Positions 1-63,906 of a DNA stretch of 63,906 nucleotides are shown here, piece after piece; position 1 is the stretch's first letter; every line of letters starts with the position of its first letter. Where the stretch lies: the IMG/VR virus record IMGVR_UViG_3300037325_000356, positions 1 through 63,906 of that record; one strand, written 5' to 3'. This stretch comes from a virus. The notes under the pieces are model-generated. The model searched no databases. It had not been told where the DNA came from and saw only the letters and a program-made list of their open reading frames with translations. Both the position numbers and the translations under genes were made by a program.

Positions 1-85
1 TTCTAGTTGTAGAGTTTGTCGTTTCTACCTTCTTACTATTAGTAAGAGATCTAAACGACAGACACAGCAACTAGAACTCGCTTCT
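1..85 (+). repeat. Nested-palindrome element, copy 1 (cut by window end)
   Basis: Right two thirds of the dispersed element described at 60551. Its first bases do not continue the normal left arm but read like the reverse complement of the right arm, suggesting an assembly junction through the hairpin. Bases 9-129 are identical to the last 121 bases of the window. Confidence 0.85.
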
Positions 86-128
86 AGTCAGTATTTTACC
101 TGACTCTAGTATTGGGGACTTTGGGCAA

Positions 129-154
129 GAAAAAACCCGCGCGGGGCGGGTTTA
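129..154 (-). terminator. Terminator of the BRO-like gene at 172-840
   Basis: On the minus strand an AACCCGC/GCGGGTT stem with a CCCGC-type loop is followed by TTTTTTCTT. It lies 18 bases beyond the stop codon of the minus gene. Confidence 0.85.
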
Positions 155-171
155 TTACGGGCGATCGACCG

Positions 172-840
172 TTAAATCTTGAAATCTATAACTTCATAGA
201 AAAATGATTCTATGCAATTCGCTACGGCATCACAAGGTTTCTCACCACGGCTGATCCGCACAGCCGCCGATTCCTGTACCGCACTGATCCGCCGTAAAGC
301 TTTACGCCCAAAACTGTCGCGGGTTAAAGCTACTGGGTTCCCTAGCTCTTCCTTTATCTGCTTTGCTGTCTTTCCAAACAATCCCCTGTTGATAGCGTCA
401 ATAGGTGTCGAATAGTGGAAAAACGAGATCTCCTTACCCGCAGCCTCGCGACTTTGTTTGATAGCTGATGTGAACTCCCAAAACAGCTCCTTAACCGCAA
501 GGCGATCCACTATCCAAGCTTGACGCTCTTCTAGTCCTAACTCGATCCCTAATTGTTCAAAGGCGATTGACCGGATTGAATCCCCAAAACCCGCAGCTAA
601 TATTTTGGCAACTTCTATATTTTGGTTAACCGATGATTCCCATGTGGCGATCGCTAGAAAATCTTCCAGTGAAATTAAAGCAACTTTGGGAGTGCCATCA
701 GTTTTTTTATTGACAATGATTCCGGTAAATTTGCCGATAACTAAATCCTTGCCCAGAAAGGCTTTGAGCGATTTAGAGGCGATTTTTTTCCGATAACTGT
801 CTGCCCTGTAATTGAGAATGACTTCTGGGGACTCATGCAC
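172..840 (-). CDS. BRO/KilA-type antirepressor-like protein (C-terminal family A)
   Basis: A 222-residue protein. Its C-terminal third contains NRGLFGKTA, shared (as NRSLFGKTA) with the proteins at 6008 and 62555, and a final region ending in a conserved helix, so it belongs to the same family; the N-terminal half differs from theirs. In phages such modular proteins act as DNA-binding antirepressors or regulators. The ATG is the one embedded at the foot of the GGTGC hairpin (834-870) that precedes several of these genes. Terminators lie just downstream and upstream, so it is monocistronic. The specific role is inferred only from family resemblance. Confidence 0.65.
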   Translation of the reverse strand: MHESPEVILNYRADSYRKKIASKSLKAFLGKDLVIGKFTGIIVNKKTDGTPKVALISLEDFLAIATWESSVNQNIEVAKILAAGFGDSIRSIAFEQLGIELGLEERQAWIVDRLAVKELFWEFTSAIKQSREAAGKEISFFHYSTPIDAINRGLFGKTAKQIKEELGNPVALTRDSFGRKALRRISAVQESAAVRISRGEKPCDAVANCIESFFYEVIDFKI

Positions 841-870
841 CGGAAGTTTACGCTTTGCGGTGCTTTCTAT
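834..870 (-). promoter_or_regulatory. 5' leader hairpin GCACCG...CGGTGC of a BRO-like gene
   Basis: On the minus strand GCACCGCAAAG...CTTCCGGTGC forms a stem directly in front of, or including, the start codon. It is one of four related leader hairpins (also 1654, 6751 and 63333), with several base changes relative to the other three. Confidence 0.6.
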
Positions 871-874
871 CTAA

Positions 875-898
875 GAAAAAACCCGCGCGGGGCGGGTT
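875..898 (-). terminator. Terminator of the gene at 908-1630
   Basis: Same AACCCGC/GCGGGTT hairpin plus T-run as at 129, ten bases downstream of the minus gene. Confidence 0.85.
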
Positions 899-907
899 AG
901 GTGCTGT

Positions 908-1630
908 CTATTTGGTGGATGTTGAGTCTATAAGGGCGATCGTCTCATCGTGATTTTTCCCTGACGATCGCAGCATATGATAGCTGTAATAAGTGCGATT
1001 CAATTGCTCCATTAGTGCATAGTCATCTGGGTTGTAATCGTCAATATGTTTTAAAGACAATCCTGCCGCTGTCTTCAATTTGTTAACCTCAGCCCCGTAG
1101 TTGACGGTAATCGAGAGTTTGTCGCCGTCTTCTTTTAGCCAGTCGGTGAACATATCACGAAACTGTTGCCGATGAGTTTGACGCGCGACAATCACACGCT
1201 GGCGGTCTTCTTTCTCACGTTTGATGTTGAAAGCATCCGCCCAAAGCTGATCTATTGCGACACCAATTAGGTCGTCACAGGTATCTGTTGCCGATTCATA
1301 CCCGGCTTTGTCCAACACTCTCAATATGCGCTGGAAGTCGATCAAGTTTACTGCTAAAGTTTTGTTTTTGTTAAATTCGGTCTTACAATCAAAAAAGACT
1401 ACTTGGGGGGTCTTGGAACCCTTAGCTAGTAATCGTTTCAAGGTTTGAGCCGTGTAATTTTGTGTGTCTTGATTCAACCAGTTGATGCCTATTTGGGGAA
1501 CGCCGATCGCGAAACTCCCATCATCTTCTAGCATCAAACCTTCAAACCCTAAATTCCCGATACTGACTGTGGCGATCGTAGCTTTGCGTGTTATAGCCTT
1601 GCCGTTAAAATCGTGTGGTATGATAGCCAT
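908..1630 (-). CDS. BRO-N-like antirepressor-family protein
   Basis: A 240-residue protein. Residues 10-70 (RKATIATVSIG..., EGLMLEDDGSFAIG) match the N-terminal unit of the protein at 6008 (RKATIAIVKMG..., EGLRFEDNGEYAVA), the BRO-N-like DNA-binding module. The central part carries DQLWADAFN followed by R/Q-rich helices, comparable to QLFSDAFG in 6008, while the C-terminal part is different. It is preceded by the conserved promoter/hairpin leader and followed by a terminator, so it is a single-gene transcription unit. A regulatory role is inferred from the family. Confidence 0.65.
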   Translation of the reverse strand: MAIIPHDFNGKAITRKATIATVSIGNLGFEGLMLEDDGSFAIGVPQIGINWLNQDTQNYTAQTLKRLLAKGSKTPQVVFFDCKTEFNKNKTLAVNLIDFQRILRVLDKAGYESATDTCDDLIGVAIDQLWADAFNIKREKEDRQRVIVARQTHRQQFRDMFTDWLKEDGDKLSITVNYGAEVNKLKTAAGLSLKHIDDYNPDDYALMEQLNRTYYSYHMLRSSGKNHDETIALIDSTSTK

Positions 1631-1653
1631 AGTTGCCTTGTTTGATAAGGGGA

Positions 1654-1735
1654 CTCAATGCACCGGAAATTCAAGTTTCGCGGTGCTTTTTCTATTGTAG
1701 CATAATGGCAAAGGTTTGCACTAAAATGCGGTGAC
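1654..1735 (-). promoter_or_regulatory. Conserved promoter plus leader hairpin of BRO-like genes
   Basis: On the minus strand a segment with TTTGCCATTATGCTACAAT (candidate -10 TACAAT) is followed by the GCACCG...CGGTGC hairpin and then the gene at 1630. Practically the same ~80 bases occur at 6751-6832 and 63333-63405. Confidence 0.6.
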
Positions 1736-1740
1736 GATCG

Positions 1741-1885
1741 CGCCCTGAGACTCCATTTTGTAGGAGCCTTGCACGGTTGTGAAACCCGCTCCCAGTATAT
1801 CTTCTAAGCCTTTTGGGAGCCTTTTCGACCGGGTGGTAGATTCGTTCAATCCGATGCTTTCTGCAAGCCCTGCACCTGAGAGAGA
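1741..1885 (-). pseudogene. Remnant of a BRO-like gene (N-terminal part)
   Basis: The DNA matches the middle of the gene at 62555 (around 63060-63215), including the codons for the GFTTLQG and LSGAGLAES regions, but is shortened, diverged and has no start codon. It lies directly upstream of the promoter of the 908-1630 gene, marking a former recombination junction. Confidence 0.65.
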
Positions 1886-1889
1886 ATTG

Positions 1890-2375
1890 TTAAGGACTTG
1901 TTAAGTTTGTGACAAAAAAGCTAGGGGCGGGCGGCGTAATAGGTGACATCAGAATCGTATCAATACCCGGTAAAGTGTCATCGTCTGGGAAGTCGAAAGC
2001 ATAGGGAGAAATAGAGGCTTTATATTCAATTTTTGCCAGCCATCGAGTATCCTGTACCATTAACTGCCATTCCATATTTGTTAATACGCCCGCGGCATAA
2101 TCAGGTAGGAATAAATGCAACAATCCCCACACACGCTCGACAACAGGGAAACAAGCCGTAGCAGTCTTAACCCTACTCGGTAATAGTACGTTTACTTCTA
2201 TTGAGACTGAGTTAATATTGCCGCCATTTATGAACACTACGACATCACCCGCAGTCTCTTGTTTCATTCTTTCTGTGTCATCGGGTAAACCTCGCACCAA
2301 CACGCCGCCCGGTTGAAGCAACTCTCGCACTGGTTGCAGTTTGTTTAAAATACTCAACTCTATTTCTTTCAGCAT
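1890..2375 (-). CDS. Gp37-like (Mu-type) tail protein, tentative
   Basis: A 161-residue protein starting with MLKEIELSIL; a longer frame reaches a TTG at 2423 but the ATG at 2375 is preferred. N-terminal amphipathic helix, then a region with GDVVVFINGG and a conserved-looking WQLMVQDTRW strand, in the size range of Mu-like Gp37/DUF1834 proteins that act in tail assembly. This is inference from fold-like pattern and from the presence of other P2/Mu-type tail genes. It stands apart from them between a BRO remnant and a repeat-filled gap. No terminator hairpin with T-run was seen. Confidence 0.4.
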   Translation of the reverse strand: MLKEIELSILNKLQPVRELLQPGGVLVRGLPDDTERMKQETAGDVVVFINGGNINSVSIEVNVLLPSRVKTATACFPVVERVWGLLHLFLPDYAAGVLTNMEWQLMVQDTRWLAKIEYKASISPYAFDFPDDDTLPGIDTILMSPITPPAPSFFVTNLTSP

Positions 2376-2547
2376 ATTTTTAAAAGATTGTCTGACTTGA
2401 TTGTAGTGGCTAGCCTGTCTCAAAGCAGCATTATTTGAGGTATTAAAGCCCTGCTATACTCTGTTCTTTGGGTTTTCCCGTACAGCACCTTCAGACGGCT
2501 TTAAAACCCCATAGAGTTCCTTCCGATCGCCGGGCACGTCATTCTTC

Positions 2548-2656
2548 AGAAGCGAGGTTAGAAGTCCTTCACACTTACTGTAGAGTCTGTCGTTTGAATA
2601 GTCTTACTATTAGTAAGAGATCCAAACGACAGACACATCAGGTAGGACTCGCTTCT
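2548..2656 (+). repeat. Nested-palindrome element, copy 2
   Basis: Full element; inner loop variant with GAATAGTCTTACT. Followed by the 9-bp stem CCTGACTCA-ATACA-TGAGTCAGG and TTTTGG (2681-2707). Confidence 0.9.
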
Positions 2657-2756
2657 ATTCTACCTTTTACCTGACTCAATACATGAGTCAGGTTTTGGTA
2701 AAATTGAAGGGAAAAAGTGCCACCCGCCCGGTAGGTTCCAGCCGCCCGATCGGGAG

Positions 2757-3085
2757 CATCGAGCGTTCAGACAACCGTTCAGCCGTGTTCAGCCGTGAAC
2801 GCATCTGAACGGTTACAGGGAGGGGCGTTCAGGCGTTCAGACGAGCGTTCAGAAAATTTAATGAGAGGCTTTTAGAGGCGTTCAGACACTCTGAACGACT
2901 GAATAATCGAACACCGTGCGATCGGTTCTAACTGGCACAGTGCGCGACGTTCAGACGTTCAGACAAGAGTTCAGCCGTGTTCAGCCGTGAACGCATCTAA
3001 ACGGTACAGTGCGCGAGGTTCAGGCGTTCAGACAAGCGTTCAGACTAGCGTTCAATACTCTGAACGCCTGAATAATCGAATTCAA
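2757..3085 (+). repeat. GTTCAGA/TCTGAAC repeat array A
   Basis: Non-coding block of more than ten GTTCAG-type octamers in direct and inverted order, including the dyad GTTCAGACACTCTGAAC at 2880-2896 and recurring strings such as ACAGTGCGCGA and GAACGCCTGAATAATCGAA. Related arrays lie at 14918 (inverted), 20566 and 37286. Confidence 0.85.
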
Positions 3086-3136
3086 CCCACCCGATCGGTT
3101 CGATACGCACACCCTTTGTGTCAATGGTTTGTATTC

Positions 3137-3244
3137 AGAAGCGAGGTTAGAAGTCCTCACCGTTACTGTAGAGTCTGTATTTTAATTTGTCTTACTATTA
3201 GTAAGAGATCCAAACGACAAGCACAGCAGGTAGAACTCGCTTCT
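3137..3244 (+). repeat. Nested-palindrome element, copy 3
   Basis: Full element, followed by the CCTGACTCA...TGAGTCAGG hairpin with TTTT (3257-3284). It is the last repeat before the + strand gene at 3360. Confidence 0.9.
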
Positions 3245-3359
3245 AGTCTCCCTTTTACCTGACTCAATACATGAGTCAGGTTTTGGTAAAATCGAAGGGA
3301 AAAAGTGCCACCCGCCCGGTAAGTTAATCTTTGAGAATACCGTTTAAACCAGGAAATAA

Positions 3360-3758
3360 ATGTTTGAGAATGCAGAGACAGCATTAGCCACGGCTAAACG
3401 CTGGGGAAATATTACAGATCCGGCGTTCGATCCTGACTTAATATTGCTCCTAGCCGCATCAAAAGCTATCGAAAGTTTCCGCCCTTTTGCGGTGGCGGCG
3501 TTCTGGATTGCAACAGGTGCTACCACTACCAGAGGTTTACTTTATGAGGCGACAGGTGAAGCTAAATTTTTAAAACCGGAAGAGTTAGATCAACTAATTC
3601 TGCGGCTGTTAGCGCTCCAAGAGGGATTTGATTCTAACTTAACAGGCATTCCCGGTGGGTGGGATCTAACAGGATTGAAAGCGACATTGTGCAAAGGCTG
3701 CACGTCTGAAGAATCGATCAATCCTATCCCTTTTAGTTATGGGTTGCTGACTATTTAA
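3360..3758 (+). CDS. Hypothetical protein, possible virion component
   Basis: A 132-residue protein not recognised. AGGAAATAA before the ATG is a good ribosome binding site. The N-terminal 90 residues look helical and hydrophobic (AAFWIATGATTTRGLLYEA), followed by a region with a CxxC (CKGC) near residue 115. It is convergent with the acidic protein at 3814 and shares a bidirectional terminator with it. Its placement beside a Gp37-like and a baseplate gene makes a structural role possible but unproven. Confidence 0.55.
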   Translation: MFENAETALATAKRWGNITDPAFDPDLILLLAASKAIESFRPFAVAAFWIATGATTTRGLLYEATGEAKFLKPEELDQLILRLLALQEGFDSNLTGIPGGWDLTGLKATLCKGCTSEESINPIPFSYGLLTI

Positions 3759-3768
3759 TTCCACACAA

Positions 3769-3794
3769 AACCCGCTAATTTTTATTAGCGGGTT
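3769..3794. terminator. Bidirectional terminator between convergent genes
   Basis: Perfect stem AACCCGCTAAT/ATTAGCGGGTT with a 4-base loop. The minus-strand side is followed by TTTTGTG. Confidence 0.85.
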
Positions 3795-3813
3795 CTGTGT
3801 TTCAGATCTTCGA

Positions 3814-4176
3814 TCAATACCCTACAAAATAGGCATCATCTTCTGGATCTATGTCGTCATCATCATCATCAAATAGATCGTCATCATCACCAAATAGATC
3901 GTCATCATCACCAAATAGATCGTCAGTTTCTGCTAAAAGATCGTCATCATCACCAAGTAAGTCGTCATCATCTTCAAGTAATTCGTCATCATCTTCAAGT
4001 AATTCGTCATCATCTTCAAGTAAGTCGTCATCGGACTCGGACTCGTCACCAAAAAGATCGTCGTCATTGTCATTAAATAAAGATTGCAATTCTTCTTGTT
4101 CTTGCACTTCATCCAGAACCCATAAAGCATAACTGTTTTTATCCGCAGTTTTTTCGATCTTGCTATTTTTAGGCAT
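3814..4176 (-). CDS. Extremely acidic Asp-repeat protein
   Basis: A 120-residue protein. Residues 1-35 are ordinary (MPKNSKIEKTADKNSY...), then about eleven tandem units of the type DDLL-E/G-DDD and DDLFGDDD run to the end, which closes with DDAYFVGY. The DNA repeats as GTCATCATC-rich units. Such polyacidic tails occur in DNA mimics and in chaperone-like or Ca-binding proteins; the function here is unknown. A strong CT-rich stretch (GAGAGAGAGA leader on the coding strand) precedes the ATG. The + frame through this region is only the Ser-rich shadow. Confidence 0.75.
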   Translation of the reverse strand: MPKNSKIEKTADKNSYALWVLDEVQEQEELQSLFNDNDDDLFGDESESDDDLLEDDDELLEDDDELLEDDDDLLGDDDDLLAETDDLFGDDDDLFGDDDDLFDDDDDDIDPEDDAYFVGY

Positions 4177-4222
4177 TGTCTTTCTCTCTCTCTCTCTGTT
4201 TTTTTACCGGTACTTGATTGTC

Positions 4223-4555
4223 TCAGCTATTAATCAGCAGCGATCTAATTTGCTGACAAACCCAGATATAAACTTCCACATTGCACCACATCGCAAAGTC
4301 GATCGCTACATCTTTATTTCCCCAAATCCCCCGCTCTTCTGGGGTTCCATGCCGTACCACTTCCATTACAGGATCACCCGTCACAGTTGAAAGCACAAAT
4401 AGGGAATCGCACTTGTCTTTGAGTCTTGGATAACTGTCTGCTTTTTTACCTACCGCTTCTGCTAAATCCGACAAGCTCACCCACAAATCACCATCTCGGT
4501 TATCAAATCGAATCGCATTCGTACCATTAAGTTTTAAAAACGTTAAATCAGACAT
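4223..4555 (-). CDS. Short KilA-N domain protein
   Basis: A 110-residue protein consisting only of a KilA-N-like module: residues 18-40 (RDGDLWVSLSDLAEAVGKK), an Asp/Arg-rich middle, and the conserved tail VAIDFAMWCNVEVYIWVCQQIRSL. It aligns with residues 1-105 of the 259-residue protein at 21504, whose C-terminal half is lacking here. KilA-N domains bind DNA in phage and large-virus regulators. It has its own TTGACA promoter (4589-4618) and a GAGAGAG leader. Confidence 0.8.
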   Translation of the reverse strand: MSDLTFLKLNGTNAIRFDNRDGDLWVSLSDLAEAVGKKADSYPRLKDKCDSLFVLSTVTGDPVMEVVRHGTPEERGIWGNKDVAIDFAMWCNVEVYIWVCQQIRSLLINS

Positions 4556-4588
4556 TTTTTGCTCTCTCTCTTGTTTTCCTGTTTCTTT

Positions 4589-4618
4589 AAGCTATCACAC
4601 CGCAATAGTTGATGTCAA
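4589..4618 (-). promoter_or_regulatory. Class I promoter of the KilA-N gene
   Basis: TTGACA, 18-base spacer ending in GTGTGA, then TAGCTT, on the minus strand, about 35 bases before the start codon. Confidence 0.8.
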
Positions 4619-4680
4619 TGGTTTGTGCAAGTTAATTTTAAGAAACCCTACACGGCTGGCAATGTATAGGTTTCAGAAAT

Positions 4681-5502
4681 CTAACCAACTACAGAAGACA
4701 ACAGGATAATGTCATCAGGTAGGACTTGCGGTGCTGTTGCCCAATCGGTTGAGGCAATAATGAGATTAGAAGCGGGTAATGTCAGATTAGCTTCATAGAC
4801 ACCGCTAACAGCTTGCAAGGCTCCTATTATCTGCTTAACGACAACATCTTTTCCCATACTTGCTCCGACGCTCTGAATGTACGTGTTAAGTGCCGCAGCG
4901 CACCGTTCTTTGATCGTGTTTATATCAGCCGTTGAATAAGTAGTAATTGTTGCGGCTATCTGAAAATTGATAATTGTGGGAGCTTCTACAGTAAAAACTA
5001 CCAATGTTGGCTTCACTTTGGGATCTGTCAATGCTGCTAGAACTGTTGCTATCAAACCAGCGGACGGTAAACCAGTCTTAGTTATAAATTTCACCGAGAC
5101 GGACGGTGCTACTGTCAAAATAACAGCAACATCGGTAATACTTGGATCAACTCGTTTTACTATTGTTTCAATTTGCTCTTTAGTGCCCGCTGTTGTAAAG
5201 GCTGATGGAGCACTCATTACTCGCAGTCTATAATCATCGTCTGTCTCATTTAACCGTCGGGAAAGACCAAATAACACGCCGATTTCGTCTAGTCTTTCCC
5301 CTAGCGCAAAGTTGATCAATCCGCCTTCAGCCGATCGCTGGATTGATCCGTTTTGCAATCCTGACAGAAATGCTATAACCTCTAACATTATATTTTCTGG
5401 GGTTCCCACAGCGGCGGGTTCATTCCCCAAGTCTTCCCACTTCTGGAATGCTGCTGTCCGTAGTGATGCTGCCGTCTGTCCTGTTAAATTTGGTGCTACC
5501 AT
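4681..5502 (-). CDS. Baseplate assembly protein J-like
   Basis: A 273-residue protein, start MVAPNLTGQT chosen because AGAAGAGAA lies just upstream (an in-frame extension to 5586 lacks a site). Residues 50-90 (FLSGLQNG..., RLDEIGVLFGLSR, DDDYRLRVMSAP) carry the pattern of P2 gpJ/Mu gp47 baseplate proteins, followed by the LPSAGLIATVLAAL...DPKVKPTLV region typical of the family. In P2-like tails gpJ forms the baseplate edge. Other baseplate genes (gp25, gpI) are 8 and 28 kb away, unusually far. The family call is confident, its exact partner set is inferred. Confidence 0.8.
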   Translation of the reverse strand: MVAPNLTGQTAASLRTAAFQKWEDLGNEPAAVGTPENIMLEVIAFLSGLQNGSIQRSAEGGLINFALGERLDEIGVLFGLSRRLNETDDDYRLRVMSAPSAFTTAGTKEQIETIVKRVDPSITDVAVILTVAPSVSVKFITKTGLPSAGLIATVLAALTDPKVKPTLVVFTVEAPTIINFQIAATITTYSTADINTIKERCAAALNTYIQSVGASMGKDVVVKQIIGALQAVSGVYEANLTLPASNLIIASTDWATAPQVLPDDIILLSSVVG

Positions 5503-5661
5503 CTGTTCTCTTCTGACTTTGTTGCCTCTTATCATAGCCTTAAGGCCACATCGCAACCTCAAAACGTAGGTTTTCCCCGACAGCACCTTCAGACGGCTTT
5601 AACCGGGAAAATGAGTCTTAATCTCTCACCGATCGCCCCGCCCGGTGCACCGTCAATTTTT

Positions 5662-5770
5662 AGAAGCGAGTTCACAATTCCTTCACCTTTACTGTAGAGT
5701 CTGTCGTTTAAGTTGTCTTACTATTAGTAAGAGATCCAAACGACAAGCCCATCAGGTAGCACTCGCCTCT
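5662..5770 (+). repeat. Nested-palindrome element, copy 4
   Basis: Loop variant AAGTTGTCTTACT; outer right arm ends CGCCTCT. Followed by the CCTGACTCA...TGAGTCAGG hairpin (5779-5806). Confidence 0.9.
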
Positions 5771-5827
5771 AGTCTCCCTTTTACCTGACTCAATACATGA
5801 GTCAGGTTTTGGTAAAATCGAAGGCGT

Positions 5828-5951
5828 GATCGCTCTGAGACTGACGGCAAGAGAGAAAAGTTGGTAGACCTTGACAAGCTTTTTCCACGATCCATTTATG
5901 TGCATAGCGTGATTGTAATGAAGAAGCTAGCCCGATCGCCCGTTGGGAGCC
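5828..5951 (+). repeat. 124-bp duplicated non-coding segment, copy 1
   Basis: Practically identical to 21083-21206 (about one base different), beginning GATCGCTCTGAGACT and ending GCCCGTTGGGAGCC. Both copies directly follow a nested-palindrome element. No gene is visible in it. Confidence 0.9.
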
Positions 5952-5953
5952 CA

Positions 5954-5979
5954 AAAAAGAAACCCGCGCGGGGCGGGTT
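5954..5979 (-). terminator. Terminator of the gene at 6008-6724
   Basis: GAACCCGCCCCGCGCGGGTTTC on the minus strand, the AACCCGC/GCGGGTT hairpin used throughout, 28 bases past the stop. Confidence 0.8.
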
Positions 5980-6007
5980 CATTGCGGGCGATCGGGGCGG
6001 GTAGAAA

Positions 6008-6724
6008 TTAAGAGTAAAAGTCGATCGCGTCAGTGACTGCTAACAGCGGTTCCAGCCCTCTGTCTATCAACCTCACGGCGTGACCTTCAATTCTGTCTAT
6101 CAACACCAAAGATGCGGCACTATGGGTACTTCTCAGTTCATTTCTGTCGCACGATCGCTCTGCACAAAGTTTGGCTGCTGTTTTCCCGAATAGCGATCGG
6201 TTGATTTTGTCTGAGCAATTCGAGTACACGAACTTTCGGTAATTCTCCGAGACTTCATTTTGCTTGCCCAAATATTCCTTTATTGCGTCGGTCAAAGTGC
6301 GACGGGTAATTTTCCCGGCTAGTCGGGCGGTTAGATATTCTTGCCGATTGTGCTTGTCAAATTCAATCCCAAATGCGTCTGAGAATAACTGGGTGAGTGC
6401 TAGTCCGACTAATGCAAGGTTTAACTCAAGAGCTTTTTTGTTTCCCCTTGAGGACAAAACTACAATGACTTTCTCAAACTCCAAAAGTGTAACACAGTTG
6501 ACAGCCTTTGGGTTCAATGTAGTACGCGCTTTGGATAACTGGAAATCCTCACCCAGTATAGCTTTGATGTCTCTTGATGCGTGAACTTTGGATAACTGGA
6601 ATATACTACAAATCTGTGAAACTGCTACCGCATATTCCCCATTATCCTCAAACCTGAGACCTTCTATTTCCAAAGTTCCCATTTTGACGATCGCGATCGT
6701 AGCTTTGCGTGTTAGAATACTCAT
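6008..6724 (-). CDS. BRO-like antirepressor, two-module (N module B, C module A)
   Basis: A 238-residue protein. N-terminal residues 1-100 (RKATIAIVKMG, FEDNGEYAVAVSQIC, ASRDIKAILG, NCVTLLEFEKVI) form a BRO-N-like unit resembling 908-1630. The C-terminal ~105 residues (RLAGKITRRTLTDAIKEYL, NRSLFGKTA, IDRIEGHAVRLIDRG) are almost identical, also at DNA level, to those of 62555. The gene is therefore a mosaic. It has the shared promoter/hairpin leader and its own terminator. Role as a DNA-binding regulator is inferred from the BRO/KilA family. Confidence 0.75.
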   Translation of the reverse strand: MSILTRKATIAIVKMGTLEIEGLRFEDNGEYAVAVSQICSIFQLSKVHASRDIKAILGEDFQLSKARTTLNPKAVNCVTLLEFEKVIVVLSSRGNKKALELNLALVGLALTQLFSDAFGIEFDKHNRQEYLTARLAGKITRRTLTDAIKEYLGKQNEVSENYRKFVYSNCSDKINRSLFGKTAAKLCAERSCDRNELRSTHSAASLVLIDRIEGHAVRLIDRGLEPLLAVTDAIDFYS

Positions 6725-6750
6725 TAGTTGACCTGCTTTTTAGGTTTACT

Positions 6751-6832
6751 CATGCACCGGAAATTCGAGTTTCGCGGTGCTTTTCTATTGTAGCATAATA
6801 TCAAAGGTTTGCACTAAAATGCGGTGACGCTC
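6751..6832 (-). promoter_or_regulatory. Conserved promoter plus leader hairpin of BRO-like gene
   Basis: Same ~80 bases as at 1654-1735, with TATTATGCTACAAT and the GCACCGCGAAA...TTTCCGGTGC stem just before the gene at 6724. Confidence 0.65.
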
Positions 6833-7330
6833 AAACTCCACAAGTGTAACACAGTTGACAGCCTTTGGGTGCAATGTAGTACGCGCTTTGAGGAATTGGA
6901 AACCCGCTCCTAGTATAGCCTTGAGGTCTCTTGATGCGTTCTTTATGAGGAACGAGAATATACTACAAATCTGTGAAACTGCTATCGCATAGTTCTGCCT
7001 TGTACCTTTATTGCGATCGGTTGTCACTCGACATAACTGAAAACCCGCACCCAATATACCTTTCAGCCATTTTGGTGCCCTAATTGGTATAACTGAAAAC
7101 AGCGTCGCGACTTGCTGTTGTGCCCTTCTACCGCTTCTCTGTTTGTCTTGTCTTGATTAAGCCAGAATCCTCTGCCAGTATAACTTTGATGTCTCTTTTG
7201 ACTTGATTAGTGATTAAGCCAAAAAGGCTAGCGACTTGCTGTTGTGCGATCGCATATTCCCCATTGTCATCAAATCGGAGACCTTCAAACTCAAAACTCC
7301 CGATACTGACTGTGATGCGTTTCTCGACAA
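6833..7330 (-). pseudogene. Tandem decayed BRO-N modules
   Basis: Read from 7330 downwards the minus strand encodes TVSIGSFEFEGLRFDDNG..., then IKVIL, in-frame stops, and further on YAIAVSQICSIF, ASRDLKAILGAG and NCVTLVEFE, i.e. two or three diverged copies of the N-terminal unit of 6008-6724 without starts and with frameshifts. An 89-codon open stretch (6785-7054) is only a fragment of this. Confidence 0.75.
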
Positions 7331-7375
7331 AAAAAATCCCCCCAAAGTTGGAGAGATAGCCGAATATTAAATCGA

Positions 7376-7606
7376 TTAGTCGCTTAATAGTTTGGTCGTT
7401 TGGTCGTTTGGTCGTTTGTTCACCAGTGCTAACTGTTCGCCTTTGCTTAATTCCTCAAATTGCACAACTATGGGCTTGTATGTATCCGCGCTGGTAATTT
7501 CTACTTCCCCGTCGCTAAACCAGCGATAAACCGTTTCTGTGTTGCCTAGCAGAAAGGTGGAATATCGAGATAAAAGTTTAGGAGATTCTTTCGTTTGACT
7601 TTGCAT
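7376..7606 (-). CDS. Hypothetical protein, second gene of a two-gene operon
   Basis: A 76-residue protein, start MQSQTKESPK chosen because GAGGA overlaps the end of the upstream gene, five bases before whose stop ends. Contains TVYRWFSDGEVEI in the middle and an acidic/Lys tail. Not recognised. Translational coupling to 7612-7917 suggests a joint function. The end contains GTTTGGTCGTTTGGTCG, a short slippage-prone DNA repeat. Confidence 0.55.
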   Translation of the reverse strand: MQSQTKESPKLLSRYSTFLLGNTETVYRWFSDGEVEITSADTYKPIVVQFEELSKGEQLALVNKRPNDQTTKLLSD

Positions 7607-7611
7607 TTCAA

Positions 7612-7917
7612 TCAATCCTCTAAACTTAAAAAAGTGGCTATTGATGGTTTTGGTTCCGGTTGTGAATAGGTAGACCAATTCCAACCTGGAGGCGTACCGG
7701 GATCTGGATGGTTAGGATCGTCTGAATCGGTGACATCAAAACTGATCAAAAATGTCGGATGTCCTCTCTCGTTTTCGCCTAACTCCGACAGCAACTGTCC
7801 ATCGGTGGTGAATGGCAAAATGTCCTTTTCAGCAAACCCGTAACCAGAGTTAGGCTCTGTTTGTGTTAGGATCAGTAGAACACGCCCCGTCTCGTTTTTC
7901 GTTGTGTTTGGATTCAT
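7612..7917 (-). CDS. Hypothetical protein with Pro-rich C-terminus
   Basis: A 101-residue protein starting MNPNTTKNETG (an upstream in-frame ATG at 7941 is possible). The N-terminal half has strand-like segments (VLLILTQTEP, TFLISFDVTD); the C-terminal half is Pro/Asp-rich (DDPNHPDPGTPPGW). Not recognised. It lies 70 bases downstream of the SSB-like gene and probably belongs to its operon. Confidence 0.55.
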   Translation of the reverse strand: MNPNTTKNETGRVLLILTQTEPNSGYGFAEKDILPFTTDGQLLSELGENERGHPTFLISFDVTDSDDPNHPDPGTPPGWNWSTYSQPEPKPSIATFLSLED

Positions 7918-7987
7918 TGTTTTTTCTAGTTTCAGATACATTTTACCCGTTGAAGGAAAGGGGAATAGATCCCCTTTCTACTATCGA

Positions 7988-9067
7988 TTAGAAGGGCATA
8001 TCGGTAAAATCAGCCTCTAACTTTGCAGGCGCTTCTACCGCAAGTTCGGGTGAAGGAGAGCCACTACCACTAATAGCTCGTTGTGGAGGTACAGCAGCCG
8101 ATCGCAAGGTTTCAGGCCGTCTATGCTCATCAATCATTTGGATTGAGGCTTTGACGGTGAAATGCGAATTATATGGTCGGATATCGCCTATCAATAATAT
8201 CAACCGCCGACCTTTAAAGACAGAACCAAGCTTGTTAAAACAGTTGGTCAAATCTTTGTTGGTCGTATAACTCCCCTCCATGTCAACACCGTTAGCGTCT
8301 TGCAGCCATAGCTCCCAATTCGGGGGGAATTTGGCATTCTCAGGTTGTTTAATCTTGGCATAATCGCGAACATACCAGAAGCTATTCTCTCCCAATATGT
8401 GCAGTTTCTTTCGATTGTTTGTGGAGCCTAGCACCTGCAAAAGTAAATCAGAAACCGCTTGAACACCTGCCTTTTCTTGCGGTGTAGCTCCGACAGTTTC
8501 GAGTAAATGCTCGATCAATTCCTTGCTGACTGTGATGTTGTCATCACCTAAAATCTCTGCGATAACCTCGCGACGTTTTTTGATCAGTGGAACTTCGTAT
8601 ATGACCTTGACAGCAGGATTGTTTGGAGTGAACGCGATAGAGACAGAGACAGAGGTACTCTCATCTGAATTCTGATAAATCTTCTCGATCAACCGTCCGG
8701 TAATGTTTCCTACTTTGAAAGTTTTAGCGACAACATTAAATTCGAGTTCGTATTTGTTATCACCGCTTACAAGCCATAACGACTTATCGCCTCCCATGAT
8801 TCCCGGTGCATAAACTGCCGTAACCATATCCCCTTGGACTTTCACCCTGAGCAATGAAGTCTCATCTACTTTTCCGTCATCGCCAGCAGCCTCTAGTAAG
8901 AAGCTGTAAAGATCCGCTCCCTCGTTAATATCCCCCAAACAGAGAGCGTCTGCATGGACTGGATGCCAACCGTCCGCCGGGTACTGTCGAATCGTACACG
9001 AGGGAAACATTGAACCTGCAAATACAATTGTCTTAGTAGGAATGAAGCCATTGCCTTTGATTGCCAT
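7988..9067 (-). CDS. SSB-like DNA metabolism protein with acidic C-terminal tip
   Basis: A 359-residue protein. The last residues are DFTDMPF after a flexible Pro/Ala/Ser stretch, which closely resembles the acidic tip of bacterial single-stranded DNA-binding proteins that recruits replication partners. The start MAIKGNGFIP is chosen because AGGACA precedes it and because the -10 box at 9167-9172 would leave the longer frame (to 9160) without a leader. The N-terminal 150 residues are beta-rich and a second beta-rich segment (FKGRRLILLIGDI) lies near residue 290, but no OB fold can be asserted by eye. Its own class I promoter and an upstream palindrome element fit an early gene. Confidence 0.5.
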   Translation of the reverse strand: MAIKGNGFIPTKTIVFAGSMFPSCTIRQYPADGWHPVHADALCLGDINEGADLYSFLLEAAGDDGKVDETSLLRVKVQGDMVTAVYAPGIMGGDKSLWLVSGDNKYELEFNVVAKTFKVGNITGRLIEKIYQNSDESTSVSVSIAFTPNNPAVKVIYEVPLIKKRREVIAEILGDDNITVSKELIEHLLETVGATPQEKAGVQAVSDLLLQVLGSTNNRKKLHILGENSFWYVRDYAKIKQPENAKFPPNWELWLQDANGVDMEGSYTTNKDLTNCFNKLGSVFKGRRLILLIGDIRPYNSHFTVKASIQMIDEHRRPETLRSAAVPPQRAISGSGSPSPELAVEAPAKLEADFTDMPF

Positions 9068-9166
9068 GATATGTCCTGTTCTTTTCTTCTGGGTGATCTG
9101 TTTTTTCTTGCTGGTTTTGCAGTGCTCATCAAATGGGTTTTTTGTGTCTTTCTCAACCATGTATAC

Positions 9167-9196
9167 ATACTAACTGATGTCAACCCTATCTGTCAA
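9167..9196 (-). promoter_or_regulatory. Class I promoter of the SSB-like gene
   Basis: TTGACA (9191-9196), 18-base spacer, TAGTAT (9167-9172), preceded by AAAAATACTTTATAGAAACCC. A second TTGACA lies inside the spacer. Confidence 0.8.
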
Positions 9197-9332
9197 GGGT
9201 TTCTATAAAGTATTTTTGAAAAAGGCTGGAAGTGCTGCGGGGTATAGATGTGGGTAACAAATTGGGTGCCAGGCGATCGCTATCGGAGTATAGAGATGCC
9301 TATCGCCGGGCCCGATCGGTCAAGACAGACTC

Positions 9333-9439
9333 ATCTAGCATTATTTTAGAGCTTGGTTAACTGCCTATTAACTGTCTGGCAGTCAAACATTTTTACTACA
9401 ATCGTACTATGCACATAGCTAGAACCTAGCAAAAATGCT
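9333..9439 (+). repeat. Left-flank repeat, copy 1
   Basis: Begins CTAGCATTATTTTAGAGC and contains GTCTGGCAGTCAAACATT and CTATGCACATAGCTAG; it abuts palindrome copy 5. Same segment at 29796, 60451 and 63685, always directly left of an element. Confidence 0.9.
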
Positions 9440-9548
9440 AGAAGCGAGTTCACAATTCCTTCACCTTTACTGTAGAGTCTGTCGTTTAAGTTGTCTTACT
9501 ATTAGTAAGAGATCCGAACGACAGACACATCAATTAGAACTCGCTTCT
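9440..9548 (+). repeat. Nested-palindrome element, copy 5
   Basis: Full element between the terminator of 9642-9866 and the promoter region of 7988-9067, the typical cassette boundary position. Confidence 0.9.
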
Positions 9549-9596
9549 AGCATACCTTTTACCTGACTCTAGTATTGAGGACTTTTGCCAAGAAAA

Positions 9597-9624
9597 AACC
9601 CGGCGATCGGGAGATCGTCGGGTT
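9597..9624 (-). terminator. Terminator of the gene at 9642-9866
   Basis: Minus-strand AACCCGACGATC/GATCGCCGGGTT hairpin with TTTTTTCTT tail. Confidence 0.85.
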
Positions 9625-9641
9625 GTTTTAGGCAGGTGTGT

Positions 9642-9866
9642 CTAGTCAAAAAAGAAAAAGGATTTGACCGTCTTTTCTAATTCTGGGGTGCGATCGTACA
9701 CATTGACTTGATCGTGCCCGTGTTGAGCTGTCCCCAAAGGTTCGTGATGTTGGTGAAACCGCTCTACCCATTTGCCTAGTTTGGACTCTTCACCGGGCTT
9801 TAAGGAATACCCCAAATCCTGTGCTAAAACGGCTGGGAAGACTGCTGTCGCTGCTGTTAAGGTCAT
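9642..9866 (-). CDS. Truncated paralogue: C-terminal domain of the 12937 protein behind a KilA-N leader
   Basis: A 74-residue protein. Residues 9-74 (DLGYSLKPGEESKLGKW...YDRTPEL) match the C-terminal ~65 residues of the 233-residue protein at 12937. Its start MTLT and the preceding leader match instead those of the KilA-N gene at 21504. It thus looks like a deletion fusion of two cassettes that kept a promoter, a GA-rich leader and a terminator. It ends with FFFFD. Whether it is translated is unknown, but the frame is intact and could give a dominant-negative or independent domain. Confidence 0.6.
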   Translation of the reverse strand: MTLTAATAVFPAVLAQDLGYSLKPGEESKLGKWVERFHQHHEPLGTAQHGHDQVNVYDRTPELEKTVKSFFFFD

Positions 9867-9896
9867 CTTTTTCTCTCTCGTTACTGTTCTCTTTAA

Positions 9897-9926
9897 AAGA
9901 TAGCACACCCAAACACTTTATGTCAA
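9897..9926 (-). promoter_or_regulatory. Class I promoter of the gene at 9642-9866
   Basis: TTGACA (9921-9926), 18-base spacer, TATCTT (9897-9902), then a GAGAGA leader. Confidence 0.8.
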
Positions 9927-9943
9927 TACTTTTTTAATTCTTC

Positions 9944-10051
9944 AGAAGCGAGGTTAGAATTCCTCACCGTTACGGTAGAGTCTGTCGTTTTTACCTTCTT
10001 ACTATTAGTAAGAGATCCGAACGACAAACTCATCAATTGGAACTCGCTTCT
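9944..10051 (+). repeat. Nested-palindrome element, copy 6
   Basis: Full element lying 17 bases from the TTGACA of the cassette to its left. Followed by AAAAAACCCGGCGATCGC, the left half of a terminator whose right arm is missing. Confidence 0.9.
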
Positions 10052-10259
10052 AGTCAGCATTATACCTAACTCTAGTATTGTGGACTTTTGGCAAGAAAAA
10101 ACCCGGCGATCGCATCACTTTTGAAACCGTTTGTTTTAGGCAGGTGCTACCAAGTCCGCAGCCTCAAACCTATGCCGTGTAATGTTTTGACCTAATTTTG
10201 CCGAATGCAAAGTCCGCACATCGAATGATGCTATACGCCGCCCGTTTCCATAGAAACCA

Positions 10260-10288
10260 TTGACATCTGTCAGGCGGTGAGTTAAAAT
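10260..10288 (+). promoter_or_regulatory. Class I promoter of the T5orf172-like gene
   Basis: TTGACA (10260-10265), 17-base spacer, TAAAAT (10283-10288), followed by GAAAGAGAGAGG before the ATG. Confidence 0.8.
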
Positions 10289-10319
10289 AGCAGAAAGCGA
10301 GAAAGAGAGAGGAAAAGGG

Positions 10320-10718
10320 ATGAGTTATGAAAACGGTGCGGATAAATATTCAAAACCGGGGAATGTGTACGTCTTTGTCAATTTGAAGCGATGGAAAATA
10401 AAGATCGGATTAACGGGGCGAAAAGTGGAGAGAAGATTAGAAGAAATACAGCAAGACTACGGCAGACAGGTTATGTCTGTGTTCGTCTGTGAGACTTCTA
10501 ATATGTGGAAATTGGAGCAGACGGCACATCGGAAGTTTCGCAAGTACAAATCGCCAGAACCTAAAAACCTGACAGGACAGTCTGAATGGTTCGCACTTTC
10601 ACCGTGTTTAATAATTAAAGTGATTTGTTTCCTGTTTCTTCAGAATAAACGGCTAGAGATTGGCTATCGAATTGAGAAGAGTTGGTGCTTTAAGCTGCTA
10701 AATATGCTAAAAAGATAG
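10320..10718 (+). CDS. T5orf172/GIY-YIG-like nuclease domain protein
   Basis: A 132-residue protein. Residues 14-95 show the MUG113/T5orf172 variant of the GIY-YIG fold: NVYVFVN (the Y-V strand), KIGLTGR-KVERRLEEI (the conserved G and R of the helix), LEQTAHRKFRKY (metal-ligand region) and GQSEWFAL. The C-terminal 35 residues are basic and hydrophobic. Such proteins are often free-standing nucleases in phages. A strong promoter and GA-rich leader precede it and a terminator separates it from the terminase gene. Confidence 0.75.
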   Translation: MSYENGADKYSKPGNVYVFVNLKRWKIKIGLTGRKVERRLEEIQQDYGRQVMSVFVCETSNMWKLEQTAHRKFRKYKSPEPKNLTGQSEWFALSPCLIIKVICFLFLQNKRLEIGYRIEKSWCFKLLNMLKR

Positions 10719-10723
10719 AGATA

Positions 10724-10754
10724 AGATCGGGCGTTGAAATACCCGATCTTTTTT
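10724..10754 (+). terminator. Terminator between the nuclease and terminase genes
   Basis: Stem AGATCGGG/CCCGATCT with a 10-base loop and TTTTTTG tail. Confidence 0.85.
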
Positions 10755-10774
10755 GTGTAGCACGGACAAAAACA

Positions 10775-12178
10775 ATGGGATTATTAGCAAAATATAGAAA
10801 CAGGGTTGAATTAGAAAATAGTGGGGAATTGTTGAAATTGCAACCGAAACAACAGGAAGTGTTCAACAGTAAGGTAGACATAGCGATATCAGGAGGAGCG
10901 GCGGGCGGGGGCAAATCGGCATTAGCGGCCGCGATTGCAGCAGATCAATCAAAAATAATAAATGAAAAATACCGCTGTGTAATATTTAGACGAACTCATG
11001 CACAGGCAAGAAACCCTGGGGGGATGGTAGACGAAACAAAGCGCTGGTATCCGACATTAAACGGGCGGCTAAATGAAAGTAGATTAGAATGGGTGTTTCC
11101 GTCGGGTGCTAAAGTAACTCTATCGCATCTACAGCATGAGAAAGACCGCCTAAACTGGCAAGGGACGGCACTATGCACGATAATTTGGGATGAGTTAACA
11201 CATTTTACAGAGACTCAATTTTGGTATCTAATGAGTCGGGCCCGATCAATCAGCGGCATCCGTCCTATAATTCGTGCAACTTGTAACCCTGATGCTGACA
11301 GTTGGGTTGCAAATTTAATCAATTGGTGGATAGGTGACGACGGCTACCCAAATCCCGATCGCGCGGGTGTGTCGAGATGGTTTGTTAGGAAAGGTCTTGA
11401 TACAATTTGGAGAGATACCAGGGAAGAGTTGCTAGAAATATTTCCTAGTAGTGATCCTAAATCACTCGCTTTTTATCCTTCAAAACTAGAGGATAATCAA
11501 GCATTAATGACAGCCGATCCTAACTACAAAGGAATGTTAGAATCACTTTCTGATCCGGTAGAAGTTGCCAGACTATTAGACGGCAACTGGAAAATCCGAT
11601 CAAGTGAATCAAGACTGTTCAAACAGAGCGCGATTTTTGCTTGTGCTGTTGGGAATTGGCAAGATCCAAAATTAAATCATAATTACTTAATCGGAGTCGA
11701 TCCTAACTTTGGAGGTTCCGACTTTTTCGTGTTTCAAGTTTGGGATCTGACTCGAACTCCCTATCAATTGGTTTACGAATTTAGAGAGCAAAAACAATCA
11801 ATTTTAAGCTCGATCGCAGCGCTAGGAAATACTATCGATCGCTATCAGCCATTTATTGTCTCAGTTGAAAAGAACGGGGGCGGACAGACAATATTAGAGA
11901 CGATAGCGGCTCAATACCCTGGTACTAGAATGGAAGCCGTCAACACTTCCCACATATCAAAAAAAATCAACACCGATCGGATTGCGATCGCTGTTGAAAG
12001 TTTAATTGTTGTTTACCCGGCTGACTGGGTTGGTATAAATGAGATGTTAGATTTCTCTAAAATTGCAAGAGAAGCTGTAACCGGAAATGATGACTGTATT
12101 ATGGCGTGGGCGGTCGCTTTTGCCTTCCTAGACGAGGCTCTAGAGAATGGCATCATCTCCCCTACTTTGCTATTTTAA
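10775..12178 (+). CDS. terL: Terminase large subunit
   Basis: A 467-residue protein, a normal length for TerL. Residues 43-55 (SGGAAGGGKSALA) are the Walker A loop; an adjacent FRRTHAQ and the Walker B-like TIIWDELTHF (residue ~135) complete the ATPase. The nuclease half starts near residue 310 with IGVDPNFGGSD (first acidic metal ligand), has a VEKNGGG segment and the late acidic cluster GNDDCIMAWA. It packages DNA into the prohead. No recognisable small subunit lies next to it (candidates at 19416 or 32480), and it is transcribed alone, which is unusual. A weak ribosome binding site precedes the ATG. Confidence 0.9.
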   Translation: MGLLAKYRNRVELENSGELLKLQPKQQEVFNSKVDIAISGGAAGGGKSALAAAIAADQSKIINEKYRCVIFRRTHAQARNPGGMVDETKRWYPTLNGRLNESRLEWVFPSGAKVTLSHLQHEKDRLNWQGTALCTIIWDELTHFTETQFWYLMSRARSISGIRPIIRATCNPDADSWVANLINWWIGDDGYPNPDRAGVSRWFVRKGLDTIWRDTREELLEIFPSSDPKSLAFYPSKLEDNQALMTADPNYKGMLESLSDPVEVARLLDGNWKIRSSESRLFKQSAIFACAVGNWQDPKLNHNYLIGVDPNFGGSDFFVFQVWDLTRTPYQLVYEFREQKQSILSSIAALGNTIDRYQPFIVSVEKNGGGQTILETIAAQYPGTRMEAVNTSHISKKINTDRIAIAVESLIVVYPADWVGINEMLDFSKIAREAVTGNDDCIMAWAVAFAFLDEALENGIISPTLLF

Positions 12179-12183
12179 GGTTT

Positions 12184-12384
12184 CTAAATATTTCCCCATG
12201 TTTTCCTGAGAATGATATTTGCGATCGTTGTCTTTGAAACACCAAATCGGACTTGAATAGCTGCCCTTGATACCCCATTGTCGGCTAAGCGTCGGATTTC
12301 TAAGACTTCGAGACTTGTCAACTTTGACATCGGGTGTTTATCGCCGCTGTTGTCTCTTGTTCGATAATTGTTAACGCTGTCCAT
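12184..12384 (-). CDS. Small helix-turn-helix protein
   Basis: A 66-residue protein; an inner start at MSKLT would give 48. The sequence LADNGVSRAAIQVRFGVSKTTIANII is a clear helix-turn-helix of the resolvase/transposase-C-terminal kind. Its start overlaps the end of the upstream gene by 14 bases, so the two are translationally coupled. Probably a DNA-binding regulator; target unknown. Confidence 0.65.
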   Translation of the reverse strand: MDSVNNYRTRDNSGDKHPMSKLTSLEVLEIRRLADNGVSRAAIQVRFGVSKTTIANIILRKTWGNI

Positions 12385-12622
12385 TTGCTCTGTATTCCCT
12401 TATTTTTTCCTTGTAAGCTTTGATCGCCTCTTCTTCTGTTGCGTAGTTTATACCGAATAGAAACGTGTCAGAAATTTCGTCGTAATTCACAACCTCCCAA
12501 TTTTTGCCATCTATGAAACGCAAAAGGATGTTGGTGTTTCCCCGCCCCGTAGGAACTAAAGTTGATCGCAGGATCTCATCTTTTAGAAACGATTTTTGAA
12601 GTGCTGACAACTGATTGCTCAT
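12371..12622 (-). CDS. Hypothetical small protein of an HTH operon
   Basis: An 83-residue protein starting MSNQLSALQ behind an AGAGAGAG leader. Residues 30-75 (LLRFIDGKNWEVV..., ATEEEAIKAYKEKI) look like one small alpha/beta domain. Not recognised. First gene of a two-gene operon with the HTH protein at 12184, driven by the class I promoter at 12652. Confidence 0.6.
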   Translation of the reverse strand: MSNQLSALQKSFLKDEILRSTLVPTGRGNTNILLRFIDGKNWEVVNYDEISDTFLFGINYATEEEAIKAYKEKIREYRANGQR

Positions 12623-12651
12623 TTTGGTCTCTCTCTTTTTTCTCTTGTTCG

Positions 12652-12681
12652 ATCGTAACACATGGTAATACTTTATGTCAA
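12652..12681 (-). promoter_or_regulatory. Class I promoter of the 12622-12184 operon
   Basis: TTGACA (12676-12681), 18-base spacer, TACGAT (12652-12657) on the minus strand. Confidence 0.8.
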
Positions 12682-12734
12682 CCCTTCCCAAAGCTATTAA
12701 AAATTGAAAGACCGCCCGCCCGATCGGTCAAGAC

Positions 12735-12842
12735 AGAAGCGAGGTATCAAGTCATCACCTTTACTGTTGTGTCTGTCGTTTCTACCTTCTTACTATTAGT
12801 AAGAGATCCAAACGACAGACACAGCAACTAGAACCCGCCTCT
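12735..12842 (+). repeat. Nested-palindrome element, copy 7
   Basis: Full element, outer right arm GAACCCGCCTCT. Sits between the terminator of 12937 and the promoter of 12622. Confidence 0.9.
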
Positions 12843-12890
12843 ATCCTCCCTTTTACCCGGCTCATGTATTGTGGACTTTGGGCAAGAAAA

Positions 12891-12918
12891 AACCCGGCGA
12901 TCGGGCGATCGTCGGGTT
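12891..12918 (-). terminator. Terminator of the gene at 12937-13638
   Basis: AACCCGACGATC/GATCGCCGGGTT hairpin and T-run on the minus strand. Confidence 0.85.
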
Positions 12919-12936
12919 GTTTCGGCTAGATTGTGT

Positions 12937-13638
12937 CTAGTCGAAAAAGGCTTTGACTGTCGCCTGTAATTCTGGAGTGCGATCGTACACATTGACTTGA
13001 TAGCGACCGTGTTGAGCTTGCCCTAAAGGTTCGTGATACCTCCTTACCCATTTGCCTAGTTTGGACTCTTCACCGGGCTTTAAGGAATACCCCAAATCTC
13101 GCGCTAAAACGGCTGCTAAAACGGGGTTAGCAGCGCTACCGGGTAAAGCGCTGTTTGCTCCCAATTCCTCTGCTAAACGCTGCTCAAACGCTGCTTTGAT
13201 TATTGGGTTGGTAATACTCGGCAATAGTTTTGTAGCGTCTACCAATACCTCAAACGATGTCGGCAACTGTCGGGACTGTTCTGGTGCGGGTGCGGGTGCG
13301 GTTAGTTGGCTAATAACGTGCTTTACCCCGATCGCCCCAAACGTCCGAGCCAACTGCTTAGCCATCGGTGCGGCTGCTTTAGACTCGTATGCAAAGTATT
13401 CGATCGCTAGCCAAACCGCTTGGGGATTAAAGCCATTCTCTACCAAGTCTCCACACTCAAGTCCATGCTCAGTATAGGTTTGGGCTAGTTTTACCGACTT
13501 AAAGTCTCCACCATCGATAATAGAGTTGTGGTGAACGCTACAGCAGCGCGCAACACCACGGATGCTCAAATTCCCATTGGGCATTGCCTGATCACGAATG
13601 AAACTCAAAAAGTCTTGTTCAGATTTGATAATGTTCAT
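12937..13638 (-). CDS. Antirepressor-like phage regulatory protein, unassigned family
   Basis: A 233-residue protein. The N-terminal ~95 residues (FLSFIRDQ, LSIRGVARCCSVHHNSI, NPQAVWLAIEYFAYESK) resemble the organisation of phage antirepressors; a Pro/Ala linker near residue 115 leads to a C-terminal domain (DLGYSLKPGEESKLGKWVRRYH, VNVYDRTPEL) that also exists alone in the 74-residue protein at 9642. One-gene transcription unit with class I promoter, GA leader and terminator. Function inferred from context and layout only. Confidence 0.55.
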   Translation of the reverse strand: MNIIKSEQDFLSFIRDQAMPNGNLSIRGVARCCSVHHNSIIDGGDFKSVKLAQTYTEHGLECGDLVENGFNPQAVWLAIEYFAYESKAAAPMAKQLARTFGAIGVKHVISQLTAPAPAPEQSRQLPTSFEVLVDATKLLPSITNPIIKAAFEQRLAEELGANSALPGSAANPVLAAVLARDLGYSLKPGEESKLGKWVRRYHEPLGQAQHGRYQVNVYDRTPELQATVKAFFD

Positions 13639-13688
13639 GACGGTTCTCTCTCGCTAATTTTCCGATCCGGCGATCGCACGTTAGTCTT

Positions 13689-13718
13689 ATTTTAGCATAC
13701 GCAAACACTTTATGTCAA
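13689..13718 (-). promoter_or_regulatory. Class I promoter of the gene at 12937
   Basis: TTGACA (13713-13718), 18-base spacer with extended TATGC, TAAAAT (13689-13694). The palindrome element begins 12 bases upstream. Confidence 0.8.
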
Positions 13719-13730
13719 TGGTCTTTATCC

Positions 13731-13838
13731 AGAAGCGAGGTATCAAGTCATCACCTTTACTGTTGTGTCTGTAGTTTAAGTTGTCTTACTATTAGTAAGA
13801 GATCCAAACGACAAACACAGCAACTAGAACCCGCTTCT
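13731..13838 (+). repeat. Nested-palindrome element, copy 8
   Basis: Full element, loop variant AAGTTGTCTTACT. Confidence 0.9.
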
Positions 13839-13878
13839 ACTCTACCTTTTACCCAACTCAAGTATTGGGGGATTTCTG

Positions 13879-14202
13879 CTAAAGCGTGGTGTCAAAAACT
13901 TGGGGTAAAGTCTCAAAAATATATTTAATGTTGAGTGAGACTTGCCGCCCGCTGGTATTGGGTAGCGCGGCGACAGAGACAGCAATCAGTTCAACTCTAG
14001 TCTCAAATGTACGAATTGCTAGACTCATCTCTCTTTCTATCTCGCTGGCTGTTATTTGGTTGCTGTAAACAGCCTCTAGTCCGTACTCTGGCATATAGGG
14101 GATCTCTCCCTTTCGTGTTCGTGCCAATATATACAGAGATTGCTGCACGTCGGTTATTGACTGTCTCGCTAGCCGTCCGCCCGGCACTGATAAATAAAAC
14201 AT
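13879..14202 (-). CDS. Baseplate wedge protein, gp25/gpW-like
   Basis: A 107-residue protein, the usual size of the gp25-like (lysozyme-related) wedge proteins. Typical features are DVQQSLYILARTRKGEIPYMPEYG near residues 18-45, where the R-T-R-x-G-E motif is diagnostic, then an amphipathic helix (EIEREMSLAIRTFE) and a beta segment ending SLNIKYIFE. gp25 links tail sheath and baseplate. It ends 41 bases from a palindrome element and has no neighbouring structural gene. Confidence 0.85.
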   Translation of the reverse strand: MFYLSVPGGRLARQSITDVQQSLYILARTRKGEIPYMPEYGLEAVYSNQITASEIEREMSLAIRTFETRVELIAVSVAALPNTSGRQVSLNIKYIFETLPQVFDTTL

Positions 14203-14224
14203 TTTGAGATATTCCTGTAAAGGG

Positions 14225-14253
14225 TTGACATCTAGTGTAGTATGTGATAAGAT
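14225..14253 (+). promoter_or_regulatory. Class I promoter of the SWIM-type gene
   Basis: TTGACA (14225-14230), 17-base spacer, TAAGAT (14248-14253). A leader of about 130 bases follows. Confidence 0.8.
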
Positions 14254-14388
14254 TAAAAAAGCCAGAAAGCCGTGTATAGCTTTCTGACTATAACAAACTC
14301 AAAAGAAAAGAGAGAGAGAGTTTGCTATTTCAAATGTAGCAGTTCAATTGCTCAACAGTTGCCAACATCCATAAACGAGAGAGAGACC

Positions 14389-14910
14389 ATGAAAACTACC
14401 CTAAAGCGCGATCTCAAAGCACTCCAAAACGCTCTGATCTATACTAAGGAAGCGATCGCGCGTTTGCTGGGAGTCACAGTTAAAAGCATTACTCGGACTA
14501 TGGTTTGGTGGTCGGGTTTCTGGATTCTGATTAAAGGCAGAAGCCCCCGCCTCTACAAAAAATCTTTGTTTGATAAGCACTTCGCGAATTTCCGCAAGCA
14601 GGCAGCGACCAACTACACAGTCTCGAAAACAGACAGCAGCACTTATAAAGTGACTCCGATCGCGCAAGAACCCCCTGCTGAATACACAAAATCTTACCTG
14701 GTTTTGAGCGCCGCGCCTAAAGGTTTACTCAGATACACTTGTGGCTGTACGGATTTTAAAAGGTTGTCTGAGGCATTCAGAGCACCCGCCTGCAAGCATA
14801 TCTATGCAGTGCTAGCTACGCAAGGATTCGGGTCGCTTAAGGAGGCGATCGACAGCAATAAAGCCATCGACACCGCCGCACTCGAAGCTAAACTTGCGAT
14901 CGGGCTGTAG
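14389..14910 (+). CDS. SWIM-type zinc finger protein
   Basis: A 173-residue protein starting MKTTLKRDL behind GAGAGAGAGA; the open frame extends upstream to 14272 without a site. Residues 115-145 carry C-G-C-T-D...PACKHIYAVL, i.e. the CxCx(n)CxH zinc ligand set of SWIM domains. An N-terminal Lys/Arg-rich part (LLGVTVKSITRTM) may bind nucleic acid. SWIM fingers occur in DNA- or protein-binding factors, including cyanobacterial ones. Monocistronic; the GTTCAG array B follows immediately. Confidence 0.7.
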   Translation: MKTTLKRDLKALQNALIYTKEAIARLLGVTVKSITRTMVWWSGFWILIKGRSPRLYKKSLFDKHFANFRKQAATNYTVSKTDSSTYKVTPIAQEPPAEYTKSYLVLSAAPKGLLRYTCGCTDFKRLSEAFRAPACKHIYAVLATQGFGSLKEAIDSNKAIDTAALEAKLAIGL

Positions 14911-14917
14911 CACGTCG

Positions 14918-15400
14918 ATTATTCAGGCGTTCAGAGTATTGAACGCTCGGCTGAACGCTCGGCTGAACGCCTGAACCTTGCACACTGTACCGTTTAGATG
15001 CGTTCACGGTTGAGACTGTCTGAACGGTCGGCTGAACGCCTGAACCTCGCGCACTGTACCCATTAGAGGCGATCGCACTGTGTTCGATTATTCAGGCGTT
15101 CAGAGTGTCTGAACGCTCGGCTGAACGCCTGAACCTTGCACACTGTACCGTTTAGATGCGTTCACGGTTGAGACTGTCTGAACTCTACCGTGAACGCCTG
15201 AACCTCGCGCACTGTACAGGTTTGAGACGATAATTGTTCACACCTTATTTTTTCCGTTCAGAGTGTCTGAACGCCTCTAATTAAATTTTCTGAACGCTCG
15301 GCTGAACGCTCGGCTGAACGCCTGAACCTCGCGCACTGTAACCGTTCGGTTGAGTTCACGGTTGAGTTCACGGTTGAGTCTGTCTGAACGCTCGGCTGAC
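14918..15400 (-). repeat. GTTCAGA/TCTGAAC repeat array B (inverted relative to A, C, D)
   Basis: Longest array, about 480 bases of CTGAACG-type units with dyads GTTCAGAGTGTCTGAAC at 15098 and 15258 and repeated CTCGCGCACTGTACC blocks. No gene is credible inside. Confidence 0.85.
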
Positions 15401-15496
15401 CCATTTTTCGGGTTAAGGTGGAGAGGAAATTGAAACCTCGCTTCTGTCTTGACCGATCGGGCGGACGGGCCATTCTAATCGACAAAGCCAAAAACA

Positions 15497-15535
15497 AAAA
15501 ACCGGGTAAAATGTCATTTTCTACCCGGTTTTTTA
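15497..15535. terminator. Bidirectional terminator hairpin
   Basis: AACCGGGTAAAATG/CATTTTCTACCCGGTT with T-run on the + side and A-run on the other, beyond array B. It lies in a stretch without a credible gene. Confidence 0.75.
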
Positions 15536-15642
15536 TGTTTTGGGCATGACAACTCTTTGTATTCTGAATCCAGACAGAGACAGAGACGCGGCGATCGGAT
15601 GCTGTTAAAACTTCCATATTTTCAACAAATAGGTACAGATAA

Positions 15643-15668
15643 AAATAGTAAACGTTTACTATTTTTAT
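15643..15668. promoter_or_regulatory. Perfect 26-bp palindrome centred on AGTAAACGTTTACT
   Basis: The symmetric sequence spans ATAGTAAACGTTTACTAT with flanking A/T runs. A related site with diverged flanks lies at 37781 together with 35 further homologous bases. Candidate operator. Confidence 0.6.
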
Positions 15669-15676
15669 CTCACATT

Positions 15677-15709
15677 AAAAACCCGCTAGATTTGGGCATC
15701 TAGCGGGTT
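15677..15709 (-). terminator. Terminator of the membrane-ATPase operon
   Basis: AACCCGCTAGATG...ATCTAGCGGGTTTTTAATG on the minus strand, 17 bases past the ATPase stop. Confidence 0.85.
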
Positions 15710-15725
15710 GTGTCACGGTTCCAGT

Positions 15726-17423
15726 CTAGAACCCTAACCAGTCGGCTGTTTCCGTCGCATCACCTGCTAACTCGTTAAATTCTCGGTTTGCCTTCACATA
15801 CTCGCTAGAACCCCCTTTTTTGCAACCCCATAGCTCGAAAATCGTGTCCCCTTTATTTCTTGTCCTCAAAGACTCTCGAATTGCTGAAACCATCTCGTCT
15901 TTCGTCAAGTGTTTAAGACCATAAACGACCTCTAACTGGCTGAACTCAGGGCCCTGCAATGGTTCGCTTCTGTCGTTAGTTGGTGAAGGTTGAACACGTC
16001 CGCTGCCCCTTTTTGGGCTTTGGGTTTTGGTATCTGCTGCCCAATAGTCCTCTAATTCGACTTCGGGTTCGGGTAAGTCAGCCATCAAAAGACTTAAAGA
16101 CGGGTCGCTGTTGCCGGGTTCGTTACTCTCGGTATCGGGTTGATATTTGACAGCAAAAGCATTTTTTCTTACCATACCCGGCAACTTGCAGCGTAACTGA
16201 TATGCGGGTTCTGCCTCACCTGATATCGGGTTTTGTTGACCGATAATTTCTATTTCTAGCATTGCCGTCTTGATTAAAGTTGCAATCCCTGCTGACTTCT
16301 TGCCTCCCAATCCTGTGATAGTGTTAGTGTGACCGCAGATAGTAGCGTAACATTTGACTTTCCTGATGTCGGTCAAACATTGTAACAAGAAATCGGCAGC
16401 CCCGTCACACCGTGAACCCCACATGGTGAACTCGTCACAGATAATAGAGAACGGTTCAAAAACCGGGTTATCTTCCTCAGCAACTCGTTTGTAACGGCGG
16501 GTTACTTCTTGACAAAATGCAATCAACCGCAGATCAATTTCTGCATAGTTAAAGCCTTTTCCATACACCGTGCAACCTTTCCAACTACCGAGAGAATAGT
16601 GAGGATCTAAAACTTCTACTCTGTGCTTTGCGTTCAGTTTTCCCTCTGCTATCTTTTTCACAAAGGTAGTTTTACCGCTACCAGGTGCTCCAAAAACTAA
16701 CGCGACAGGGAATGCAGTTAGAGGCGGTAGAATGTAATCCGTCCCGACGATCGGGCTAGATTTTTCTTTGTCAGATTCGACTATCTGCTTACTTTTTTTG
16801 CTTTCGGTAACTTTTGTGCTTGGATCAGTTTGATCGTCTAGTGTACCGGGATCACCATACGGCAAGGCATACTGGAAGCGTGTAGCGTCTGGCGTGTAAC
16901 CGATCGCCTGATGAAAATCGTAATTTATCTGTGCCGCTTCCAAATTGTTCTCCATCTCTAGCCGATCGTGCTGCCGTGAGAGAGCAGCCATTGACTCCAT
17001 CTCATCCGATGCTTTACGCTGTTTTTTAGCCGTAATGTGTGCTGTAGTTTGAATATCTCCTACAAACTTCTGCCATTTTAAATCTTTACCTGCTACGTGC
17101 CATAAGCCACCGAAAGCGATAGCACCCGCTAACCAACCAAAACCACGCAAAGCACCGCTACTACCTTCTGCTTTGACAATTTCCGCCCCCTTTGGTACTA
17201 TCCAATATGGCTGCGTTCTTTCTCCTAATGAAGTCTTAAACGTAATCATCGGATCTAGTTTTAGGTCAGCCGATCCTAATGCTATCCCTAATCCTCCTAT
17301 TACTGCCAACACACCCATAATTAGACGCGGCGATATATTAGGCGAACCCGGTAGATGTACCCGTCTGGCTTCATTCTCGATCGAATCATAGAGAGTCTGA
17401 GCAGTTTTAGTATTGTTCGTCAT
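15726..17423 (-). CDS. Membrane-anchored P-loop ATPase (FtsK/HerA-like)
   Basis: A 565-residue protein starting MTNNTKTAQ, overlapping the upstream gene by 17 bases. Two N-terminal membrane segments (around residues 30-50 and 95-115) precede a coiled stretch and the ATPase: Walker A FGAPGSGKTTF near residue 243, Walker B FSIICDEFTMW near 328, then a sensor-like TICGHTN. This architecture fits FtsK/HerA/VirD4-type motors that move DNA or protein at the membrane. The C-terminal 120 residues are Pro/Ser/Glu-rich with a helical end. It closes an operon of membrane and coiled-coil proteins, which suggests a DNA-transfer, partition or cell-entry complex; this is inference. Confidence 0.7.
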   Translation of the reverse strand: MTNNTKTAQTLYDSIENEARRVHLPGSPNISPRLIMGVLAVIGGLGIALGSADLKLDPMITFKTSLGERTQPYWIVPKGAEIVKAEGSSGALRGFGWLAGAIAFGGLWHVAGKDLKWQKFVGDIQTTAHITAKKQRKASDEMESMAALSRQHDRLEMENNLEAAQINYDFHQAIGYTPDATRFQYALPYGDPGTLDDQTDPSTKVTESKKSKQIVESDKEKSSPIVGTDYILPPLTAFPVALVFGAPGSGKTTFVKKIAEGKLNAKHRVEVLDPHYSLGSWKGCTVYGKGFNYAEIDLRLIAFCQEVTRRYKRVAEEDNPVFEPFSIICDEFTMWGSRCDGAADFLLQCLTDIRKVKCYATICGHTNTITGLGGKKSAGIATLIKTAMLEIEIIGQQNPISGEAEPAYQLRCKLPGMVRKNAFAVKYQPDTESNEPGNSDPSLSLLMADLPEPEVELEDYWAADTKTQSPKRGSGRVQPSPTNDRSEPLQGPEFSQLEVVYGLKHLTKDEMVSAIRESLRTRNKGDTIFELWGCKKGGSSEYVKANREFNELAGDATETADWLGF

Positions 17424-17940
17424 TATCGTTCGCTCCTTCTGTTGATGCACTATTCGCGCTTTGTTTGATGATTCCAAAAATGCAACCAACGATTAACAGC
17501 AAAGCACCTACCATAATGGGGATGCCATACAGCGTTATAAAATCGTTAACGGCTAACCCTACGGCTAAAATACTATCCCATTCCGCCCCTATTTGACCGA
17601 GGGATACAGCCGTTAATATCTTCTGATATCGCTCTCGTTTTGTGTCGGTATTTTCAAAGATAGATCCCTTTACTAATACCAAAAAAGTGATCGCTTTAAC
17701 AAACATTCCTCCAAAACTGAAAATAGGCAAAACTCGACAGATAAACACTACCCCCCCCGTTGTCGCCATCCAAAAACCGAATTTAGCCACGCTTTGCATT
17801 GCTTCAGCAAATTCGATCCGCCCTTGATTAATTAACACAATGTCGGTTAATTCGTTTGCCTCTCGGTTTGCTTGGTATTGTTGCCTGTCTGATTCTTCCT
17901 GATATGCCTCAAAATTGTGTGCGAGTGCTAGACTGTCCAT
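17407..17940 (-). CDS. Multi-pass membrane protein of the ATPase operon
   Basis: A 177-residue protein with hydrophobic segments around residues 55-90 (a pair) and 110-160 (TLYGIPIMVGALLLIVGCIF), so three or four membrane helices, and a polar tail. An AGAGAGAGAAAAC leader precedes the ATG. It overlaps the ATPase gene by 17 bases and is probably its membrane partner. No family recognised. Confidence 0.7.
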   Translation of the reverse strand: MDSLALAHNFEAYQEESDRQQYQANREANELTDIVLINQGRIEFAEAMQSVAKFGFWMATTGGVVFICRVLPIFSFGGMFVKAITFLVLVKGSIFENTDTKRERYQKILTAVSLGQIGAEWDSILAVGLAVNDFITLYGIPIMVGALLLIVGCIFGIIKQSANSASTEGANDNDEQY

Positions 17941-17998
17941 GTTTTCTCTCTCTCTCTAACGGTTTACCTTTACATTTTCTAAGAAATAGTCACGCAGG

Positions 17999-18703
17999 CT
18001 AGAATCGGAATGCTTGATTAACTTTCTGCCAGAAACCGCCACTAGATACGGCTGTATTTCCCCCGCTTAAAAGATTTCCCCCGCTATTAGCTGTTTCGCC
18101 TTTTAGTGCGGCTCTGAATTGTGCTGCTTCTATTTGGTTTTGCCTTGATGCGGCGATCGAATTTCTGCTTTGTTGGCTGGCGAGTTGCTGTTTTTGTGCA
18201 TACGCTTGAGTTATTGCCGCCTCGGACAGACCGTGTTTGTAATTTTGGAATGCGATCGCTTTTTGTGATTTACTGCTAGCTAGAGTATGATCTAATCGGC
18301 TTTTGTTCGCAATCTCTAAAAGTGCCAGTTTTTTTCTGTGTTCGATCAGTAAGACTGCGGACTGATATTGTGCTGAACTTTTCTCACCTGTCGCGATTAG
18401 ATTTTCGATAGCAATATCGGTTCTAAATCCGTGTTGTGCAAGCGACAAGCACTCAGCTTCAATCTTTACCAGAAGATCCATAATTTTCTTCTGGTTAGCG
18501 GCATAAGCTTTAGTTCGAGTCAACTGCCGCTGGGCTTCCTTTGCGTTTGCGTATGATGCCGCAACTTCAGATGTTGAAACGCCGCCCGCATTTTTAAGCC
18601 CTAACCCTAGATTCTTTTCTACCCGCCCCGTGTTAGGACTTTTAGCCATAACACGCGATTCATAAGCTAACCGACCTGCTGATTGACCTGCTGATTGTAT
18701 CAT
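17999..18703 (-). CDS. Ala/Gln-rich helical protein of the ATPase operon
   Basis: A 234-residue protein, nearly all helical (AYANAKEAQRQLTRTKAYAANQ, long stretches of Q/A/K), with a Gly/Ser-rich stretch (GGNLLSGGNTAVSSGG) near the C-terminus. Coiled-coil or filament-like. No known family. GAGAGAGAAAACG precedes the ATG. It is the gene before the multi-pass membrane protein; a pilus or scaffold part is conceivable but unproven. Confidence 0.6.
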   Translation of the reverse strand: MIQSAGQSAGRLAYESRVMAKSPNTGRVEKNLGLGLKNAGGVSTSEVAASYANAKEAQRQLTRTKAYAANQKKIMDLLVKIEAECLSLAQHGFRTDIAIENLIATGEKSSAQYQSAVLLIEHRKKLALLEIANKSRLDHTLASSKSQKAIAFQNYKHGLSEAAITQAYAQKQQLASQQSRNSIAASRQNQIEAAQFRAALKGETANSGGNLLSGGNTAVSSGGFWQKVNQAFRF

Positions 18704-18750
18704 CGTTTTCTCTCTCTCTAAACAACTGTGGGATTACACGAAACGTGAAC

Positions 18751-18912
18751 TTAGCCAATCATGGGAGATGCTGCTAGAAAAATATAATGTTCACAACTTC
18801 TGTGCTGTGACAATATAGCTAGCAATTGTTTTTTCGCCTTCTGCACCGTCTGAATAATTAATCGCATATCATCCCTTTTGTTCTGTTTACTTTCAATTCT
18901 TTCGAGTAACAC
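18751..18912 (-). CDS. Possible small protein (GTG start)
   Basis: A 53-residue frame beginning GTG TTA CTC with GAAAGG seven bases upstream; an inner ATG with AAAGGG would give 38 residues. Sequence is basic and helical (RLIIQTVQKAKKQLLAIL). It fills the only sizeable gap in the ATPase operon and is open well upstream of the GTG. Weak evidence only. Confidence 0.35.
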   Translation of the reverse strand: MLLERIESKQNKRDDMRLIIQTVQKAKKQLLAILSQHRSCEHYIFLAASPMIG

Positions 18913-18941
18913 TATCGCCCTTTCTAATAGGGCGACCTGTG

Positions 18942-19412
18942 TCAGTGTGAGACTTTGTTGAAATCGAAAGTCAGAAAATCTTCTAACTTTTTTTTAAGCT
19001 CGTCAGCCTCTGTTTCATCCTGCAAAAATCCTAAGTCTCCCAATACTGCCAGCGGATCATAATTTGCAGCATTGTGTTCAAGACTTGCGACAATATCCTC
19101 TAACCGTGCTATTTGTGCCGCTGTCCGCTTGTCAGCATAACCCGCAAGTTGCGCGCCAGATTCAATCGCTGCTAGATTTTGTCCTGTCTGATAACCTCTG
19201 GCAGCCGTCAGTCTTTGCTCTGTTTCGTTTAGCTGTTGGAGCGTTTTAAAAGCTGTTGCCTTTTGTTGGTTCTCCAGATCATGCCCTTCGGTTTTCGCCA
19301 ATGCCTCGGTTTTTTTGCCTCGTGGTTTTCTTTCTTTTTTCGGGGCGGCGTTTACCGCATCCCCTTCATTTTCACTCTCAGACGCTGATCCTAATGCGGC
19401 TCTAGCATTCAT
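18942..19412 (-). CDS. Coiled-coil hypothetical protein
   Basis: A 156-residue protein: acidic N-terminus, a basic patch (PKKERKPRGKKTEA), then continuous helix (QLNETEQRLTAARGYQ, AAQIARLEDIVASLEH) and an acidic C-terminus. Ribosome binding site AGAGAGAGTAAGTT. Its ATG starts 3 bases after the stop of the preceding gene. Function unknown; operon context suggests assembly with the ATPase. Confidence 0.6.
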   Translation of the reverse strand: MNARAALGSASESENEGDAVNAAPKKERKPRGKKTEALAKTEGHDLENQQKATAFKTLQQLNETEQRLTAARGYQTGQNLAAIESGAQLAGYADKRTAAQIARLEDIVASLEHNAANYDPLAVLGDLGFLQDETEADELKKKLEDFLTFDFNKVSH

Positions 19413-19415
19413 AAC

Positions 19416-19922
19416 TTACTCTCTCTCTTGTGTGTGTGTTTCGATACTTTCTGAACTGATTACAGAAGCCTCTAACTGTTTCTGTTTCTCTGAGAAATCC
19501 ACCGTAAATAAAGTGGGGTTAGTCTCGATCAGAGTCTTATTTGGTTGGCAATTTTTTGCTCCTAAAAGCTGCCTAAGTTTCTCTAATTGTCTCTGACAAA
19601 ATTGTTGATATTCCGTTAAATCCGGCCGCTCTTTCCTCCCTTCTCCTTTCCGTGGCAGAAAAGACAAACCAGCAAAATATTGGGGTAATACCGCCGCAAA
19701 ATCATCCTCTCTGTTATAGAGTGTTTGACTTGAAATGTTTAACTCTCTCGCAAGAATTGCACGTTTCCCAAAATCTTTAGGTTTCGGAGTTTCTAAAAGT
19801 AACGGGGATACACCATCACTCTGCAACTCTTCTAAAATTTGTTTCACGGCCTTATTTTTAGCGCTCCTTTCTGATGGTTTTTTGACTTGTTTTTTGGCGT
19901 GTTTCTTGGTTGTCTGTGGCAT
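19416..19922 (-). CDS. Lys-rich HTH-like protein (possible regulator or small terminase)
   Basis: A 168-residue protein. N-terminal 30 residues are strongly basic (KKHAKKQVKKPSERSAKNK). Residues 45-75 (KRAILARELNISSQTLYNREDDF) read as a helix-turn-helix. The rest is helical and polar. Could be the operon's DNA-binding subunit; small terminase subunits have a similar layout, but it is 8 kb from terL. Start ATG is 10 bases after the small membrane protein. Confidence 0.5.
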   Translation of the reverse strand: MPQTTKKHAKKQVKKPSERSAKNKAVKQILEELQSDGVSPLLLETPKPKDFGKRAILARELNISSQTLYNREDDFAAVLPQYFAGLSFLPRKGEGRKERPDLTEYQQFCQRQLEKLRQLLGAKNCQPNKTLIETNPTLFTVDFSEKQKQLEASVISSESIETHTQERE

Positions 19923-19931
19923 TCTATTAGA

Positions 19932-20072
19932 TTATCTACCTCTATCTGTTTGCTCGAATCGGTTGTAGTCAGTTCCATGATGTTTGTCGCTGTATCTTGC
20001 CATTGTTACTCCAACGAAAAACAATAAGCCGACCAACATTAACGTATCACCTGCTTTGGATAAGAATTTCAT
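19932..20072 (-). CDS. 46-residue single-span membrane protein
   Basis: Short frame starting ATG AAA TTC TTA behind AGAGAGAGAGAAAAGC. One hydrophobic segment (TLMLVGLLFFVGVTM) and a polar His/Asp/Arg tail. First gene of the membrane-ATPase operon, ten bases before the next start. Too short for most gene finders; strong ribosome binding site and position support it. Confidence 0.7.
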   Translation of the reverse strand: MKFLSKAGDTLMLVGLLFFVGVTMARYSDKHHGTDYNRFEQTDRGR

Positions 20073-20161
20073 GATGCTTTTCTCTCTCTCTTTTGTTTGT
20101 TTTGGTTGAACGCCGACTTATTTATCGGCACCATCCGATCGTGCTGTGCACCTACTTCCTC

Positions 20162-20190
20162 AATATAGCAACAGGAACGGTTTATGTCAA
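20162..20190 (-). promoter_or_regulatory. Class I promoter of the membrane-ATPase operon
   Basis: TTGACA (20185-20190), 17-base spacer, TATATT (20162-20167). The ~85-base leader contains GCCGATAAATAAGTCGGC, a small hairpin at 20112-20129. Confidence 0.8.
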
Positions 20191-20353
20191 GGGTTTGGGT
20201 CAAGATATTTTTACAGAGTTTTTAGGGGCTTCACGGCACTTTAAGAGTCAAAACGATAAAAGATACGCATCAAGACAGGAACGTGTTCTAGCGGCTAAAA
20301 TGTGGCCAGTCCTAAAGCGGACTGCATTGCAGAGACACCGCCCTTTAATTTTC

Positions 20354-20461
20354 AGAAGCGAGGTTAGAAGTCCTCACCGTTACTGTTGTGTCTGTCGTTT
20401 CTACCTTCTTACTATTAGTAAGAGATCCGAACGACAGACACATCAATTAGAACTCGCTTCT
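20354..20461 (+). repeat. Nested-palindrome element, copy 9
   Basis: Full element. Bases 20191-20353 between the operon promoter and this copy hold no visible gene. Confidence 0.9.
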
Positions 20462-20565
20462 AGGTTGTGTTTTACCTGACTCTAGTATTCGGGAATTTTA
20501 GGCGAGAATTGAAGGGGAAAAGTGCCACCCGTCCGCCCGTCCGCCCAAAGCCGATCGGTTAGGGT

Positions 20566-20880
20566 TCCGTTCAGACAGACTCAACCGTGAACTCATCTGA
20601 ACGGTTACAGGGAGGTGCGTTCAGGCGTTCAGACAATCGTTCAGAAAATTTAATGAGAGGCTTTTAGAGGCGTTCAGACACTCTGAACGTAAAAAATAAG
20701 GAGTAAACGATTATCGCCTCTAACCTGTACAGTGCGCGACGTTCAGACGTTCAGACAACCGTTCAGCCGTATTCAGCCGTGAACTCGTCTAAATGGGTAC
20801 AGTGCGCGAGGTTCAGGCGTTCAGACAAGCGTTCAGACTAGCGTTCAATACTCTGAACGCCTGAATAATCGAACACCGCC
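20566..20880 (+). repeat. GTTCAGA/TCTGAAC repeat array C
   Basis: Contains the dyad GTTCAGACACTCTGAAC at 20674 and the same AAAATTTAATGAGAGGC block as arrays A and D. Confidence 0.85.
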
Positions 20881-20913
20881 CGATCGCCCGTCCGCCCCGC
20901 CCGGTCAATTTTC

Positions 20914-21025
20914 AGAAGCGAGTTCACAATTCCATCACCACCTTTACTGTAGAGTCTGTAGTTTAAGTTGTCTTACTATTAGTAAGAGATCCAAACGACA
21001 AACTCATCAGCTAGAACTCGCCTCT
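20914..21025 (+). repeat. Nested-palindrome element, copy 10
   Basis: Slightly longer copy (CATCACCACC insertion), right arm CGCCTCT. Confidence 0.9.
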
Positions 21026-21082
21026 AGTCAGAACTTTACCTGACTCTAGTATTGAGGAATTTTAGGCGAGAATTGAAGGTGC

Positions 21083-21206
21083 GATCGCTCTGAGACTAAC
21101 GGCAAGAGAGAAAAGTTGGTAGACCTTGACAAGCTTTTTCCACGATCCATTTATGTGCATAGCGTGATTGTAATGAAGAAGCTAGCCCGATCGCCCGTTG
21201 GGAGCC
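21083..21206 (+). repeat. 124-bp duplicated non-coding segment, copy 2
   Basis: Nearly identical to 5828-5951; here followed by tandem GATCGCCC / ATCGGTTCCAACCGTCC units up to 21290. Confidence 0.9.
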
Positions 21207-21298
21207 CGCCCGATCGCCCGATCGGTTCCAACCGTCCGCCCGATCGCCCGATCGGTTCCAACCGTCCGCCCGCCCGATCGCCGCGGGCGTGATTCTTC

Positions 21299-21410
21299 AG
21301 AAGCGAGTTCACAATTCCATCACCACCTTTACTGTAGAGTCTGTGTTTTAATTTGTCTTACTATTAGTAAGAGATCGAAACGACAAACTCATCAGCTAGA
21401 ACTCGCCTCT
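21299..21410 (+). repeat. Nested-palindrome element, copy 11
   Basis: Shares the CATCACCACC insertion with copy 10, its closest relative. Confidence 0.9.
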
Positions 21411-21458
21411 AGTCAGCACTTTACCTGACTCTAGTATTCGTGGATTTTGGCAAGAAAA

Positions 21459-21486
21459 AACCCGGTGATCGGGAGATCGCCGGGTT
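21459..21486 (-). terminator. Terminator of the KilA-N gene
   Basis: AACCCGGCGATC/GATCACCGGGTT and TTTTTT on the minus strand. Confidence 0.85.
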
Positions 21487-21503
21487 GTTTTAGGCTTTGG
21501 GAG

Positions 21504-22283
21504 CTACATCAAATCTCGAACAGTTTCAACCATCGACTCTACCCATTTGGTGTGTTGGTAGCTGGTGTTGTCTTCAAGCCGTCCAGTGGCAATCGTGTTG
21601 GAAGAATACGGTTTGCCCTTCTCTGTTGGCAAATAGGCGGGTTCAGTCTTGCCCTTGCTATGATTCTTTACCTGATACCCGTGGTGCGTCAACAGCGCGT
21701 TAATTACCCGTCCTGAGACTCCTAACCGATCGCCGATCGCCGTGGGAGTTAGCAGTATTTCTGCTATCGGGGTGTTGGCTGCTAGTAGCGAGTGCCCGGC
21801 ATTGACACTTTGCTTTAGTTCGGGATGATATCGTTGGACTTCATTTAGCAACATCCCATCAACTAGCGCGGCTGGTACGCTAGACATCGCCGATCGCAGC
21901 AAGTCTAAATGTGCCGTGGTTAATGCAGGTTGCTCGACTTGCGGGGCGATCGATACCGTCCCTTCAGTCATCAAGGTTTTAATCTGCTGGGACACCCACA
22001 CTCGGAATTTCACATTGCACCACGCCGCGAAGTCGATCGCCACTTCCTCAATTGCCCATGTCCCTTGTTTTTCAGGGATGCCTCCTTGATTTGTTTCCGT
22101 TACGGGGATTCCCGTAACGGAAACAAACTCTTCCAGGAAATCGATTGTACTGCTTAATCGGGTGTAGTCATTTACTTTTTTCCCTGTCGCCTTAGCCATA
22201 TCGGTTAGCGAAACCCAAACCCGATTGCCCCGCATCTCGAACCGAATATTCTTGCCAGCAAAGTCCAAAATTGTTAAGGTCAT
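21504..22283 (-). CDS. KilA-N domain protein with C-terminal phage domain
   Basis: A 259-residue protein. Residues 15-105 form a KilA-N module (RGNRVWVSLTDMAKATGKK, VAIDFAAWCNVKFRVWVSQQI), paralogous to 4223-4555. The C-terminal part (TPTAIGDRLGVSGRVINALLTHHGYQ) looks like a winged-helix or HTH of the kind found after KilA-N/BRO domains, ending PAYLPTEKGKPYSS. Expected to be a DNA-binding regulator. Monocistronic cassette with promoter, GA leader and terminator; its leader and first four codons recur at 9866. Confidence 0.85.
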   Translation of the reverse strand: MTLTILDFAGKNIRFEMRGNRVWVSLTDMAKATGKKVNDYTRLSSTIDFLEEFVSVTGIPVTETNQGGIPEKQGTWAIEEVAIDFAAWCNVKFRVWVSQQIKTLMTEGTVSIAPQVEQPALTTAHLDLLRSAMSSVPAALVDGMLLNEVQRYHPELKQSVNAGHSLLAANTPIAEILLTPTAIGDRLGVSGRVINALLTHHGYQVKNHSKGKTEPAYLPTEKGKPYSSNTIATGRLEDNTSYQHTKWVESMVETVRDLM

Positions 22284-22313
22284 CTTTTTTCTCTCTCTCG
22301 TTACTGTTTTTTC

Positions 22314-22343
22314 AGTCTACCACACACAAACACTTTATGTTAA
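22314..22343 (-). promoter_or_regulatory. Class I promoter of the KilA-N gene
   Basis: TTAACA (22338-22343), 18-base spacer ending GTGTGG, TAGACT (22314-22319); the palindrome starts 12 bases upstream. Confidence 0.8.
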
Positions 22344-22355
22344 TGGTTTGTATTC

Positions 22356-22463
22356 AGAAGCGAGGTATCAATTCCTCATCGTTACTGTAGAGTCTGTCGT
22401 TTTTACCTTCTTACTATTAGTAAGAGATCCAAACGACAGACACAGCAACTAGCACCCGCTTCT
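22356..22463 (+). repeat. Nested-palindrome element, copy 12
   Basis: Full element, right arm GCACCCGCTTCT. Confidence 0.9.
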
Positions 22464-22511
22464 ATCCTCCCTTTTACCTGACTCTAGTATTGAGGGATTT
22501 AGGCAAGAAAA

Positions 22512-22539
22512 AACCCGGCGATCGGGAGATCGTCGGGTG
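22512..22539 (-). terminator. Terminator of the C5 methyltransferase gene
   Basis: CACCCGACGATC/GATCGCCGGGTT hairpin with T-run on the minus strand, four bases past the stop. Confidence 0.8.
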
Positions 22540-22543
22540 GTTT

Positions 22544-23608
22544 TCAGGTCAAGCAATCGCGGCCCCCGTCGGCTGTCTTTTTCGAGTTGCGGTGTGATTC
22601 TCTCTCGCATCGGATCAATTCCCGACAGATGGCGGCGGCTAGCGGTACAGCAACACCATTTCCAGCAACAAACCCGGTGATTATCTCGTTACCCATCAAG
22701 TAATAATCTGGCGCACCTTGCAAAGCCAAAAGACAGCGGCTTGATAGTTTATAACCTATCGCCTCCCCTAGCGGTTTGTTAAAATCTGATTGCATGACTA
22801 TCACGGGCCGCCATCCCCCCGATCGCAATCCCTCGCAAGCTCTGACTGTCGGAGATTGATCGTTATATTTGTGCACCCCAGGTTTATTGCAATCACTACC
22901 CGCTCCACCAACTAATAATGCAACATCATTAGGAGATATCAAGCCTTTATCTAATGCTTTACGAATTGCTTCTATTTGGTATGGTGCAAGTAGTTTTGTT
23001 TTACAATTGTGCACCCATCTTTCCAGACTCTGATACCATCCAACACGGCTAACAAAATGCCGATCGATATCAAATCGCTGCATTATATCCGGTTCCCGTG
23101 ATGCTATCAAAATAAATCGTTCTCTGTTTTGTGGCACTCCAAACTCTCTCGCGTTTATTGGGCTTGACCATACAGTGTATCTCGCTTTTTTGAGAGCGTC
23201 TAAAATCATCTGGAATGCCTTTGTTTTTTCGTAGGCTGGCACATTTTCTAACACGAAAAACCGAGGGCTCACTCTTTCAAAGGCTCTAACCGTGGCTGCT
23301 GCTAGTTCGCAGTCTAGATATAATGCCTCTGTTTTTGCTCCCTCTGAATTATGCCGCTTTGCACGGCTGCTATTTTTACACGGTGGTGATGCTTGCAACA
23401 TCCAAATATTCGTATAGTCTCCCCATTCATTGTCCGCCAGACTTCGGATGTCTCCATCTAAAATATCACATCCATGATTTAAATGATAAATTTTGGCTTT
23501 TTTGCTGTCTAATTCGATCGCACCCGCTGGAATTAAACCCGCTTGTTTTGCTCCTTCTGTGAACAATCCCCCGCCAGCAAATAGCGTTAATATTTTCCGA
23601 TCTGTCAT
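22544..23608 (-). CDS. DNA cytosine-5 methyltransferase
   Basis: A 354-residue protein of the Dcm type. Motif I TLFAGGGLFTEGAKQAG at the N-terminus, catalytic motif IV SPPCKNSSRAKR near residue 76 (Cys nucleophile), motif VI FVLENVPAY near 117, motif VIII with REFGVPQNRERFILIA near 160, motif IX/X near the end (GNEIITGFVAGNGVAVPLA). The target-recognition region lies between about 180 and 300. It methylates cytosine in an unknown motif, probably shielding the DNA from host restriction. No restriction enzyme gene is nearby. GGAGAGAGG precedes the ATG. Confidence 0.9.
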   Translation of the reverse strand: MTDRKILTLFAGGGLFTEGAKQAGLIPAGAIELDSKKAKIYHLNHGCDILDGDIRSLADNEWGDYTNIWMLQASPPCKNSSRAKRHNSEGAKTEALYLDCELAAATVRAFERVSPRFFVLENVPAYEKTKAFQMILDALKKARYTVWSSPINAREFGVPQNRERFILIASREPDIMQRFDIDRHFVSRVGWYQSLERWVHNCKTKLLAPYQIEAIRKALDKGLISPNDVALLVGGAGSDCNKPGVHKYNDQSPTVRACEGLRSGGWRPVIVMQSDFNKPLGEAIGYKLSSRCLLALQGAPDYYLMGNEIITGFVAGNGVAVPLAAAICRELIRCERESHRNSKKTADGGRDCLT

Positions 23609-23670
23609 CTCAACCTCTCTCCTTAACTTTTTTCTAGCTTAACACACATAAAGACTTTTCACCTACAACA

Positions 23671-23705
23671 CACCCGTCAATTTGTGTTAAGAATTGACGG
23701 GTTTT
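23671..23705. terminator. Hairpin downstream of the Glu-tail gene
   Basis: ACCCGTCAATT/AATTGACGGGT stem with TTTTT on the + side; on the minus strand the T-tail is poor. Confidence 0.6.
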
Positions 23706-23711
23706 TACGGT

Positions 23712-24350
23712 TTATTCTTCTTTGGGTTCGACTTCTTCTTCTTCTTCTTTGGGTTCGACTTCTTCTTCTTCTTCTTCTTCTTCTGCTTTGGGTTCGACTT
23801 TATCGCTACCGGGTATAAACAGCCTTTTTTCAATGTCTGGACAGAACTCGCGATAGATATTTAACCGCAGCGCGATCGCCGATTGAAACAGATTATCAGG
23901 GATGATCAACTGTCCGTCTTCAAATGAAACTAGACCTTGGAAATCGCAATCACTCAGGCAAAAGTAACTGAAAAAGTTATGTTTACGATCAGGAGTGCTA
24001 GAGCCTAACACGAGATTTACTCGAACATTTAGGGAGTCGAGATGGTTCGCAATTAGCACTAGCAAACATTGCTCAACAGTGAAATCCTCAATTTGGAGAC
24101 ACCGCCCCACCTGTAACCAGAAATCAGAAACTTTGTTAAATCCTACTGCAAGGCGGCGGAATTGCTCGTTTGTTGGATCTTGGTTGCCCAAAACTTTTAA
24201 GGCTTCAGGCGGCAAGTGATCGGCAAGTTCAAAGGATTTCATGCAAACACTATTGTTAAAAGCTAGACGCTCTGCAATAGTCCATCGCTTGCTGATGCTT
24301 GCACTTTTGGGCTCTTGTGTTTGGTAGTACGGATTGATTGATCGTGTCAT
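23712..24350 (-). CDS. Hypothetical protein with Glu-rich repeat tail
   Basis: A 212-residue protein. Residues 1-180 look globular (LADHLPPEALKVLGNQ, FSYFCLSDCDFQGLV, IALRLNIYREFCPDIEK); the last 30 are VEPK-(E)n units repeated three times, encoded by a TTC-repeat. Family not recognised. Class I promoter, monocistronic. The acidic tail parallels that of the unrelated protein at 3814. Confidence 0.65.
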   Translation of the reverse strand: MTRSINPYYQTQEPKSASISKRWTIAERLAFNNSVCMKSFELADHLPPEALKVLGNQDPTNEQFRRLAVGFNKVSDFWLQVGRCLQIEDFTVEQCLLVLIANHLDSLNVRVNLVLGSSTPDRKHNFFSYFCLSDCDFQGLVSFEDGQLIIPDNLFQSAIALRLNIYREFCPDIEKRLFIPGSDKVEPKAEEEEEEEEVEPKEEEEEVEPKEE

Positions 24351-24386
24351 TTTTTTTTCTTTGGCTAACTTTGCTTGGCTTTGTTT

Positions 24387-24416
24387 ATCCTAACTTACAC
24401 ATACCGTTTATGTCAA
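24387..24416 (-). promoter_or_regulatory. Class I promoter of the gene at 23712
   Basis: TTGACA (24411-24416), 18-base spacer, TAGGAT (24387-24392). Confidence 0.8.
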
Positions 24417-24437
24417 TGGTATGTGTAGACATTTTTT

Positions 24438-24857
24438 TTAGTCTCCCTTTCTGTACGCTTCCCAAGCTGCCCGACTTTTAGCATACTCAAGTTTATATTT
24501 ACGACCCCATGAACAGTTATCCTCTGTGACTGGAAATTCAATGTCGTTGTGAATGTCTCGCAAATAAAGCCGCTTTGCTGTTACCCGAAAAATCACATAA
24601 TTTTGAGAGAAACTACAAACCGGGTGAGGAAGTCTTTTATTCCATTCACGCTTCTTTGCGAGTTCGATTGTTAGCTTTTTCTGTTTGATAAGCCCTACCT
24701 TTCCAGAATATCCACCTGACAAAGCTCTCTGTCTTTCTCGTGTTGCCTCGATCCGTTCCTGTAAATTGGTTAATTCAGTGAAAGACGCTTTTAATTCAGC
24801 CTCTAACTCTGCTAACTCAGCTTCTAACCGTTTAACCTCTGTCTGTACTTCCGTCAT
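24438..24857 (-). CDS. Coiled-coil hypothetical protein
   Basis: A 139-residue protein starting MTEVQTEVKR; the frame extends to 24893 without a better site. Residues 5-50 are a regular heptad coiled coil (VKRLEAELAELEAELKASF), followed by a basic part and a beta-like C-terminal region (VIFRVTAKRLYLRDIHN). Not recognised. Preceded by its own class I promoter. Confidence 0.65.
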   Translation of the reverse strand: MTEVQTEVKRLEAELAELEAELKASFTELTNLQERIEATRERQRALSGGYSGKVGLIKQKKLTIELAKKREWNKRLPHPVCSFSQNYVIFRVTAKRLYLRDIHNDIEFPVTEDNCSWGRKYKLEYAKSRAAWEAYRKGD

Positions 24858-24883
24858 CTTTTTTTTGTCTATTGGTTCTTTAC

Positions 24884-24913
24884 AACCTACCATACATAAA
24901 CTATTTATGTCAA
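24884..24913 (-). promoter_or_regulatory. Class I promoter of the gene at 24438
   Basis: TTGACA (24908-24913), 18-base spacer, TAGGTT (24884-24889), with AAAATATTTTA upstream. Confidence 0.8.
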
Positions 24914-25014
24914 TGGGATGTGTAAAATATTTTGAAACAGGCTCTAACCGCCCGGTCGTTTGGACTTTTTTACGACTAAAACCGTGAATACTAGAGTCGG
25001 GTAAAAGGTAGACT

Positions 25015-25126
25015 AGAAGCGAGTTCTAGTTGCTGTGTCTGTCGTTTGGATCTCTTACTAATAGTAAGAAGGTAGAAACGACAGACTCAACAGTAAAGGT
25101 GAAGAGGAAATTGTGAACTCGCTTCT
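25015..25126 (-). repeat. Nested-palindrome element, copy 13 (reverse orientation)
   Basis: Lies between divergent cassettes (24857 minus, 25518 plus); orientation is that used with + strand genes. Confidence 0.9.
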
Positions 25127-25198
25127 GTCTTGACTGATCGGGCGGGGCGATCGGGCGATCGGGCGATCGTCCTATCACCGGCGATCGTCCTATCACCG

Positions 25199-25302
25199 CG
25201 ATCGCATCTTCTATATTCCACCGCAAACCTCCCAATACTGCCATTCTTTGAGGCCTTAAAGCCCTGTTAGTCACAGTTCCCATCAAACGTACCAACACCC
25301 GC
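25199..25302 (+). repeat. Class II upstream segment, copy 1
   Basis: About 100 bases beginning GATCGCATCTTCTATATTCC and containing TTAAAGCCCTGTTAGTCAC. Related copies at 26171 and 45127 (+) and 36945 (minus), each directly after an element and, except at 45127, before a class II promoter. Confidence 0.85.
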
Positions 25303-25382
25303 CAGATAGTCGCCTATAGACGGATACTAATCGATTAGAGGATTGTCTCGGCAAGGCAGACGCCGAACCAGTGACGGTCTTT

Positions 25383-25434
25383 CTAAAAATACTTTTCAAA
25401 CTTTCCGGTAAAAAGGGTTTATGTGTGGTAGTAT
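25383..25434 (+). promoter_or_regulatory. Class II promoter of the deoxyribosyltransferase-like gene
   Basis: AAAAATACTTTTCAAACTTT, then CCGGTA (25405-25410) in the -35 place, 18-base spacer GGGTTTATGTGTGG, TAGTAT (25429-25434). Confidence 0.7.
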
Positions 25435-25517
25435 CAAATAAGCGAACACAAAACACTCGCTCAAAACCGGGCGGGGCCTTCACCCGCCCAAACAAACACA
25501 AAACGAGAGAGAAAAAA

Positions 25518-25946
25518 ATGTCTGCAATTCTAGAAGCTAACACCTATTTCACTAAAGGCAGCGGCAATGTCACCCTTTGCGGATCGACTAAGTTTTTCGC
25601 TCAATGTATGGAGGCTAATCGACGTTTGACGTTCCAGAATTGGATCGTGTTGATGTGTGGGAGCTGGGGTCATTCCTATCACAAAGATTCTAACGAGCAA
25701 GATCGAGATTACAGCAGCGTTAAATTGTTGCATTTTCACAAGATGCTAATGAGTGATGTGATCGTAATCGTTAGTGACCAAACAGGATATATAGGCGACA
25801 GCACCAAGAAAGAGATCGCTTTTTGTCAGGAGGAAAAGATCCCGATGTTTCACTTTGACGGTGACGTTTTTAGCGGTTCGCAAAGAATACTAAGATTGCC
25901 GGATCGTTATACCTGCACATCTTTCTTAGATGGAGTTTTAGACTAG
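25518..25946 (+). CDS. Nucleoside 2-deoxyribosyltransferase-like protein
   Basis: A 142-residue protein starting MSAILEANTY behind GAGAGAGAAAAAA (open frame extends upstream without a site). VTLCGSTKFF near residue 20 is the typical first beta strand and loop of this Rossmann-like family; SDVIVIVSDQTGYIGDSTKKEIAFCQEEKIP near 85-115 carries the conserved D, G-DS and E of the nucleoside-binding and catalytic region. Family members transfer deoxyribosyl groups or hydrolyse nucleotides. In phages such proteins may salvage nucleotides or act on NAD-like or signalling molecules; the substrate is unknown. Confidence 0.7.
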   Translation: MSAILEANTYFTKGSGNVTLCGSTKFFAQCMEANRRLTFQNWIVLMCGSWGHSYHKDSNEQDRDYSSVKLLHFHKMLMSDVIVIVSDQTGYIGDSTKKEIAFCQEEKIPMFHFDGDVFSGSQRILRLPDRYTCTSFLDGVLD

Positions 25947-25975
25947 ATCACCAACCGCCCCGATCGCCCGTAATG

Positions 25976-26000
25976 AACCCGCCCCGCGCGGGTTTTTTCT
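25976..26000 (+). terminator. Terminator of the gene at 25518
   Basis: AACCCGC-CCCGC-GCGGGTTTTTTCTTT. Confidence 0.85.
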
Positions 26001-26043
26001 TTCCCAAAAGCCGCCAATACATGAGTCAGGTATAATGCTGACT

Positions 26044-26151
26044 AGAAGCGAGTTCTAGTTGCTGTGTCTGTCGTTTGGATCTCTTACTAATAGTAAGAAG
26101 GTACAAACGACAGACACAACAGTAACGATGAGGAATTGTGAACTCGCTTCT
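26044..26151 (-). repeat. Nested-palindrome element, copy 14 (reverse orientation)
   Basis: Full element opening the next + strand cassette. Confidence 0.9.
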
Positions 26152-26170
26152 GTCTTGACCGATCGGGCGG

Positions 26171-26273
26171 GCGATCGCATCTCCTATATTCCACCGGAAC
26201 CATCAGTAGCGCCATTCTTTGAGGCATTAAAGCCCTGTTAGTCACAGTTCCCATCAAACGTACCGACACCCGC
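26171..26273 (+). repeat. Class II upstream segment, copy 2
   Basis: About 90 percent identical by eye to 25199-25302. Confidence 0.85.
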
Positions 26274-26305
26274 CCGATCGCACGGAAAGAGTTCCTTGTC
26301 TTGAC

Positions 26306-26358
26306 CGGAAAAATCTTTTTCAAACTTCCCGGTAAAAAGGGTTTCTGTATGGTAGGAT
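26306..26358 (+). promoter_or_regulatory. Class II promoter of the gene at 26397
   Basis: TTTTTCAAACTTC, CCGGTA (26329-26334), 18-base spacer, TAGGAT (26353-26358). Confidence 0.7.
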
Positions 26359-26396
26359 TAGATAGCGAGCAAAAAACAAACGAAAGAGAGAGTAAA

Positions 26397-26783
26397 ATGA
26401 CAATTCAAGCAACAAACGTCAAACCGATCAAAAAGACTGAATTAGCAGATGCTAAATTGCGCCGAAAAGAAATCGAAGCGGCGATCGTAGCAATCGCAGG
26501 TGTATGCGACGGCGCGCACAGTCCAGACGGTATCGGGTTTAACGGCTCCGATACAATGTTTGGGAAGTCGTTAGCCTCTCAAATTTCAAAACAGAACAGA
26601 AAGCTGACATACAAACAGGCTTATATGGCGGTTAAGATGCTGAAGAAATACAGCAAACAAATACTAGCAGCAGGTTGTATCGTTCCGACTGATTCCGATT
26701 TGCAAGCCGCCTACCCTAGCGATTATGCCGGGCTCGTGAAAGCATCTGATCCGGATACTGCGACAATGGAATGCGGCTTTTAA
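26397..26783 (+). CDS. Hypothetical protein with DG-GFN-D motif
   Basis: A 128-residue protein starting MTIQATNVKP behind AAAGAGAGAG. Residues 35-60 contain DGIGFNGSDTMFGKSLA, a motif that I recall next to helicase-like domains in phages and plasmids, followed by LTYKQAYMAVKMLKKYSKQI, a Lys-rich helix. Function unknown. Monocistronic class II cassette. Confidence 0.6.
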   Translation: MTIQATNVKPIKKTELADAKLRRKEIEAAIVAIAGVCDGAHSPDGIGFNGSDTMFGKSLASQISKQNRKLTYKQAYMAVKMLKKYSKQILAAGCIVPTDSDLQAAYPSDYAGLVKASDPDTATMECGF

Positions 26784-26801
26784 ACCATCTGCAATGCAGA
26801 A

Positions 26802-26833
26802 AAACCCGGTAATTTTCATTACCGGGTTTTTTA
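26802..26833 (+). terminator. Terminator of the gene at 26397
   Basis: AAACCCGGTAAT-TTTC-ATTACCGGGTTTTTTAT. Confidence 0.9.
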
Positions 26834-26882
26834 TGTGAATTTTAATTATTGTATACTTAAGTTGTATCTTTGTCTAAAAATC

Positions 26883-27407
26883 ATGGAACAAATAATAGAA
26901 GCGATTGGCCGAGCTTTTGAAAGAATTGTAAACACGGTGGACTCTGCCAAAAAGTTATTAGTAGTAGTTACATTGTGTTTTTTAGTGTCTTCTTTCTATC
27001 TTGTTTATAGGCTTAGTAAATCTCAAGAATTAATCGCATCAGTAGTTGAGCCGCGTATTGAATATATAAGCGGCCCGTGTTACTTTCAAAGGATCAGAGG
27101 CAGTTCTAAAGCCGTGGCTATTCAATTTCCACTACCTGACGATTTAGTTAAACTCGGAGTTATACAGAGTGTATCGGCTTTATTAGTCAGGAAAGACCTT
27201 TCACCTACAGAGTTTTCTAACCTCTGCACAAAATTAGTCAGGGAAATTTTAGATCCTAGCGTTAAGTCGCAATTATTGAAACAATCGCCCGACGCTAAGC
27301 AATGGGAGAGGAGACTGCAAGAATTTTACAGAGAATTAGACCACTTGCCATCAACTACTATGTTACCCCCCGTGCTTCAGCCTTTACGATCCCCTTCAAT
27401 ACCTTAG
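26883..27407 (+). CDS. Single-span membrane protein
   Basis: A 174-residue protein starting MEQIIEAIGRA. Residues 25-45 (LLVVVTLCFLVSSFYLVYRL) are a membrane helix; the remainder is polar, with a Cys, and Pro-rich at the C-terminus. A role in lysis (holin/spanin) or exclusion is possible but nothing in the sequence proves it. A good ribosome binding site is not evident and no promoter of class I or II was found, so it may use read-through past the terminator. Confidence 0.55.
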   Translation: MEQIIEAIGRAFERIVNTVDSAKKLLVVVTLCFLVSSFYLVYRLSKSQELIASVVEPRIEYISGPCYFQRIRGSSKAVAIQFPLPDDLVKLGVIQSVSALLVRKDLSPTEFSNLCTKLVREILDPSVKSQLLKQSPDAKQWERRLQEFYRELDHLPSTTMLPPVLQPLRSPSIP

Positions 27408-27462
27408 AGATTTCTGACAGTCAGACAGCGGGCGGGTTCCGGCGCGCTGCCTTGACTCTTTC

Positions 27463-27513
27463 TAAAAATACTTTTAAAACTTCCCGGTAAAAAGGGTTTA
27501 TGTGTGGTAGTAT
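27463..27513 (+). promoter_or_regulatory. Class II promoter of the gene at 27542
   Basis: AAAAATACTTTTAAAACTTC, CCGGTA (27484-27489), 18-base spacer, TAGTAT (27508-27513), nearly identical to 25383-25434. Confidence 0.7.
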
Positions 27514-27541
27514 TAAATAGCGAGCAAAAATCAGACTAAAA

Positions 27542-28414
27542 ATGAAAAACGCAAAAATCACTCAAACCTACAGCACCACGCAAAATACAACGACTACAAC
27601 AGTGACAACGACAATCGGCGAAAACGTAATGACAGAAAGCTTTACAGTTGATTCTTGCGAAACATTGTTAGGTTTTCAAGTCAGAACGTTAATTGAAGAT
27701 TGCGTCATCCCCGCAAATATCGGCTCCAAAATGACAGCTACAGCATTGAAAAGAATCTACAAAATCCCTAGTGTAGGTGGTTACAGTGAGGCGGTACGTT
27801 GGATTTTAGCACTGACTGAAGCGGCGAAAACACCCGCTACTAAAGCTAAAGAAGCAGCCAAACTAGCACAACTAGAAGCGGATAGAATCGCAGCCATCCC
27901 TACATCATCACAAACCCGGTTTGGTTTCGATTGCGCGGCCTTGTTCATCCCCGACAATTTAGACGACTACGGCTTTGAAAAAGCTCTCGAACTCTACAAC
28001 TGGATTAAAGATAATAACAATACTCAATATGATGGGATCGCAGCGATGCTAAACGAATATTTCAAATTTACACCCGCTGTTGAAATCGATGTTGAAATCG
28101 CTGTTGTAGTCGATGTTGAAATCGATCGTTCTCCCTTGACAATAGAAGAACAAGCAGCACAAGCCGCGGTCAAAGAATTTTATCAGTCTAACGAGTTGAA
28201 CCGTCAAATTTTGATTAGTGTACTAAAAAGCGATCCGTTGTCTGAAGTCGGATTTTGTAAGCAGATAGGTACTACTAAAGGCACGGCAGCTGCACGAGTC
28301 CGTCATCTTCTCGCCGCGGCTAAAGTACCTAAAGGTCAAACAGAAGTAAATCATCTTAAGCGCTTAACGGGCTATCGAATCTCGACACAGGGCGGCTGGA
28401 AGAAAACAATCTGA
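27542..28414 (+). CDS. Hypothetical DNA-binding-like protein with Thr-rich N-terminus
   Basis: A 290-residue protein. The N-terminus is Thr-rich (NTTTTTVTTTIGEN). The middle is helical; a VEIDVEIAVVVDVEID repeat stretch sits near residue 180. The C-terminal 70 residues (VGFCKQIGTTKGTAAARVRHLLAAAKV) look like a helix-turn-helix. No family recognised. Monocistronic, class II promoter, strong terminator. Start ATG supported by promoter distance only. Confidence 0.6.
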   Translation: MKNAKITQTYSTTQNTTTTTVTTTIGENVMTESFTVDSCETLLGFQVRTLIEDCVIPANIGSKMTATALKRIYKIPSVGGYSEAVRWILALTEAAKTPATKAKEAAKLAQLEADRIAAIPTSSQTRFGFDCAALFIPDNLDDYGFEKALELYNWIKDNNNTQYDGIAAMLNEYFKFTPAVEIDVEIAVVVDVEIDRSPLTIEEQAAQAAVKEFYQSNELNRQILISVLKSDPLSEVGFCKQIGTTKGTAAARVRHLLAAAKVPKGQTEVNHLKRLTGYRISTQGGWKKTI

Positions 28415-28457
28415 GAACGATCAGCGCGGGTTCTTCCCCGCTGCCGTCTAACCGTCA

Positions 28458-28493
28458 ACCCGGCAATTCAACAGGAATTGCCGGGTTTTTTTT
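28458..28493 (+). terminator. Terminator of the gene at 27542
   Basis: AACCCGGCAATT...AATTGCCGGGTTTTTTTT; also lies at the end of the convergent HNH gene. Confidence 0.9.
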
Positions 28494-28758
28494 AGAACCA
28501 AAGATCGCCTACTTGTTCGAGAGGACGATCGGCGGCTACTAAATCTCTAAGACTTTTTCGATGATGCTGCCTATGCACGGCCGCGCTTCTACAAACTTCT
28601 AGATTGTCGGGATCGTTGTTTTCTGAATTGCCGTCTATGTGATGTACGACTTCACCCTTGAAAAGTTCTCTACCTAGCTGTTTTGCTGCGATTACGCGGT
28701 GCAAATAAACTTTGTGATATCTTGCACGTTTTCGACCTATACCCGCCTCGCTCTTCAT
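28492..28758 (-). CDS. HNH homing-type endonuclease
   Basis: An 88-residue protein. VYLHRVIAAKQLGRELFKG leads into the HNH core VVHHIDGNSENNDPDNLEVC, then VHRQHHRK; the His-His, the Asn pair and the later His fit the metal-binding betabetaalpha motif of phage HNH enzymes. Free-standing, convergent with 27542. Such genes behave as selfish elements or assist packaging. Confidence 0.85.
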   Translation of the reverse strand: MKSEAGIGRKRARYHKVYLHRVIAAKQLGRELFKGEVVHHIDGNSENNDPDNLEVCRSAAVHRQHHRKSLRDLVAADRPLEQVGDLWF

Positions 28759-28930
28759 TTTTCTTCCCTCTTTTTATTGCCGTCAGGATCAAATTTGATT
28801 GAAGAATCGGCCGTTTCTTCTGTCAAGAAATCGAAACTGTCCTGATCTAGCATATCAGAGACAACTCTTTTGATGTTGTGGAGAATCTGTTTTGTTTTCA
28901 AAATAAAAGGCCTCTCTTTGAAATACTCAC

Positions 28931-29119
28931 CGTCCTAAATAGAGCGGCGCGGGTTCTAGGTTTCAATCCCTAATAGGGTTTTAGTTTGATTGCGGCTACC
29001 TTCAACTATTATGATGATAGGCAAGATGGAGTTTCAATCCCTAATAGGGTTTTAGGTTAGGGGCCGCCCTAAATAGAGCGGCGCGGCTTCTGTCATTTCA
29101 ATCCCTAAGAGGCTTCTGT
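28931..29119 (+). CRISPR. Miniature CRISPR array (two repeats plus one degenerate)
   Basis: GTTTCAATCCCTAATAGGG with six further identical bases (TTTTAG) occurs at 28960-28984 and 29031-29055, 71 bases apart, which fits a ~37-base repeat plus ~34-base spacer; a degenerate third copy starts at 29095. CCCTA-A-TAGGG gives the internal dyad. A 29-base near-identical segment CCTAAATAGAGCGGCGCGG flanks the array at 28934 and 29068. No cas gene is in the window. Confidence 0.75.
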
Positions 29120-29599
29120 ACTCAGCATCCAAACGGCTTTTGTACTCAGATCAGAAATGTTTGTTTCATCAGAGGCGGGTAATGAAAGTGCGCTGTTAAT
29201 CACTAGATAGCGGTGCAAAGCTTGCGACTGTTCGAGATTTAGCATATCTGCCAGCACGATCGATTGATACATTGCATGGCTGGCACGGGTAAATTCGATC
29301 GGGATCAATTTGTTATTTCGTTGATATTCAACCCAGCCATCAATCACAGACAGAGTGATTTTTTCAGGTTTGAAGCAATAGTCGGGACGCTGTACAGAGT
29401 CACAAAAATCGGAGAACTCGACAGCTTTTGTGTTTTTGGCGATCGCCCGTTCGTAGTCTTCTGTTGCTTCTTCTAATGCTGCTGTCAAATCTTCTAGTCG
29501 GAGCTTGAAATCTTTGACTGCCCTTGCTGTAGCGCTTACCATCACCGCCGCGGTTGCTTCTAATTCTGTGACTTCTTCTTGGAATTTGACGGTTTTCAT
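29105..29599 (-). CDS. Hypothetical helical protein
   Basis: A 164-residue protein. N-terminal 60 residues are a coiled coil (LRLEDLTAALEEATEDYERA); the rest has hydrophobic helices (MYQSIVLADMLNLEQ). The stop lies inside the degenerate third CRISPR repeat, so the array abuts or has replaced the end of the gene; the last residues repeat (ST-AVWMLSTEAS). Class I promoter and GA-rich leader. Function unknown. Confidence 0.65.
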   Translation of the reverse strand: MKTVKFQEEVTELEATAAVMVSATARAVKDFKLRLEDLTAALEEATEDYERAIAKNTKAVEFSDFCDSVQRPDYCFKPEKITLSVIDGWVEYQRNNKLIPIEFTRASHAMYQSIVLADMLNLEQSQALHRYLVINSALSLPASDETNISDLSTKAVWMLSTEAS

Positions 29600-29633
29600 T
29601 TTTTGTCTCTCTCTCGTTTTCTTTGACTTCTAA

Positions 29634-29663
29634 AGACTAGCAGACATCAATAGTATCTGTCAA
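29634..29663 (-). promoter_or_regulatory. Class I promoter of the gene at 29105
   Basis: TTGACA (29658-29663), 18-base spacer, TAGTCT (29634-29639). Confidence 0.8.
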
Positions 29664-29795
29664 GGGTTTTGATAAAATACTTTTAAGATTGGCTAGAACG
29701 GCTTAAGGGCAAGGCTTTTAGAAAAAAATCAACCGATAGCAGGACTCATCATTAAGACTTGCCACCTACAGCGCGTGATATTGTGGCAAACGTAT

Positions 29796-29863
29796 TGTCT
29801 GGCAGTCAAACATTTTTACTACAATCGTACTATGCACATAGCTAGAACCTAGCAAAAATGCTT
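29796..29863 (+). repeat. Left-flank repeat, copy 2
   Basis: Shorter copy starting TGTCTGGCAGTC, abutting palindrome copy 15. Bases 29664-29795 show no gene. Confidence 0.9.
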
Positions 29864-29971
29864 AGAAGCGAGGTATCAATTCCTCACCTTTACTGTAGAG
29901 TCTGTCGTTTGTACCTTCTTACTATTAGTAAGAGATCCAAACGACAGACACAACAGGTAGGACTCGCTTCT
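29864..29971 (+). repeat. Nested-palindrome element, copy 15
   Basis: Full element between divergent cassettes; followed by the CCTGACTCA...TGAGTCAGG hairpin. Confidence 0.9.
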
Positions 29972-30037
29972 AGTCTCCCTTTTACCTGACTCAATACATG
30001 AGTCAGGTTTTTGGTAAAATCCCGGTGCTCTTGAAAA

Positions 30038-30087
30038 CTATTTTTAGAACTTCCCGGATATAAACCCTTTGCGCGGTAAGCTATATT
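30038..30087 (+). promoter_or_regulatory. Class II-like promoter of the gene at 30138
   Basis: TTTTTAGAACTTC, CCGGAT, 17-base spacer with CGCGG, TAAGCT/TATATT (30077-30087). Confidence 0.6.
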
Positions 30088-30137
30088 AAGCGAGACAAAC
30101 ACACTCGCACTAAAAGACAACCCAAAGACAAAACAAG

Positions 30138-30674
30138 ATGAAAATTCAAGAATTAAGAACGATCGCAAAAATTTTAGGGGTCAAGGCAACTGACGGGCGG
30201 CGCGCTGTTTCAATCTATAAAGCTATTAGAGAGTTTCACTCCTCAGTCACAAACGGACGGGAACGCATCGAGAGTGTCAAACTGAAAAGAGCGTATAGAG
30301 CAGCCTCTGCAATGCAGTCAGCAGACAACGGATTTAAAATCATGTTGCAAGAACAAATCCAAATCCTGAAAAAGTTGATGGTTCCAGTGATGTTTGAGGC
30401 GTTCAGGTTTGACACTGCGACTACTTTGGGAGTCATCAAAATTAAAGGCGAGAACGTATTCTTCAGGTGCTATTGTGGTCTTCCCGGCACGCAATTATGT
30501 AGCACTCCAAAATATTGTCAGGTAACTTTTGAAAAAACGTTTTCAGACGGACATTCTAAAGAAGCCGTCAAGACACTAGCGGGTTTTGTAGAATCTGAAT
30601 ATAGCGAAGCCTGGGATGCTTACACTCTGTACAAAACAGGTACAAGAGCGTCAGAGCGGGTATTGGCTCAATAG
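30138..30674 (+). CDS. Hypothetical protein
   Basis: A 178-residue protein, basic N-terminal half (KIQELRTIAKILGVKATDGRR, resembling a SAP-like or Rho-N-like helix-extended-helix), then a C-terminal domain with CYCGLPGTQLC (four Cys/His-like ligands, possibly a metal site) around residues 110-130. Not recognised. Monocistronic. Confidence 0.55.
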   Translation: MKIQELRTIAKILGVKATDGRRAVSIYKAIREFHSSVTNGRERIESVKLKRAYRAASAMQSADNGFKIMLQEQIQILKKLMVPVMFEAFRFDTATTLGVIKIKGENVFFRCYCGLPGTQLCSTPKYCQVTFEKTFSDGHSKEAVKTLAGFVESEYSEAWDAYTLYKTGTRASERVLAQ

Positions 30675-30682
30675 ATAGCAAT

Positions 30683-30702
30683 CCCCGTCTTGAAAGACGG
30701 GG
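30683..30702. terminator. Hairpin between convergent genes
   Basis: CCCCGTCTT-GA-AAGACGGGG without a clear T-run. Nearby 23 bases CCGGTGCTCTTGAAAAC... duplicate the start of the promoter region at 30022. Confidence 0.55.
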
Positions 30703-30728
30703 GAAATCCCGGTGCTCTTGAAAACTAT

Positions 30729-32069
30729 TTAAGGGATTTGCTGAGGTATGCCGGGTGCTGTTGTCTCGGTCAAAGTTATCAGACTAATAAACTCGCTGCC
30801 TCTGTAACAATTTCTAGCTTCATCCGGTGAAATAATGCCAGAGTCTATTAAAATCTTTGATCGTTCTGCTGCTTCTTTCTCTATTTGGATCTGCTCCACA
30901 TCGGAGATATAGCTACCAGTTGGAAATACTACCGCTATTTTCAATTTATCGCCTATTACGGGTGCATCCTTTGCGTTCGTGCAAATTTCAAGAATATATT
31001 CTAAATGTGATCGCCATTGTGTCTCCTTGTAGGATTTGACGCGATCTTTCCAGTCGGATTGTGCTATGTGCACAGTATTTACAGAGTTAGACAACCCGCC
31101 GCCCGTCTGATCGTTAAACATACGCCAGCGAGGGATATTAGTAGCAGAAGAAAGAGCATCTTTTAAGCTTTCTAAAATGTCTTTAGCACCGCCCCATGTC
31201 CGACTAATCATCTCGATTTTTTCGTTGTCTAAATCGTGGGCAATACTGCGAGAGATAGATCGATTCATGTCTATACTCAAAAGCCGCGAAAAAAGCCCTT
31301 GAATGCCGCCCTGAGTACCGGAAAAGTTATCAGTTCGTAATGCTTGACCTAAGCCTTTAATACCAATTGTTAGGAAATTATAATCTGCTAACATTGCAGC
31401 GCTGGCGACATTTCCCATTTCCCATCTTGAAAAAGCTGTGAAAATATTTTGCAGCACCGAGTCAGAATTTGGTTCTAATTTACCGTCTTGATCGTAAAGA
31501 GGCACTCCACAAAACCTAAGGATGCGATCAGGATGCCACAAAACGCCGTTTACCTCATAAAGATCCTCTTTTCGTGTTACTTGACGGCTTAAACTGACTC
31601 CTACAAACGCATCGATCCGGTTAAAATCGACAGGTTTATCTGTGTCCTGTCCGTCTGCTATTCCTAGCAATAAATAACAGTCTCCAAAGCGACGTGCTAG
31701 AATAGATGCTCTTTCAAAATAATCCTTTAAATTTCGACAGTCATCATTTATTAATCTGGTAGCTTTCTGGCCTAGACTCATATAAACAAACAAATCTGAA
31801 ACGTCTGCTGTATCACTTGTCAGAAGAAACCAACTTTTAGCCGCTTCGGATGGATAACATTCTACCACGTTATTTAAGAGTCCGTTGTCTCTACATAACG
31901 ATTGACATTCTTCTACAGATAACCTCTCAGTTGGTGCGATCGCTACGCTTGCGGATTTATCGCGGCTGCTCCCCAAACCAGTGTTAGAATTCCTTAAACC
32001 GCCCAAAGCTCGCATAATACCAGCAGAATCAAGTCTCAAGTCGTTTGTTTTTGTGTGATTTCTTGCCAT
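30729..32069 (-). CDS. Portal protein (DUF1073-like)
   Basis: A 446-residue protein. The N-terminal part (LCRDNGLLNNVVECYPSEAAKSW), the central GDCYLLLGIADGQ and IDAFVGVSLSR, HPDRILRFCG, and the long helix region MNRSISRSIAHDLDNEKIEMISRTW followed by SATNIPRWRMFNDQTGGGLSNS (the portal crown/clip arginine-rich and NQTGGGL-type motif) are those of DUF1073 portals. Portals form the dodecameric DNA gate on the capsid. Single gene on the minus strand, 10-17 kb from terminase and capsid genes; head-to-head with 32100 over only 30 bases. Confidence 0.85.
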   Translation of the reverse strand: MARNHTKTNDLRLDSAGIMRALGGLRNSNTGLGSSRDKSASVAIAPTERLSVEECQSLCRDNGLLNNVVECYPSEAAKSWFLLTSDTADVSDLFVYMSLGQKATRLINDDCRNLKDYFERASILARRFGDCYLLLGIADGQDTDKPVDFNRIDAFVGVSLSRQVTRKEDLYEVNGVLWHPDRILRFCGVPLYDQDGKLEPNSDSVLQNIFTAFSRWEMGNVASAAMLADYNFLTIGIKGLGQALRTDNFSGTQGGIQGLFSRLLSIDMNRSISRSIAHDLDNEKIEMISRTWGGAKDILESLKDALSSATNIPRWRMFNDQTGGGLSNSVNTVHIAQSDWKDRVKSYKETQWRSHLEYILEICTNAKDAPVIGDKLKIAVVFPTGSYISDVEQIQIEKEAAERSKILIDSGIISPDEARNCYRGSEFISLITLTETTAPGIPQQIP

Positions 32070-32099
32070 AATTAAATAACCCTTTTATTTATTATTGAT

Positions 32100-32465
32100 G
32101 TGTCTATTATCAAATTTACCAGCAAAATGTCAGGGTTTCCGAGAAAGGGATCATTTAGAGCAACACAGACTGAGATAGCCTCAAAAATCAAAAGCGATCT
32201 GAAGCGGAAATATAAAGATGCCTCGGATTTTAACGGGGCAGCCTGGGTTCCCAAAAAAGGATCAGGACAGTTACTGATTGATACGGGTGAGACTTACGGA
32301 TCGTTAACATCTGCAAGTAACACGGTATCAATTGCAGGCAAAATGATCTACCATCAAGACGGCACGAGCAAGCTCCCCGCCCGCCCTATTATTGGGGTAG
32401 GTAAAGATCAGGAAGATATCGCGATCAAATTAGTAGAAGAAAGAATCAATGAACTGTTTAATTGA
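32100..32465 (+). CDS. Virion morphogenesis/tail completion protein (P2 gpS/Mu gpG-like)
   Basis: A 121-residue protein, GTG start (an inner ATG at 32127 is an alternative). Carries the family signature: basic N-terminus, GAAWVPKK, LLIDTGETYGSLT, then YHQDGTSKLPARPIIGVG near the end and a C-terminal helix. These proteins link head and tail in P2-like phages. First gene of a + strand operon with 32480, 32974, 33464 and 33925. Confidence 0.75.
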   Translation: MSIIKFTSKMSGFPRKGSFRATQTEIASKIKSDLKRKYKDASDFNGAAWVPKKGSGQLLIDTGETYGSLTSASNTVSIAGKMIYHQDGTSKLPARPIIGVGKDQEDIAIKLVEERINELFN

Positions 32466-32479
32466 AAGAAGCTAAAAAA

Positions 32480-32977
32480 ATGACTAAAAAACGAGCCTAT
32501 TCACAAGGTAGTAAAACGCAAATAAAATCTCTATCGCCTCAAGAAAAAATTGCAATTATCCTACACTCTCCCAAAGCTGAACAAAGGAAATTGATAGAAG
32601 CGCAAGCGAGACAGATCTGGTTGGAGTGTTTGTTTCAAACACACACAGAAACAACGGTAACAACAGAGATAGAAGAGACAGAAGAAAGACAGCAAATTTT
32701 CGGAGGAGGAAACCCAGACGGTGAGATTATAACTAATAGAACTACAAAGAAAGTCACTACCAAAGTGACAACGCCTAAAGTGCCATTGTGGGCCATAAAG
32801 GCTGCGTTTACTCTTGACTGGTCAATGACTGGAAAGTTTAACGAATTGTCAGCAATTGCTGTTTGTGTAGAAGCCGGGTTAATGCCAGAATCTACATTAG
32901 ATTTAGTAGTAGATTATACTACCAATTTTTCTAAAAAAGTATTAGAATCGACTGTAGGAGAGGATAGCCAACCATGA
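32480..32977 (+). CDS. Hypothetical protein, possible small terminase or tail component
   Basis: A 165-residue protein starting MTKKRAYSQG (a TTG at 32462 is weaker). Basic N-terminus, helix (EKIAIILHSPKAEQRKLIEA), a Thr/Glu-rich middle (TTTVTTEIEETEER), and C-terminal helices (WAIKAAFTLDWSMTGKFNELSAIA). Not recognised. Overlaps the next gene by four bases. Confidence 0.5.
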   Translation: MTKKRAYSQGSKTQIKSLSPQEKIAIILHSPKAEQRKLIEAQARQIWLECLFQTHTETTVTTEIEETEERQQIFGGGNPDGEIITNRTTKKVTTKVTTPKVPLWAIKAAFTLDWSMTGKFNELSAIAVCVEAGLMPESTLDLVVDYTTNFSKKVLESTVGEDSQP

Positions 32978-33441
32978 AGAAATACGTACATAGAAGACAA
33001 TGGGATAATTACTATTACCCGTCAAGTAGTTGCGTTTTAACGTGTTTATCTATGGCGATATCAGAGCCGACTAACACTATAACGCCTGATGATTTATATC
33101 TAGCAGCTAAGCTCAGAAATTGGGATAGATTAGATCCTGAGACTTTAGATAGGTTATCAATAATTTACAGCAAGCGGTACAAGCTTAACAAAGATTTATC
33201 AACAGAACAATTACAGCCGGGCGTTATTCTTTATGGGAACTGGACAGCAGGAGGGCATTGTGTCTTAGTGACAGACACTACGATTTCTGATATAATATAT
33301 AATGATCCGTTAGGATATCGAACAGAAGCGGGTTACGATTACAATCTATTGGGAGAGAGAGTCAATGTTAGCAAACAATCAATCACAGCCTTTGTCGGAA
33401 ATCAAGGGGAAATCTGGGGGCATTTACCGATTTCAAATTGA
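32974..33441 (+). CDS. C39-like papain-fold peptidase, copy 1
   Basis: A 155-residue protein. PSSSCVLTCLSMAI near residue 20 supplies the catalytic Cys, GGHCVLVTD near 93 the His, and NDPLGY near 110 the Asp, the order of the C39/papain-like fold. The paralogue at 34831 has the same three motifs. In a virus these could be peptidoglycan-cleaving lysis or entry enzymes or cleave host proteins. Located inside a tail-gene operon. Confidence 0.7.
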   Translation: MKKYVHRRQWDNYYYPSSSCVLTCLSMAISEPTNTITPDDLYLAAKLRNWDRLDPETLDRLSIIYSKRYKLNKDLSTEQLQPGVILYGNWTAGGHCVLVTDTTISDIIYNDPLGYRTEAGYDYNLLGERVNVSKQSITAFVGNQGEIWGHLPISN

Positions 33442-33463
33442 TCGTTTTTGGGAGGGGGAATGG

Positions 33464-33925
33464 GTGAGCCCAAAAACGATGAAGGCAACATCGGATCGGC
33501 GTTTGATCGAACTGTCAACAAGGGAGTATTTAAGTTTAGTTACTTCAGTATCAACAACCGGAAATATTCAGGAAGATATCAAGGCTCATCAGAAAGTTAA
33601 CAGCCTGTTATTAGGTCGGGAATATCCGCATTTTGGGGTAACGGGTGTTAAGACTGTCTATTATCTTTTGTGCTTACGGGGAGAGTATGGTGCGACCTAT
33701 AATGCAGTTAAAACATTAGATGAAATAAAAGGGATTATAGGCGGATCCAAAGATTATAGCACCGCTTCCGATCTGTTTTGGAAAGAGTGCATAGCACGAA
33801 TACTAGAGAAGGATCCGTTTCATCGAAAAAAAATGTATAGTTTTAGTGAAAACGAGCGCGCGATCTGGGTTCGGTTTTATCGAAAATCGGCAGCATCTTG
33901 TAATAAAAAGAGGAAGGTTTGCTAA
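33464..33925 (+). CDS. Hypothetical protein, glycosidase-like region tentative
   Basis: A 153-residue protein if it starts at the GTG at 33464, which has GGAGGGGG seven bases upstream and avoids a 77-base overlap with the peptidase; an ATG at 33365 gives 186 residues. Contains STREYLSLVTSVSTTGNIQ and EYGATYNAVKTLDEIK. It resembles small tail lysozyme-like proteins only vaguely. Its stop overlaps the ATG of the tail protein I gene (TAATG). Confidence 0.5.
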   Translation: MSPKTMKATSDRRLIELSTREYLSLVTSVSTTGNIQEDIKAHQKVNSLLLGREYPHFGVTGVKTVYYLLCLRGEYGATYNAVKTLDEIKGIIGGSKDYSTASDLFWKECIARILEKDPFHRKKMYSFSENERAIWVRFYRKSAASCNKKRKVC

Positions 33926-34494
33926 TGCCAGATGATAGAATCCCAAACGCATTAAAAGGTGATCCAAGGTTTGAAGACTTCCTAAAAGTTTTTGACTATT
34001 TACGGGGATTATTGCCGGAAGATTTACGGCTTTATGATGTCGAGAATGCACCGGAATCAGCATTGTATGAGTTAGCGGCAACACTAGGAGTATTGGGATT
34101 TAAAGGTTGGTTGTTGGCTTCTAGCACAGACTCAAGACGTGATTTAGTGCGTGCTGCGATCGCATTGCATAAAGCAGCAGGCACACCATGGAGTGTCATC
34201 GAAAGTATACGGGCGGCCGGATACCCTAACAGCACCTTGATAGAAGGTGTTGATCTACCAGGTGGCGGGTTTGACCCGTGGGCGGTCACAATTGAATTAG
34301 ACTCCCTCGCTACGATCGATGTTGCCGCATCCGGTGTACCTGCGACAGTGCGAGAATTGATCGAGCAAATAGCTATCTCGTGGCTTCCGATTTATGCTCG
34401 GTTAGATGCTATCGCAGTGCGGTTAGTTCTAACCCTGAACGGTACACAACTATTAGACGGCTCTACTCTCTTGGATGGATTGCCATCTCCTTGA
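33925..34494 (+). CDS. Tail protein I (P2 gpI-like)
   Basis: A 189-residue protein with ribosome binding site AGAGGAAGG. P-D-DRIPNALKGDPR at the start, then LPEDLRLYDVENAPESALYELAATLGV and RRDLVRAAIALHKAAGTPWSVIESIRAAGYP, the hallmark of gpI-type baseplate proteins (the GTPW helix motif). gpI joins the baseplate wedge to the tail fibres. The C-terminus ends in NGTQLLDGSTLLDG, a short repeat. Terminator follows. Confidence 0.85.
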   Translation: MPDDRIPNALKGDPRFEDFLKVFDYLRGLLPEDLRLYDVENAPESALYELAATLGVLGFKGWLLASSTDSRRDLVRAAIALHKAAGTPWSVIESIRAAGYPNSTLIEGVDLPGGGFDPWAVTIELDSLATIDVAASGVPATVRELIEQIAISWLPIYARLDAIAVRLVLTLNGTQLLDGSTLLDGLPSP

Positions 34495-34520
34495 TTAAAT
34501 ATTGCATTTAAGGCCTCTCA

Positions 34521-34551
34521 AAACCCGGCAAGACTGTCTCACCGGGTTTTG
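34521..34551 (+). terminator. Terminator of the 32100-34494 operon
   Basis: AAACCCGG...CCGGGTTTT hairpin. Confidence 0.8.
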
Positions 34552-34590
34552 TGCTTCTTGCCTCGCTGCTGCGATATATTGGGGATGTGC

Positions 34591-34698
34591 AGAAGCGAGG
34601 TATCAATTCCTCACCTTTACTGTTGTGTCTGTCGTTTCTACCTTCTTACTATTAGTAAGAGATCCAAACGACAGACACAACAACTAGAACTCGCTTCT
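34591..34698 (+). repeat. Nested-palindrome element, copy 16
   Basis: Full element between two + strand genes, the exception to the usual orientation rule. CCTGACTCA-like hairpin follows at 34711. Confidence 0.9.
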
Positions 34699-34830
34699 AG
34701 TCTACCTTTTACCTAACTCAATACATGAGTCAGGTTTTTGAAGGCGCACCGGGAAGTTGAATTTGAAAAAATAGAGTCTAGCTGTTGTGTTAGGTTAGAG
34801 CCAAACATCAAAAAAATAGGATAAAAAACA

Positions 34831-35403
34831 ATGCCAGTAATTCCGGTTAGTTACTATTATCAAACCGATAATTTATCAGGTCAAGGTTACAGGGAATGTT
34901 CTAGTACCAGTAATGCCGCACTCGCAAACCACCTACTCGGTAATCAATTTGATAGAGATGCGGCGATAAAGGGAATATCGCAGCCAGAACAGATTTATAT
35001 TGAAAGATTACGAAAATATGGCGACACAACAGATCACAACGCGAACACTCGATGTTTACAAAGTTTTGGGATAGAATCTGCATTTTTTACGAACTTAACA
35101 AATGCAGATTATTTTAAGTCGATCGCTAATAATATCCCAATGGTTTTAGGTTTAATATACAAAGGGGGTGGACACATTGTTCTAGGAGTTGGTCACAGTG
35201 AGAACAGAAAAAGTATTATTATAAATGATCCGTTTGGCAGCAGAGACGGCAAAAGCGATAATTGGTTGTCCACTTCTCCAGAATCGGGGAAAGGTGATGT
35301 TTACAGTCTGAATACTTTTAATATGCTGTGGGAGGGGCATCTTGGGCAAGGTTACGGCAGACGTGTCTATTCGGTAAACGGAATTTCTACAAATTTATCA
35401 TAG
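34831..35403 (+). CDS. C39-like papain-fold peptidase, copy 2
   Basis: A 190-residue protein. YRECSSTSNAALANHLL near residue 21 (catalytic Cys), GGGHIVLGVGHS near 112 (His) and IINDPFGSRDG near 130 (Asp) form the papain-like triad; the sequence is longer than the paralogue at 32974. YYYQTDN at the start is typical of C39-like endolysin domains. Best candidate for a cell-wall endopeptidase of this virus. Alone between a palindrome element and a terminator. Confidence 0.7.
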   Translation: MPVIPVSYYYQTDNLSGQGYRECSSTSNAALANHLLGNQFDRDAAIKGISQPEQIYIERLRKYGDTTDHNANTRCLQSFGIESAFFTNLTNADYFKSIANNIPMVLGLIYKGGGHIVLGVGHSENRKSIIINDPFGSRDGKSDNWLSTSPESGKGDVYSLNTFNMLWEGHLGQGYGRRVYSVNGISTNLS

Positions 35404-35420
35404 TTTCCGAAACCAAAAAA

Positions 35421-35456
35421 AACCGGGTGATTTCCTATCAAGAAATCACCCGGTTT
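35421..35456. terminator. Bidirectional terminator between convergent genes
   Basis: AACCGGGTGATTTC...GAAATCACCCGGTTTTTTGG, 14-bp stem, serving both the peptidase and the Dam gene. Confidence 0.9.
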
Positions 35457-35478
35457 TTTGGCTTTGGTTCCTAATGCT

Positions 35479-36291
35479 TTAAGAGTGTGAGAGTATCAAC
35501 AGTTCCTTAACTTTTGCTCTGTCGCCTCCGATTGATCGATTAGCCATTATCTCTATCTTTTTACACAAAGGATAGCGAGATCGAACTTCTGCTGTATCCA
35601 CTTCTGATACTGCAAATTTGCAACCGGATGACAGTAGAATATATGCCATTCTGTCGGCATCGATCGCACTCCACCGCCCGCCTGCATACTCTTGAAAACC
35701 TTTCCCGTCAATCTTTGAATAGGGCGGATCACAATAGAAGAAAACATTGTCGCGGTCTTTGTATTTTGCTATTGTGTCCGCAAAGTCGCAGCAGTCAAAT
35801 TGAACATTCTCAATTTTTGCTGTTACGGCTTCAATCGTCTTTCTTACCGCATCAACAGTTGGCAATTTATCCCCTATTGGTACATTGTAATTCCCTTTTA
35901 GATTGTAGCGGCACAACCCATTAAAGGAAGTTTTCATCAGATACAGAAACAACCCAGCCATTCTATGTTTATCGTCTGTTAAACTTTGTTTCTGTTCGTT
36001 AAATGTTTGTCTCGCTTTATTGTAATTTTCGATCGAATGAATTATTGCATGAGACTCGTATTGATTAATTAAATCTTCCGGCTCGTCTCGCACCATCTGC
36101 CACAAATTTACTAGATCCGGGTTTACATCGCTTGCCGCCGCCTCGTTTTTGTTGAAATAAAGAAAGCTACCGCCGCCACCTAAAAACGGCTCTACATGAA
36201 AATTTGAGTCGCTAAAGACGTTGTATTGATTGTAGAGTTTAGATAACTCTCCCTTTCCGCCCGCCCATTTTGTCAAACTCAGATTAGCCAT
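35479..36291 (-). CDS. dam: DNA adenine-N6 methyltransferase (Dam-like)
   Basis: A 270-residue protein of the D12 class. WAGGKGELSKLYNQYN at the N-terminus, motif I VEPFLGGGGSFLYFN near residue 33, a long target domain, and the catalytic DPPYSKIDG near 188 (motif IV, DPPY). Dam enzymes methylate GATC, a site that occurs within each HIP1 octamer and so is very frequent here. Likely protects the DNA or marks replication. Preceded by GAGAGACAG and a 13-bp perfect inverted repeat at 36329. Confidence 0.85.
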   Translation of the reverse strand: MANLSLTKWAGGKGELSKLYNQYNVFSDSNFHVEPFLGGGGSFLYFNKNEAAASDVNPDLVNLWQMVRDEPEDLINQYESHAIIHSIENYNKARQTFNEQKQSLTDDKHRMAGLFLYLMKTSFNGLCRYNLKGNYNVPIGDKLPTVDAVRKTIEAVTAKIENVQFDCCDFADTIAKYKDRDNVFFYCDPPYSKIDGKGFQEYAGGRWSAIDADRMAYILLSSGCKFAVSEVDTAEVRSRYPLCKKIEIMANRSIGGDRAKVKELLILSHS

Positions 36292-36328
36292 TGTCTGTCT
36301 CTCTCGTTTGTTTACCAGAAAACAAGTG

Positions 36329-36364
36329 AGACATCAACTACTTGTATAAATAATTGATGTCTCA
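36329..36364. promoter_or_regulatory. 13-bp inverted repeat upstream of dam
   Basis: GTGAGACATCAA...TTGATGTCTCAC around a 16-base A/T-rich centre between the gene at 36374 and the dam start. Could be an operator, attenuator or terminator. Confidence 0.5.
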
Positions 36365-36373
36365 CTCTAAAAT

Positions 36374-36823
36374 CTAATCGTCTAAATAGATGTTGTTATT
36401 GCTGAAAAACTCCTCTAAATCGAAGTCTTCCCAAACACCCGATAACTCTTTTGTGTCTTTATGTGCTACGCTCCAGTGTTCTCCTACATTCCAGTACAAG
36501 CGCGCGGTTGTATTTTTGTTCAGTTCTAATTTAAACTGTTTGGCACATACAGCTTGTGGGAGCGCACCGGGCGGAAACGTGACCCCAATACCTTCTAAAG
36601 CCTCTCGAATTATGAAATACTGATCGACTTGTGGCAGTCTTGAGATAGGATTGCCACTATCTTCTAGCCTCTCAGATTCATCTTCACCGAACACCGTTAA
36701 AACTTCTTTGCGGATTTTGAGGTATTTTTGCAATTCCGCTAAAGCCTGACTCGCTTCTTTACAACTCGGTAACTTTGCGATAACTTTTCTAACTGTCTCG
36801 ACTATCGGTGCTTTCTTCTTCAT
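36374..36823 (-). CDS. Hypothetical protein
   Basis: A 149-residue protein: basic N-terminus with KVIAKLPSCKEASQALAELQKYLKIRKE helix, then a region with VTFPPGALPQAVCAKQFKLELNKNT and a final acidic stretch DFDLEEFFSNNNIYLDD. Not recognised. Class II promoter on the minus strand and a GAGAGAGA leader; first gene before dam. Confidence 0.6.
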   Translation of the reverse strand: MKKKAPIVETVRKVIAKLPSCKEASQALAELQKYLKIRKEVLTVFGEDESERLEDSGNPISRLPQVDQYFIIREALEGIGVTFPPGALPQAVCAKQFKLELNKNTTARLYWNVGEHWSVAHKDTKELSGVWEDFDLEEFFSNNNIYLDD

Positions 36824-36862
36824 TCTCAGTCTCTCTCTCGTTTGTTTTTGTTTGCTTATTTA

Positions 36863-36912
36863 AGACTACCATACATAAACCCTTTTTACCGGAAAGTTTT
36901 AAAAGTATTTTT
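36863..36912 (-). promoter_or_regulatory. Class II promoter of the gene at 36374
   Basis: Minus strand: AAATACTTTTAAAACTTT, CCGGTA (36887-36892), 18-base spacer, TAGTCT (36863-36868). Confidence 0.7.
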
Positions 36913-36944
36913 AGACAGATACATTCAACCCGCTCTGACTATCT

Positions 36945-37049
36945 GGCGGGTGTTGGTACGTTTCCACATAACCGAGACTAACAGGGCTTTAATGCCTCAA
37001 AGAATGGCGCTACTGAGGTTTGCGGTGGAAGATAGGAGATGCGATCGCC
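36945..37049 (-). repeat. Class II upstream segment, copy 3
   Basis: Reverse complement of the 25199/26171 segment, between the element and the class II promoter of its cassette. Confidence 0.8.
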
Positions 37050-37073
37050 CGATCGCCCGATCGCCCGATCGGT
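37040..37073. repeat. GATCGCCC tandem octamers
   Basis: Four head-to-tail GATCGCCC units. Similar runs lie at 25143 and 21187-21290. Confidence 0.7.
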
Positions 37074-37079
37074 CAAGAC

Positions 37080-37187
37080 AGAAGCGAGGTATCAAGTCCT
37101 CATCTTTACTGTTGAGTTTGTCGTTTCTACCTTCTTACTATTAGTAAGAGATCCAAACGACAGACACAGCAACTAGAACCCGCCTCT
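37080..37187 (+). repeat. Nested-palindrome element, copy 17
   Basis: Full element, followed by the CCTGACTCA...TGAGTCAGG hairpin at 37201. Confidence 0.9.
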
Positions 37188-37285
37188 AATCTACCTTTTA
37201 CCTGACTCAATACATGAGTCAGGTTTTGGTAAAATTGAAGGGAAAAAGTGCCACCCGCCCGGTAGGTTCCAGCTGCCCGATCGGG

Positions 37286-37700
37286 AGCATCGAGCGTTCA
37301 GACAGACTCAGCCGTGAACTCAGCCGTGAACGCATCCGAACGGTTACAGTGCGCGAGGTTCAGGCGTTCAGCCGAGCGTTCAGAAAATTTAATGAGAGGC
37401 TTTTTAGAGGCGTTCAGACACTCTGAACGACTGAATAATCGAACACCGTGCGATCGCCTCTCACCTGTACAGTGCGCGAGGTTCAGGCGTTCACGGTAGA
37501 GTTCAGCCGTATTCAGCCGTGAACGCATCTAAACGGTTACAGAGATGGGCGTTCAGGCGTTCAGCCGAGCGTTCAGCCGAGCGTTCAATACTCTGAACGC
37601 CTGAATAATCGAACACAGTGCGATCGGTTCTAACGGGTACAGTGCGCGAGGTTCAGGCGTTCACGGTAGAGTTCAGACACTCTGAACGCCTGAATAATCT
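37286..37700 (+). repeat. GTTCAGA/TCTGAAC repeat array D
   Basis: Two higher-order units; dyads GTTCAGACACTCTGAAC at 37414 and 37670; three copies of ACAGTGCGCGAGGTTCAGGC. Confidence 0.85.
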
Positions 37701-37780
37701 AATTCAACCGCCCGATCGGTAGGTTCCAGCAGCCCCGCCGCGGGCGTGATGTTCAGGTCAAAAAACCCGCTAGATGAAGA

Positions 37781-37803
37781 TGGTAAACGTTTACTATTTG
37801 TAT
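37781..37803. promoter_or_regulatory. Second AGTAAACGTTTACT-type site
   Basis: GGTAAACGTTTACTATTTG plus the following ~35 bases match the reverse complement of 15608-15668; the palindrome is here only 14-16 bp. Confidence 0.55.
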
Positions 37804-37845
37804 CTTTACCTATTTTTTGAGAATATGGAAGTGATAGCCCCGCCC

Positions 37846-37874
37846 GATTGCCACTTCCTCAATTGCCCATGTGT
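37846..37874 (-). pseudogene. Fragment of a KilA-N gene
   Basis: 23 bases (GCCACTTCCTCAATTGCCCATG...) match the VAIDF/AIEE region of 21504-22283 at 22042; flanking bases are diverged. No frame. Confidence 0.4.
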
Positions 37875-37947
37875 TCGTTCGTACCTTTAGACTTCTTTTT
37901 CTCGATAATTTGGTTTACGGGAATCCGCGCAGACTCCTCAAGCTTTT

Positions 37948-38388
37948 TCAGATCCGTGGCTTGTGGTAGAAATCAATCACCACGCCATCTTCTTTAAGAA
38001 ACAGCGCGGTAGTATTTGGATCATTCTGCAAGTTCTCAAAAATTTCTATAGCTTTCCCATAGCAACCAGTTTTAAAATCCGGGAAGTCTGGGTTTGTTAT
38101 AACCGTATAAAAAGATATTTTATTTGTGTCTGGAGTTCGACACCATCTTTTGATCCGGTCTTTTGTTGGGTTTTTTTTGACATCGACATTCCGTTCAATC
38201 CAAGTTGCAGCCGCACGAGTACAACCGTGAACCTTTAAAAGGTATACAGTTCTCCGCTCTAGTTTTTTTAAGTCGTTATTGGTTCTTTCTCTTACTGAAA
38301 AACTCTCCCCAAATGAATGCTCCTGAGTTAGGAAGATCCCCCAAGATATTAATTTACTCTTTGTTTTTCCTAACAGTAAAATTTGCAT
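37948..38388 (-). CDS. Hypothetical protein following gpD
   Basis: A 146-residue protein starting two bases after the gpD stop. Contains NNDLKKLERRTVYLLKVHGC and AAATWIERNVDVKKNPTKDRIKRWC, a basic, possibly helix-turn-helix region, then a beta-like domain with NPDFPDFKTG. Not recognised. Last gene of the operon that begins with the replication protein. Confidence 0.55.
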   Translation of the reverse strand: MQILLLGKTKSKLISWGIFLTQEHSFGESFSVRERTNNDLKKLERRTVYLLKVHGCTRAAATWIERNVDVKKNPTKDRIKRWCRTPDTNKISFYTVITNPDFPDFKTGCYGKAIEIFENLQNDPNTTALFLKEDGVVIDFYHKPRI

Positions 38389-38390
38389 AA

Positions 38391-39755
38391 TTAATTACTA
38401 ATCTGGTTATAGCATTTAAAAATTTTGATTCTAGTCTGCCATCCGTTATTAAGATCAAAATTGTGTATTGCACTTTGTATTAAATAGCGATCGCCCGTGC
38501 CGCCACTTGCATCTAGCGGCCATCCCCAACCGCCGCCTGATAATCTAATCGGTAATCCCGATCGACATCTAGCATCACCTTCAGACAGTTGGACTGTACC
38601 CGTCAACCTCTCCCTATTTTTTCGCTGTATCAGTAATTGACCTTTTATTCGTGCCGCTTCATTATTGAAGGGAACGTCTGATAACTCATAATTAAACCAT
38701 CTAGAACCGCCAGCAACACGGTTATCTGTCACGGATAGCCTAATCAGTTGTTTTGTTTTTTCGCGAGGCACACTAGCCGATCCTGATGAGTTGATATTCC
38801 CCGATGATGAACCGGAACCGGAACCCGAACCGGAACCGGACGCGCTGCCGCTAACATTTACACTAAAATTCTTGCCAGGTACCGTTACCTGACAAGATCC
38901 TGATACTGTTTTGCCATCACTTGTCACACCGTTAATAGTGCCATTAACAACACTACTAGAAAAACTAGAATTTCCCCCCAAACTAATATTAGGAATATTT
39001 ACGTTTGTATTGACATTTACTGATGTATTTAGATTTGCATTTCCTGATGAAATAACGGGGACGTTCCAGTTCCCCGGTTGTACGTCAACAAACCAACTTA
39101 AGACAACGCCTTTATAAATCCTATAGTCTTTTATAGTAAAAAACGTGCCATCTTTTTCGATCTGATCCTCTTCTAAGTTGAAGATAGAGGCATAACCTTC
39201 TAGTGTCGAGTATGGCGTTAAAGTTATATTCCTGTCTTCTATCTTTAGGACTAAATCAAATTCTTCAGATACTCTTTCTAAAATTTCTAAATCAGTTTCG
39301 CGACTTTGTTCTATTGAATCTTGATAATTTGGTAACTCTCCCCGGATAGACATTCCGGCTCTAAATGCGATAGCTGATGCAGCATTTGCAGGGCTGCTAT
39401 ATGTTCCCGTTCTTATCGTGGTAAGGCTTGATATATTAGGGATCGATTTGGCTGTTAAAATTACCGCATCCTCTCCCAAATCCATCTCAAAATTATCAAT
39501 CGTATAGGTTGGAGTTTCTGTTGCATAACCGGGTATAGGTTCAACACCGCCCCACGATTGCCCAAAATAAATCTTACATTTGAACCTGTCACCTAAACCT
39601 AACTCAAACAGAGAAGACTGCCATCTTATACGATTCTGCAACTTTATTTCAAATCTTGAAGCCTCCCCTAAAGTATCTTCAAATCGCCATGAAATAACAT
39701 CTTTTGCCATCTCGTCACCTTTGGGGTGATAAAAGATAATCTTAGGAAAGAACAT
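38391..39755 (-). CDS. Baseplate hub/late control protein D-like with Gly/Ser insertion
   Basis: A 454-residue protein. The N-terminal domain (DVISWRFEDTLGEASRFEIKLQ, DRFKCKIYFGQ), the FEMDLGEDAVILTAKS region and ILERVSEEFDLVLKIEDRNI near residue 160 match P2 gpD/Mu gp44 hub proteins, as does the C-terminal IRLSGGGWGWPLDASGG..YLIQSAIH. Between about residues 225 and 325 an insertion rich in Asn, Ser and Gly (SSFSSSVVNG, SGSASGSGSGSGSGSS) is atypical. The protein forms the trimeric tail hub. Cotranscribed with gpX-fibre and the replication gene. Confidence 0.8.
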   Translation of the reverse strand: MFFPKIIFYHPKGDEMAKDVISWRFEDTLGEASRFEIKLQNRIRWQSSLFELGLGDRFKCKIYFGQSWGGVEPIPGYATETPTYTIDNFEMDLGEDAVILTAKSIPNISSLTTIRTGTYSSPANAASAIAFRAGMSIRGELPNYQDSIEQSRETDLEILERVSEEFDLVLKIEDRNITLTPYSTLEGYASIFNLEEDQIEKDGTFFTIKDYRIYKGVVLSWFVDVQPGNWNVPVISSGNANLNTSVNVNTNVNIPNISLGGNSSFSSSVVNGTINGVTSDGKTVSGSCQVTVPGKNFSVNVSGSASGSGSGSGSGSSSGNINSSGSASVPREKTKQLIRLSVTDNRVAGGSRWFNYELSDVPFNNEAARIKGQLLIQRKNRERLTGTVQLSEGDARCRSGLPIRLSGGGWGWPLDASGGTGDRYLIQSAIHNFDLNNGWQTRIKIFKCYNQISN

Positions 39756-39832
39756 AAATTAATTATCCGAATCGAGGTCAAACAATTGCGTTTGTGTCAG
39801 TTACCAGACAGAGGGAAACGTAGGGGATCGGG

Positions 39833-41332
39833 CTAAACAATGTTAACAACATTTCCGTTGCGCCACAACATCCCAGTAGTTAGTCCGGTCGATGCTGTAG
39901 GAAGGTTTACTAATGTAATATTACTACCACTGATTCTCATAACGGGCGTTGCACTAACCAAGTTATCTGCACCTGGTGTCCCCCCTATATTAGTGCAGAA
40001 TTCGAGAGGTCTACCTCCCTGAGAACCTAAAACAACTCGCAAAGCAGACAAATCAAAGGCAAAAACACCTAAACCAGAGCCACTGCAATGCAAGCTGAAC
40101 ACAGCGTCTTGACCTGCTGTTCCGACACCCGCGCTAGTAGTTCCATTTGTGAAATTTACAGTTTGGTTGCCAAACTGTGTATGGTTTAAAAATATTTTAT
40201 TTCCGGTTATTGTTTGTCCACTTGTCAGGTCTACTATACCCGGATCTGCGCCACTTGCTAGTGATGAATTTTTAACCCGCCGCCACTGATCACCGTCTGA
40301 ATAAGTCAGTTCCCCTGTTGCTGTTCCTGTTGCTAAATCAGTCCTAAAATAAATCGCACCTGGTAGAAAAGTCGCGCCACTAAATGCCGTCGCACCGCTA
40401 CCAGGTCGCACCGTGCCGTTTGTTAAAACATTTCCTGATGCCGTATGTTCTAATACGTTACCCTCGCTTAAATCATCGTTATGATGTCGGATTTGCACAT
40501 TCCCATTGTTGACTACTGTGATGCTTTTGATGCGACTATTTACAGGTGCTAAAGCATTAACTAACCAATATCTAGGGAACCCGCTGCCATCAATACCAGC
40601 TTGTGTATTTGTCGCAAGACCGGGCGACCCGCCTCCCTTAAAACTTACTCCACCCGTGAAAGTTTGAAAAGTATTTAAAGGCAAGTTCTCGATCGGGACT
40701 AAGCTGCCACCATCTAAGGGGGCAACACCGTTAGCAGCCGATCGCGCGCTGGCATCTAATTTTAATGCTAGCCCTGCGGTATAAGTCGATGTCGAAACCG
40801 CGCCCAGACTTGCAAGTGTTGGATAAGCGGGTAGGTTTGCGATCGGCACTAAGCTACCACCATCTAAAGGTGCAACACCGCTAGCAGCCGATCGCGCGCT
40901 GGCATCTAATTTTAGTGCTAAGCCCGCGGTATAAGTCACTGTTGCAACCGCGCCCAAACTTGCGATTGTGGGATATGGCGGCAACTCTGCAACAGATAAT
41001 GCACCTATCAATAATCGAACCGCTACGGGTGACAGCCAGCCAGAACCAGATAATATCTCGTCTTGCTCTGCTCCTGATTGCAAATCTGGCGGCCCTATTA
41101 CCGGCTCAAAAGTGACTGTCTCTGTTGTGTCATTCCAAGGCAATAGATCCGGGATTTTTGCGGCTACGTTTTCAGGAATTTGTAGAAACAAACCCGGCGG
41201 CAAGTATGAGCTAGCAAATAGGGGAAGAGTCAGGTTTAAATTTGATATCTCTTCCCATCTTGTAGAATCGCTTAAAAATTGATAGGCTAACAAATCGAGC
41301 CGATCGCCTTGTTTTGTCTCTACTAAAACCAT
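39833..41332 (-). CDS. Tail protein X (LysM-like) fused to a fibre domain
   Basis: A 499-residue protein. Residues 1-60 (VETKQGDRLDLLAYQFLSDSTRWEEISNLN...LPPGLFLQIPE) are a complete gpX/LysM-like tail domain, normally a separate 60-70-residue gene before gpD. It is followed by a fibre-like region with two nearly identical 50-residue units (SLGAVSTSTYTAGLALKLDA) and a C-terminal domain rich in Gly/Asn/Thr with strand pattern typical of phage tail fibres (TNGTTSAGVGTAGQDAVF). Inference: hub and fibre are covalently joined. It begins 3 bases after the replication gene. Confidence 0.75.
   Translation of the reverse strand: MVLVETKQGDRLDLLAYQFLSDSTRWEEISNLNLTLPLFASSYLPPGLFLQIPENVAAKIPDLLPWNDTTETVTFEPVIGPPDLQSGAEQDEILSGSGWLSPVAVRLLIGALSVAELPPYPTIASLGAVATVTYTAGLALKLDASARSAASGVAPLDGGSLVPIANLPAYPTLASLGAVSTSTYTAGLALKLDASARSAANGVAPLDGGSLVPIENLPLNTFQTFTGGVSFKGGGSPGLATNTQAGIDGSGFPRYWLVNALAPVNSRIKSITVVNNGNVQIRHHNDDLSEGNVLEHTASGNVLTNGTVRPGSGATAFSGATFLPGAIYFRTDLATGTATGELTYSDGDQWRRVKNSSLASGADPGIVDLTSGQTITGNKIFLNHTQFGNQTVNFTNGTTSAGVGTAGQDAVFSLHCSGSGLGVFAFDLSALRVVLGSQGGRPLEFCTNIGGTPGADNLVSATPVMRISGSNITLVNLPTASTGLTTGMLWRNGNVVNIV
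40694..40998 (-). repeat. Internal 150-bp repeat of the gpX-fibre gene
   Basis: Two copies of a 150-bp unit (50 codons), about 90 percent identical by eye, plus a partial third. Confidence 0.8.
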
Positions 41333-41335
41333 AAA

Positions 41336-44300
41336 TCAATTCGCTATTATTTCAAGTTTCGTCTCGATCTCAGTCTTACATACATTTTCGACTTCTTCCC
41401 AATTTACAGTCTTCAAACCATCAAAACGTCTAGGAAACGATTCTAGAATCTGAGTTCTCAGAGGATCGTGCAGTGACCCGTAAGTGATCCGTCTGATTTT
41501 TGGTTCGTTCTTTTGCCTTTTCTTGTTCTTTATCATCCGCAAATCACAACCGACTAAAGCCAACATTTTATAAACTGTTAGGATCGGTTCTTTGTAGTTA
41601 AAATCAAACCCCATTATACCCGCCAGTCTGTGTCCATATTCTGCCTTTAGCTTATCCCATCTTTTGCGTATAACCCTGATTTCTGTACCGTTTTCTAGCC
41701 AGTCTCTGTCATCCAAAAACTCAGTTACTCCTAGCTTTTGCAGACAGTCAGTGCGTTCGTGTAATCTCAATCTAAAGTCAGAGGTAAAGTAGCCTGAAAA
41801 TGTCAAAGCCCCGCCCCATTTTAGCCTGTTCATAGCTTTTGCAATTTCTGGGTTAAAGCAGTAATAACGCTGCTCTAAGCCTTGCAGAAAACTCGGATCG
41901 TATAGCAAGGTTTTAGCCAAATCAACCGTCAATAAGACACCCGGCATCCTAGCCATAAAATCGAATTTTCGTAAAGCTAATCCCTGTTCTAAGTTTCGAT
42001 CTTTTCGGCGGTACGATTCAGCCTCAATTGCAGAGATTTCATCAGCATTAACTAGCTTTGTTGCTTCTGCATACTTAACATCAAGAGAGGACAGACTAAA
42101 TTCCTCTTTAATCTGTGAATCACCGTCTGCTGTAACCAAAGTGACATCATCTTTCATCTCTAACAATCTATCTACAAACATTTCTCTATAGTACATCTTT
42201 TCAAAGTTTGTTTTCGCTATTAACGTCCCGATAGTGTCAGTATATAAATCTAATTTCTCGCGTGACTGCCAATAGTTCACGGCTGCGAAAATAGCCTCTT
42301 TTTGAGAATCTGTTGTCACTCCCTCAGTGATTAATTTTAATTGATTCTCGATACATAAACGCATCTCTAATTTTACACTCGCGAGAGTTTCACCGCCAGA
42401 TTCTAGTCGATACTTAGCATCTTGTGTCACAAAGATCGATCGAGGTACGTCTCGATCCCTAACCCTTCCGTACATTTGCAGAGCGCTGTTAATAGTAAGA
42501 GTTCCACACAAAATCAAGAAAACGTGTTGAAAATATTTGCTCGACAAATCTAAGCCACTATCACCGGACGGTGACACAAATAAAATCGTAATTTCTGGGT
42601 GATTTTCTAAGTATTTATCAACATTACTCAGGCATTCAATGCACCAAGGCTCACCCGATGTTTTAGAGTCGATACGGGCGATCGCCAGCGGGTTTATTCC
42701 GGTCTTTAGCATTAGCTCATGCAGACTTTCTAGCTCGTGCTGCGAGTCACTGAAAACTGCGATCGGTTTCACAGCCGCGCTGTTTATAATTTCAGTTCGG
42801 ATCGCGGTTTTATCAGATGGATTTGTTAATGTACCTGTGTACATTTTAACCTGTCTCGGTTTTCCCTCCCAAACATTCTCCATCTTTCGTAGCGTCTTGT
42901 TTTGAGCGAGAGACATCAGAAGTTCAGCACACCAATTTGATAGGTGAGCATCTAGGCAAACAATCATATCTGCCTCTTGTAACATCCCAGCAAAAGTGTT
43001 TAGTCTGTTTCTTCTTCCTCTCGAACAGGTAGAACCTAGCAATATTGACATCAAAACGCTAACGACTTCATCAATTACTAAAATTTTACCTGATGCCATA
43101 GACGCTCTCATATTATGCAGAGAAGCATCACAAAAAGCCACTCTATAGTTAGGATCTAATAAACGCATAAACCCGTCAGACTCAGCACCACGCAAGTGCT
43201 GCAAGTCTGTCACGCCGTCACATTGCTGATGTAGCAGTCCGTTTCTATATCCTAGAAAAATACAACCTCTTTCTTTAAAAATTCCATTCATCCAGTTTGC
43301 TATTAAGAATGATTTTCCTGATCCGGTTCCAGCTTTCAAGAAAAGTATTTCACCTTTTCTCGGAGGGAATAATTCCCATCCGATCGCGTTATCATCTTTA
43401 TTCTTCCAGTCTGTCGCAAGTTTTTCCTGTCTAGTAATTAAATTGCCTGGTTTTGAAATGTCGGGTTCATCCCACAAACAAGAGGTTTTATAGGATGAAT
43501 AAGCCGCATTTTTGAGAAATTCCGGTAAATCTTCAGACGGTATTTTTGCCTCGTTAGGCTCGTTTACTTCTGATACTTCGAGCCGTTTATTCTTATCATA
43601 AATCTTTGCAAACTCTTGTAAAGTCAACCATTCAATAGTAGAAATATTACCGCCTGATACTACCAAATAATCATCAATATCAAAAGAGCCTAATTTAGTC
43701 TCTTGCTCCCACCATCCAAACAGAGGCAAGTATTCGCAATGTCTCACCTGTTCAGATGTCATTAAAACGCCAGATAATACCTCTGGATTATTTACAGCCC
43801 CCGCGTCTGGTAAAATGCAGACAGTTAACGGTTTCAAATCTTTTATAATCTCGTCTAACTCCTTTGTGAATTTGGCAGACATTGCAGTCCCGACAACGAT
43901 TATATTTTTGTTAGACTCCCACATTTTAAGCGCTGTTACAGCACTCTTTACGCCGCCTTCACACAACCAAAGTTCTATTGCTGTTAGGTCACAGTCGGGA
44001 TGTTTTCTCACATATAATGGTAATTCTCCAGTGTGTTGTAATTGACACCCATAACCTCCAACTTTGACAGATGATACCCAAAAATATTTTCCGACTTGTT
44101 CTGCATTGTCCGCTGCAATTTGACCTCCAACAATCTCCCCAAATTGGTTGATAGTGCTAACAAACATTCCACCTAACCATCTCGTTTGATTTGTCGCCGG
44201 ATCATAACCCGCGATATTCTCTGTTAGGTCTAGTCCTTTCTCCCACGTTGTAAACCAACCTAACTCTACAGAAAAATTAATTTGGTCATCTGTTAAACCG

Positions 44301-44695
44301 CGTCTTTTTAGTCTATTTCTATGTGCTTGGCTTAAAGTCGTTTGAGCCAAAATCGTACGATAACCTCGATCTCGGATCTCATTTGTGGGTAGCTGCGCTA
44401 AGCCTGCGAGACGTTCGGCTGCGGCTCTATCCCGTTTCATTTGTGAGATGTCCGATGAGTCTTCAGAGTCGTTATAACCGCGACGCGGCGACACCATAAC
44501 GCCTCTCATCCCTCCTCCTATCTCTTTAATTAAATACCATTCACTATTGAGATCTGCCGCGCTGGTATTCCAACAATAGATCGCGTCAGCATAGATCGGT
44601 TTACATCTTGAGTCTAACTCTCCACATACAGGGCAATTTTCGTGCTTGAAATTCTTAGGATAACTATTGTCAGATTGAATATTATCTGTTATCAT
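41336..44695 (-). CDS. CyRepA1-like plasmid-type replication protein (primase-helicase)
   Basis: A 1119-residue protein. Residues 20-45 carry a Cys cluster (CPVCGELDSRC...YCWN). LWLCEGGVKSAVTALKMW and TVCILPDAGAV near 250-300 are the DUF3854/Toprim-like domain. A helicase follows with Walker A LKAGTGSGKSFL near 455, DEVV near 541, and GLDLSSKYFQHVFLI and QMYGRVRDRD near 715-745. This domain order and size fit the cyanobacterial plasmid initiator family CyRepA1. Six GGTGA iterons sit directly before the ATG. It is the expected replication initiator. In a tailed virus this implies plasmid-like replication. Confidence 0.7.
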   Translation of the reverse strand: MITDNIQSDNSYPKNFKHENCPVCGELDSRCKPIYADAIYCWNTSAADLNSEWYLIKEIGGGMRGVMVSPRRGYNDSEDSSDISQMKRDRAAAERLAGLAQLPTNEIRDRGYRTILAQTTLSQAHRNRLKRRGLTDDQINFSVELGWFTTWEKGLDLTENIAGYDPATNQTRWLGGMFVSTINQFGEIVGGQIAADNAEQVGKYFWVSSVKVGGYGCQLQHTGELPLYVRKHPDCDLTAIELWLCEGGVKSAVTALKMWESNKNIIVVGTAMSAKFTKELDEIIKDLKPLTVCILPDAGAVNNPEVLSGVLMTSEQVRHCEYLPLFGWWEQETKLGSFDIDDYLVVSGGNISTIEWLTLQEFAKIYDKNKRLEVSEVNEPNEAKIPSEDLPEFLKNAAYSSYKTSCLWDEPDISKPGNLITRQEKLATDWKNKDDNAIGWELFPPRKGEILFLKAGTGSGKSFLIANWMNGIFKERGCIFLGYRNGLLHQQCDGVTDLQHLRGAESDGFMRLLDPNYRVAFCDASLHNMRASMASGKILVIDEVVSVLMSILLGSTCSRGRRNRLNTFAGMLQEADMIVCLDAHLSNWCAELLMSLAQNKTLRKMENVWEGKPRQVKMYTGTLTNPSDKTAIRTEIINSAAVKPIAVFSDSQHELESLHELMLKTGINPLAIARIDSKTSGEPWCIECLSNVDKYLENHPEITILFVSPSGDSGLDLSSKYFQHVFLILCGTLTINSALQMYGRVRDRDVPRSIFVTQDAKYRLESGGETLASVKLEMRLCIENQLKLITEGVTTDSQKEAIFAAVNYWQSREKLDLYTDTIGTLIAKTNFEKMYYREMFVDRLLEMKDDVTLVTADGDSQIKEEFSLSSLDVKYAEATKLVNADEISAIEAESYRRKDRNLEQGLALRKFDFMARMPGVLLTVDLAKTLLYDPSFLQGLEQRYYCFNPEIAKAMNRLKWGGALTFSGYFTSDFRLRLHERTDCLQKLGVTEFLDDRDWLENGTEIRVIRKRWDKLKAEYGHRLAGIMGFDFNYKEPILTVYKMLALVGCDLRMIKNKKRQKNEPKIRRITYGSLHDPLRTQILESFPRRFDGLKTVNWEEVENVCKTEIETKLEIIAN

Positions 44696-44705
44696 GATTT
44701 TACTT

Positions 44706-44757
44706 GGTGAATTTTGGTGATTTTAGGTGATTGGTGAATTTAGGTGAATTTAGGTGA
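44706..44757 (-). repeat. Iteron cluster upstream of the replication gene (candidate origin)
   Basis: Six GGTGA motifs (+ strand) start at 44706, 44716, 44726, 44733, 44743 and 44753, spaced 10, 10, 7, 10 and 10 bases, mostly as GGTGAATTTA. They lie 10-60 bases before the ATG of the CyRepA1-like gene. Confidence 0.7.
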
Positions 44758-44882
44758 ATTTTCCGGTTTTCGAGTTTTTTAAGTCTGATTTGGTTTTTAG
44801 AGAGAACGGCTGAGGTAGCCGACTTGCTTCTCCCTAACTTTACATCCGTTTGACGACGGGTGTATTTTTTTGCTTCTTCCCC

Positions 44883-44911
44883 AAGATAGCAACACGAACG
44901 GTTTATGTCAA
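44883..44911 (-). promoter_or_regulatory. Class I promoter of the replication gene
   Basis: TTGACA (44906-44911), 17-base spacer, TATCTT (44883-44888), about 190 bases before the ATG. Confidence 0.75.
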
Positions 44912-44999
44912 TGGTTTTGATGGAGATATTCTAATGAGGTTTCCTGTCATCCTATACAACAAACCTGACTCATGTATTGAGTCAGGTAAAAGGGAGGAT

Positions 45000-45107
45000 A
45001 GAAGCGGGTTCTAGTTGCTGTGTCTGTCGTTCGGATCTCTTACTAATAGTAAGAAGGTAGAAACGACAAACTCTACCGTAACGGTGAGGACTTCTAACCT
45101 CGCTTCT
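45000..45107 (-). repeat. Nested-palindrome element, copy 18 (reverse orientation)
   Basis: Preceded by the CCTGACTCA/TGAGTCAGG hairpin at 44965. Confidence 0.9.
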
Positions 45108-45126
45108 GTCTTGATCGATCGGGTGG

Positions 45127-45227
45127 GCGATCGCATCTCCTATATTCCACCGAAAACCTCACGAGCGCGGTTATTTGAGGCATTAAAGCCCTGTTAGTCT
45201 CGGTTCTGTAGAAACGTACCACGCCAG
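45127..45227 (+). repeat. Class II upstream segment, copy 4 (no gene follows)
   Basis: Same segment as at 25199, but neither a class II promoter nor a gene follows before the terminator at 45305. Confidence 0.8.
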
Positions 45228-45304
45228 CCACCGCCCGATCAATTACGGGAATCCCCGCAGGCTACGGACAGCTCTTTTGAACGCACCGATCGCGCCTAAC
45301 ACTT

Positions 45305-45330
45305 AACCCGCCCCGCGCGGGTTTTTTCTT
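45305..45330 (+). terminator. Orphan terminator
   Basis: AACCCGC-CCCGC-GCGGGTTTTTTCTT on the + strand with no + strand gene in front of it; end of an apparently empty cassette. Confidence 0.8.
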
Positions 45331-45371
45331 GCCCAAAGTCCCCAATACTAGAGTCAGGTAAAATACTGACT

Positions 45372-45480
45372 AGAAGCGAGTTCTAGTTGCTGTGTCTGTC
45401 GTTTAGATCTCTTACTAATAGTAAGACAACTTAAACTACAGACTCTACAGTAAAGGTGAAGGAATTGTGAACTCGCTTCT
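45372..45480 (-). repeat. Nested-palindrome element, copy 19 (reverse orientation)
   Basis: Loop variant matching copies 4 and 8; closes the empty cassette. Confidence 0.9.
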
Positions 45481-45504
45481 GAAGAATCACGCCCGCGGCG
45501 ATCG

Positions 45505-46473
45505 CTAAAGGACATCTGAAAATCGAAGGGCAAAAAGTGAGCCGTAGCTTTCATCACCGCCCGCACCTTGAAACGTGCCACCTGTCCATGAAACCGTAGG
45601 GGATGGATCGGTTAGTCTGACTCTTAGCTGGTAGTTGAATATTCCATCAGATTGATAATTTCCAACAGCCATAGCTAAAGTCATCCCAGACCAAAGATTT
45701 GATCGGTTCGGGTTGCCTATAAATCCGACGTGTGAAGAGCCAGAATTCATCCGTCCGCCCACTGATGCGTTCCAAATCTCAGAGGTCGCTAAATCAGCAA
45801 TTAAAGGCTGCCTACCAAAGAAGAAAGTTAGGCCTTTTGCTGGCAGCCTAATCCCATCTAAAACGGTGGCATCATTCCGTAAGTCAAATGTTTCTGTATT
45901 TAGTGGTGAGGGATAATAAGTATTAACAACAAAACCTGGGTTTGAGTTAGCACCCATACCTCTAAACAGCGATCCCCCTACGACTGACACTTCAAACACA
46001 TCAGATCGCGCTCTTGACCAATACTCCCAAACGTTTCCCCGGTAGCCTAAGATCCGCCCGTTAACTTTAGCAAGTTTTCCCAATTGATCTAAACTTGCAT
46101 TGTACGGTTGCGGTGTGTAAGCTGATAAAAACGTTTGAACTGCTGCCTGTCTTGTCTGTACAGCGCTTAAGCCGCTTGTATCAGTCATTAGCGCTAACCG
46201 AGAATCAACACTTATTTTCAGGGTATTAGATCGCGTCATTTGTTCGTTTAACGCTGTGTTTTGTATTTGAGTTTGTGCTATACTCGCTTCTAAAACTCCT
46301 ACAGTTTTCAGATTTGTTAATCTGTTTGTCCTTTGTAGATTCTCTGCCAATTGCCACGTTATCCTGTTCAGTAATGATTGATACCTAGCGTTAAATTCAT
46401 CATTAATCTGTATTGTCTGAACAGATACAGATTCAACTGGGGTCAACTCTTCAATTCCAACAAAAACAGCCAT
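45505..46473 (-). CDS. Tail fibre/appendage protein, paralogue 1
   Basis: A 322-residue protein. N-terminal 110 residues are helical (FNARYQSLLNRITWQLAENLQ), then LDQLGKLAKVNGRILGYRG...YWSRARSDVF, matching the same position in 52905 and 60723, and a beta-rich C-terminal domain differing between the three. The architecture fits a trimeric fibre or collar appendage. Stop near element copy 19. Start ATG follows the frameshift gene by 8 bases. Confidence 0.6.
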   Translation of the reverse strand: MAVFVGIEELTPVESVSVQTIQINDEFNARYQSLLNRITWQLAENLQRTNRLTNLKTVGVLEASIAQTQIQNTALNEQMTRSNTLKISVDSRLALMTDTSGLSAVQTRQAAVQTFLSAYTPQPYNASLDQLGKLAKVNGRILGYRGNVWEYWSRARSDVFEVSVVGGSLFRGMGANSNPGFVVNTYYPSPLNTETFDLRNDATVLDGIRLPAKGLTFFFGRQPLIADLATSEIWNASVGGRMNSGSSHVGFIGNPNRSNLWSGMTLAMAVGNYQSDGIFNYQLRVRLTDPSPTVSWTGGTFQGAGGDESYGSLFALRFSDVL

Positions 46474-46481
46474 TTCTACCT

Positions 46482-47224
46482 CTACCTTTTATGCTCTGCA
46501 TTTAAATCTTTAGCCGCCTCACAGATTGATTCGTACCATTCAATCAAAGCCTCTATACTTGTATCTGTTAACCAGAAATCGCTACCTTTTAGCCATCTAA
46601 TAGCTTTTGCAATTTCTTTTTTTTGGGTACTCTTGATAGTAATTGCGAGTAATGTCTTACAGAAATATCTAGCACGTAGTAAGGAAGTCTCGCCAGATCG
46701 TAATCTTTCAATTTTACTTCTTCTATACCATGTTCTGAACTCGCGACGGTCACGTTGTTTTCTACTAACGAAAAGATAGTATCAGCCACGTTTTCATAGT
46801 CAGCAGTTCGGAAATTAAAAGCAGGATCGCCACAAGTCAACCTAAACCCATCTTGACAGTCTGGACTTACAATCAAAAAAGTTTTGGTTAACAAACTGCT
46901 GCGATTGTCTAGCGGTTCTATTCTGAGATTGTCTTGACATTTGATAATCTGAAGGAGGGATATTTTGTCAGTTAACGACAATTCCATTGATGCCGCCCGC
47001 GTCAGGATTAAAGGATCGCCATTTTGATCGGTACAATATGTTGATATAAGCCAGTCCGATCCTGCATCCGCAGAAATTTGTGCCGCTTTTTTCTCAAAAG
47101 TTAAACAGTCGGCTGATGTCGCCTCTGTTACTTTTATGGGTATTTCTGCTGCTTCCGATAGATACTCCCATGATTGTGCTATCCATCCGTGAGAATTGCT
47201 AGTCTTTTTGTGTTCTGTTTTCAT
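46482..47224 (-). CDS. Tail assembly chaperone-like protein with -1 frameshift product
   Basis: Frame 0 (46589-47224) gives 211 residues. Near its end the coding strand reads CCC AAA AAA AAG, containing A AAA AAG in the correct frame at 46622-46616. A -1 slip there continues open for about 45 codons (KEIAKAIRWLKGSDFW...) to a TAG at 46482, giving ~247 residues. The extension has no start codon of its own. This matches the G/GT-type chaperones of tailed phages. The frame 0 protein is otherwise not recognised. Its position beside a fibre gene but away from the tape measure is unusual. Confidence 0.55.
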
Positions 47225-47249
47225 GAGACAATTGTACTCGATTGGTTAG

Positions 47250-47510
47250 TTAAAAATCGTTGTAGGTGCTAGGGAGTAATAGAGCTAAGTCTTGACCGTA
47301 CAAACTCGCTAGTTGGCAACAGTGCGAGACATCGCGGCATCCTGTACGCTCCCATCCGCATAGAGTCGCGGCAGATATTCCTAATTTTAAGGCGGCCGCG
47401 CGTTGTGTGTATTTTGTCGCAGCACGGGAACTTTTTAGAATTAGCGCCTGATTTAGGTAGAAATTCTTTTTTCGTTCAATAGTCAGCCTAAAAGTTAGTT
47501 TCTGTGTCAT
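47250..47510 (-). CDS. XRE-like helix-turn-helix protein
   Basis: An 86-residue protein. TKYTQRAAALKLGISAATLCGWERTGCRDV is a helix-turn-helix of the XRE/Cro type, followed by a helix and a Leu-rich tail. It sits divergently from the late operon beginning at 47621, an ideal location for its regulator. Regulation inferred from position only. Confidence 0.65.
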   Translation of the reverse strand: MTQKLTFRLTIERKKNFYLNQALILKSSRAATKYTQRAAALKLGISAATLCGWERTGCRDVSHCCQLASLYGQDLALLLPSTYNDF

Positions 47511-47620
47511 TTTTGTTTTTAATATCTAAACAAGGTTCAGCTATCCCAAATAATAACACTCTAAAACGGTGAGTAACGGACAATCAATATTATTGTAGAT
47601 TTAATGATTCAGTTAAAAAG

Positions 47621-48685
47621 ATGGAATTTAGAGCCGACTCTTTACCCGTGCCTACAAAATTATTTTGGGAGAAAACGACACACGGTTACGTAGCATTTGC
47701 GACGCTAGCCAAAATCGGGCATCCTCTAGAATATTTGAGTGATGACGGGAAAACGAGTACAGAGGTTTTAAATAGTTTTTCAGAGGACTCGATCTCGTCA
47801 ATTAGAGGGATGCCGCTATGCTTAGGGCATCCACAAACCGGAACCTACCAAGGAAACCAAAGCGGTGCAGAAATCGGTCACTTCTTACAAGAAATTATCA
47901 TAACTGACTCTGGGGAGCTATTAGCACCCGTGACGATTACAGATAAACGTGGCATAGATTTAATAGAAGATTGTCTCTTGCGTGGTTTAACGCCTGAAAT
48001 ATCGCCTGCTTATTGGGTAGAATCGGTAGCACTAAGACAAGACGGAAACTTTGAACAGTCACGCGGTAAATATGATCACGCTGCTTTGCTCATGCCTGGT
48101 AACGGGCGGGGCGGTGCTGCAATGTCGCTTCGACTTGATCACACAGATACTCCAAAAAAAATGACAGAACCTATAACAGAACCGTCTCCTCCCACAAATT
48201 CAGTTGCGGAAACTCCCAAAGGATCCGATCCGGAAAGTCAAACAGTTGCAAAACTTCTCTCTCAAATTGAAACTTTGACAGGTGAAAATGTACGTTTAAA
48301 ATCGCAAGTTGACGCAACGGCAACAACTCATCTAAGCCTAGACTCTATTAATTCTCGACTAAATACACTCGCACGAATTGGCAAGATAAACCTAGACTCT
48401 CTTGATTTAGAACAGTCGGCTGCTGACATGCAAAGACAGCATATTTCATCACTCAACCCGGCGATTAATTTAGTAGGGAAAAGTGAGGAATATATTGCCG
48501 GAATGTTTGATACTTTGTGTTCTAATTCAGAAAATCCCACAGTCTCGGAGAATCCGACAGTTGCAAAAGTTCAGCAGCAACTAGCAGGAACTCGCAGCGA
48601 TTCGATCAGCAGTAACACTGATCCGATCGCAGTTGCAAGACAGAAAAGACTAGCACAGATAGAAACCGGGTTTGAGACAAAATAA
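47621..48685 (+). CDS. Prohead protease/scaffold (DUF2213-like)
   Basis: A 354-residue protein. The N-terminal half (LSDDGKTSTEVLNSFSEDSISSIRGMPLCLGHPQTG..., LRGLTPEISPAYWVESV, KYDHAALLMPGNGRGG) is that of DUF2213 proteases, with His within CLGHP and Ser within SPAY candidates for catalysis. The C-terminal half is a coiled coil with Ser/Gln/Thr-rich low complexity (ETLTGENVRLKSQVDA), the scaffold. First gene of the long + strand late operon. Confidence 0.75.
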   Translation: MEFRADSLPVPTKLFWEKTTHGYVAFATLAKIGHPLEYLSDDGKTSTEVLNSFSEDSISSIRGMPLCLGHPQTGTYQGNQSGAEIGHFLQEIIITDSGELLAPVTITDKRGIDLIEDCLLRGLTPEISPAYWVESVALRQDGNFEQSRGKYDHAALLMPGNGRGGAAMSLRLDHTDTPKKMTEPITEPSPPTNSVAETPKGSDPESQTVAKLLSQIETLTGENVRLKSQVDATATTHLSLDSINSRLNTLARIGKINLDSLDLEQSAADMQRQHISSLNPAINLVGKSEEYIAGMFDTLCSNSENPTVSENPTVAKVQQQLAGTRSDSISSNTDPIAVARQKRLAQIETGFETK

Positions 48686-48702
48686 CCTTCTCTGTAATAG
48701 AG

Positions 48703-48732
48703 TCATCGTCATCGTCATCATCATCATCATCA
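48703..48732 (+). repeat. GTCATC microsatellite
   Basis: TCATCGTCATCGTCATCATCATC in the gap between protease and decoration genes. Confidence 0.8.
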
Positions 48733-48769
48733 ATTTACACTCAAGACACCAAAAAAAAGTAAGGGTAAA

Positions 48770-49276
48770 ATGCCACAAACAACAATCAAGTATTTAGCAG
48801 ATTCGGGTTTTGAAGGGATGATTTGCGACACTGTAAACCGGATTATCAGAGGCGCGATCGAAGGATGGGTTTCAGATAGTATTATTCCTTTTGGGCGGGC
48901 GGTGACAATACTGCCTAACGGAAGACTCGCAACAGTGTCAGAAGCGGGTCAAGTTGTAGCAGGAATTGCGTTATCTACCGATTCGTGGGGCTTGCCTAGT
49001 CCAACAGAAAGCGAACCGCCTGCACCTGCTTATCCGGCTAGAACGTCTTTAAATATTCTGACAGTAGGGGATATTTTTATTTGGTGTGAAGAGGCGGTTA
49101 ATGCAGGTGATCAATTGTTGGTTAGAAGTACAGCGGCCGCGAGTCCTAATAATATTTTAGGACGTTTTGCAAAAACTGCGGGGGCGGGTTTAGAAGCTAC
49201 GACAGGTTCGGTGATTATAGCTATAAAAACAACACAGGCCGCCGGGTTAGTGCCAGTGAGAGTTAACACAAAATAA
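48770..49276 (+). CDS. Head decoration/structural cement-like protein
   Basis: A 168-residue protein between protease and capsid genes. Beta-rich with VSDSIIPFGRAVTILPNGRLATVSEAGQVVAGIA, typical of DUF2190-like decoration proteins, and a final IIAIKTTQAAGLVPVRV strand. Position supports a capsid-stabilising role. AAGGGTAAA is a moderate ribosome binding site. Confidence 0.65.
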   Translation: MPQTTIKYLADSGFEGMICDTVNRIIRGAIEGWVSDSIIPFGRAVTILPNGRLATVSEAGQVVAGIALSTDSWGLPSPTESEPPAPAYPARTSLNILTVGDIFIWCEEAVNAGDQLLVRSTAAASPNNILGRFAKTAGAGLEATTGSVIIAIKTTQAAGLVPVRVNTK

Positions 49277-49326
49277 TTCTAACTTGAGAGAACCAAGAGA
49301 AACAACACACAAAACACAATAGAAAA

Positions 49327-50271
49327 ATGACTGACACAATCGTCTTACAGAAATGGCTGAAGGAGCAATTGGTTCAATATGAGCCAAAAATGATAGAAAC
49401 CGTGTATCCCGAATATTGGGGTTTTGAAGGGAAACACCATCCGGCAATCGGCGATCTTCCTCTCGGTTTGTCAGAAATTATTACCTCACGTAAGGATTAT
49501 GTGGGAACCGCTGCAAACTACGGGGGTAAAGCTACCACGATCCCTTTAGCAAACTTTGGAATCGGATCAGAAAAAAGTAAAACAGCAGTGGGTATTCTGG
49601 CGGCGGACTGGTCGGTTTTCGATCTAGCTACTGAAAAAGTGGCGATGGCTAACCCTGGACTTTTACAAACACGCGGGTTAATAAAAGAGTACCGGGCTGC
49701 TATCGAAAGAGGGCTACGTGAATGGATGCACTTAAAAGCAGTTTTTGGGGATATTTCATTAGATATGTCGGGGCTTTTGTCTAGTAAAGAAGTGCCCATT
49801 ATTGCAGAAGCGCAAGCATTAAACGCATTACCCGCCGCCGCTTTATATGACTGGTTTTTAACACGTCTTGCCACGTTTAAAGAGCAAAATATGCTCACAA
49901 CAAACGGTCAAATTAGCGTACTGCTGAATACCCGTCTAGCGCTGGCTTTGTCGCGTCGTTTTACAGATACAGGTGACGGATCGCCTATGCGACTACTAAG
50001 CGGTTTAATCGCTAATATGACGGAAGTTAACGAGCTATCGGGGCCGCTTTTAGAGCGTTTTGGAGTTACAGCACCCGCAGCGAATCTAGACATGATTGTG
50101 TTTTATAACAATCAATCTAATGTTTTAGATCGGCGGTTCTTTCCTATTGAAATAACACCGCCTAACCTATTAGATGATCAGGTATCATTTAGATGTGTTG
50201 GCTATTGTGCAACCTCTGAAGTTCGATTTAAGCAACCCATGCAGGTGCAATATGTCACTTATCCTAGATAG
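49327..50271 (+). CDS. Major capsid protein (DUF2184-like, HK97 fold)
   Basis: A 314-residue protein. LSEIITSRKDYVGTAANYGGKATTIPLANFG near residue 50, GLLQTRGLIKEYRAAIERGLREWMHLKAVFGD near 110-140, and YNNQSNVLDRRFFPIEITPPNLL near 260 followed by a final strand PMQVQYVTYPR are the DUF2184 major capsid pattern. Forms the icosahedral shell. Preceded by GAGAGAACC. Confidence 0.8.
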   Translation: MTDTIVLQKWLKEQLVQYEPKMIETVYPEYWGFEGKHHPAIGDLPLGLSEIITSRKDYVGTAANYGGKATTIPLANFGIGSEKSKTAVGILAADWSVFDLATEKVAMANPGLLQTRGLIKEYRAAIERGLREWMHLKAVFGDISLDMSGLLSSKEVPIIAEAQALNALPAAALYDWFLTRLATFKEQNMLTTNGQISVLLNTRLALALSRRFTDTGDGSPMRLLSGLIANMTEVNELSGPLLERFGVTAPAANLDMIVFYNNQSNVLDRRFFPIEITPPNLLDDQVSFRCVGYCATSEVRFKQPMQVQYVTYPR

Positions 50272-50329
50272 ATAAGAACGGGTTACGTCAAAGGTTATCA
50301 TCGTTTCAATAATGTTTAAGAGGTATCTA

Positions 50330-50593
50330 ATGGCTGTTATTACGTATATGGGAGAGAAGGATCAACCGAGGGCGAGAACAGGAGCGCGAGGTTTTACTTT
50401 ACCGACAGGAGCTTTAATGTTAGAGTCGTCTGTCGCAACAGAGGTATCACCGGAAATCTTGAAACAATTAGAGGCAAACCCGATCTTTATCTCTCTCCAA
50501 ACACTAGGAATTGTGACAGTGAAAAGAGAAGGAGGAGAGCCGACAGTCTCCATCTCGGAGAATCAAACAGATGCTAACCTGAAGAAAAAATAA
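50330..50593 (+). CDS. Hypothetical small late protein
   Basis: An 87-residue protein starting MAVITYMGEK, with AAGAGG seven bases upstream (an ATG at 50312 adds six residues). N-terminal GARGFTLPTGALMLESSVATEVSPEILKQLEANPIF is a small alpha/beta unit. Not recognised; between capsid and connector, so a head or head-tail protein is likely. Confidence 0.6.
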   Translation: MAVITYMGEKDQPRARTGARGFTLPTGALMLESSVATEVSPEILKQLEANPIFISLQTLGIVTVKREGGEPTVSISENQTDANLKKK

Positions 50594-50986
50594 ATGGCTA
50601 CTATATGGGGTGATCCGTTCACTGTCTCAACCTTGCTATTACCGATTAAACCTGTATTATTAGACCCGGTGGATGAATGGGGGAACCCGATCGAGTCATT
50701 AGAAATAATGATAATACAGGCAAAATTAAAGGCATCAAAACGATTAAGAAGCGAGGCGGACATATCACTCCCTCTGCAAAGGCAGACGGTTCTATTTGAA
50801 GGTTTTGTCCTTAGTCAAAGTGTAGAATCGGAACTACTCGCAGGAACTAAAGGCACTGGAACTATTAACGGGCTTGTAGGTGAAATAAAACTTTTACCCG
50901 TAGGACAATCCTCTATTGGTTTTCTAACAAATCTGTTAGGAACCAAATTATTAATAGAGTTCAGCCAAACTGTAACAATTCTGTAA
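50594..50986 (+). CDS. Hypothetical late protein (head-tail connector position)
   Basis: A 130-residue protein starting immediately after the stop of 50330-50593. Beta-rich with LLLPIKPVLLDPVDEWGNPIES and a glycine-rich region (GTKGTGTINGLVGE). No family recognised. Position before the sheath suggests a connector or tail terminator. Confidence 0.6.
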   Translation: MATIWGDPFTVSTLLLPIKPVLLDPVDEWGNPIESLEIMIIQAKLKASKRLRSEADISLPLQRQTVLFEGFVLSQSVESELLAGTKGTGTINGLVGEIKLLPVGQSSIGFLTNLLGTKLLIEFSQTVTIL

Positions 50987-51007
50987 CCACATAGTGAGGA
51001 AAAAAAA

Positions 51008-52354
51008 ATGTCATTATTTCACGGGATTAGTGTAGCGACTTTAACGGAAAACCCTAGTATTACAGGTGGGAATGTAACGATCGGATTAGTCGGCACATCT
51101 TTTAAGGGTACGGGTTTAAAACTTTTTGTAAGTCTGGAAGAAGCCAAATTGTTTCTAGGCGATGAGTCGGGAAATAGTACATTGATTCCTGCTTTAACTA
51201 CTATTTTCCGATACGGTGCAGGACGGGTTATCGTTAGCAAAATATTAACAGATAACCCTACAACGTCACCAATTGCTGCAACATCTTTTATGTTTGACAG
51301 CGGCAACAAAATTAGACTACCGAATAAATATGTCTCAACTGTTGTTGTTAGTTCTACAGGTCAAGCTCCTACTGTTTACACTTTGACGACCGATTACACA
51401 GTTAATGGAGACAAAGGAGAGATAACCCGTGTTGTGGCTGGTACTATTCCAATGGGTGCAACAGTCGATGTTTCCTACGAAGTTCTAAACTATGTACCAA
51501 CATTAACAGCGGTTAATGCTGCGATCGCCGCGCTAGCAGATGCTGAAGGGATGCCCAATATTGGGGTTAAACCTAACATTTTAGTAGTACCAAATTATGA
51601 TGCGTTACCCGGTGTTGGAGGGATAATATCAAGTTCAGAGCAATTGTTAGTTATTGCATCTCAATTAAAAGCGAGAGCTTTGATGGATTCCCCGGCGGGT
51701 AGTTCTACCGACACTGTAATAACAAATCGAGACGGATTAACTGGCGTAATGGCTACCAATAATATTAGAGCAATATTGTGTCACCCGCGGCTAATAGCTA
51801 ACGGAAAATCGGAGCCGTTATCGTTAAATTTAGCAGGAATTATTGCCAGAACTGACAAACTACTTGGATATTGGCGATCGCCCGATAATCAGCCTTTAAT
51901 CGGTGTCAGTGGCATAGATCCGAGTCAGCAGATGTCTACATCATTTGTAGGAAGTGCAGACAATCAAGAATTAAACAGACGGGGAATATACACCGTTTGC
52001 TCCGTACCAGGACAGGGATTGTTTGGTTGGGGTTTGTGGAACTCATCATTTCCGGCTAATCCTGAAATAACGCAATATATCCCAATAATTGCTTTACAGG
52101 ATATTCTGCAAGAAAGACTCACTTTAACCGCGCTTCCTTTCTTAGGAAGTGAAAGGGGAGAGAGTACAATCAGTGCTATTAAAGAGCGATTGCTTTTTAT
52201 CCTAAACTCAGAAGAGTCTCTATCACCGGGTAGTGAGGTCTTCTATATACCAGGTAACAGCACACCAACTCTTTTAGCTTATGGCGTGAAGGTTTACCCT
52301 AAACTTCCCATCGAAAATATTGCGTTAACTATGACTTTGACCGTACCTGTGTAA
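51008..52354 (+). CDS. Tail sheath protein
   Basis: A 448-residue protein with the phage tail sheath pattern: NVTIGLVGTSFKGTG near residue 20, EAKLFLGDESGNSTLI, FRYGAGRVIVSKI, then the PNILVVPNYDALPG and ALMDSPAG segments, and the C-terminal QDILQERLTLTALPFLG...INEFL-like end. The sheath contracts to drive the tube, so the virion is a myovirus. Good ribosome binding site GTGAGGAAAAAAA. Confidence 0.9.
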   Translation: MSLFHGISVATLTENPSITGGNVTIGLVGTSFKGTGLKLFVSLEEAKLFLGDESGNSTLIPALTTIFRYGAGRVIVSKILTDNPTTSPIAATSFMFDSGNKIRLPNKYVSTVVVSSTGQAPTVYTLTTDYTVNGDKGEITRVVAGTIPMGATVDVSYEVLNYVPTLTAVNAAIAALADAEGMPNIGVKPNILVVPNYDALPGVGGIISSSEQLLVIASQLKARALMDSPAGSSTDTVITNRDGLTGVMATNNIRAILCHPRLIANGKSEPLSLNLAGIIARTDKLLGYWRSPDNQPLIGVSGIDPSQQMSTSFVGSADNQELNRRGIYTVCSVPGQGLFGWGLWNSSFPANPEITQYIPIIALQDILQERLTLTALPFLGSERGESTISAIKERLLFILNSEESLSPGSEVFYIPGNSTPTLLAYGVKVYPKLPIENIALTMTLTVPV

Positions 52355-52389
52355 TTGAAAATCTAAATCACAAATAGGACTCAAAACAA

Positions 52390-52905
52390 ATGAATTTCTC
52401 TTTTACAAACGGAAGTATTAATCTGATAACACAATCAGGGAAAATCGGATTGCAGGGAGTCTGTAAGGAGTTTAAGTTGCCGACTTTGACTTTTGCGCTA
52501 GATGATGATATGCGATTAGGCTATTTTGGCACGGCTCCCGTTGTTACAGGGATGGAACCGATCGAAGGTTCTATAAAAATTGCAGGATGGTCTGATGACT
52601 GGGTTCGTGAATCTGCTAACTGGAAAGATGGTTTTCAATTTCAAATTATCGGCAGTTTGATCGGATTGCAGAGAGGAGTAAAAACAAACAGCACTCTCTT
52701 AATTGCTGTGAATGCTATTCCTTCCGAGCTTAGTTTAGGTGAACTAAAAGCGGGTGAAAGTATGGAAAGTGAAATTACGTATATGGCACACTATGTTAGT
52801 GTCAGTCGCAACAATGTCTCGCAACTAACAATAGATGTGCAGAACAATATCTATCGTATAGGAGAGAATGATCTGCTAGCACAATTTAGAGAGTCGATCG
52901 CTTAA
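52390..52905 (+). CDS. Tail tube protein (FII-like)
   Basis: A 171-residue protein. LQGVCKEFKLPTLTFALDDDMRLGYFGTAPVVTGMEPIEGSIKIAGW at residues 15-65 is the signature of P2-type major tail tube proteins, with GELKAGESMESEITYMAHYVSV near the end. Forms the inner tube of the contractile tail. Its stop overlaps the next ATG (TAATG). Confidence 0.85.
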   Translation: MNFSFTNGSINLITQSGKIGLQGVCKEFKLPTLTFALDDDMRLGYFGTAPVVTGMEPIEGSIKIAGWSDDWVRESANWKDGFQFQIIGSLIGLQRGVKTNSTLLIAVNAIPSELSLGELKAGESMESEITYMAHYVSVSRNNVSQLTIDVQNNIYRIGENDLLAQFRESIA

Positions 52906-53888
52906 TGACAAACTTAAACCCGGTCGCAATTTGGACAAATAATCCCCGTCAATTACTCCCTACTGAGTATAACTTTGCTTCAAATTTTAACTCTCAAAAT
53001 CAAGACGTTTTAAACCAAAGCCAGTTTGTTAGAAGTCAACTCCAAAATCTCTCGACAATTTTAAATGCGATCGAATCTAAGAATTTAGAGTTATCAGCAC
53101 TGAATGCTGCTATTGTCTCTGTGAATAATCAATTAAGACTGGCAGATTTGACGCTAGAAAATGACGCAATAGCCGCGCGTGTAGATACAACTGCGGCAGG
53201 TTTTGCAACTATATCAGCAGCTAAACTAAATGCAGAAAATGAAACAACAGCAACAGAATTAGCTATAGGGAATATAACACTAGATACCAAAGTACAACGG
53301 TTAAATCCGCTCCTTACAGAACTAGCAGCACTCGGAAAATTTAATGATCGAAACTTGACTGTTTCCGGCGCTAATTCTTACAATTGGGCAACATATTCGG
53401 GGGTGCGGGTAAGACCTCAAATAGCGTTAGTGATGGAAAATCAAAATCAGGGAAGTAATGGCGGTGCTGTAGTCGCTAATACTTGGGGTAAACGAGAACT
53501 AAATACAATTAAATTCCTAAATGTAGCAAACGGGACGCTAAGCAACAACACTTTAACCTTACCCGCGGGTGATTATGTCGCGATCGGTTTTTCGACTTTT
53601 GCTGGCTGTGCCGCATCTAAAACTAAATTACAAAGAGGGCAAACAACGATCGGATTAGGAGCGTCTGGAAATGGTACAACAGACGGCGGAAATGTAGGAA
53701 GAATAACGAACAATCAAGCTCCTATTTATACTGCCTTCAATTTACAGGAAACAAGCGAGATAAGTTTAGACTTTTTGGCCACAAATAACCCGCCTTCTTT
53801 AAATTCGGCTACGCAAGGAAGAGCGGCAGGCATAGACACAGAGAATTATTCACAACTATTTCTGATTGCTGCAACACCATCTGTTTGA
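52905..53888 (+). CDS. Tail fibre/appendage protein, paralogue 2
   Basis: A 327-residue protein, N-terminal 120 residues helical (FVRSQLQNLSTILNAIE), then ELAALGKFNDRNLTVSGANSYNWATYSGVR and a beta-rich C-terminal region, comparable with 45505 and 60723. Inserted between tube and tape measure. Inference: an appendage that varies among the three loci. Confidence 0.6.
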   Translation: MTNLNPVAIWTNNPRQLLPTEYNFASNFNSQNQDVLNQSQFVRSQLQNLSTILNAIESKNLELSALNAAIVSVNNQLRLADLTLENDAIAARVDTTAAGFATISAAKLNAENETTATELAIGNITLDTKVQRLNPLLTELAALGKFNDRNLTVSGANSYNWATYSGVRVRPQIALVMENQNQGSNGGAVVANTWGKRELNTIKFLNVANGTLSNNTLTLPAGDYVAIGFSTFAGCAASKTKLQRGQTTIGLGASGNGTTDGGNVGRITNNQAPIYTAFNLQETSEISLDFLATNNPPSLNSATQGRAAGIDTENYSQLFLIAATPSV

Positions 53889-53897
53889 GTATTTAAT

Positions 53898-56800
53898 ATG
53901 CCTGATCTAAAAATTACAGTGACTGTAGATGATTCTGCTGTATCAGCTTTAGAAGGCAGACTAAGAGGGTTGTCTGGTGCTGCTAGTGGTGTTGGTGGTG
54001 TTGGAGGTTCGGCAACATCTCAGACTCAAAAATTCGGTGAAAGTCTGCAAAGTGTAGGCGGCGCTATGTCAACTTTGGGCGGGTTAACATTAGCAGCAAC
54101 TGCACCCGCAATAGCCGGATTTGGAGCGTCGGCAAAAGCCGCAATTGATTATGAATCCGCACTCGCAGATGTTCAGAAAATTTCAGATTTCAAGGCGGGG
54201 ATGGGTAGCGACTTCTCTAATGGTTTACTCGAATTATCGGCAAGTTTAGGGAGTGTTAACCCTAACGATTTGGCCGCTATATCGGCTGGTATGGTAAGAC
54301 CTGGGCAGAGTGCACAAGACCTGTTATTAGCATCTGAAGCCGTATCGAAAATGGGTGTAGCTTTCAATATGAGTGCGGCAGATTCCGGTAAAGCATTAGG
54401 CAAGTTATCCACAGCTTTTAAAGTGCCTGCACGGGATATGAAAACTTTTGTGGGAGGGCTTAACGAATTATCAAACAAGACAGGGATTGCAGGGAAAGAT
54501 TTAGTTAATTTTATGTCGAGTAGTTCTGAATTAGCGGGTAGAATGCCAGCAACCGACGTAGCGGCAATGGGCACGGCCTTAATTAGCGCGGGTATAGCCT
54601 CAGCTAGAAGCGGGCGATCTATCTCGTCTATATCCTCTAAGTTGATGATGGCTAGCAGCTTATCAAATAAAGCTAAAGCCTCTTTTAAAGATATGGGAGT
54701 AAGTGCTAAAGACTTGGAAGCTGATGTCTCAAAGCGCGGCGCACCGGCTATTGTTGACTTTTTAGAAAAAATCAACAAAATACCGACAGCCGCCAAAAAA
54801 ACCGAGGCATTGAATAACATTTTTGGTGCTGACTTTGCACGAACGGCTGGGGTATTAGCTAATAATTTGGGACAGGTTAGAAGCAACTTGAAAGCAGTTT
54901 CAGATCAGAAAGCGGTAGCCTCGTCAGTTGATAGAGAATATGCAGTCAGGCAAGCAACAACAGCTAACCAATTAAAAACATTTGGTGCAACAGCACAAAG
55001 AGTCGGGATCGCAGTAGGATCGGGGCTTTTGCCTGCTATTAATGACGTGGGAAAGGCGGTTCTGCCGATGGCTAATGAGTTTGCAAAATTTGCTACCGCT
55101 AACCCAGGTATTGTAAAAAATGCTGTAGCGTTTACTGGGGTTGCAGCGGCGGGCGGTTTGGCTTTAAGCGTCGCGGGTAGTCTCGCAACCTCGATCGGCG
55201 CGATCGCCACCGCAGCACCTATTATCGGAGGCGCGGTTGCAGGCATCGGAGGGGCGGTAGTAGGGGCGGGCGGCGCGGTAGTAGGTGCTGGCGTGGCAAT
55301 GGGCACCGCTTTGGTTGGTATCGGATCGGCCGCTGTGAGTGTTGGAGGCGCGGTAGTAGGTGCTGGCGTTTCGATGGGAACCGCTGTTGTTGGAGCGGCA
55401 ACAGGAGCCGCCACACTAGCAGGCAGTTTATTATCAATTCCAGCCGTCGGTTTGGCCGCAGCAACAGTCGCAGGTTTAGGCTTAGGTGTCGCCATCCACA
55501 AAGCGATTAACCCAGCAACCGATCTAAATACTATTATTCCTGATATAGGCTTAGGTGCTAAGCAATCGTGGCAAGATGTCAGCACTGCCGGATCTCAACT
55601 TTGGAGCGATTTAAAACTCGGAGGCAAACAAACATTAACAGATTTAGGAAGCGGTTTCACTTCAGTTAAAGATACTGTTGGATCGGCTTTTACAGGTGTT
55701 ACCGAGTCCGTCGGCTCTGCTTTTACAGGTGCTTTAACAAACGTGACCGGGTTTGTTACTTCGATCGGTACAAGTTTCTCGACTGTCGGAACTACTATCA
55801 GCACAGCTTTTTCTACAGTCGGAACCTCTATTAGCACAGCGTTTACAGGCGCTTTAACAAACGTGACCGGGTTTGTTACTTCGATCGGTACAAGTTTCTC
55901 GACTGTCGGAACTACTATCAGCACAGCCTTTTCTACAGTCGGAACCTCTATTAGCACAATCTTTACAGGATTAGGTTCAACTATTACCGGGTTTGTTACT
56001 TTGATCGGTACAAGTTTCTCGACTGTCGGAACTACTATCACTACAGCCTTTTCTACAGTCGGAACCTCTATTAGCACAATCTTTACAGGATTAGGTTCAA
56101 CTATTACCGGGTTTGTTACTTCGATCGGTACAAGTTTCTCGACTGTCGGAACTACTATCACTACAGCCTTTTCTACAGTCGGAACCTCTATTAGCACAAT
56201 CTTTACAGGATTAGGTTCAACTATTACCGGGTTTGTTACTTCGATCGGTACAAGTTTCTCGACTGTCGGAACTACTATCACTACGGCCTTTTCTACAGTC
56301 GGAACCTCTATTAGCACAATCTTTACAGGATTAGGTTCAACTATTACCGCTTTTGTTACTTCCGTTAGCACTGCATTTTCTACAATCGGAACCTCGATCA
56401 GCACGGCAATGAGTGCCGCAATGACTAGCGTACAATCTGCGGTTTCAGGGATGCAAACAGCCATATCGACTATGGCTTCCAGTATTCAAACAGCTTTTTC
56501 TACAATGGGTACAGCCATCAGTACCGCGATGTCCGGTGCTTTGACTGCCATACAGGCATCTATTACCAGTATTCAAAGCGCGATCTCTGCAATGGCAACC
56601 TCTATGCAGGCTAGCTTTGCTGCTGCGGGTGCGGCCATGCAATCAGGAATGACGGCGGCTGTTGCTGGCGTTCAAGCTGCTTTGACTGGGTTATCTTCAG
56701 CCGCTAGTGCTGCCGGATCAGCTTTAGCGGCCGCTGCAAATTCTGCCGTCGGAGCGTGGCAAGCTTTAGCAGGTGCTATTGGTGCAGCCGTTTCTGCTGC

Positions 56801-57125
56801 ACAGAGCGCCGCTACTGCTGTTGCTGGGGCGGCTAGTAGTGCTGCTAGTGCAGTTGCTGGTATTGCAGGCGGCGGTGCCAAGGGTGTGTCTAGCGGTGCT
56901 AAAGGCTTAGACGCTTCTCCTTCTCCGTTCCCTCGCTATACCGCACCCGGTGGCCTCGGAGGCGGTGCAACTAATATCAATTTCTCACCACAAATCGGAG
57001 TGAATGGCGTTTCCTCTTTCAATGCGAGGGATTTTATCCGCGAATTGCGATCGCATGAATCCGAATTTGCAAACTACCTTAGTAGTCTCACTAACAGACA
57101 AAATCGCTTTAAATATTCCGATTGA
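53898..57125 (+). CDS. Tape measure protein
   Basis: A 1075-residue protein. The N-terminal 350 residues show the phage tape measure (TP901-type) core: GFGASAKAAIDYESALADVQKIS, LLLASEAVSKMGVAF, GLNELSNKTGIAGKDLVNFM. Residues ~400-560 are hydrophobic (Gly/Val/Ala-rich), likely membrane-active. About residues 615-830 consist of 40-residue repeats (see 55741), then Ala/Ser-rich helices and a C-terminal domain (GGGATNINFSPQIGVNG). Length sets the tail length. Last gene of the late operon. Confidence 0.9.
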   Translation: MPDLKITVTVDDSAVSALEGRLRGLSGAASGVGGVGGSATSQTQKFGESLQSVGGAMSTLGGLTLAATAPAIAGFGASAKAAIDYESALADVQKISDFKAGMGSDFSNGLLELSASLGSVNPNDLAAISAGMVRPGQSAQDLLLASEAVSKMGVAFNMSAADSGKALGKLSTAFKVPARDMKTFVGGLNELSNKTGIAGKDLVNFMSSSSELAGRMPATDVAAMGTALISAGIASARSGRSISSISSKLMMASSLSNKAKASFKDMGVSAKDLEADVSKRGAPAIVDFLEKINKIPTAAKKTEALNNIFGADFARTAGVLANNLGQVRSNLKAVSDQKAVASSVDREYAVRQATTANQLKTFGATAQRVGIAVGSGLLPAINDVGKAVLPMANEFAKFATANPGIVKNAVAFTGVAAAGGLALSVAGSLATSIGAIATAAPIIGGAVAGIGGAVVGAGGAVVGAGVAMGTALVGIGSAAVSVGGAVVGAGVSMGTAVVGAATGAATLAGSLLSIPAVGLAAATVAGLGLGVAIHKAINPATDLNTIIPDIGLGAKQSWQDVSTAGSQLWSDLKLGGKQTLTDLGSGFTSVKDTVGSAFTGVTESVGSAFTGALTNVTGFVTSIGTSFSTVGTTISTAFSTVGTSISTAFTGALTNVTGFVTSIGTSFSTVGTTISTAFSTVGTSISTIFTGLGSTITGFVTLIGTSFSTVGTTITTAFSTVGTSISTIFTGLGSTITGFVTSIGTSFSTVGTTITTAFSTVGTSISTIFTGLGSTITGFVTSIGTSFSTVGTTITTAFSTVGTSISTIFTGLGSTITAFVTSVSTAFSTIGTSISTAMSAAMTSVQSAVSGMQTAISTMASSIQTAFSTMGTAISTAMSGALTAIQASITSIQSAISAMATSMQASFAAAGAAMQSGMTAAVAGVQAALTGLSSAASAAGSALAAAANSAVGAWQALAGAIGAAVSAAQSAATAVAGAASSAASAVAGIAGGGAKGVSSGAKGLDASPSPFPRYTAPGGLGGGATNINFSPQIGVNGVSSFNARDFIRELRSHESEFANYLSSLTNRQNRFKYSD
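55741..56360 (+). repeat. 120-bp tandem repeats in the tape measure gene
   Basis: Five nearly identical units starting at 55741, 55861, 55981, 56101 and 56221, each 40 codons (GTSFSTVGTTI-type), differing by a few bases each, so recently homogenised. Confidence 0.9.
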
Positions 57126-57160
57126 ATCCACCAATACATGAGTCGGGTAAAAGGTAGATT

Positions 57161-57268
57161 AGAAGCGAGTCCTACCTGTAGAGGCTGTCGTTTGGATCTC
57201 TTACTAATAGTAAGAAGGTAAAAACGACAGACTCTACAGTAACGGTGAGGACTTCTAACCTCGCTTCT
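57161..57268 (-). repeat. Nested-palindrome element, copy 20 (reverse orientation)
   Basis: Lies just after the late operon; left half of the middle arm partly deleted. Bases 57269-57689 hold no convincing gene. Confidence 0.85.
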
Positions 57269-57689
57269 GAATACCTGAGAAAGCGTTACCTGAAAACTGG
57301 GCGGACAGTACACCCTATAACTCAAATGTCTTCTGAGATGTGTTCAATTTGACGATTAAGAACCTTTAGACTCGTTTCGATGGCAATATACGTTTGCCAC
57401 GATATCACGCGCTGTAGGTAGCAGAGATTAGGGCTTGACAGAAAGACAATCAAGAGAGATGATAAGTATGAAGGAAAAGACAACAGGACACCCGCCTAGG
57501 GATTGAAAAACTGCAAACAATAAACCCTGTTGTTTTTTCTTTCTCTTAAATTTAGTCCTTGACAAATTGACCACAGAGAGAGAGAATACAAAAGCCTGCA
57601 TTCCACTAATGCGTTGGCTAGCGATTGATACGGGGATAACTTCTGACACTTACCCGGATCGCTCTATTTCGTACCTCCTTCAAACAGAA

Positions 57690-57725
57690 AACCATCTAAT
57701 TCTTGCGGAATTAGATGGTTTTTTA
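57690..57725 (+). terminator. Late-operon or orphan terminator
   Basis: AACCATCTAATT...AATTAGATGGTTTTTTAT, 12-bp stem with strong T-run on the + strand. Confidence 0.85.
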
Positions 57726-57744
57726 TCTGGATTGAACCGGACAA

Positions 57745-57776
57745 AAAAGCCATTATGGGAATTCCCATAATGGCTT
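57745..57776 (-). terminator. Terminator of the clamp operon, perfect 32-bp palindrome
   Basis: Symmetric about GGAATTCC: AAAGCCATTATGGGAATT mirrored; followed on the minus strand by TTTTTTGTCC. Confidence 0.85.
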
Positions 57777-57801
57777 TCAAGGTTAATCCCAGTATTGGGA
57801 A

Positions 57802-58581
57802 TTATCGATTATCAAAATAATTACAGATCGCTGTGTCTAACTCTTCAGTTACCCTGTAGACACCAATCAATCTTTGCGTACCATTGCACAAGCGCGACTC
57901 ATTTTTTCTTGCGTCTGTTCGGGAGATCGGGATAGCCATGCTGACTGCCTTCCCTAGTTCCGGTCGGTACTCTGTTACCATCGAGATCGGATAACCCAAC
58001 TGTTCGGCACGTTCGGCCACACCACACCAAACCTCGCTATCTTCAGCTTTAAGCGCGGGTTGACCGACTCCGAGCATATCCATTGAAAAGTCTTGTAGAT
58101 GCTGCTTAAATCGCGGGTTATTGATGTCTATTTCTAGCCTGTCCAATATTTTGAAAAGTTCCACTAAACGAATATCAGCAGGTGGAAGTTGTAGCGGTTT
58201 TGGTTCTGGCGGCGCGATCGGCTGTTCGACTTCATATTTCCCCGTCTTGCGGATACTGGGGATAACTTCTGCATGAATCCATCGGTTTAATGCTTTTCCT
58301 AGCTCAGTGCGAGAGCGCGAAACAAACATTGTCAGGGCGGGTTCTGACAGGATTAGCATATTTTGATCCCGCTCGATAGTGTCGGAGATGAGTTTGTTAG
58401 TAAAAAAGTCATCTCCCAAATCCTCCCGTATCATAGCTTCTACCGCCGTGACTGTTGTACTAGACCCGATCGCCTGCAATATATCTTTAGCCACAAACCA
58501 GGGTTCGCCATTGATCGTAACAATTCGGACTTGATTGCTTTCAAACTCAAACTCAAACTCAAACTTTGCTAGAAGAGACAT
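57802..58581 (-). CDS. BRO-N domain antirepressor
   Basis: A 259-residue protein. Residues 18-110 are a BRO-N domain (VRIVTINGEPWFVAKDILQAIG, MLILSEPALTMFVSRSRTELGKALNRWIHAEVIPSIRKTGKY, the classical phage antirepressor sequence). The N-terminus has a FEFEFEFE stretch coded by TTTGAG repeats. The C-terminal half (YPISMVTEYRPELGKAVSMAIP) is different from KilA-C. A DNA-binding regulator is expected. Third gene of the clamp operon. Confidence 0.85.
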   Translation of the reverse strand: MSLLAKFEFEFEFESNQVRIVTINGEPWFVAKDILQAIGSSTTVTAVEAMIREDLGDDFFTNKLISDTIERDQNMLILSEPALTMFVSRSRTELGKALNRWIHAEVIPSIRKTGKYEVEQPIAPPEPKPLQLPPADIRLVELFKILDRLEIDINNPRFKQHLQDFSMDMLGVGQPALKAEDSEVWCGVAERAEQLGYPISMVTEYRPELGKAVSMAIPISRTDARKNESRLCNGTQRLIGVYRVTEELDTAICNYFDNR

Positions 58582-58632
58582 AACTTACCTTGGGTGATGT
58601 TTTTAGAGGGGATAGGTTCGGCATGAATTAAT

Positions 58633-58652
58633 GGGCGGTAAAGACCGCCCGA
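58633..58652 (-). terminator. Hairpin between the last two clamp-operon genes
   Basis: GGGCGG-TCTT-ACCGCCC stem without a clear T-run; weak terminator or attenuator. Confidence 0.45.
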
Positions 58653-58660
58653 TGTGTGCT

Positions 58661-59137
58661 TTAAATTAATCCTTTTGCTGTTGCCATTGCGATCGCCTGA
58701 GTGTGCAGACTTGAATCGAGAGAACCTTTCAAAATAGCGAGTCTATTTTTTTGGGGGATTTTTTGCAGTTGTTTCAGTTTTGCAACAATAGACGGATCGA
58801 CGTTATCTTCTGCAATAACCGGCGCGAGTTTGACGGGTTGTTGTTCGTCTTTGAAATGTCTCCGAACTTGCGATGGGAGATAGCAACAAAGCTCACCCGG
58901 CTGGAACTCTACTATCAACTCGCACCAACCGCCTATTCGCCAGTTGTGAGAGAAGAAATAGCCGATCTGGTTATCATGTTTACTGTCTGAGTTATCTATG
59001 ATAACCAGATCGCCCTGTTTGAACTTTTCCCAATCTTGCGTCAGATGTGAGGACACCATACGCTCTAAATGTGTGCACCGCCTTTGTAAATTATCGATCG
59101 TGTCTCTTTGGTTTCTTTCAACTTCAGATTCTGGCAT
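58661..59137 (-). CDS. Hypothetical protein of the clamp operon
   Basis: A 158-residue protein. N-terminal helix (NQRDTIDNLQRRCTHLERMV), a beta-like middle with an acidic/Trp-rich part (IGGWCELIVEFQPGELCCYLPS), and a Gln/Lys helix at the C-terminus. Not recognised. Starts 4 bases after the clamp stop, so translationally coupled; may be a clamp partner. Confidence 0.6.
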   Translation of the reverse strand: MPESEVERNQRDTIDNLQRRCTHLERMVSSHLTQDWEKFKQGDLVIIDNSDSKHDNQIGYFFSHNWRIGGWCELIVEFQPGELCCYLPSQVRRHFKDEQQPVKLAPVIAEDNVDPSIVAKLKQLQKIPQKNRLAILKGSLDSSLHTQAIAMATAKGLI

Positions 59138-59141
59138 TGTT

Positions 59142-60302
59142 TTATTCTTGGATAGAGACGACTGCTATTATGTTGATCAACTCACCATGTAATGTTTGGC
59201 TAACGATTTTTACCATCGCCGGATTAAATAACAAATCACAAGTCTCCGCGGTTAGTATACTAACAGCAACCAGAGTGTAATCGAGATTTAACCTGACTGT
59301 ATAACCATCTGTTAGCGCGTCTTTCTTAAATCCCACTTCTTCTGTGAACAAGTCGGACTCATGCTCGATCAATATTTTCTCGGTGTCTTTCTCGAAAGTG
59401 AATTTGATAGTATTACTAACTACCAGCTTATTACTAGGGAGGAGGACTTTTGCTCGTTTGAGTGCTAACATCAGTGCTTTAGGTTCCACCGTGTAGGGAT
59501 TACTAAACGGCAGCGTTAACAGTCGCTCTATAGGCGGATAATTTGACCCGTCATTGAGACGAACTGCAAAAGAAGTATCTTCATGTGCACAGTGAAAGAC
59601 TGCTATAGAATCAGTGAAGTAGATAGCGATTTTCCCCGAAACTTTCAAGAGTTTACAAAGTGATAATACTTTTTGACCCGGTATTAAAACAGAGTAATTC
59701 TTCTCTGGCAGAATTGGGTAAACAACATTAACTGCTTGCCAGCGACTCGATCGCCTGGTATCCGTCCCCATTGTTGTTAGAGTTCGTTCTTCAACATTAA
59801 AGTTGATTTTTGCCGAACAATAACTTTGATTCTCAGCACTCAGAGACGGGTAAACGTTCAGCAATCCCTCACGCAAAACCTCACCTTCTAATTCGATACA
59901 GGTTGACGTTTGAGCGCCGCTCAAAATGTCTTCTGTTAGTGGGTAAAATCCTCTGGCATCTTCTGCACACGGTGATTTCCACTTCGATCGCCCTTGTTTT
60001 ATCAACAATTGCCCTTTATTTGGTGACACCAAATCAATTTCTGATTCTTTGTCTAGTCTTTCGACAATTTGCAAAAACTGAGGAGAAATAACCATCACTC
60101 CATCTGGCAAACTCTCTCCCCAATCTCGATCGCATAGAACTGTCTCGCTCGTTCCGTCAAAACTCGTCAGGGTTACGGTTCCTCCTGTCTTTGATAATTT
60201 AAATCCAGTTAACAGGATTTCTTCTGTAGACCCGCCCTTTGCTCGCTTTTGGCTCATCTTTAGAGCCTCAACGTCCGCTTTTATCTTTTTTACTGCTATC
60301 AT
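59142..60302 (-). CDS. DNA polymerase sliding clamp (DnaN/beta-like)
   Basis: A 386-residue protein, the length of bacterial beta clamps. KKIKADVEALKMSQKR at the N-terminus; TGFKLSKTGGTVTLTSFDGTSE, RTLTTMGTDTRRSSRWQAV near residue 175 and IRLNDGSNYPPIERLL near 240 correspond to clamp strands; RAKVLLPSNKLVVSNTIKFTFEKDTEKILI near 290 to the third domain. Tethers polymerase; with no virus polymerase seen it must serve the host enzyme. Class I promoter, good start. Confidence 0.8.
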   Translation of the reverse strand: MIAVKKIKADVEALKMSQKRAKGGSTEEILLTGFKLSKTGGTVTLTSFDGTSETVLCDRDWGESLPDGVMVISPQFLQIVERLDKESEIDLVSPNKGQLLIKQGRSKWKSPCAEDARGFYPLTEDILSGAQTSTCIELEGEVLREGLLNVYPSLSAENQSYCSAKINFNVEERTLTTMGTDTRRSSRWQAVNVVYPILPEKNYSVLIPGQKVLSLCKLLKVSGKIAIYFTDSIAVFHCAHEDTSFAVRLNDGSNYPPIERLLTLPFSNPYTVEPKALMLALKRAKVLLPSNKLVVSNTIKFTFEKDTEKILIEHESDLFTEEVGFKKDALTDGYTVRLNLDYTLVAVSILTAETCDLLFNPAMVKIVSQTLHGELINIIAVVSIQE

Positions 60303-60328
60303 TCACCACCTTTCTTTTTTGCTTCTTT

Positions 60329-60358
60329 AAGCTATCACGCGACAAAGGTTTATGTCAA
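60329..60358 (-). promoter_or_regulatory. Class I promoter of the clamp operon
   Basis: TTGACA (60353-60358), 18-base spacer, TAGCTT (60329-60334), with AAAATATTTTACCGAAACCC upstream. Confidence 0.85.
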
Positions 60359-60450
60359 GGGTTTCGGTAAAATATTTTTAAAACAGGCTCTAACCTTGAC
60401 CCCATATAGAACTGAGTTAGGAGTGAATGGCCCGATCGGTCAAGACAGAC

Positions 60451-60550
60451 TCATCTAGCATTATTTTAGAGCTTGGTTAACTGTCTGGCAGTCAAACATT
60501 TTTACTACAATCGTACTATGCACATAGCTAGAACCTAGCAAAAATGCTTA
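60451..60550 (+). repeat. Left-flank repeat, copy 3 (long)
   Basis: Longest copy, from CTCATCTAGCATTATTTT to AAAAATGCTT; abuts palindrome copy 21. Confidence 0.9.
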
Positions 60551-60658
60551 GAAGCGAGTTCACAATTCCATCACCTTTACTGTTGTGTCTGTCGTTTCTA
60601 CCTTCTTACTATTAGTAAGAGATCCAAACGACAGACACAGCAGCTAGAACTCGCTTCT
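60551..60658 (+). repeat. Nested-palindrome element, copy 21 (reference description)
   Basis: Three nested inverted repeats: outer AGAAGCGAGTTC/GAACTCGCTTCT (12 bp), middle TGTGTCTGTCGTTT/AAACGACAGACACA (14 bp), inner CTTACTA-T-TAGTAAG. The left side between outer and middle is about 20 bases, the right about 7. The 22 copies share ~85-95 percent identity by eye. Confidence 0.95.
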
Positions 60659-60701
60659 AATCTAACTTTTACCTGACTCTAGTATTGAGGGATTTTGGCA
60701 A

Positions 60702-60722
60702 GAAAAAACCCGCGCGGGGCGG
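60702..60722 (-). terminator. Terminator of the gpU/fibre operon (short)
   Basis: CCGC-CCCG-CGCGG with TTTTTTCTT, stem shortened against the stop codon at 60723. Confidence 0.65.
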
Positions 60723-61655
60723 CTAGATTCTGAGAACAGCGATCGCGCCGTAAACTTCGGGTTCACCTGCAATATTAGCGGGTGCTCCTAGCGTGTTTAA
60801 AGCTATTGGGTTTGTGGCTTCAACCATTGTCTCGATCGAGAAACTATTCGCGCTTGAAAGCGTAAACGCCGCCTCAAAATAAGAGAAGCCGTTGAAATCG
60901 TCACCTGACAAGGTGGAAGCGACGTTAGAGCCTTTGTAGATGGTATTTGTAGTTCTATTTACAAATTGAGACTTGAACCGTCCACAGACTGCACAACTGA
61001 TATATCCCCAAACAACGTAAGAGCCCGGTTGTAGCGTGACTCTGCCGTTAGAAAGTCCGATCGAACTGGTACTCTTTACTGTCGTTGTGAAACCTCTTTC
61101 TACCCAAATAGAGGGAGCCGCAGATCCGCCACCTGTACCTGTCGCTGCTTGTATTTGATAGCAAGCTGTCGCCATCCTGTCAGATCCGCTCGGTGAATTG
61201 CTCCAACCAAAAGCCCCATTACTTGTAACTTCTATGACTTTACCCTGTTGCTTTCCTAATGTTACCAACTCCGCAAGCCTAGGGGAAAATTCTAGAACCG
61301 AAACGCCCACTACATACTGATCCGACTCAATCTTTAGGTTTGTTGCGTTAGTTGATAGCGCAGGATATTCTGTCAATCTGATCGGTATTAATTCCTCTAT
61401 TGTTGTTAGTTTCTCTCGTGATTGTTGATTCTGAGTGAAAGTGTTTGTCTGTAAAGTTCTTAATGATTGAAGGCTTGTTAGATAGGCTGTCGCTGCTGTT
61501 ATCTGTACGTTCAAAGCTGCTAAATGTGCAGAGGCCTCTGTAGTTGCATTTTCGATTACTGTCTTGTTTGCGAGATTTAAAGCAGACAGCTCGTTAACTA
61601 TCTGATTGAAATTAGCAGCAAGGTTTGTATCTGTTCTTTCTAACTGGTTAACCAT
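60723..61655 (-). CDS. Tail fibre/appendage protein, paralogue 3
   Basis: A 310-residue protein. N-terminal helical part (LAANFNQIVNELSALNLANKTV), then ELVTLGKQQGKVIEVTSNGAFGW and a beta-rich C-terminal domain with CGRFKSQFVNRTTNTIYKGSN. Same plan as 45505 and 52905, with a similar junction at the same position. Starts 5 bases after the gpU-like gene, so probably cotranscribed with it. Confidence 0.6.
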   Translation of the reverse strand: MVNQLERTDTNLAANFNQIVNELSALNLANKTVIENATTEASAHLAALNVQITAATAYLTSLQSLRTLQTNTFTQNQQSREKLTTIEELIPIRLTEYPALSTNATNLKIESDQYVVGVSVLEFSPRLAELVTLGKQQGKVIEVTSNGAFGWSNSPSGSDRMATACYQIQAATGTGGGSAAPSIWVERGFTTTVKSTSSIGLSNGRVTLQPGSYVVWGYISCAVCGRFKSQFVNRTTNTIYKGSNVASTLSGDDFNGFSYFEAAFTLSSANSFSIETMVEATNPIALNTLGAPANIAGEPEVYGAIAVLRI

Positions 61656-61660
61656 TCTTT

Positions 61661-62023
61661 TTACCTGACTTTTTGTGAAGCGTCTTCTATTAAGTTAACA
61701 TCTATTACCATCCGAGTGATAATTCCGTTTAATTCCTTGCTGTATACTGCATCTATTTTTGCGATGCCGAAAATACCTTCTAGATCGGTTCCCGGTTGCC
61801 CAAAACCAAAACCACGAGCCGTCCCTAAGTCCGCAGCGTCACGCCACAATTTAACCCGCTGTCTTGAATTTGCACCGTTAAAATTCAACCGCAATTTTGC
61901 CGCCCGCGCTTTTCTTCCCAAAAACTGAGAAGACCTAAACCCGGTGATTATATTGTACTCGTCTGCAAATTCGCATGATATTAATTCTTGGTCATGAATT
62001 GTTATCGTTCCAAAAAATGCCAT
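61661..62023 (-). CDS. Tail protein U-like
   Basis: A 120-residue protein with start MAFFGTITIHDQEL (a longer frame to 62155 overlaps a divergent gene). Strand pattern IHDQELISCEFADEYNIITGFRSSQFLGRKARAAKLRLNFNG resembles P2 gpU, a tail-end protein that tells the tube when to stop. Family call is tentative. Confidence 0.5.
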   Translation of the reverse strand: MAFFGTITIHDQELISCEFADEYNIITGFRSSQFLGRKARAAKLRLNFNGANSRQRVKLWRDAADLGTARGFGFGQPGTDLEGIFGIAKIDAVYSKELNGIITRMVIDVNLIEDASQKVR

Positions 62024-62092
62024 TGACAAATCCTCAATTGTATGTAAAGCTTTTATGTACACAGACAAAACCAAGAGACAATAGTTGACATA

Positions 62093-62500
62093 ATGATGTG
62101 TAGTCAATGCCATCTCAACCCAAGACCCGCCGCGACTGTCTCCACTTGCAATCATACACGTTTTGATTCTTGGTGCGATGAATGCTTTGTTACTCGAAAG
62201 CTAACCGATATTTTCCCACAATGTACCAAAGAGGATATCGACAATTTAGAGAGTATTCAAAAAGACAGAAAGCAGAAAAGATTCGACAAGGTGCAGATCA
62301 CCGAGTTGACATCAAAGCTAGCAAAACTTAGACGCGAAAAGACAGGCGGTTTCGATTATACCTACGGTGCTAAGGCAGAGACTGAATCTGATTTACTTGA
62401 CGAACTCGATAAACTCTCAAAACGTACAAAAAGACAAGCCTCTGACACTGAATTGCATCGGCAACAACTCGAAAGTATCTATGATTATCTAGACGATTAA
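62093..62500 (+). CDS. Hypothetical protein with Cys/His cluster
   Basis: A 135-residue protein. Residues 2-32 (CSQCHLNPRPAATVSTCNHTRFDSWCDEC) contain a CxxC-x(n)-CxH-x(n)-CxxC zinc-ribbon-like arrangement; the rest is acidic/basic helix (NLESIQKDRKQKRFDKVQI, LDELDKLSKRTKRQ). Divergent from the gpU-like gene. A zinc-binding regulator is possible but not shown. Terminator at 62511. Confidence 0.6.
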   Translation: MMCSQCHLNPRPAATVSTCNHTRFDSWCDECFVTRKLTDIFPQCTKEDIDNLESIQKDRKQKRFDKVQITELTSKLAKLRREKTGGFDYTYGAKAETESDLLDELDKLSKRTKRQASDTELHRQQLESIYDYLDD

Positions 62501-62510
62501 ACTACAACAA

Positions 62511-62540
62511 AAAACCCGTCAAATCTTAGACGGGTTTTTT
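62511..62540. terminator. Bidirectional terminator between convergent genes
   Basis: AAAAACCCGTC-AAATCTTA-GACGGGTTTTTT. Confidence 0.9.
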
Positions 62541-62554
62541 GTATCTGTTCGCAA

Positions 62555-63304
62555 TCAAGAGTAAAAGGCGATCGCGTCAGTGACAGCTATTTGCGGTTCC
62601 AGCCCTCTGTCTATCAACCTCACTGCGTGACCTTCAATTCTGTCTATCAACACCAAAGATGCGGCACTATGGGTACTTCTCAGTTCATCTCTGTCGCACG
62701 ATCGCTCTGCACAAAGTTTGGAGGCTGTTTTCCCGAATAGCGATCGGTTGATTTTGTCTGAGCAATTCGAGTACACGAACTTTCGGTAATTCTCCGAGAC
62801 CTCGTTAGTCTCCAAATATTCCTTTATTGCGTCTGTCAAAGTGCGACGGGTAATTTTCCCGGCTAGTCGGGCATTAGTCTTAGCCTCTGCCGCGCCCTGT
62901 TCATAAATCCGACCAAACCGATCGTCAATAATGATATCTAAAGTTGTGGCAATTAATGCCGTGACGATCGCGCCTGCAAGAATATTGTTCTGTTTGTCAT
63001 GGTATCGGTAATAGATGGCTGCGCTTGTGGTATCCCACAGGTTGAGCTTTGACTTACCGCCTGACTCCATTTTGTACTGCCCTTGCAACGTTGTGAAACC
63101 CGCTCCCAGCATAGCTTTGAGGTCTTCAGACAGCCGATTTTGCAACGTTGTGGAACGGTTCAATCCGATACTTTCTGCAAGCCCTGCACCTGAGAGATAA
63201 TTGATAAATTTCCCGGTAGTTGAAGAGATTTGATTAGCCGTGTAAGCGTCGATCGCGATCGAGCCGATGTAGATTTCTGTCTTGAAAACTGTTAGAATTG
63301 TCAT
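62555..63304 (-). CDS. BRO-like antirepressor, two-module (N module C, C module A)
   Basis: A 249-residue protein starting MTILTVFKTE behind AGGCGAAC. The N-terminal half (IYIGSIAIDAYTANQIS, FINYLSGAGLAESIGL, LKAMLGAGFTTLQGQ) also occurs in the broken gene at 63404 and in the remnant at 1741. The C-terminal ~105 residues (RLAGKITRRTLTDAIKEYL, NRSLFGKTA) are nearly identical to those of 6008. A mosaic regulator. Preceded by the hairpin leader and promoter. Confidence 0.75.
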   Translation of the reverse strand: MTILTVFKTEIYIGSIAIDAYTANQISSTTGKFINYLSGAGLAESIGLNRSTTLQNRLSEDLKAMLGAGFTTLQGQYKMESGGKSKLNLWDTTSAAIYYRYHDKQNNILAGAIVTALIATTLDIIIDDRFGRIYEQGAAEAKTNARLAGKITRRTLTDAIKEYLETNEVSENYRKFVYSNCSDKINRSLFGKTASKLCAERSCDRDELRSTHSAASLVLIDRIEGHAVRLIDRGLEPQIAVTDAIAFYS

Positions 63305-63332
63305 CAGTTCGCCTGCTTTATAGGTTGACTCA

Positions 63333-63405
63333 TGCACCGGAAATTCAAGTTTCGCGGTGTTTTTTTATTGTAGCATAATAGCAAAGGTTTGCACTAAAAT
63401 GCGTT
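63333..63405 (-). promoter_or_regulatory. Conserved promoter plus leader hairpin of BRO-like gene
   Basis: Same module as at 1654 and 6751, with ATTATGCTACAAT and a GCACCG-type stem (here one base changed to ACACCG). Confidence 0.6.
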
Positions 63406-63745
63406 AAGGAAGTGTTGAGCTTGTGGTATCCCACAGGTTGAGCTTTGACCATGAGTTTTGAGTGTTTTTGTACTGCCCTTGTAACGTGGTAAAACCCGCT
63501 CCCAGCATAGCTTTGAGGTCTTCAGACAGCCGATTTTGTAACGTGGTATTTCTGTGTAATCCGATACTTTCTGCAAGCCCCGCACCTGAGAGATAGTTGA
63601 TAAATTTGCCTGTCGCGGGGTCAATCTCATTAGCCGTGTAACCGTCAACTGTTACCGCGCCGATCGCAAATTCTGTCTTGAAAACTGTCTGGCAGTCAAA
63701 CATTTTAACTACAATCGTACTATGCACATAGCTAGAACCTAGCAA
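63404..63745 (-). pseudogene. Truncated BRO-like gene (N module C)
   Basis: 113 codons whose residues 18-108 (QTVFKTEFAIGAVTV, FINYLSGAGLAESIGL, AMLGAGFTTLQGQ) match the N-terminal half of 62555, then diverge. The 5' end is replaced by the left-flank repeat at codon 4 or so; the upstream frame reads through the repeat. No C-terminal module follows. Confidence 0.7.
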
Positions 63746-63753
63746 AAATGCTT
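63685..63753 (+). repeat. Left-flank repeat, copy 4
   Basis: Starts inside the broken BRO-like frame (CTGTCTGGCAG) and abuts palindrome copy 22. Confidence 0.9.
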
Positions 63754-63862
63754 AGAAGCGAGTTCACAATTCCCTCACCGTTACGGTAGAGTTTGTCGTT
63801 TCTACCTTCTTACTATTAGTAAGAGATCTAAACGACAGACACAGCAACTAGAACTCGCTTCT
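63754..63862 (+). repeat. Nested-palindrome element, copy 22
   Basis: Full copy; 63786-63906 equals 9-129 exactly. Confidence 0.9.
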
Positions 63863-63906
63863 AGTCAGTATTTTACCTGACTCTAGTATTGGGGACTTTG
63901 GGCAAG

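What the first reader, a model, noticed from the sequence alone, without database searches (positions are those of the whole stretch)
1..63906. A 22-copy triple-nested palindrome marks gene-cassette boundaries
The sequence shows 22 copies (17 in one orientation, 5 in the other) of a ~108-bp element with three nested inverted repeats (12, 14 and 7 bp), asymmetric side arms, and often a following CCTGACTCA/TGAGTCAGG hairpin. In most cassettes, read in the direction of the gene, the order is element (one fixed orientation), promoter, GAGAGA leader, gene, hairpin terminator, next element. Copies at 34591 and 45000/45372 break the rule. Integron attC sites and MITEs have comparable folding, but no recombinase was seen. 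Inference: a recombination or folding element that turns the virus genome into exchangeable expression cassettes. I know of no described family with this sequence.
Basis: partly seen in the sequence, partly recalled or inferred. Interest (0 to 1): 0.9.

Follow-up and report, generated by a model that had tools for sequence, protein, structure and literature searches.

The report
Repeated hairpin joints in cyanophage genomes
A virus of cyanobacteria carries about 21 copies of a folded ~110-base DNA element between its genes, and the copies, together with those of sister viruses, show that genes are lost, swapped and reshuffled by recombination at these elements.

Summary
The element (E) is real: 22 matches (E<1e-24), 21 if the contig closes on itself (121-bp end overlap), 17 + and 5 -, none inside a gene. 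Good copies fold far better than shuffles (z -7 to -10). Pairing rests on invariance; there is no covariation signal.

Three findings point to recombination at E. (1) Copies are mosaics: site incompatibility rises with distance (p<0.0002). (2) Promoter-side and terminator-side flank classes, each shared by several copies, assort independently across E. (3) A sister group of cyanophages (G394, G396, G392 and others; TerL 46% aa) carries its own dispersed element family. There, a regulator cassette flanked by two direct elements (G392, G394) is missing in G396/G395, which keep one hybrid element with the outer flank of each.

Corrections: orientation follows the genome rather than the gene (permutation p=0.25; one orientation per contig in sisters). 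Single genes also moved between lineages without E. Enrichment of breakpoints at E in sisters is modest (21/63 vs 14 expected, p=0.028, pairs not independent).

Best reading: a recombinogenic intergenic module, working like the PeSLs of T4-type phages but with unrelated sequence. No integrase found; not attC, not a MITE.

The parts
1..89 (+). element copy, 5' end missing at contig start (may be the same copy as 63751-63866)
2545..2660 (+). element copy, followed by distal hairpin at 2670
3134..3248 (+). element copy, middle stem degenerate; distal hairpin at 3258
5659..5774 (+). element copy; distal hairpin at 5784
9437..9552 (+). element copy, left-flank class Q, terminator-type right flank
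9941..10055 (+). element copy, promoter (9926, -) 15 bp from its left edge
12732..12846 (+). element copy, left-flank class R
13728..13842 (+). element copy, promoter (13718, -) 10 bp from its left edge
20351..20465 (+). element copy
20911..21029 (+). element copy
21296..21414 (+). element copy
22353..22467 (+). element copy, promoter (22343, -) 10 bp from its left edge
25011..25129 (-). element copy between divergent genes
26040..26154 (-). element copy, left-flank class R
29861..29975 (+). element copy, left-flank class Q joined to the distal hairpin
34588..34702 (+). element copy between two + genes; distal hairpin at 34712
37077..37191 (+). element copy, left-flank class R joined to the distal hairpin
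44996..45110 (-). element copy; promoter for the - gene 41336-44695 on its right side (44911)
45368..45483 (-). element copy at the edge of block 45505-57125
57157..57271 (-). element copy directly after the tape-measure gene; the one copy whose right arm matches the TGTAGAG left arm fully
60547..60662 (+). element copy, most regular fold (z -10)
63751..63866 (+). element copy at contig end, left-flank class Q

Best explanation
E is a dispersed, palindrome-rich intergenic module that serves as the joint between transcription units of a cyanophage genome. It usually sits between the terminator of one unit and the promoter of the next. Because ~21 copies are alike, ordinary homologous recombination between copies, within one genome or between co-infecting phages, swaps what lies on either side: promoter side, terminator side and whole gene cassettes. 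Direct copies give cassette loss or gain and leave one hybrid copy; inverted copies could give inversions. Gene conversion keeps the copies of one lineage alike while lineages drift apart. Shown: multi-copy nature, mosaicism, shuffled flanks, and in sister phages a cassette difference through two elements. Inferred: that the machinery is general homologous recombination, and that the palindromes (cruciform or single-strand hairpin) raise its rate or insulate neighbouring units.
For: Mosaic copies: incompatible site pairs 0.28 at 1-8 columns, 0.61-0.67 beyond 20; 0 of 5000 permutations. Left and right flank classes assort independently (Mantel r 0.013, p 0.36). Sister phages: element-cassette-element in G392, G394 and G004b against one element in G396 and G395 with the 5' flank of the first copy and the 3' flank of the second. 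Cassettes starting ~20 bp from elements in G394 and G392. Gene order of the window scattered against G394 and the Symploca contig, broken adjacencies holding an element 11/14, conserved 1/4. All copies intergenic.
Against: No gain or loss at a family I copy has been observed: the only close relative, L001, has its four elements in the same places. Enrichment of breakpoints at elements in sister phages is small (21/63 against 14.2), many gene-content changes are elsewhere, and adjacency p is 0.083. Single ORFs moved between lineages without elements. No recombinase was found, so the machinery is not identified.
Confidence: 0.62

Rival explanations
1. E is mainly a regulatory or insulating structure (cruciform, protein-binding site or barrier between a terminator and the next promoter), kept for gene expression; recombination between copies is a by-product of having many alike sequences.
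For: Copies lie between terminator-like hairpins and promoters; paired columns are nearly invariant.
Against: Several copies have lost much of the middle stem; three pairs of places hold two or three copies with no gene between (2545/3134, 20351/20911/21296, 44996/45368), and many genes with good promoters have no element.
Confidence: 0.2
2. E is recognised by a dedicated, structure-specific recombinase (integron-like cassette exchange).
For: Nested hairpin with a one-sided bulge, one genomic orientation in all sister contigs, cassette difference between two direct copies; attC clusters without an integrase have been reported in phages (PMC9892861).
Against: No integrase or recombinase recognised; the attC core GTTRRRY is not enriched and not an invariant part of the element; mosaic switch points lie throughout the element rather than at one point.
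Confidence: 0.08
3. E is a MITE or REP-like non-autonomous mobile element spread by a transposase.
For: Many copies with inverted repeats; two orientations in the window.
Against: No target-site duplication visible in the aligned flanks; none of the gaps listed between sister phages is an element-only insertion into an otherwise unbroken site; none of 386 cyanobacterial genomes has a match (without a positive control) and no phage or plasmid record does; flanks come in shared classes.
Confidence: 0.06
4. E is a structured RNA or RNA processing site.
For: Strong predicted RNA fold.
Against: No Rfam match, no covariation above shuffles, degenerate copies; position after terminators and before promoters suggests little transcription.
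Confidence: 0.04

Closest known systems
PeSLs (promoter early stem-loops) of T4-type phages (Arbiol 2010, Comeau 2014; read here only through PMC4503421 and PMC3950731; originals not held)
   Same: Many intergenic copies of a palindromic module next to promoters, credited with shuffling genes between related phages.
   Different: Unrelated sequence; ~110-bp nested palindrome rather than a promoter plus stem-loop; promoter outside the conserved core; different phage group and host; also present between structural-gene blocks.
HGTV-1 promoter/inverted-repeat motifs of a haloarchaeal myovirus (PMC3950731)
   Same: Repeated intergenic motif with an inverted repeat, proposed to act in transcription and genome shuffling.
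   Different: Motif precedes most ORFs of one genome side and holds the promoter itself; here E is separate from the promoter.
Halovirus HF2 intergenic repeats (PMC8707807)
   Same: Dispersed intergenic repeats in a tailed virus.
   Different: 29-58 bp, with promoter activity shown by reporter; positions conserved among relatives; not nested palindromes.
Integron attC sites and phage-borne attC clusters (PMC9892861)
   Same: Folded recombination sites that delimit cassettes.
   Different: No attC core motif, no integrase, copies mosaic throughout.
Flexible gene modules of cryoconite phages (PMC7468147)
   Same: Near-identical phages differ by exchange of gene modules at fixed places (here G396 and G393, ~99% identical).
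   Different: No shared DNA element is mentioned at those boundaries in the passages read; here some boundaries are elements.

Membership tests
PeSL-type modular shuffling element | multi-copy intergenic palindromic module in one phage genome | tested here: met
   22 copies, none in genes
PeSL-type modular shuffling element | promoter is part of the conserved module | tested here: not met
   promoters are 10-240 bp outside the core and differ between flank classes
PeSL-type modular shuffling element | gene content of related phages changes at the module | tested here: met
   met for the sister group's family II, with modest overall enrichment; not observable for family I
PeSL-type modular shuffling element | sequence homology to T4 PeSLs | tested here: inconclusive
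   no blastn match for E in 50,697 phage records; no direct comparison with PeSL sequences
Integron attC | conserved GTTRRRY core in each site | tested here: not met
   128 in window, 140 expected, no constant place in the aligned copies
Integron attC | integron integrase encoded | tested here: not met
   no integrase in Pfam, PHROGs or NCBIfam scans of most ORFs
MITE / REP | target-site duplication or precise empty site | tested here: not met
   none seen
MITE / REP | related autonomous element or transposase | tested here: inconclusive
   no transposase recognised in the window; 386 cyanobacterial genomes without E
Structured RNA | match to a known family or covariation | tested here: not met
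Structured RNA | stable transcript from E | not testable with these tools
   needs RNA-seq

The most novel reading that the evidence does not exclude
Sister phage lineages each carry a sequence-unrelated family of nested palindromes (family I here, family II in G394/G396/G392), both with nested arms and a one-sided bulge, recognised by a lineage-specific and so far unrecognised structure-binding recombination protein: an integron-like cassette system of cyanophages without a known integrase. The hint is the shared plan, the single orientation per contig in family II, and a weak, unproven resemblance of family I to the reverse complement of family II (mean pair score 15.8 against 14.8 +- 0.3 shuffled; consensus p 0.12).
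Probability: 0.08. Interest if true: 0.88.

Novelty: new variant of a known kind. Interest (0 to 1): 0.6.

Why it matters
Phage genomes are mosaics, but the physical joints are usually invisible. Here the joints are marked, numerous and lineage-specific, and close relatives catch a cassette difference through two joints with a hybrid joint on one side. That makes it testable whether dispersed palindromes raise recombination, how fast gene order can change, and whether scrambling follows from the number of joints (about 21 copies in a scrambled genome, 9 and 7 in two more orderly, near-full-length sisters).

Tried and rejected
Exact core pattern in viral contigs found only L001; in bacterial genomes nothing. 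Portal, sheath and capsid single-protein scans of viral contigs found nothing; TerL alignments did. Homology of family I and family II by sequence is not established (model R1 finds nothing below E 0.68 in sister phages; consensus alignment p 0.12). Covariation as proof of the structure rejected. Gene-coupled orientation rejected. L001 differs from the window near 7250 inside duplicated regulator genes, not at an element. One L176/L179 difference (L176 5303-8339) lies beside sequence that looks, from memory, like an IS200/IS605 end, so it was not counted as an element event. A wide (100 bp) test of elements at gaps gave no clear enrichment; a narrower one gave p 0.028, so this statistic is window-dependent. 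The regulator alignment A4 was too divergent for a collection scan. The original PeSL papers are not held.
Full report
WHAT IS THERE. A single copy used as a query finds 22 copies at E<1e-24, 17 on + and 5 on -. The core runs from AGAAGCGAG to CTCGCTTCT, ~110 bp, with a middle arm TGTGTCTGTCGTTT/AAACGACAGACACA and an inner arm around CTTACTATTAGTAAG; the bulge is ~22 nt on the 5' side and ~7 nt on the 3' side. All 21 full cores are outside genes although 78% of the window is coding; 16 of the 23 intergenic gaps of 150 bp or more hold a copy. The window is an IMG/VR virus record; its ends share 121 bases inside an element, so the genome may be circular or permuted with 21 copies. The virus is a contractile-tail phage (sheath, baseplate J, tape measure, portal, TerL). 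The host is very probably a cyanobacterium: GCGATCGC (the HIP1 motif, from general knowledge) occurs 29 times against 0.5 expected, and the nearest TerL and portal homologues are on a Symploca contig.

STRUCTURE. Good copies fold with z -7 to -10 as RNA, and similarly as DNA. The pairing is specific to register (91.8% paired against 33-49% when slid), but many pairs never vary and covariation is not above shuffles (one search gave no compensatory pair). Some copies have lost the middle stem. Arm types look mixed: left TGTTGTG pairs with right CACAGCA/CACAACA, and left TGTAGAG pairs fully only with the CTCTACA of copy 57157; most TGTAGAG copies carry the other right arm. So the fold is a real property of the element, while its need is not shown.

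MOSAICS. Among 38 informative sites of the 21 copies, incompatible site pairs are rare at short distance (0.28 within 8 columns) and common further apart (0.61-0.67 beyond 20); 0 of 5000 permutations reach this. Flanks come in classes: left Q (9437, 29861, 60547, 63751), R (12732, 25011, 26040, 37077, 44996), P with a TTGACATAAA promoter (9941, 13728, 22353 and, weaker, 3134); right: distal hairpin or terminator hairpins. The two sides assort freely (Mantel r 0.013, p 0.36). For instance left class Q is joined to a terminator at 9437, to the distal hairpin at 29861, and to another terminator at 60547. This is what crossovers inside or at the edge of the element leave behind.

SISTER PHAGES. 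A TerL alignment led to IMG/VR contig G001 and MAG contigs G004a/b with their own repeat; a pattern from that repeat found G394 (66 kb), G396 (63 kb), G392, G393, G395 and a fragment. G392, G394, G396 and G001 are ~80-93% identical and largely colinear; G396/G393 and G396/G395 are ~98-100%. Their family II element is ~105 bp (arms GTCAYAG/CTRTGAC, AT-rich inside, often GGGGTAAAA/TTTTACCCC outside) and all full-length copies in a contig point the same way (G394 9/9, G396 7/7, G392 7/7, G393 6/6), although genes are about equally on both strands in G394 and G396. The window model R1 does not find family II.

EVENTS AT ELEMENTS. (1) G392, G394 and G004b have element - regulator gene - element; G396 and G395 have one element whose 5' flank matches the first (80-90%) and whose 3' flank matches the second (78-90% for G392 and G394, 71% for the diverged G004b; the wrong 3' flank gives 63-70%). 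G395 comes from another metagenome and agrees with G396 at 99.9%, so an assembly error is unlikely. Loss by recombination between the two direct copies is the simplest reading; gain in the others is not excluded. (2) G004a has the 5' flank of one element and the 3' flank of another, and the 4.7 kb with TerL and portal that lies between them in G392 is not in this contig; TerL sits on a separate contig of the same MAG, so an assembly jump or translocation is possible. (3) G394 has 1.63 kb more, starting 21 bp from an element, including a regulator gene 91% identical in DNA to window 866-1581; G004a has the same gene (93.4% to window 1170-1594) also right behind an element. (4) A 121-aa gene in G001/G392 is replaced by an element in G004a/G396. 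(5) G393 has an element where its ~99% identical relative G396 has a gene cassette. Overall 21 of 63 element tests have a junction within 40 bp against 14.2 expected from other intergenic DNA (p 0.028; pairs overlap, so this is weak). Many other gene-content changes do not touch an element.

GENE ORDER. G394 and the Symploca contig show TerL followed by capsid genes in the usual order on one strand; in the window TerL (10775+), portal (30729-), DUF2213-capsid-sheath-tape measure (47621-57125+), baseplate J (4681-) and fibre (39833-) are scattered. Of 18 neighbouring pairs of genes with G394 homologues, 11 of 14 broken adjacencies hold an element and 1 of 4 conserved ones (p 0.083; the pairs were listed by hand). 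The block 45505-57125 is flanked by - elements and carries + structural genes, the same relative orientation as in G394 (elements +, structural genes -), as if inverted together with its elements.

WHAT DOES NOT FIT. Single ORFs at 79-93% DNA identity are shared between the window and the sister group (12959-13622, 14386-14910, 21497-22277, 40338-40975, 62546-63378, 866-1581) while their elements are of different families; much exchange therefore runs through gene homology itself. No recombinase was recognised; the window does encode a sliding clamp (59142-60302) and a replication protein (41336-44695). Not all small ORFs were scanned.

VERDICT. It works like the PeSL modules of T4-type phages (known here through PMC4503421 and PMC3950731) but is not a member by layout or phage group, and sequence kinship could not be tested directly. 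I rate it a new variant of a known kind.

Noticed in passing
59142-60302 (-): Phage-encoded DNA polymerase III beta sliding clamp (DnaN) homologue.
   Followed up: partly
2870-3080, 14940-15340, 20662-20873, 37343-37621: A second dispersed repeat made of GCGTTCAG/CTGAACGC units, with copies up to 100% identical over 78 nt (3003-3080 and 20796-20873), in several intergenic regions.
   Followed up: no
866-1581: Regulator gene segment 91-93% identical in DNA to sister phages whose TerL is only ~46% identical in protein: a recent transfer.
   Followed up: partly
55626-56465 and 40680-40979: 120-bp tandem repeats in the tape-measure gene and 150-bp tandem repeats in a tail-fibre gene.
   Followed up: no
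172-840, 6008-6724, 62555-63337, 21504-22283, 57802-58581: A family of regulator/antirepressor-like genes (PHROG 2657, 129, 130), several of them shared with sister phages at DNA level.
   Followed up: partly
L001 1-922 against window 6071-7250: A near-identical phage (99.6% over 6.7 kb) differs inside tandemly duplicated regulator genes.
   Followed up: partly
10320-10718 (+): Endonuclease / homing-endonuclease-like ORF directly before TerL.
   Followed up: no
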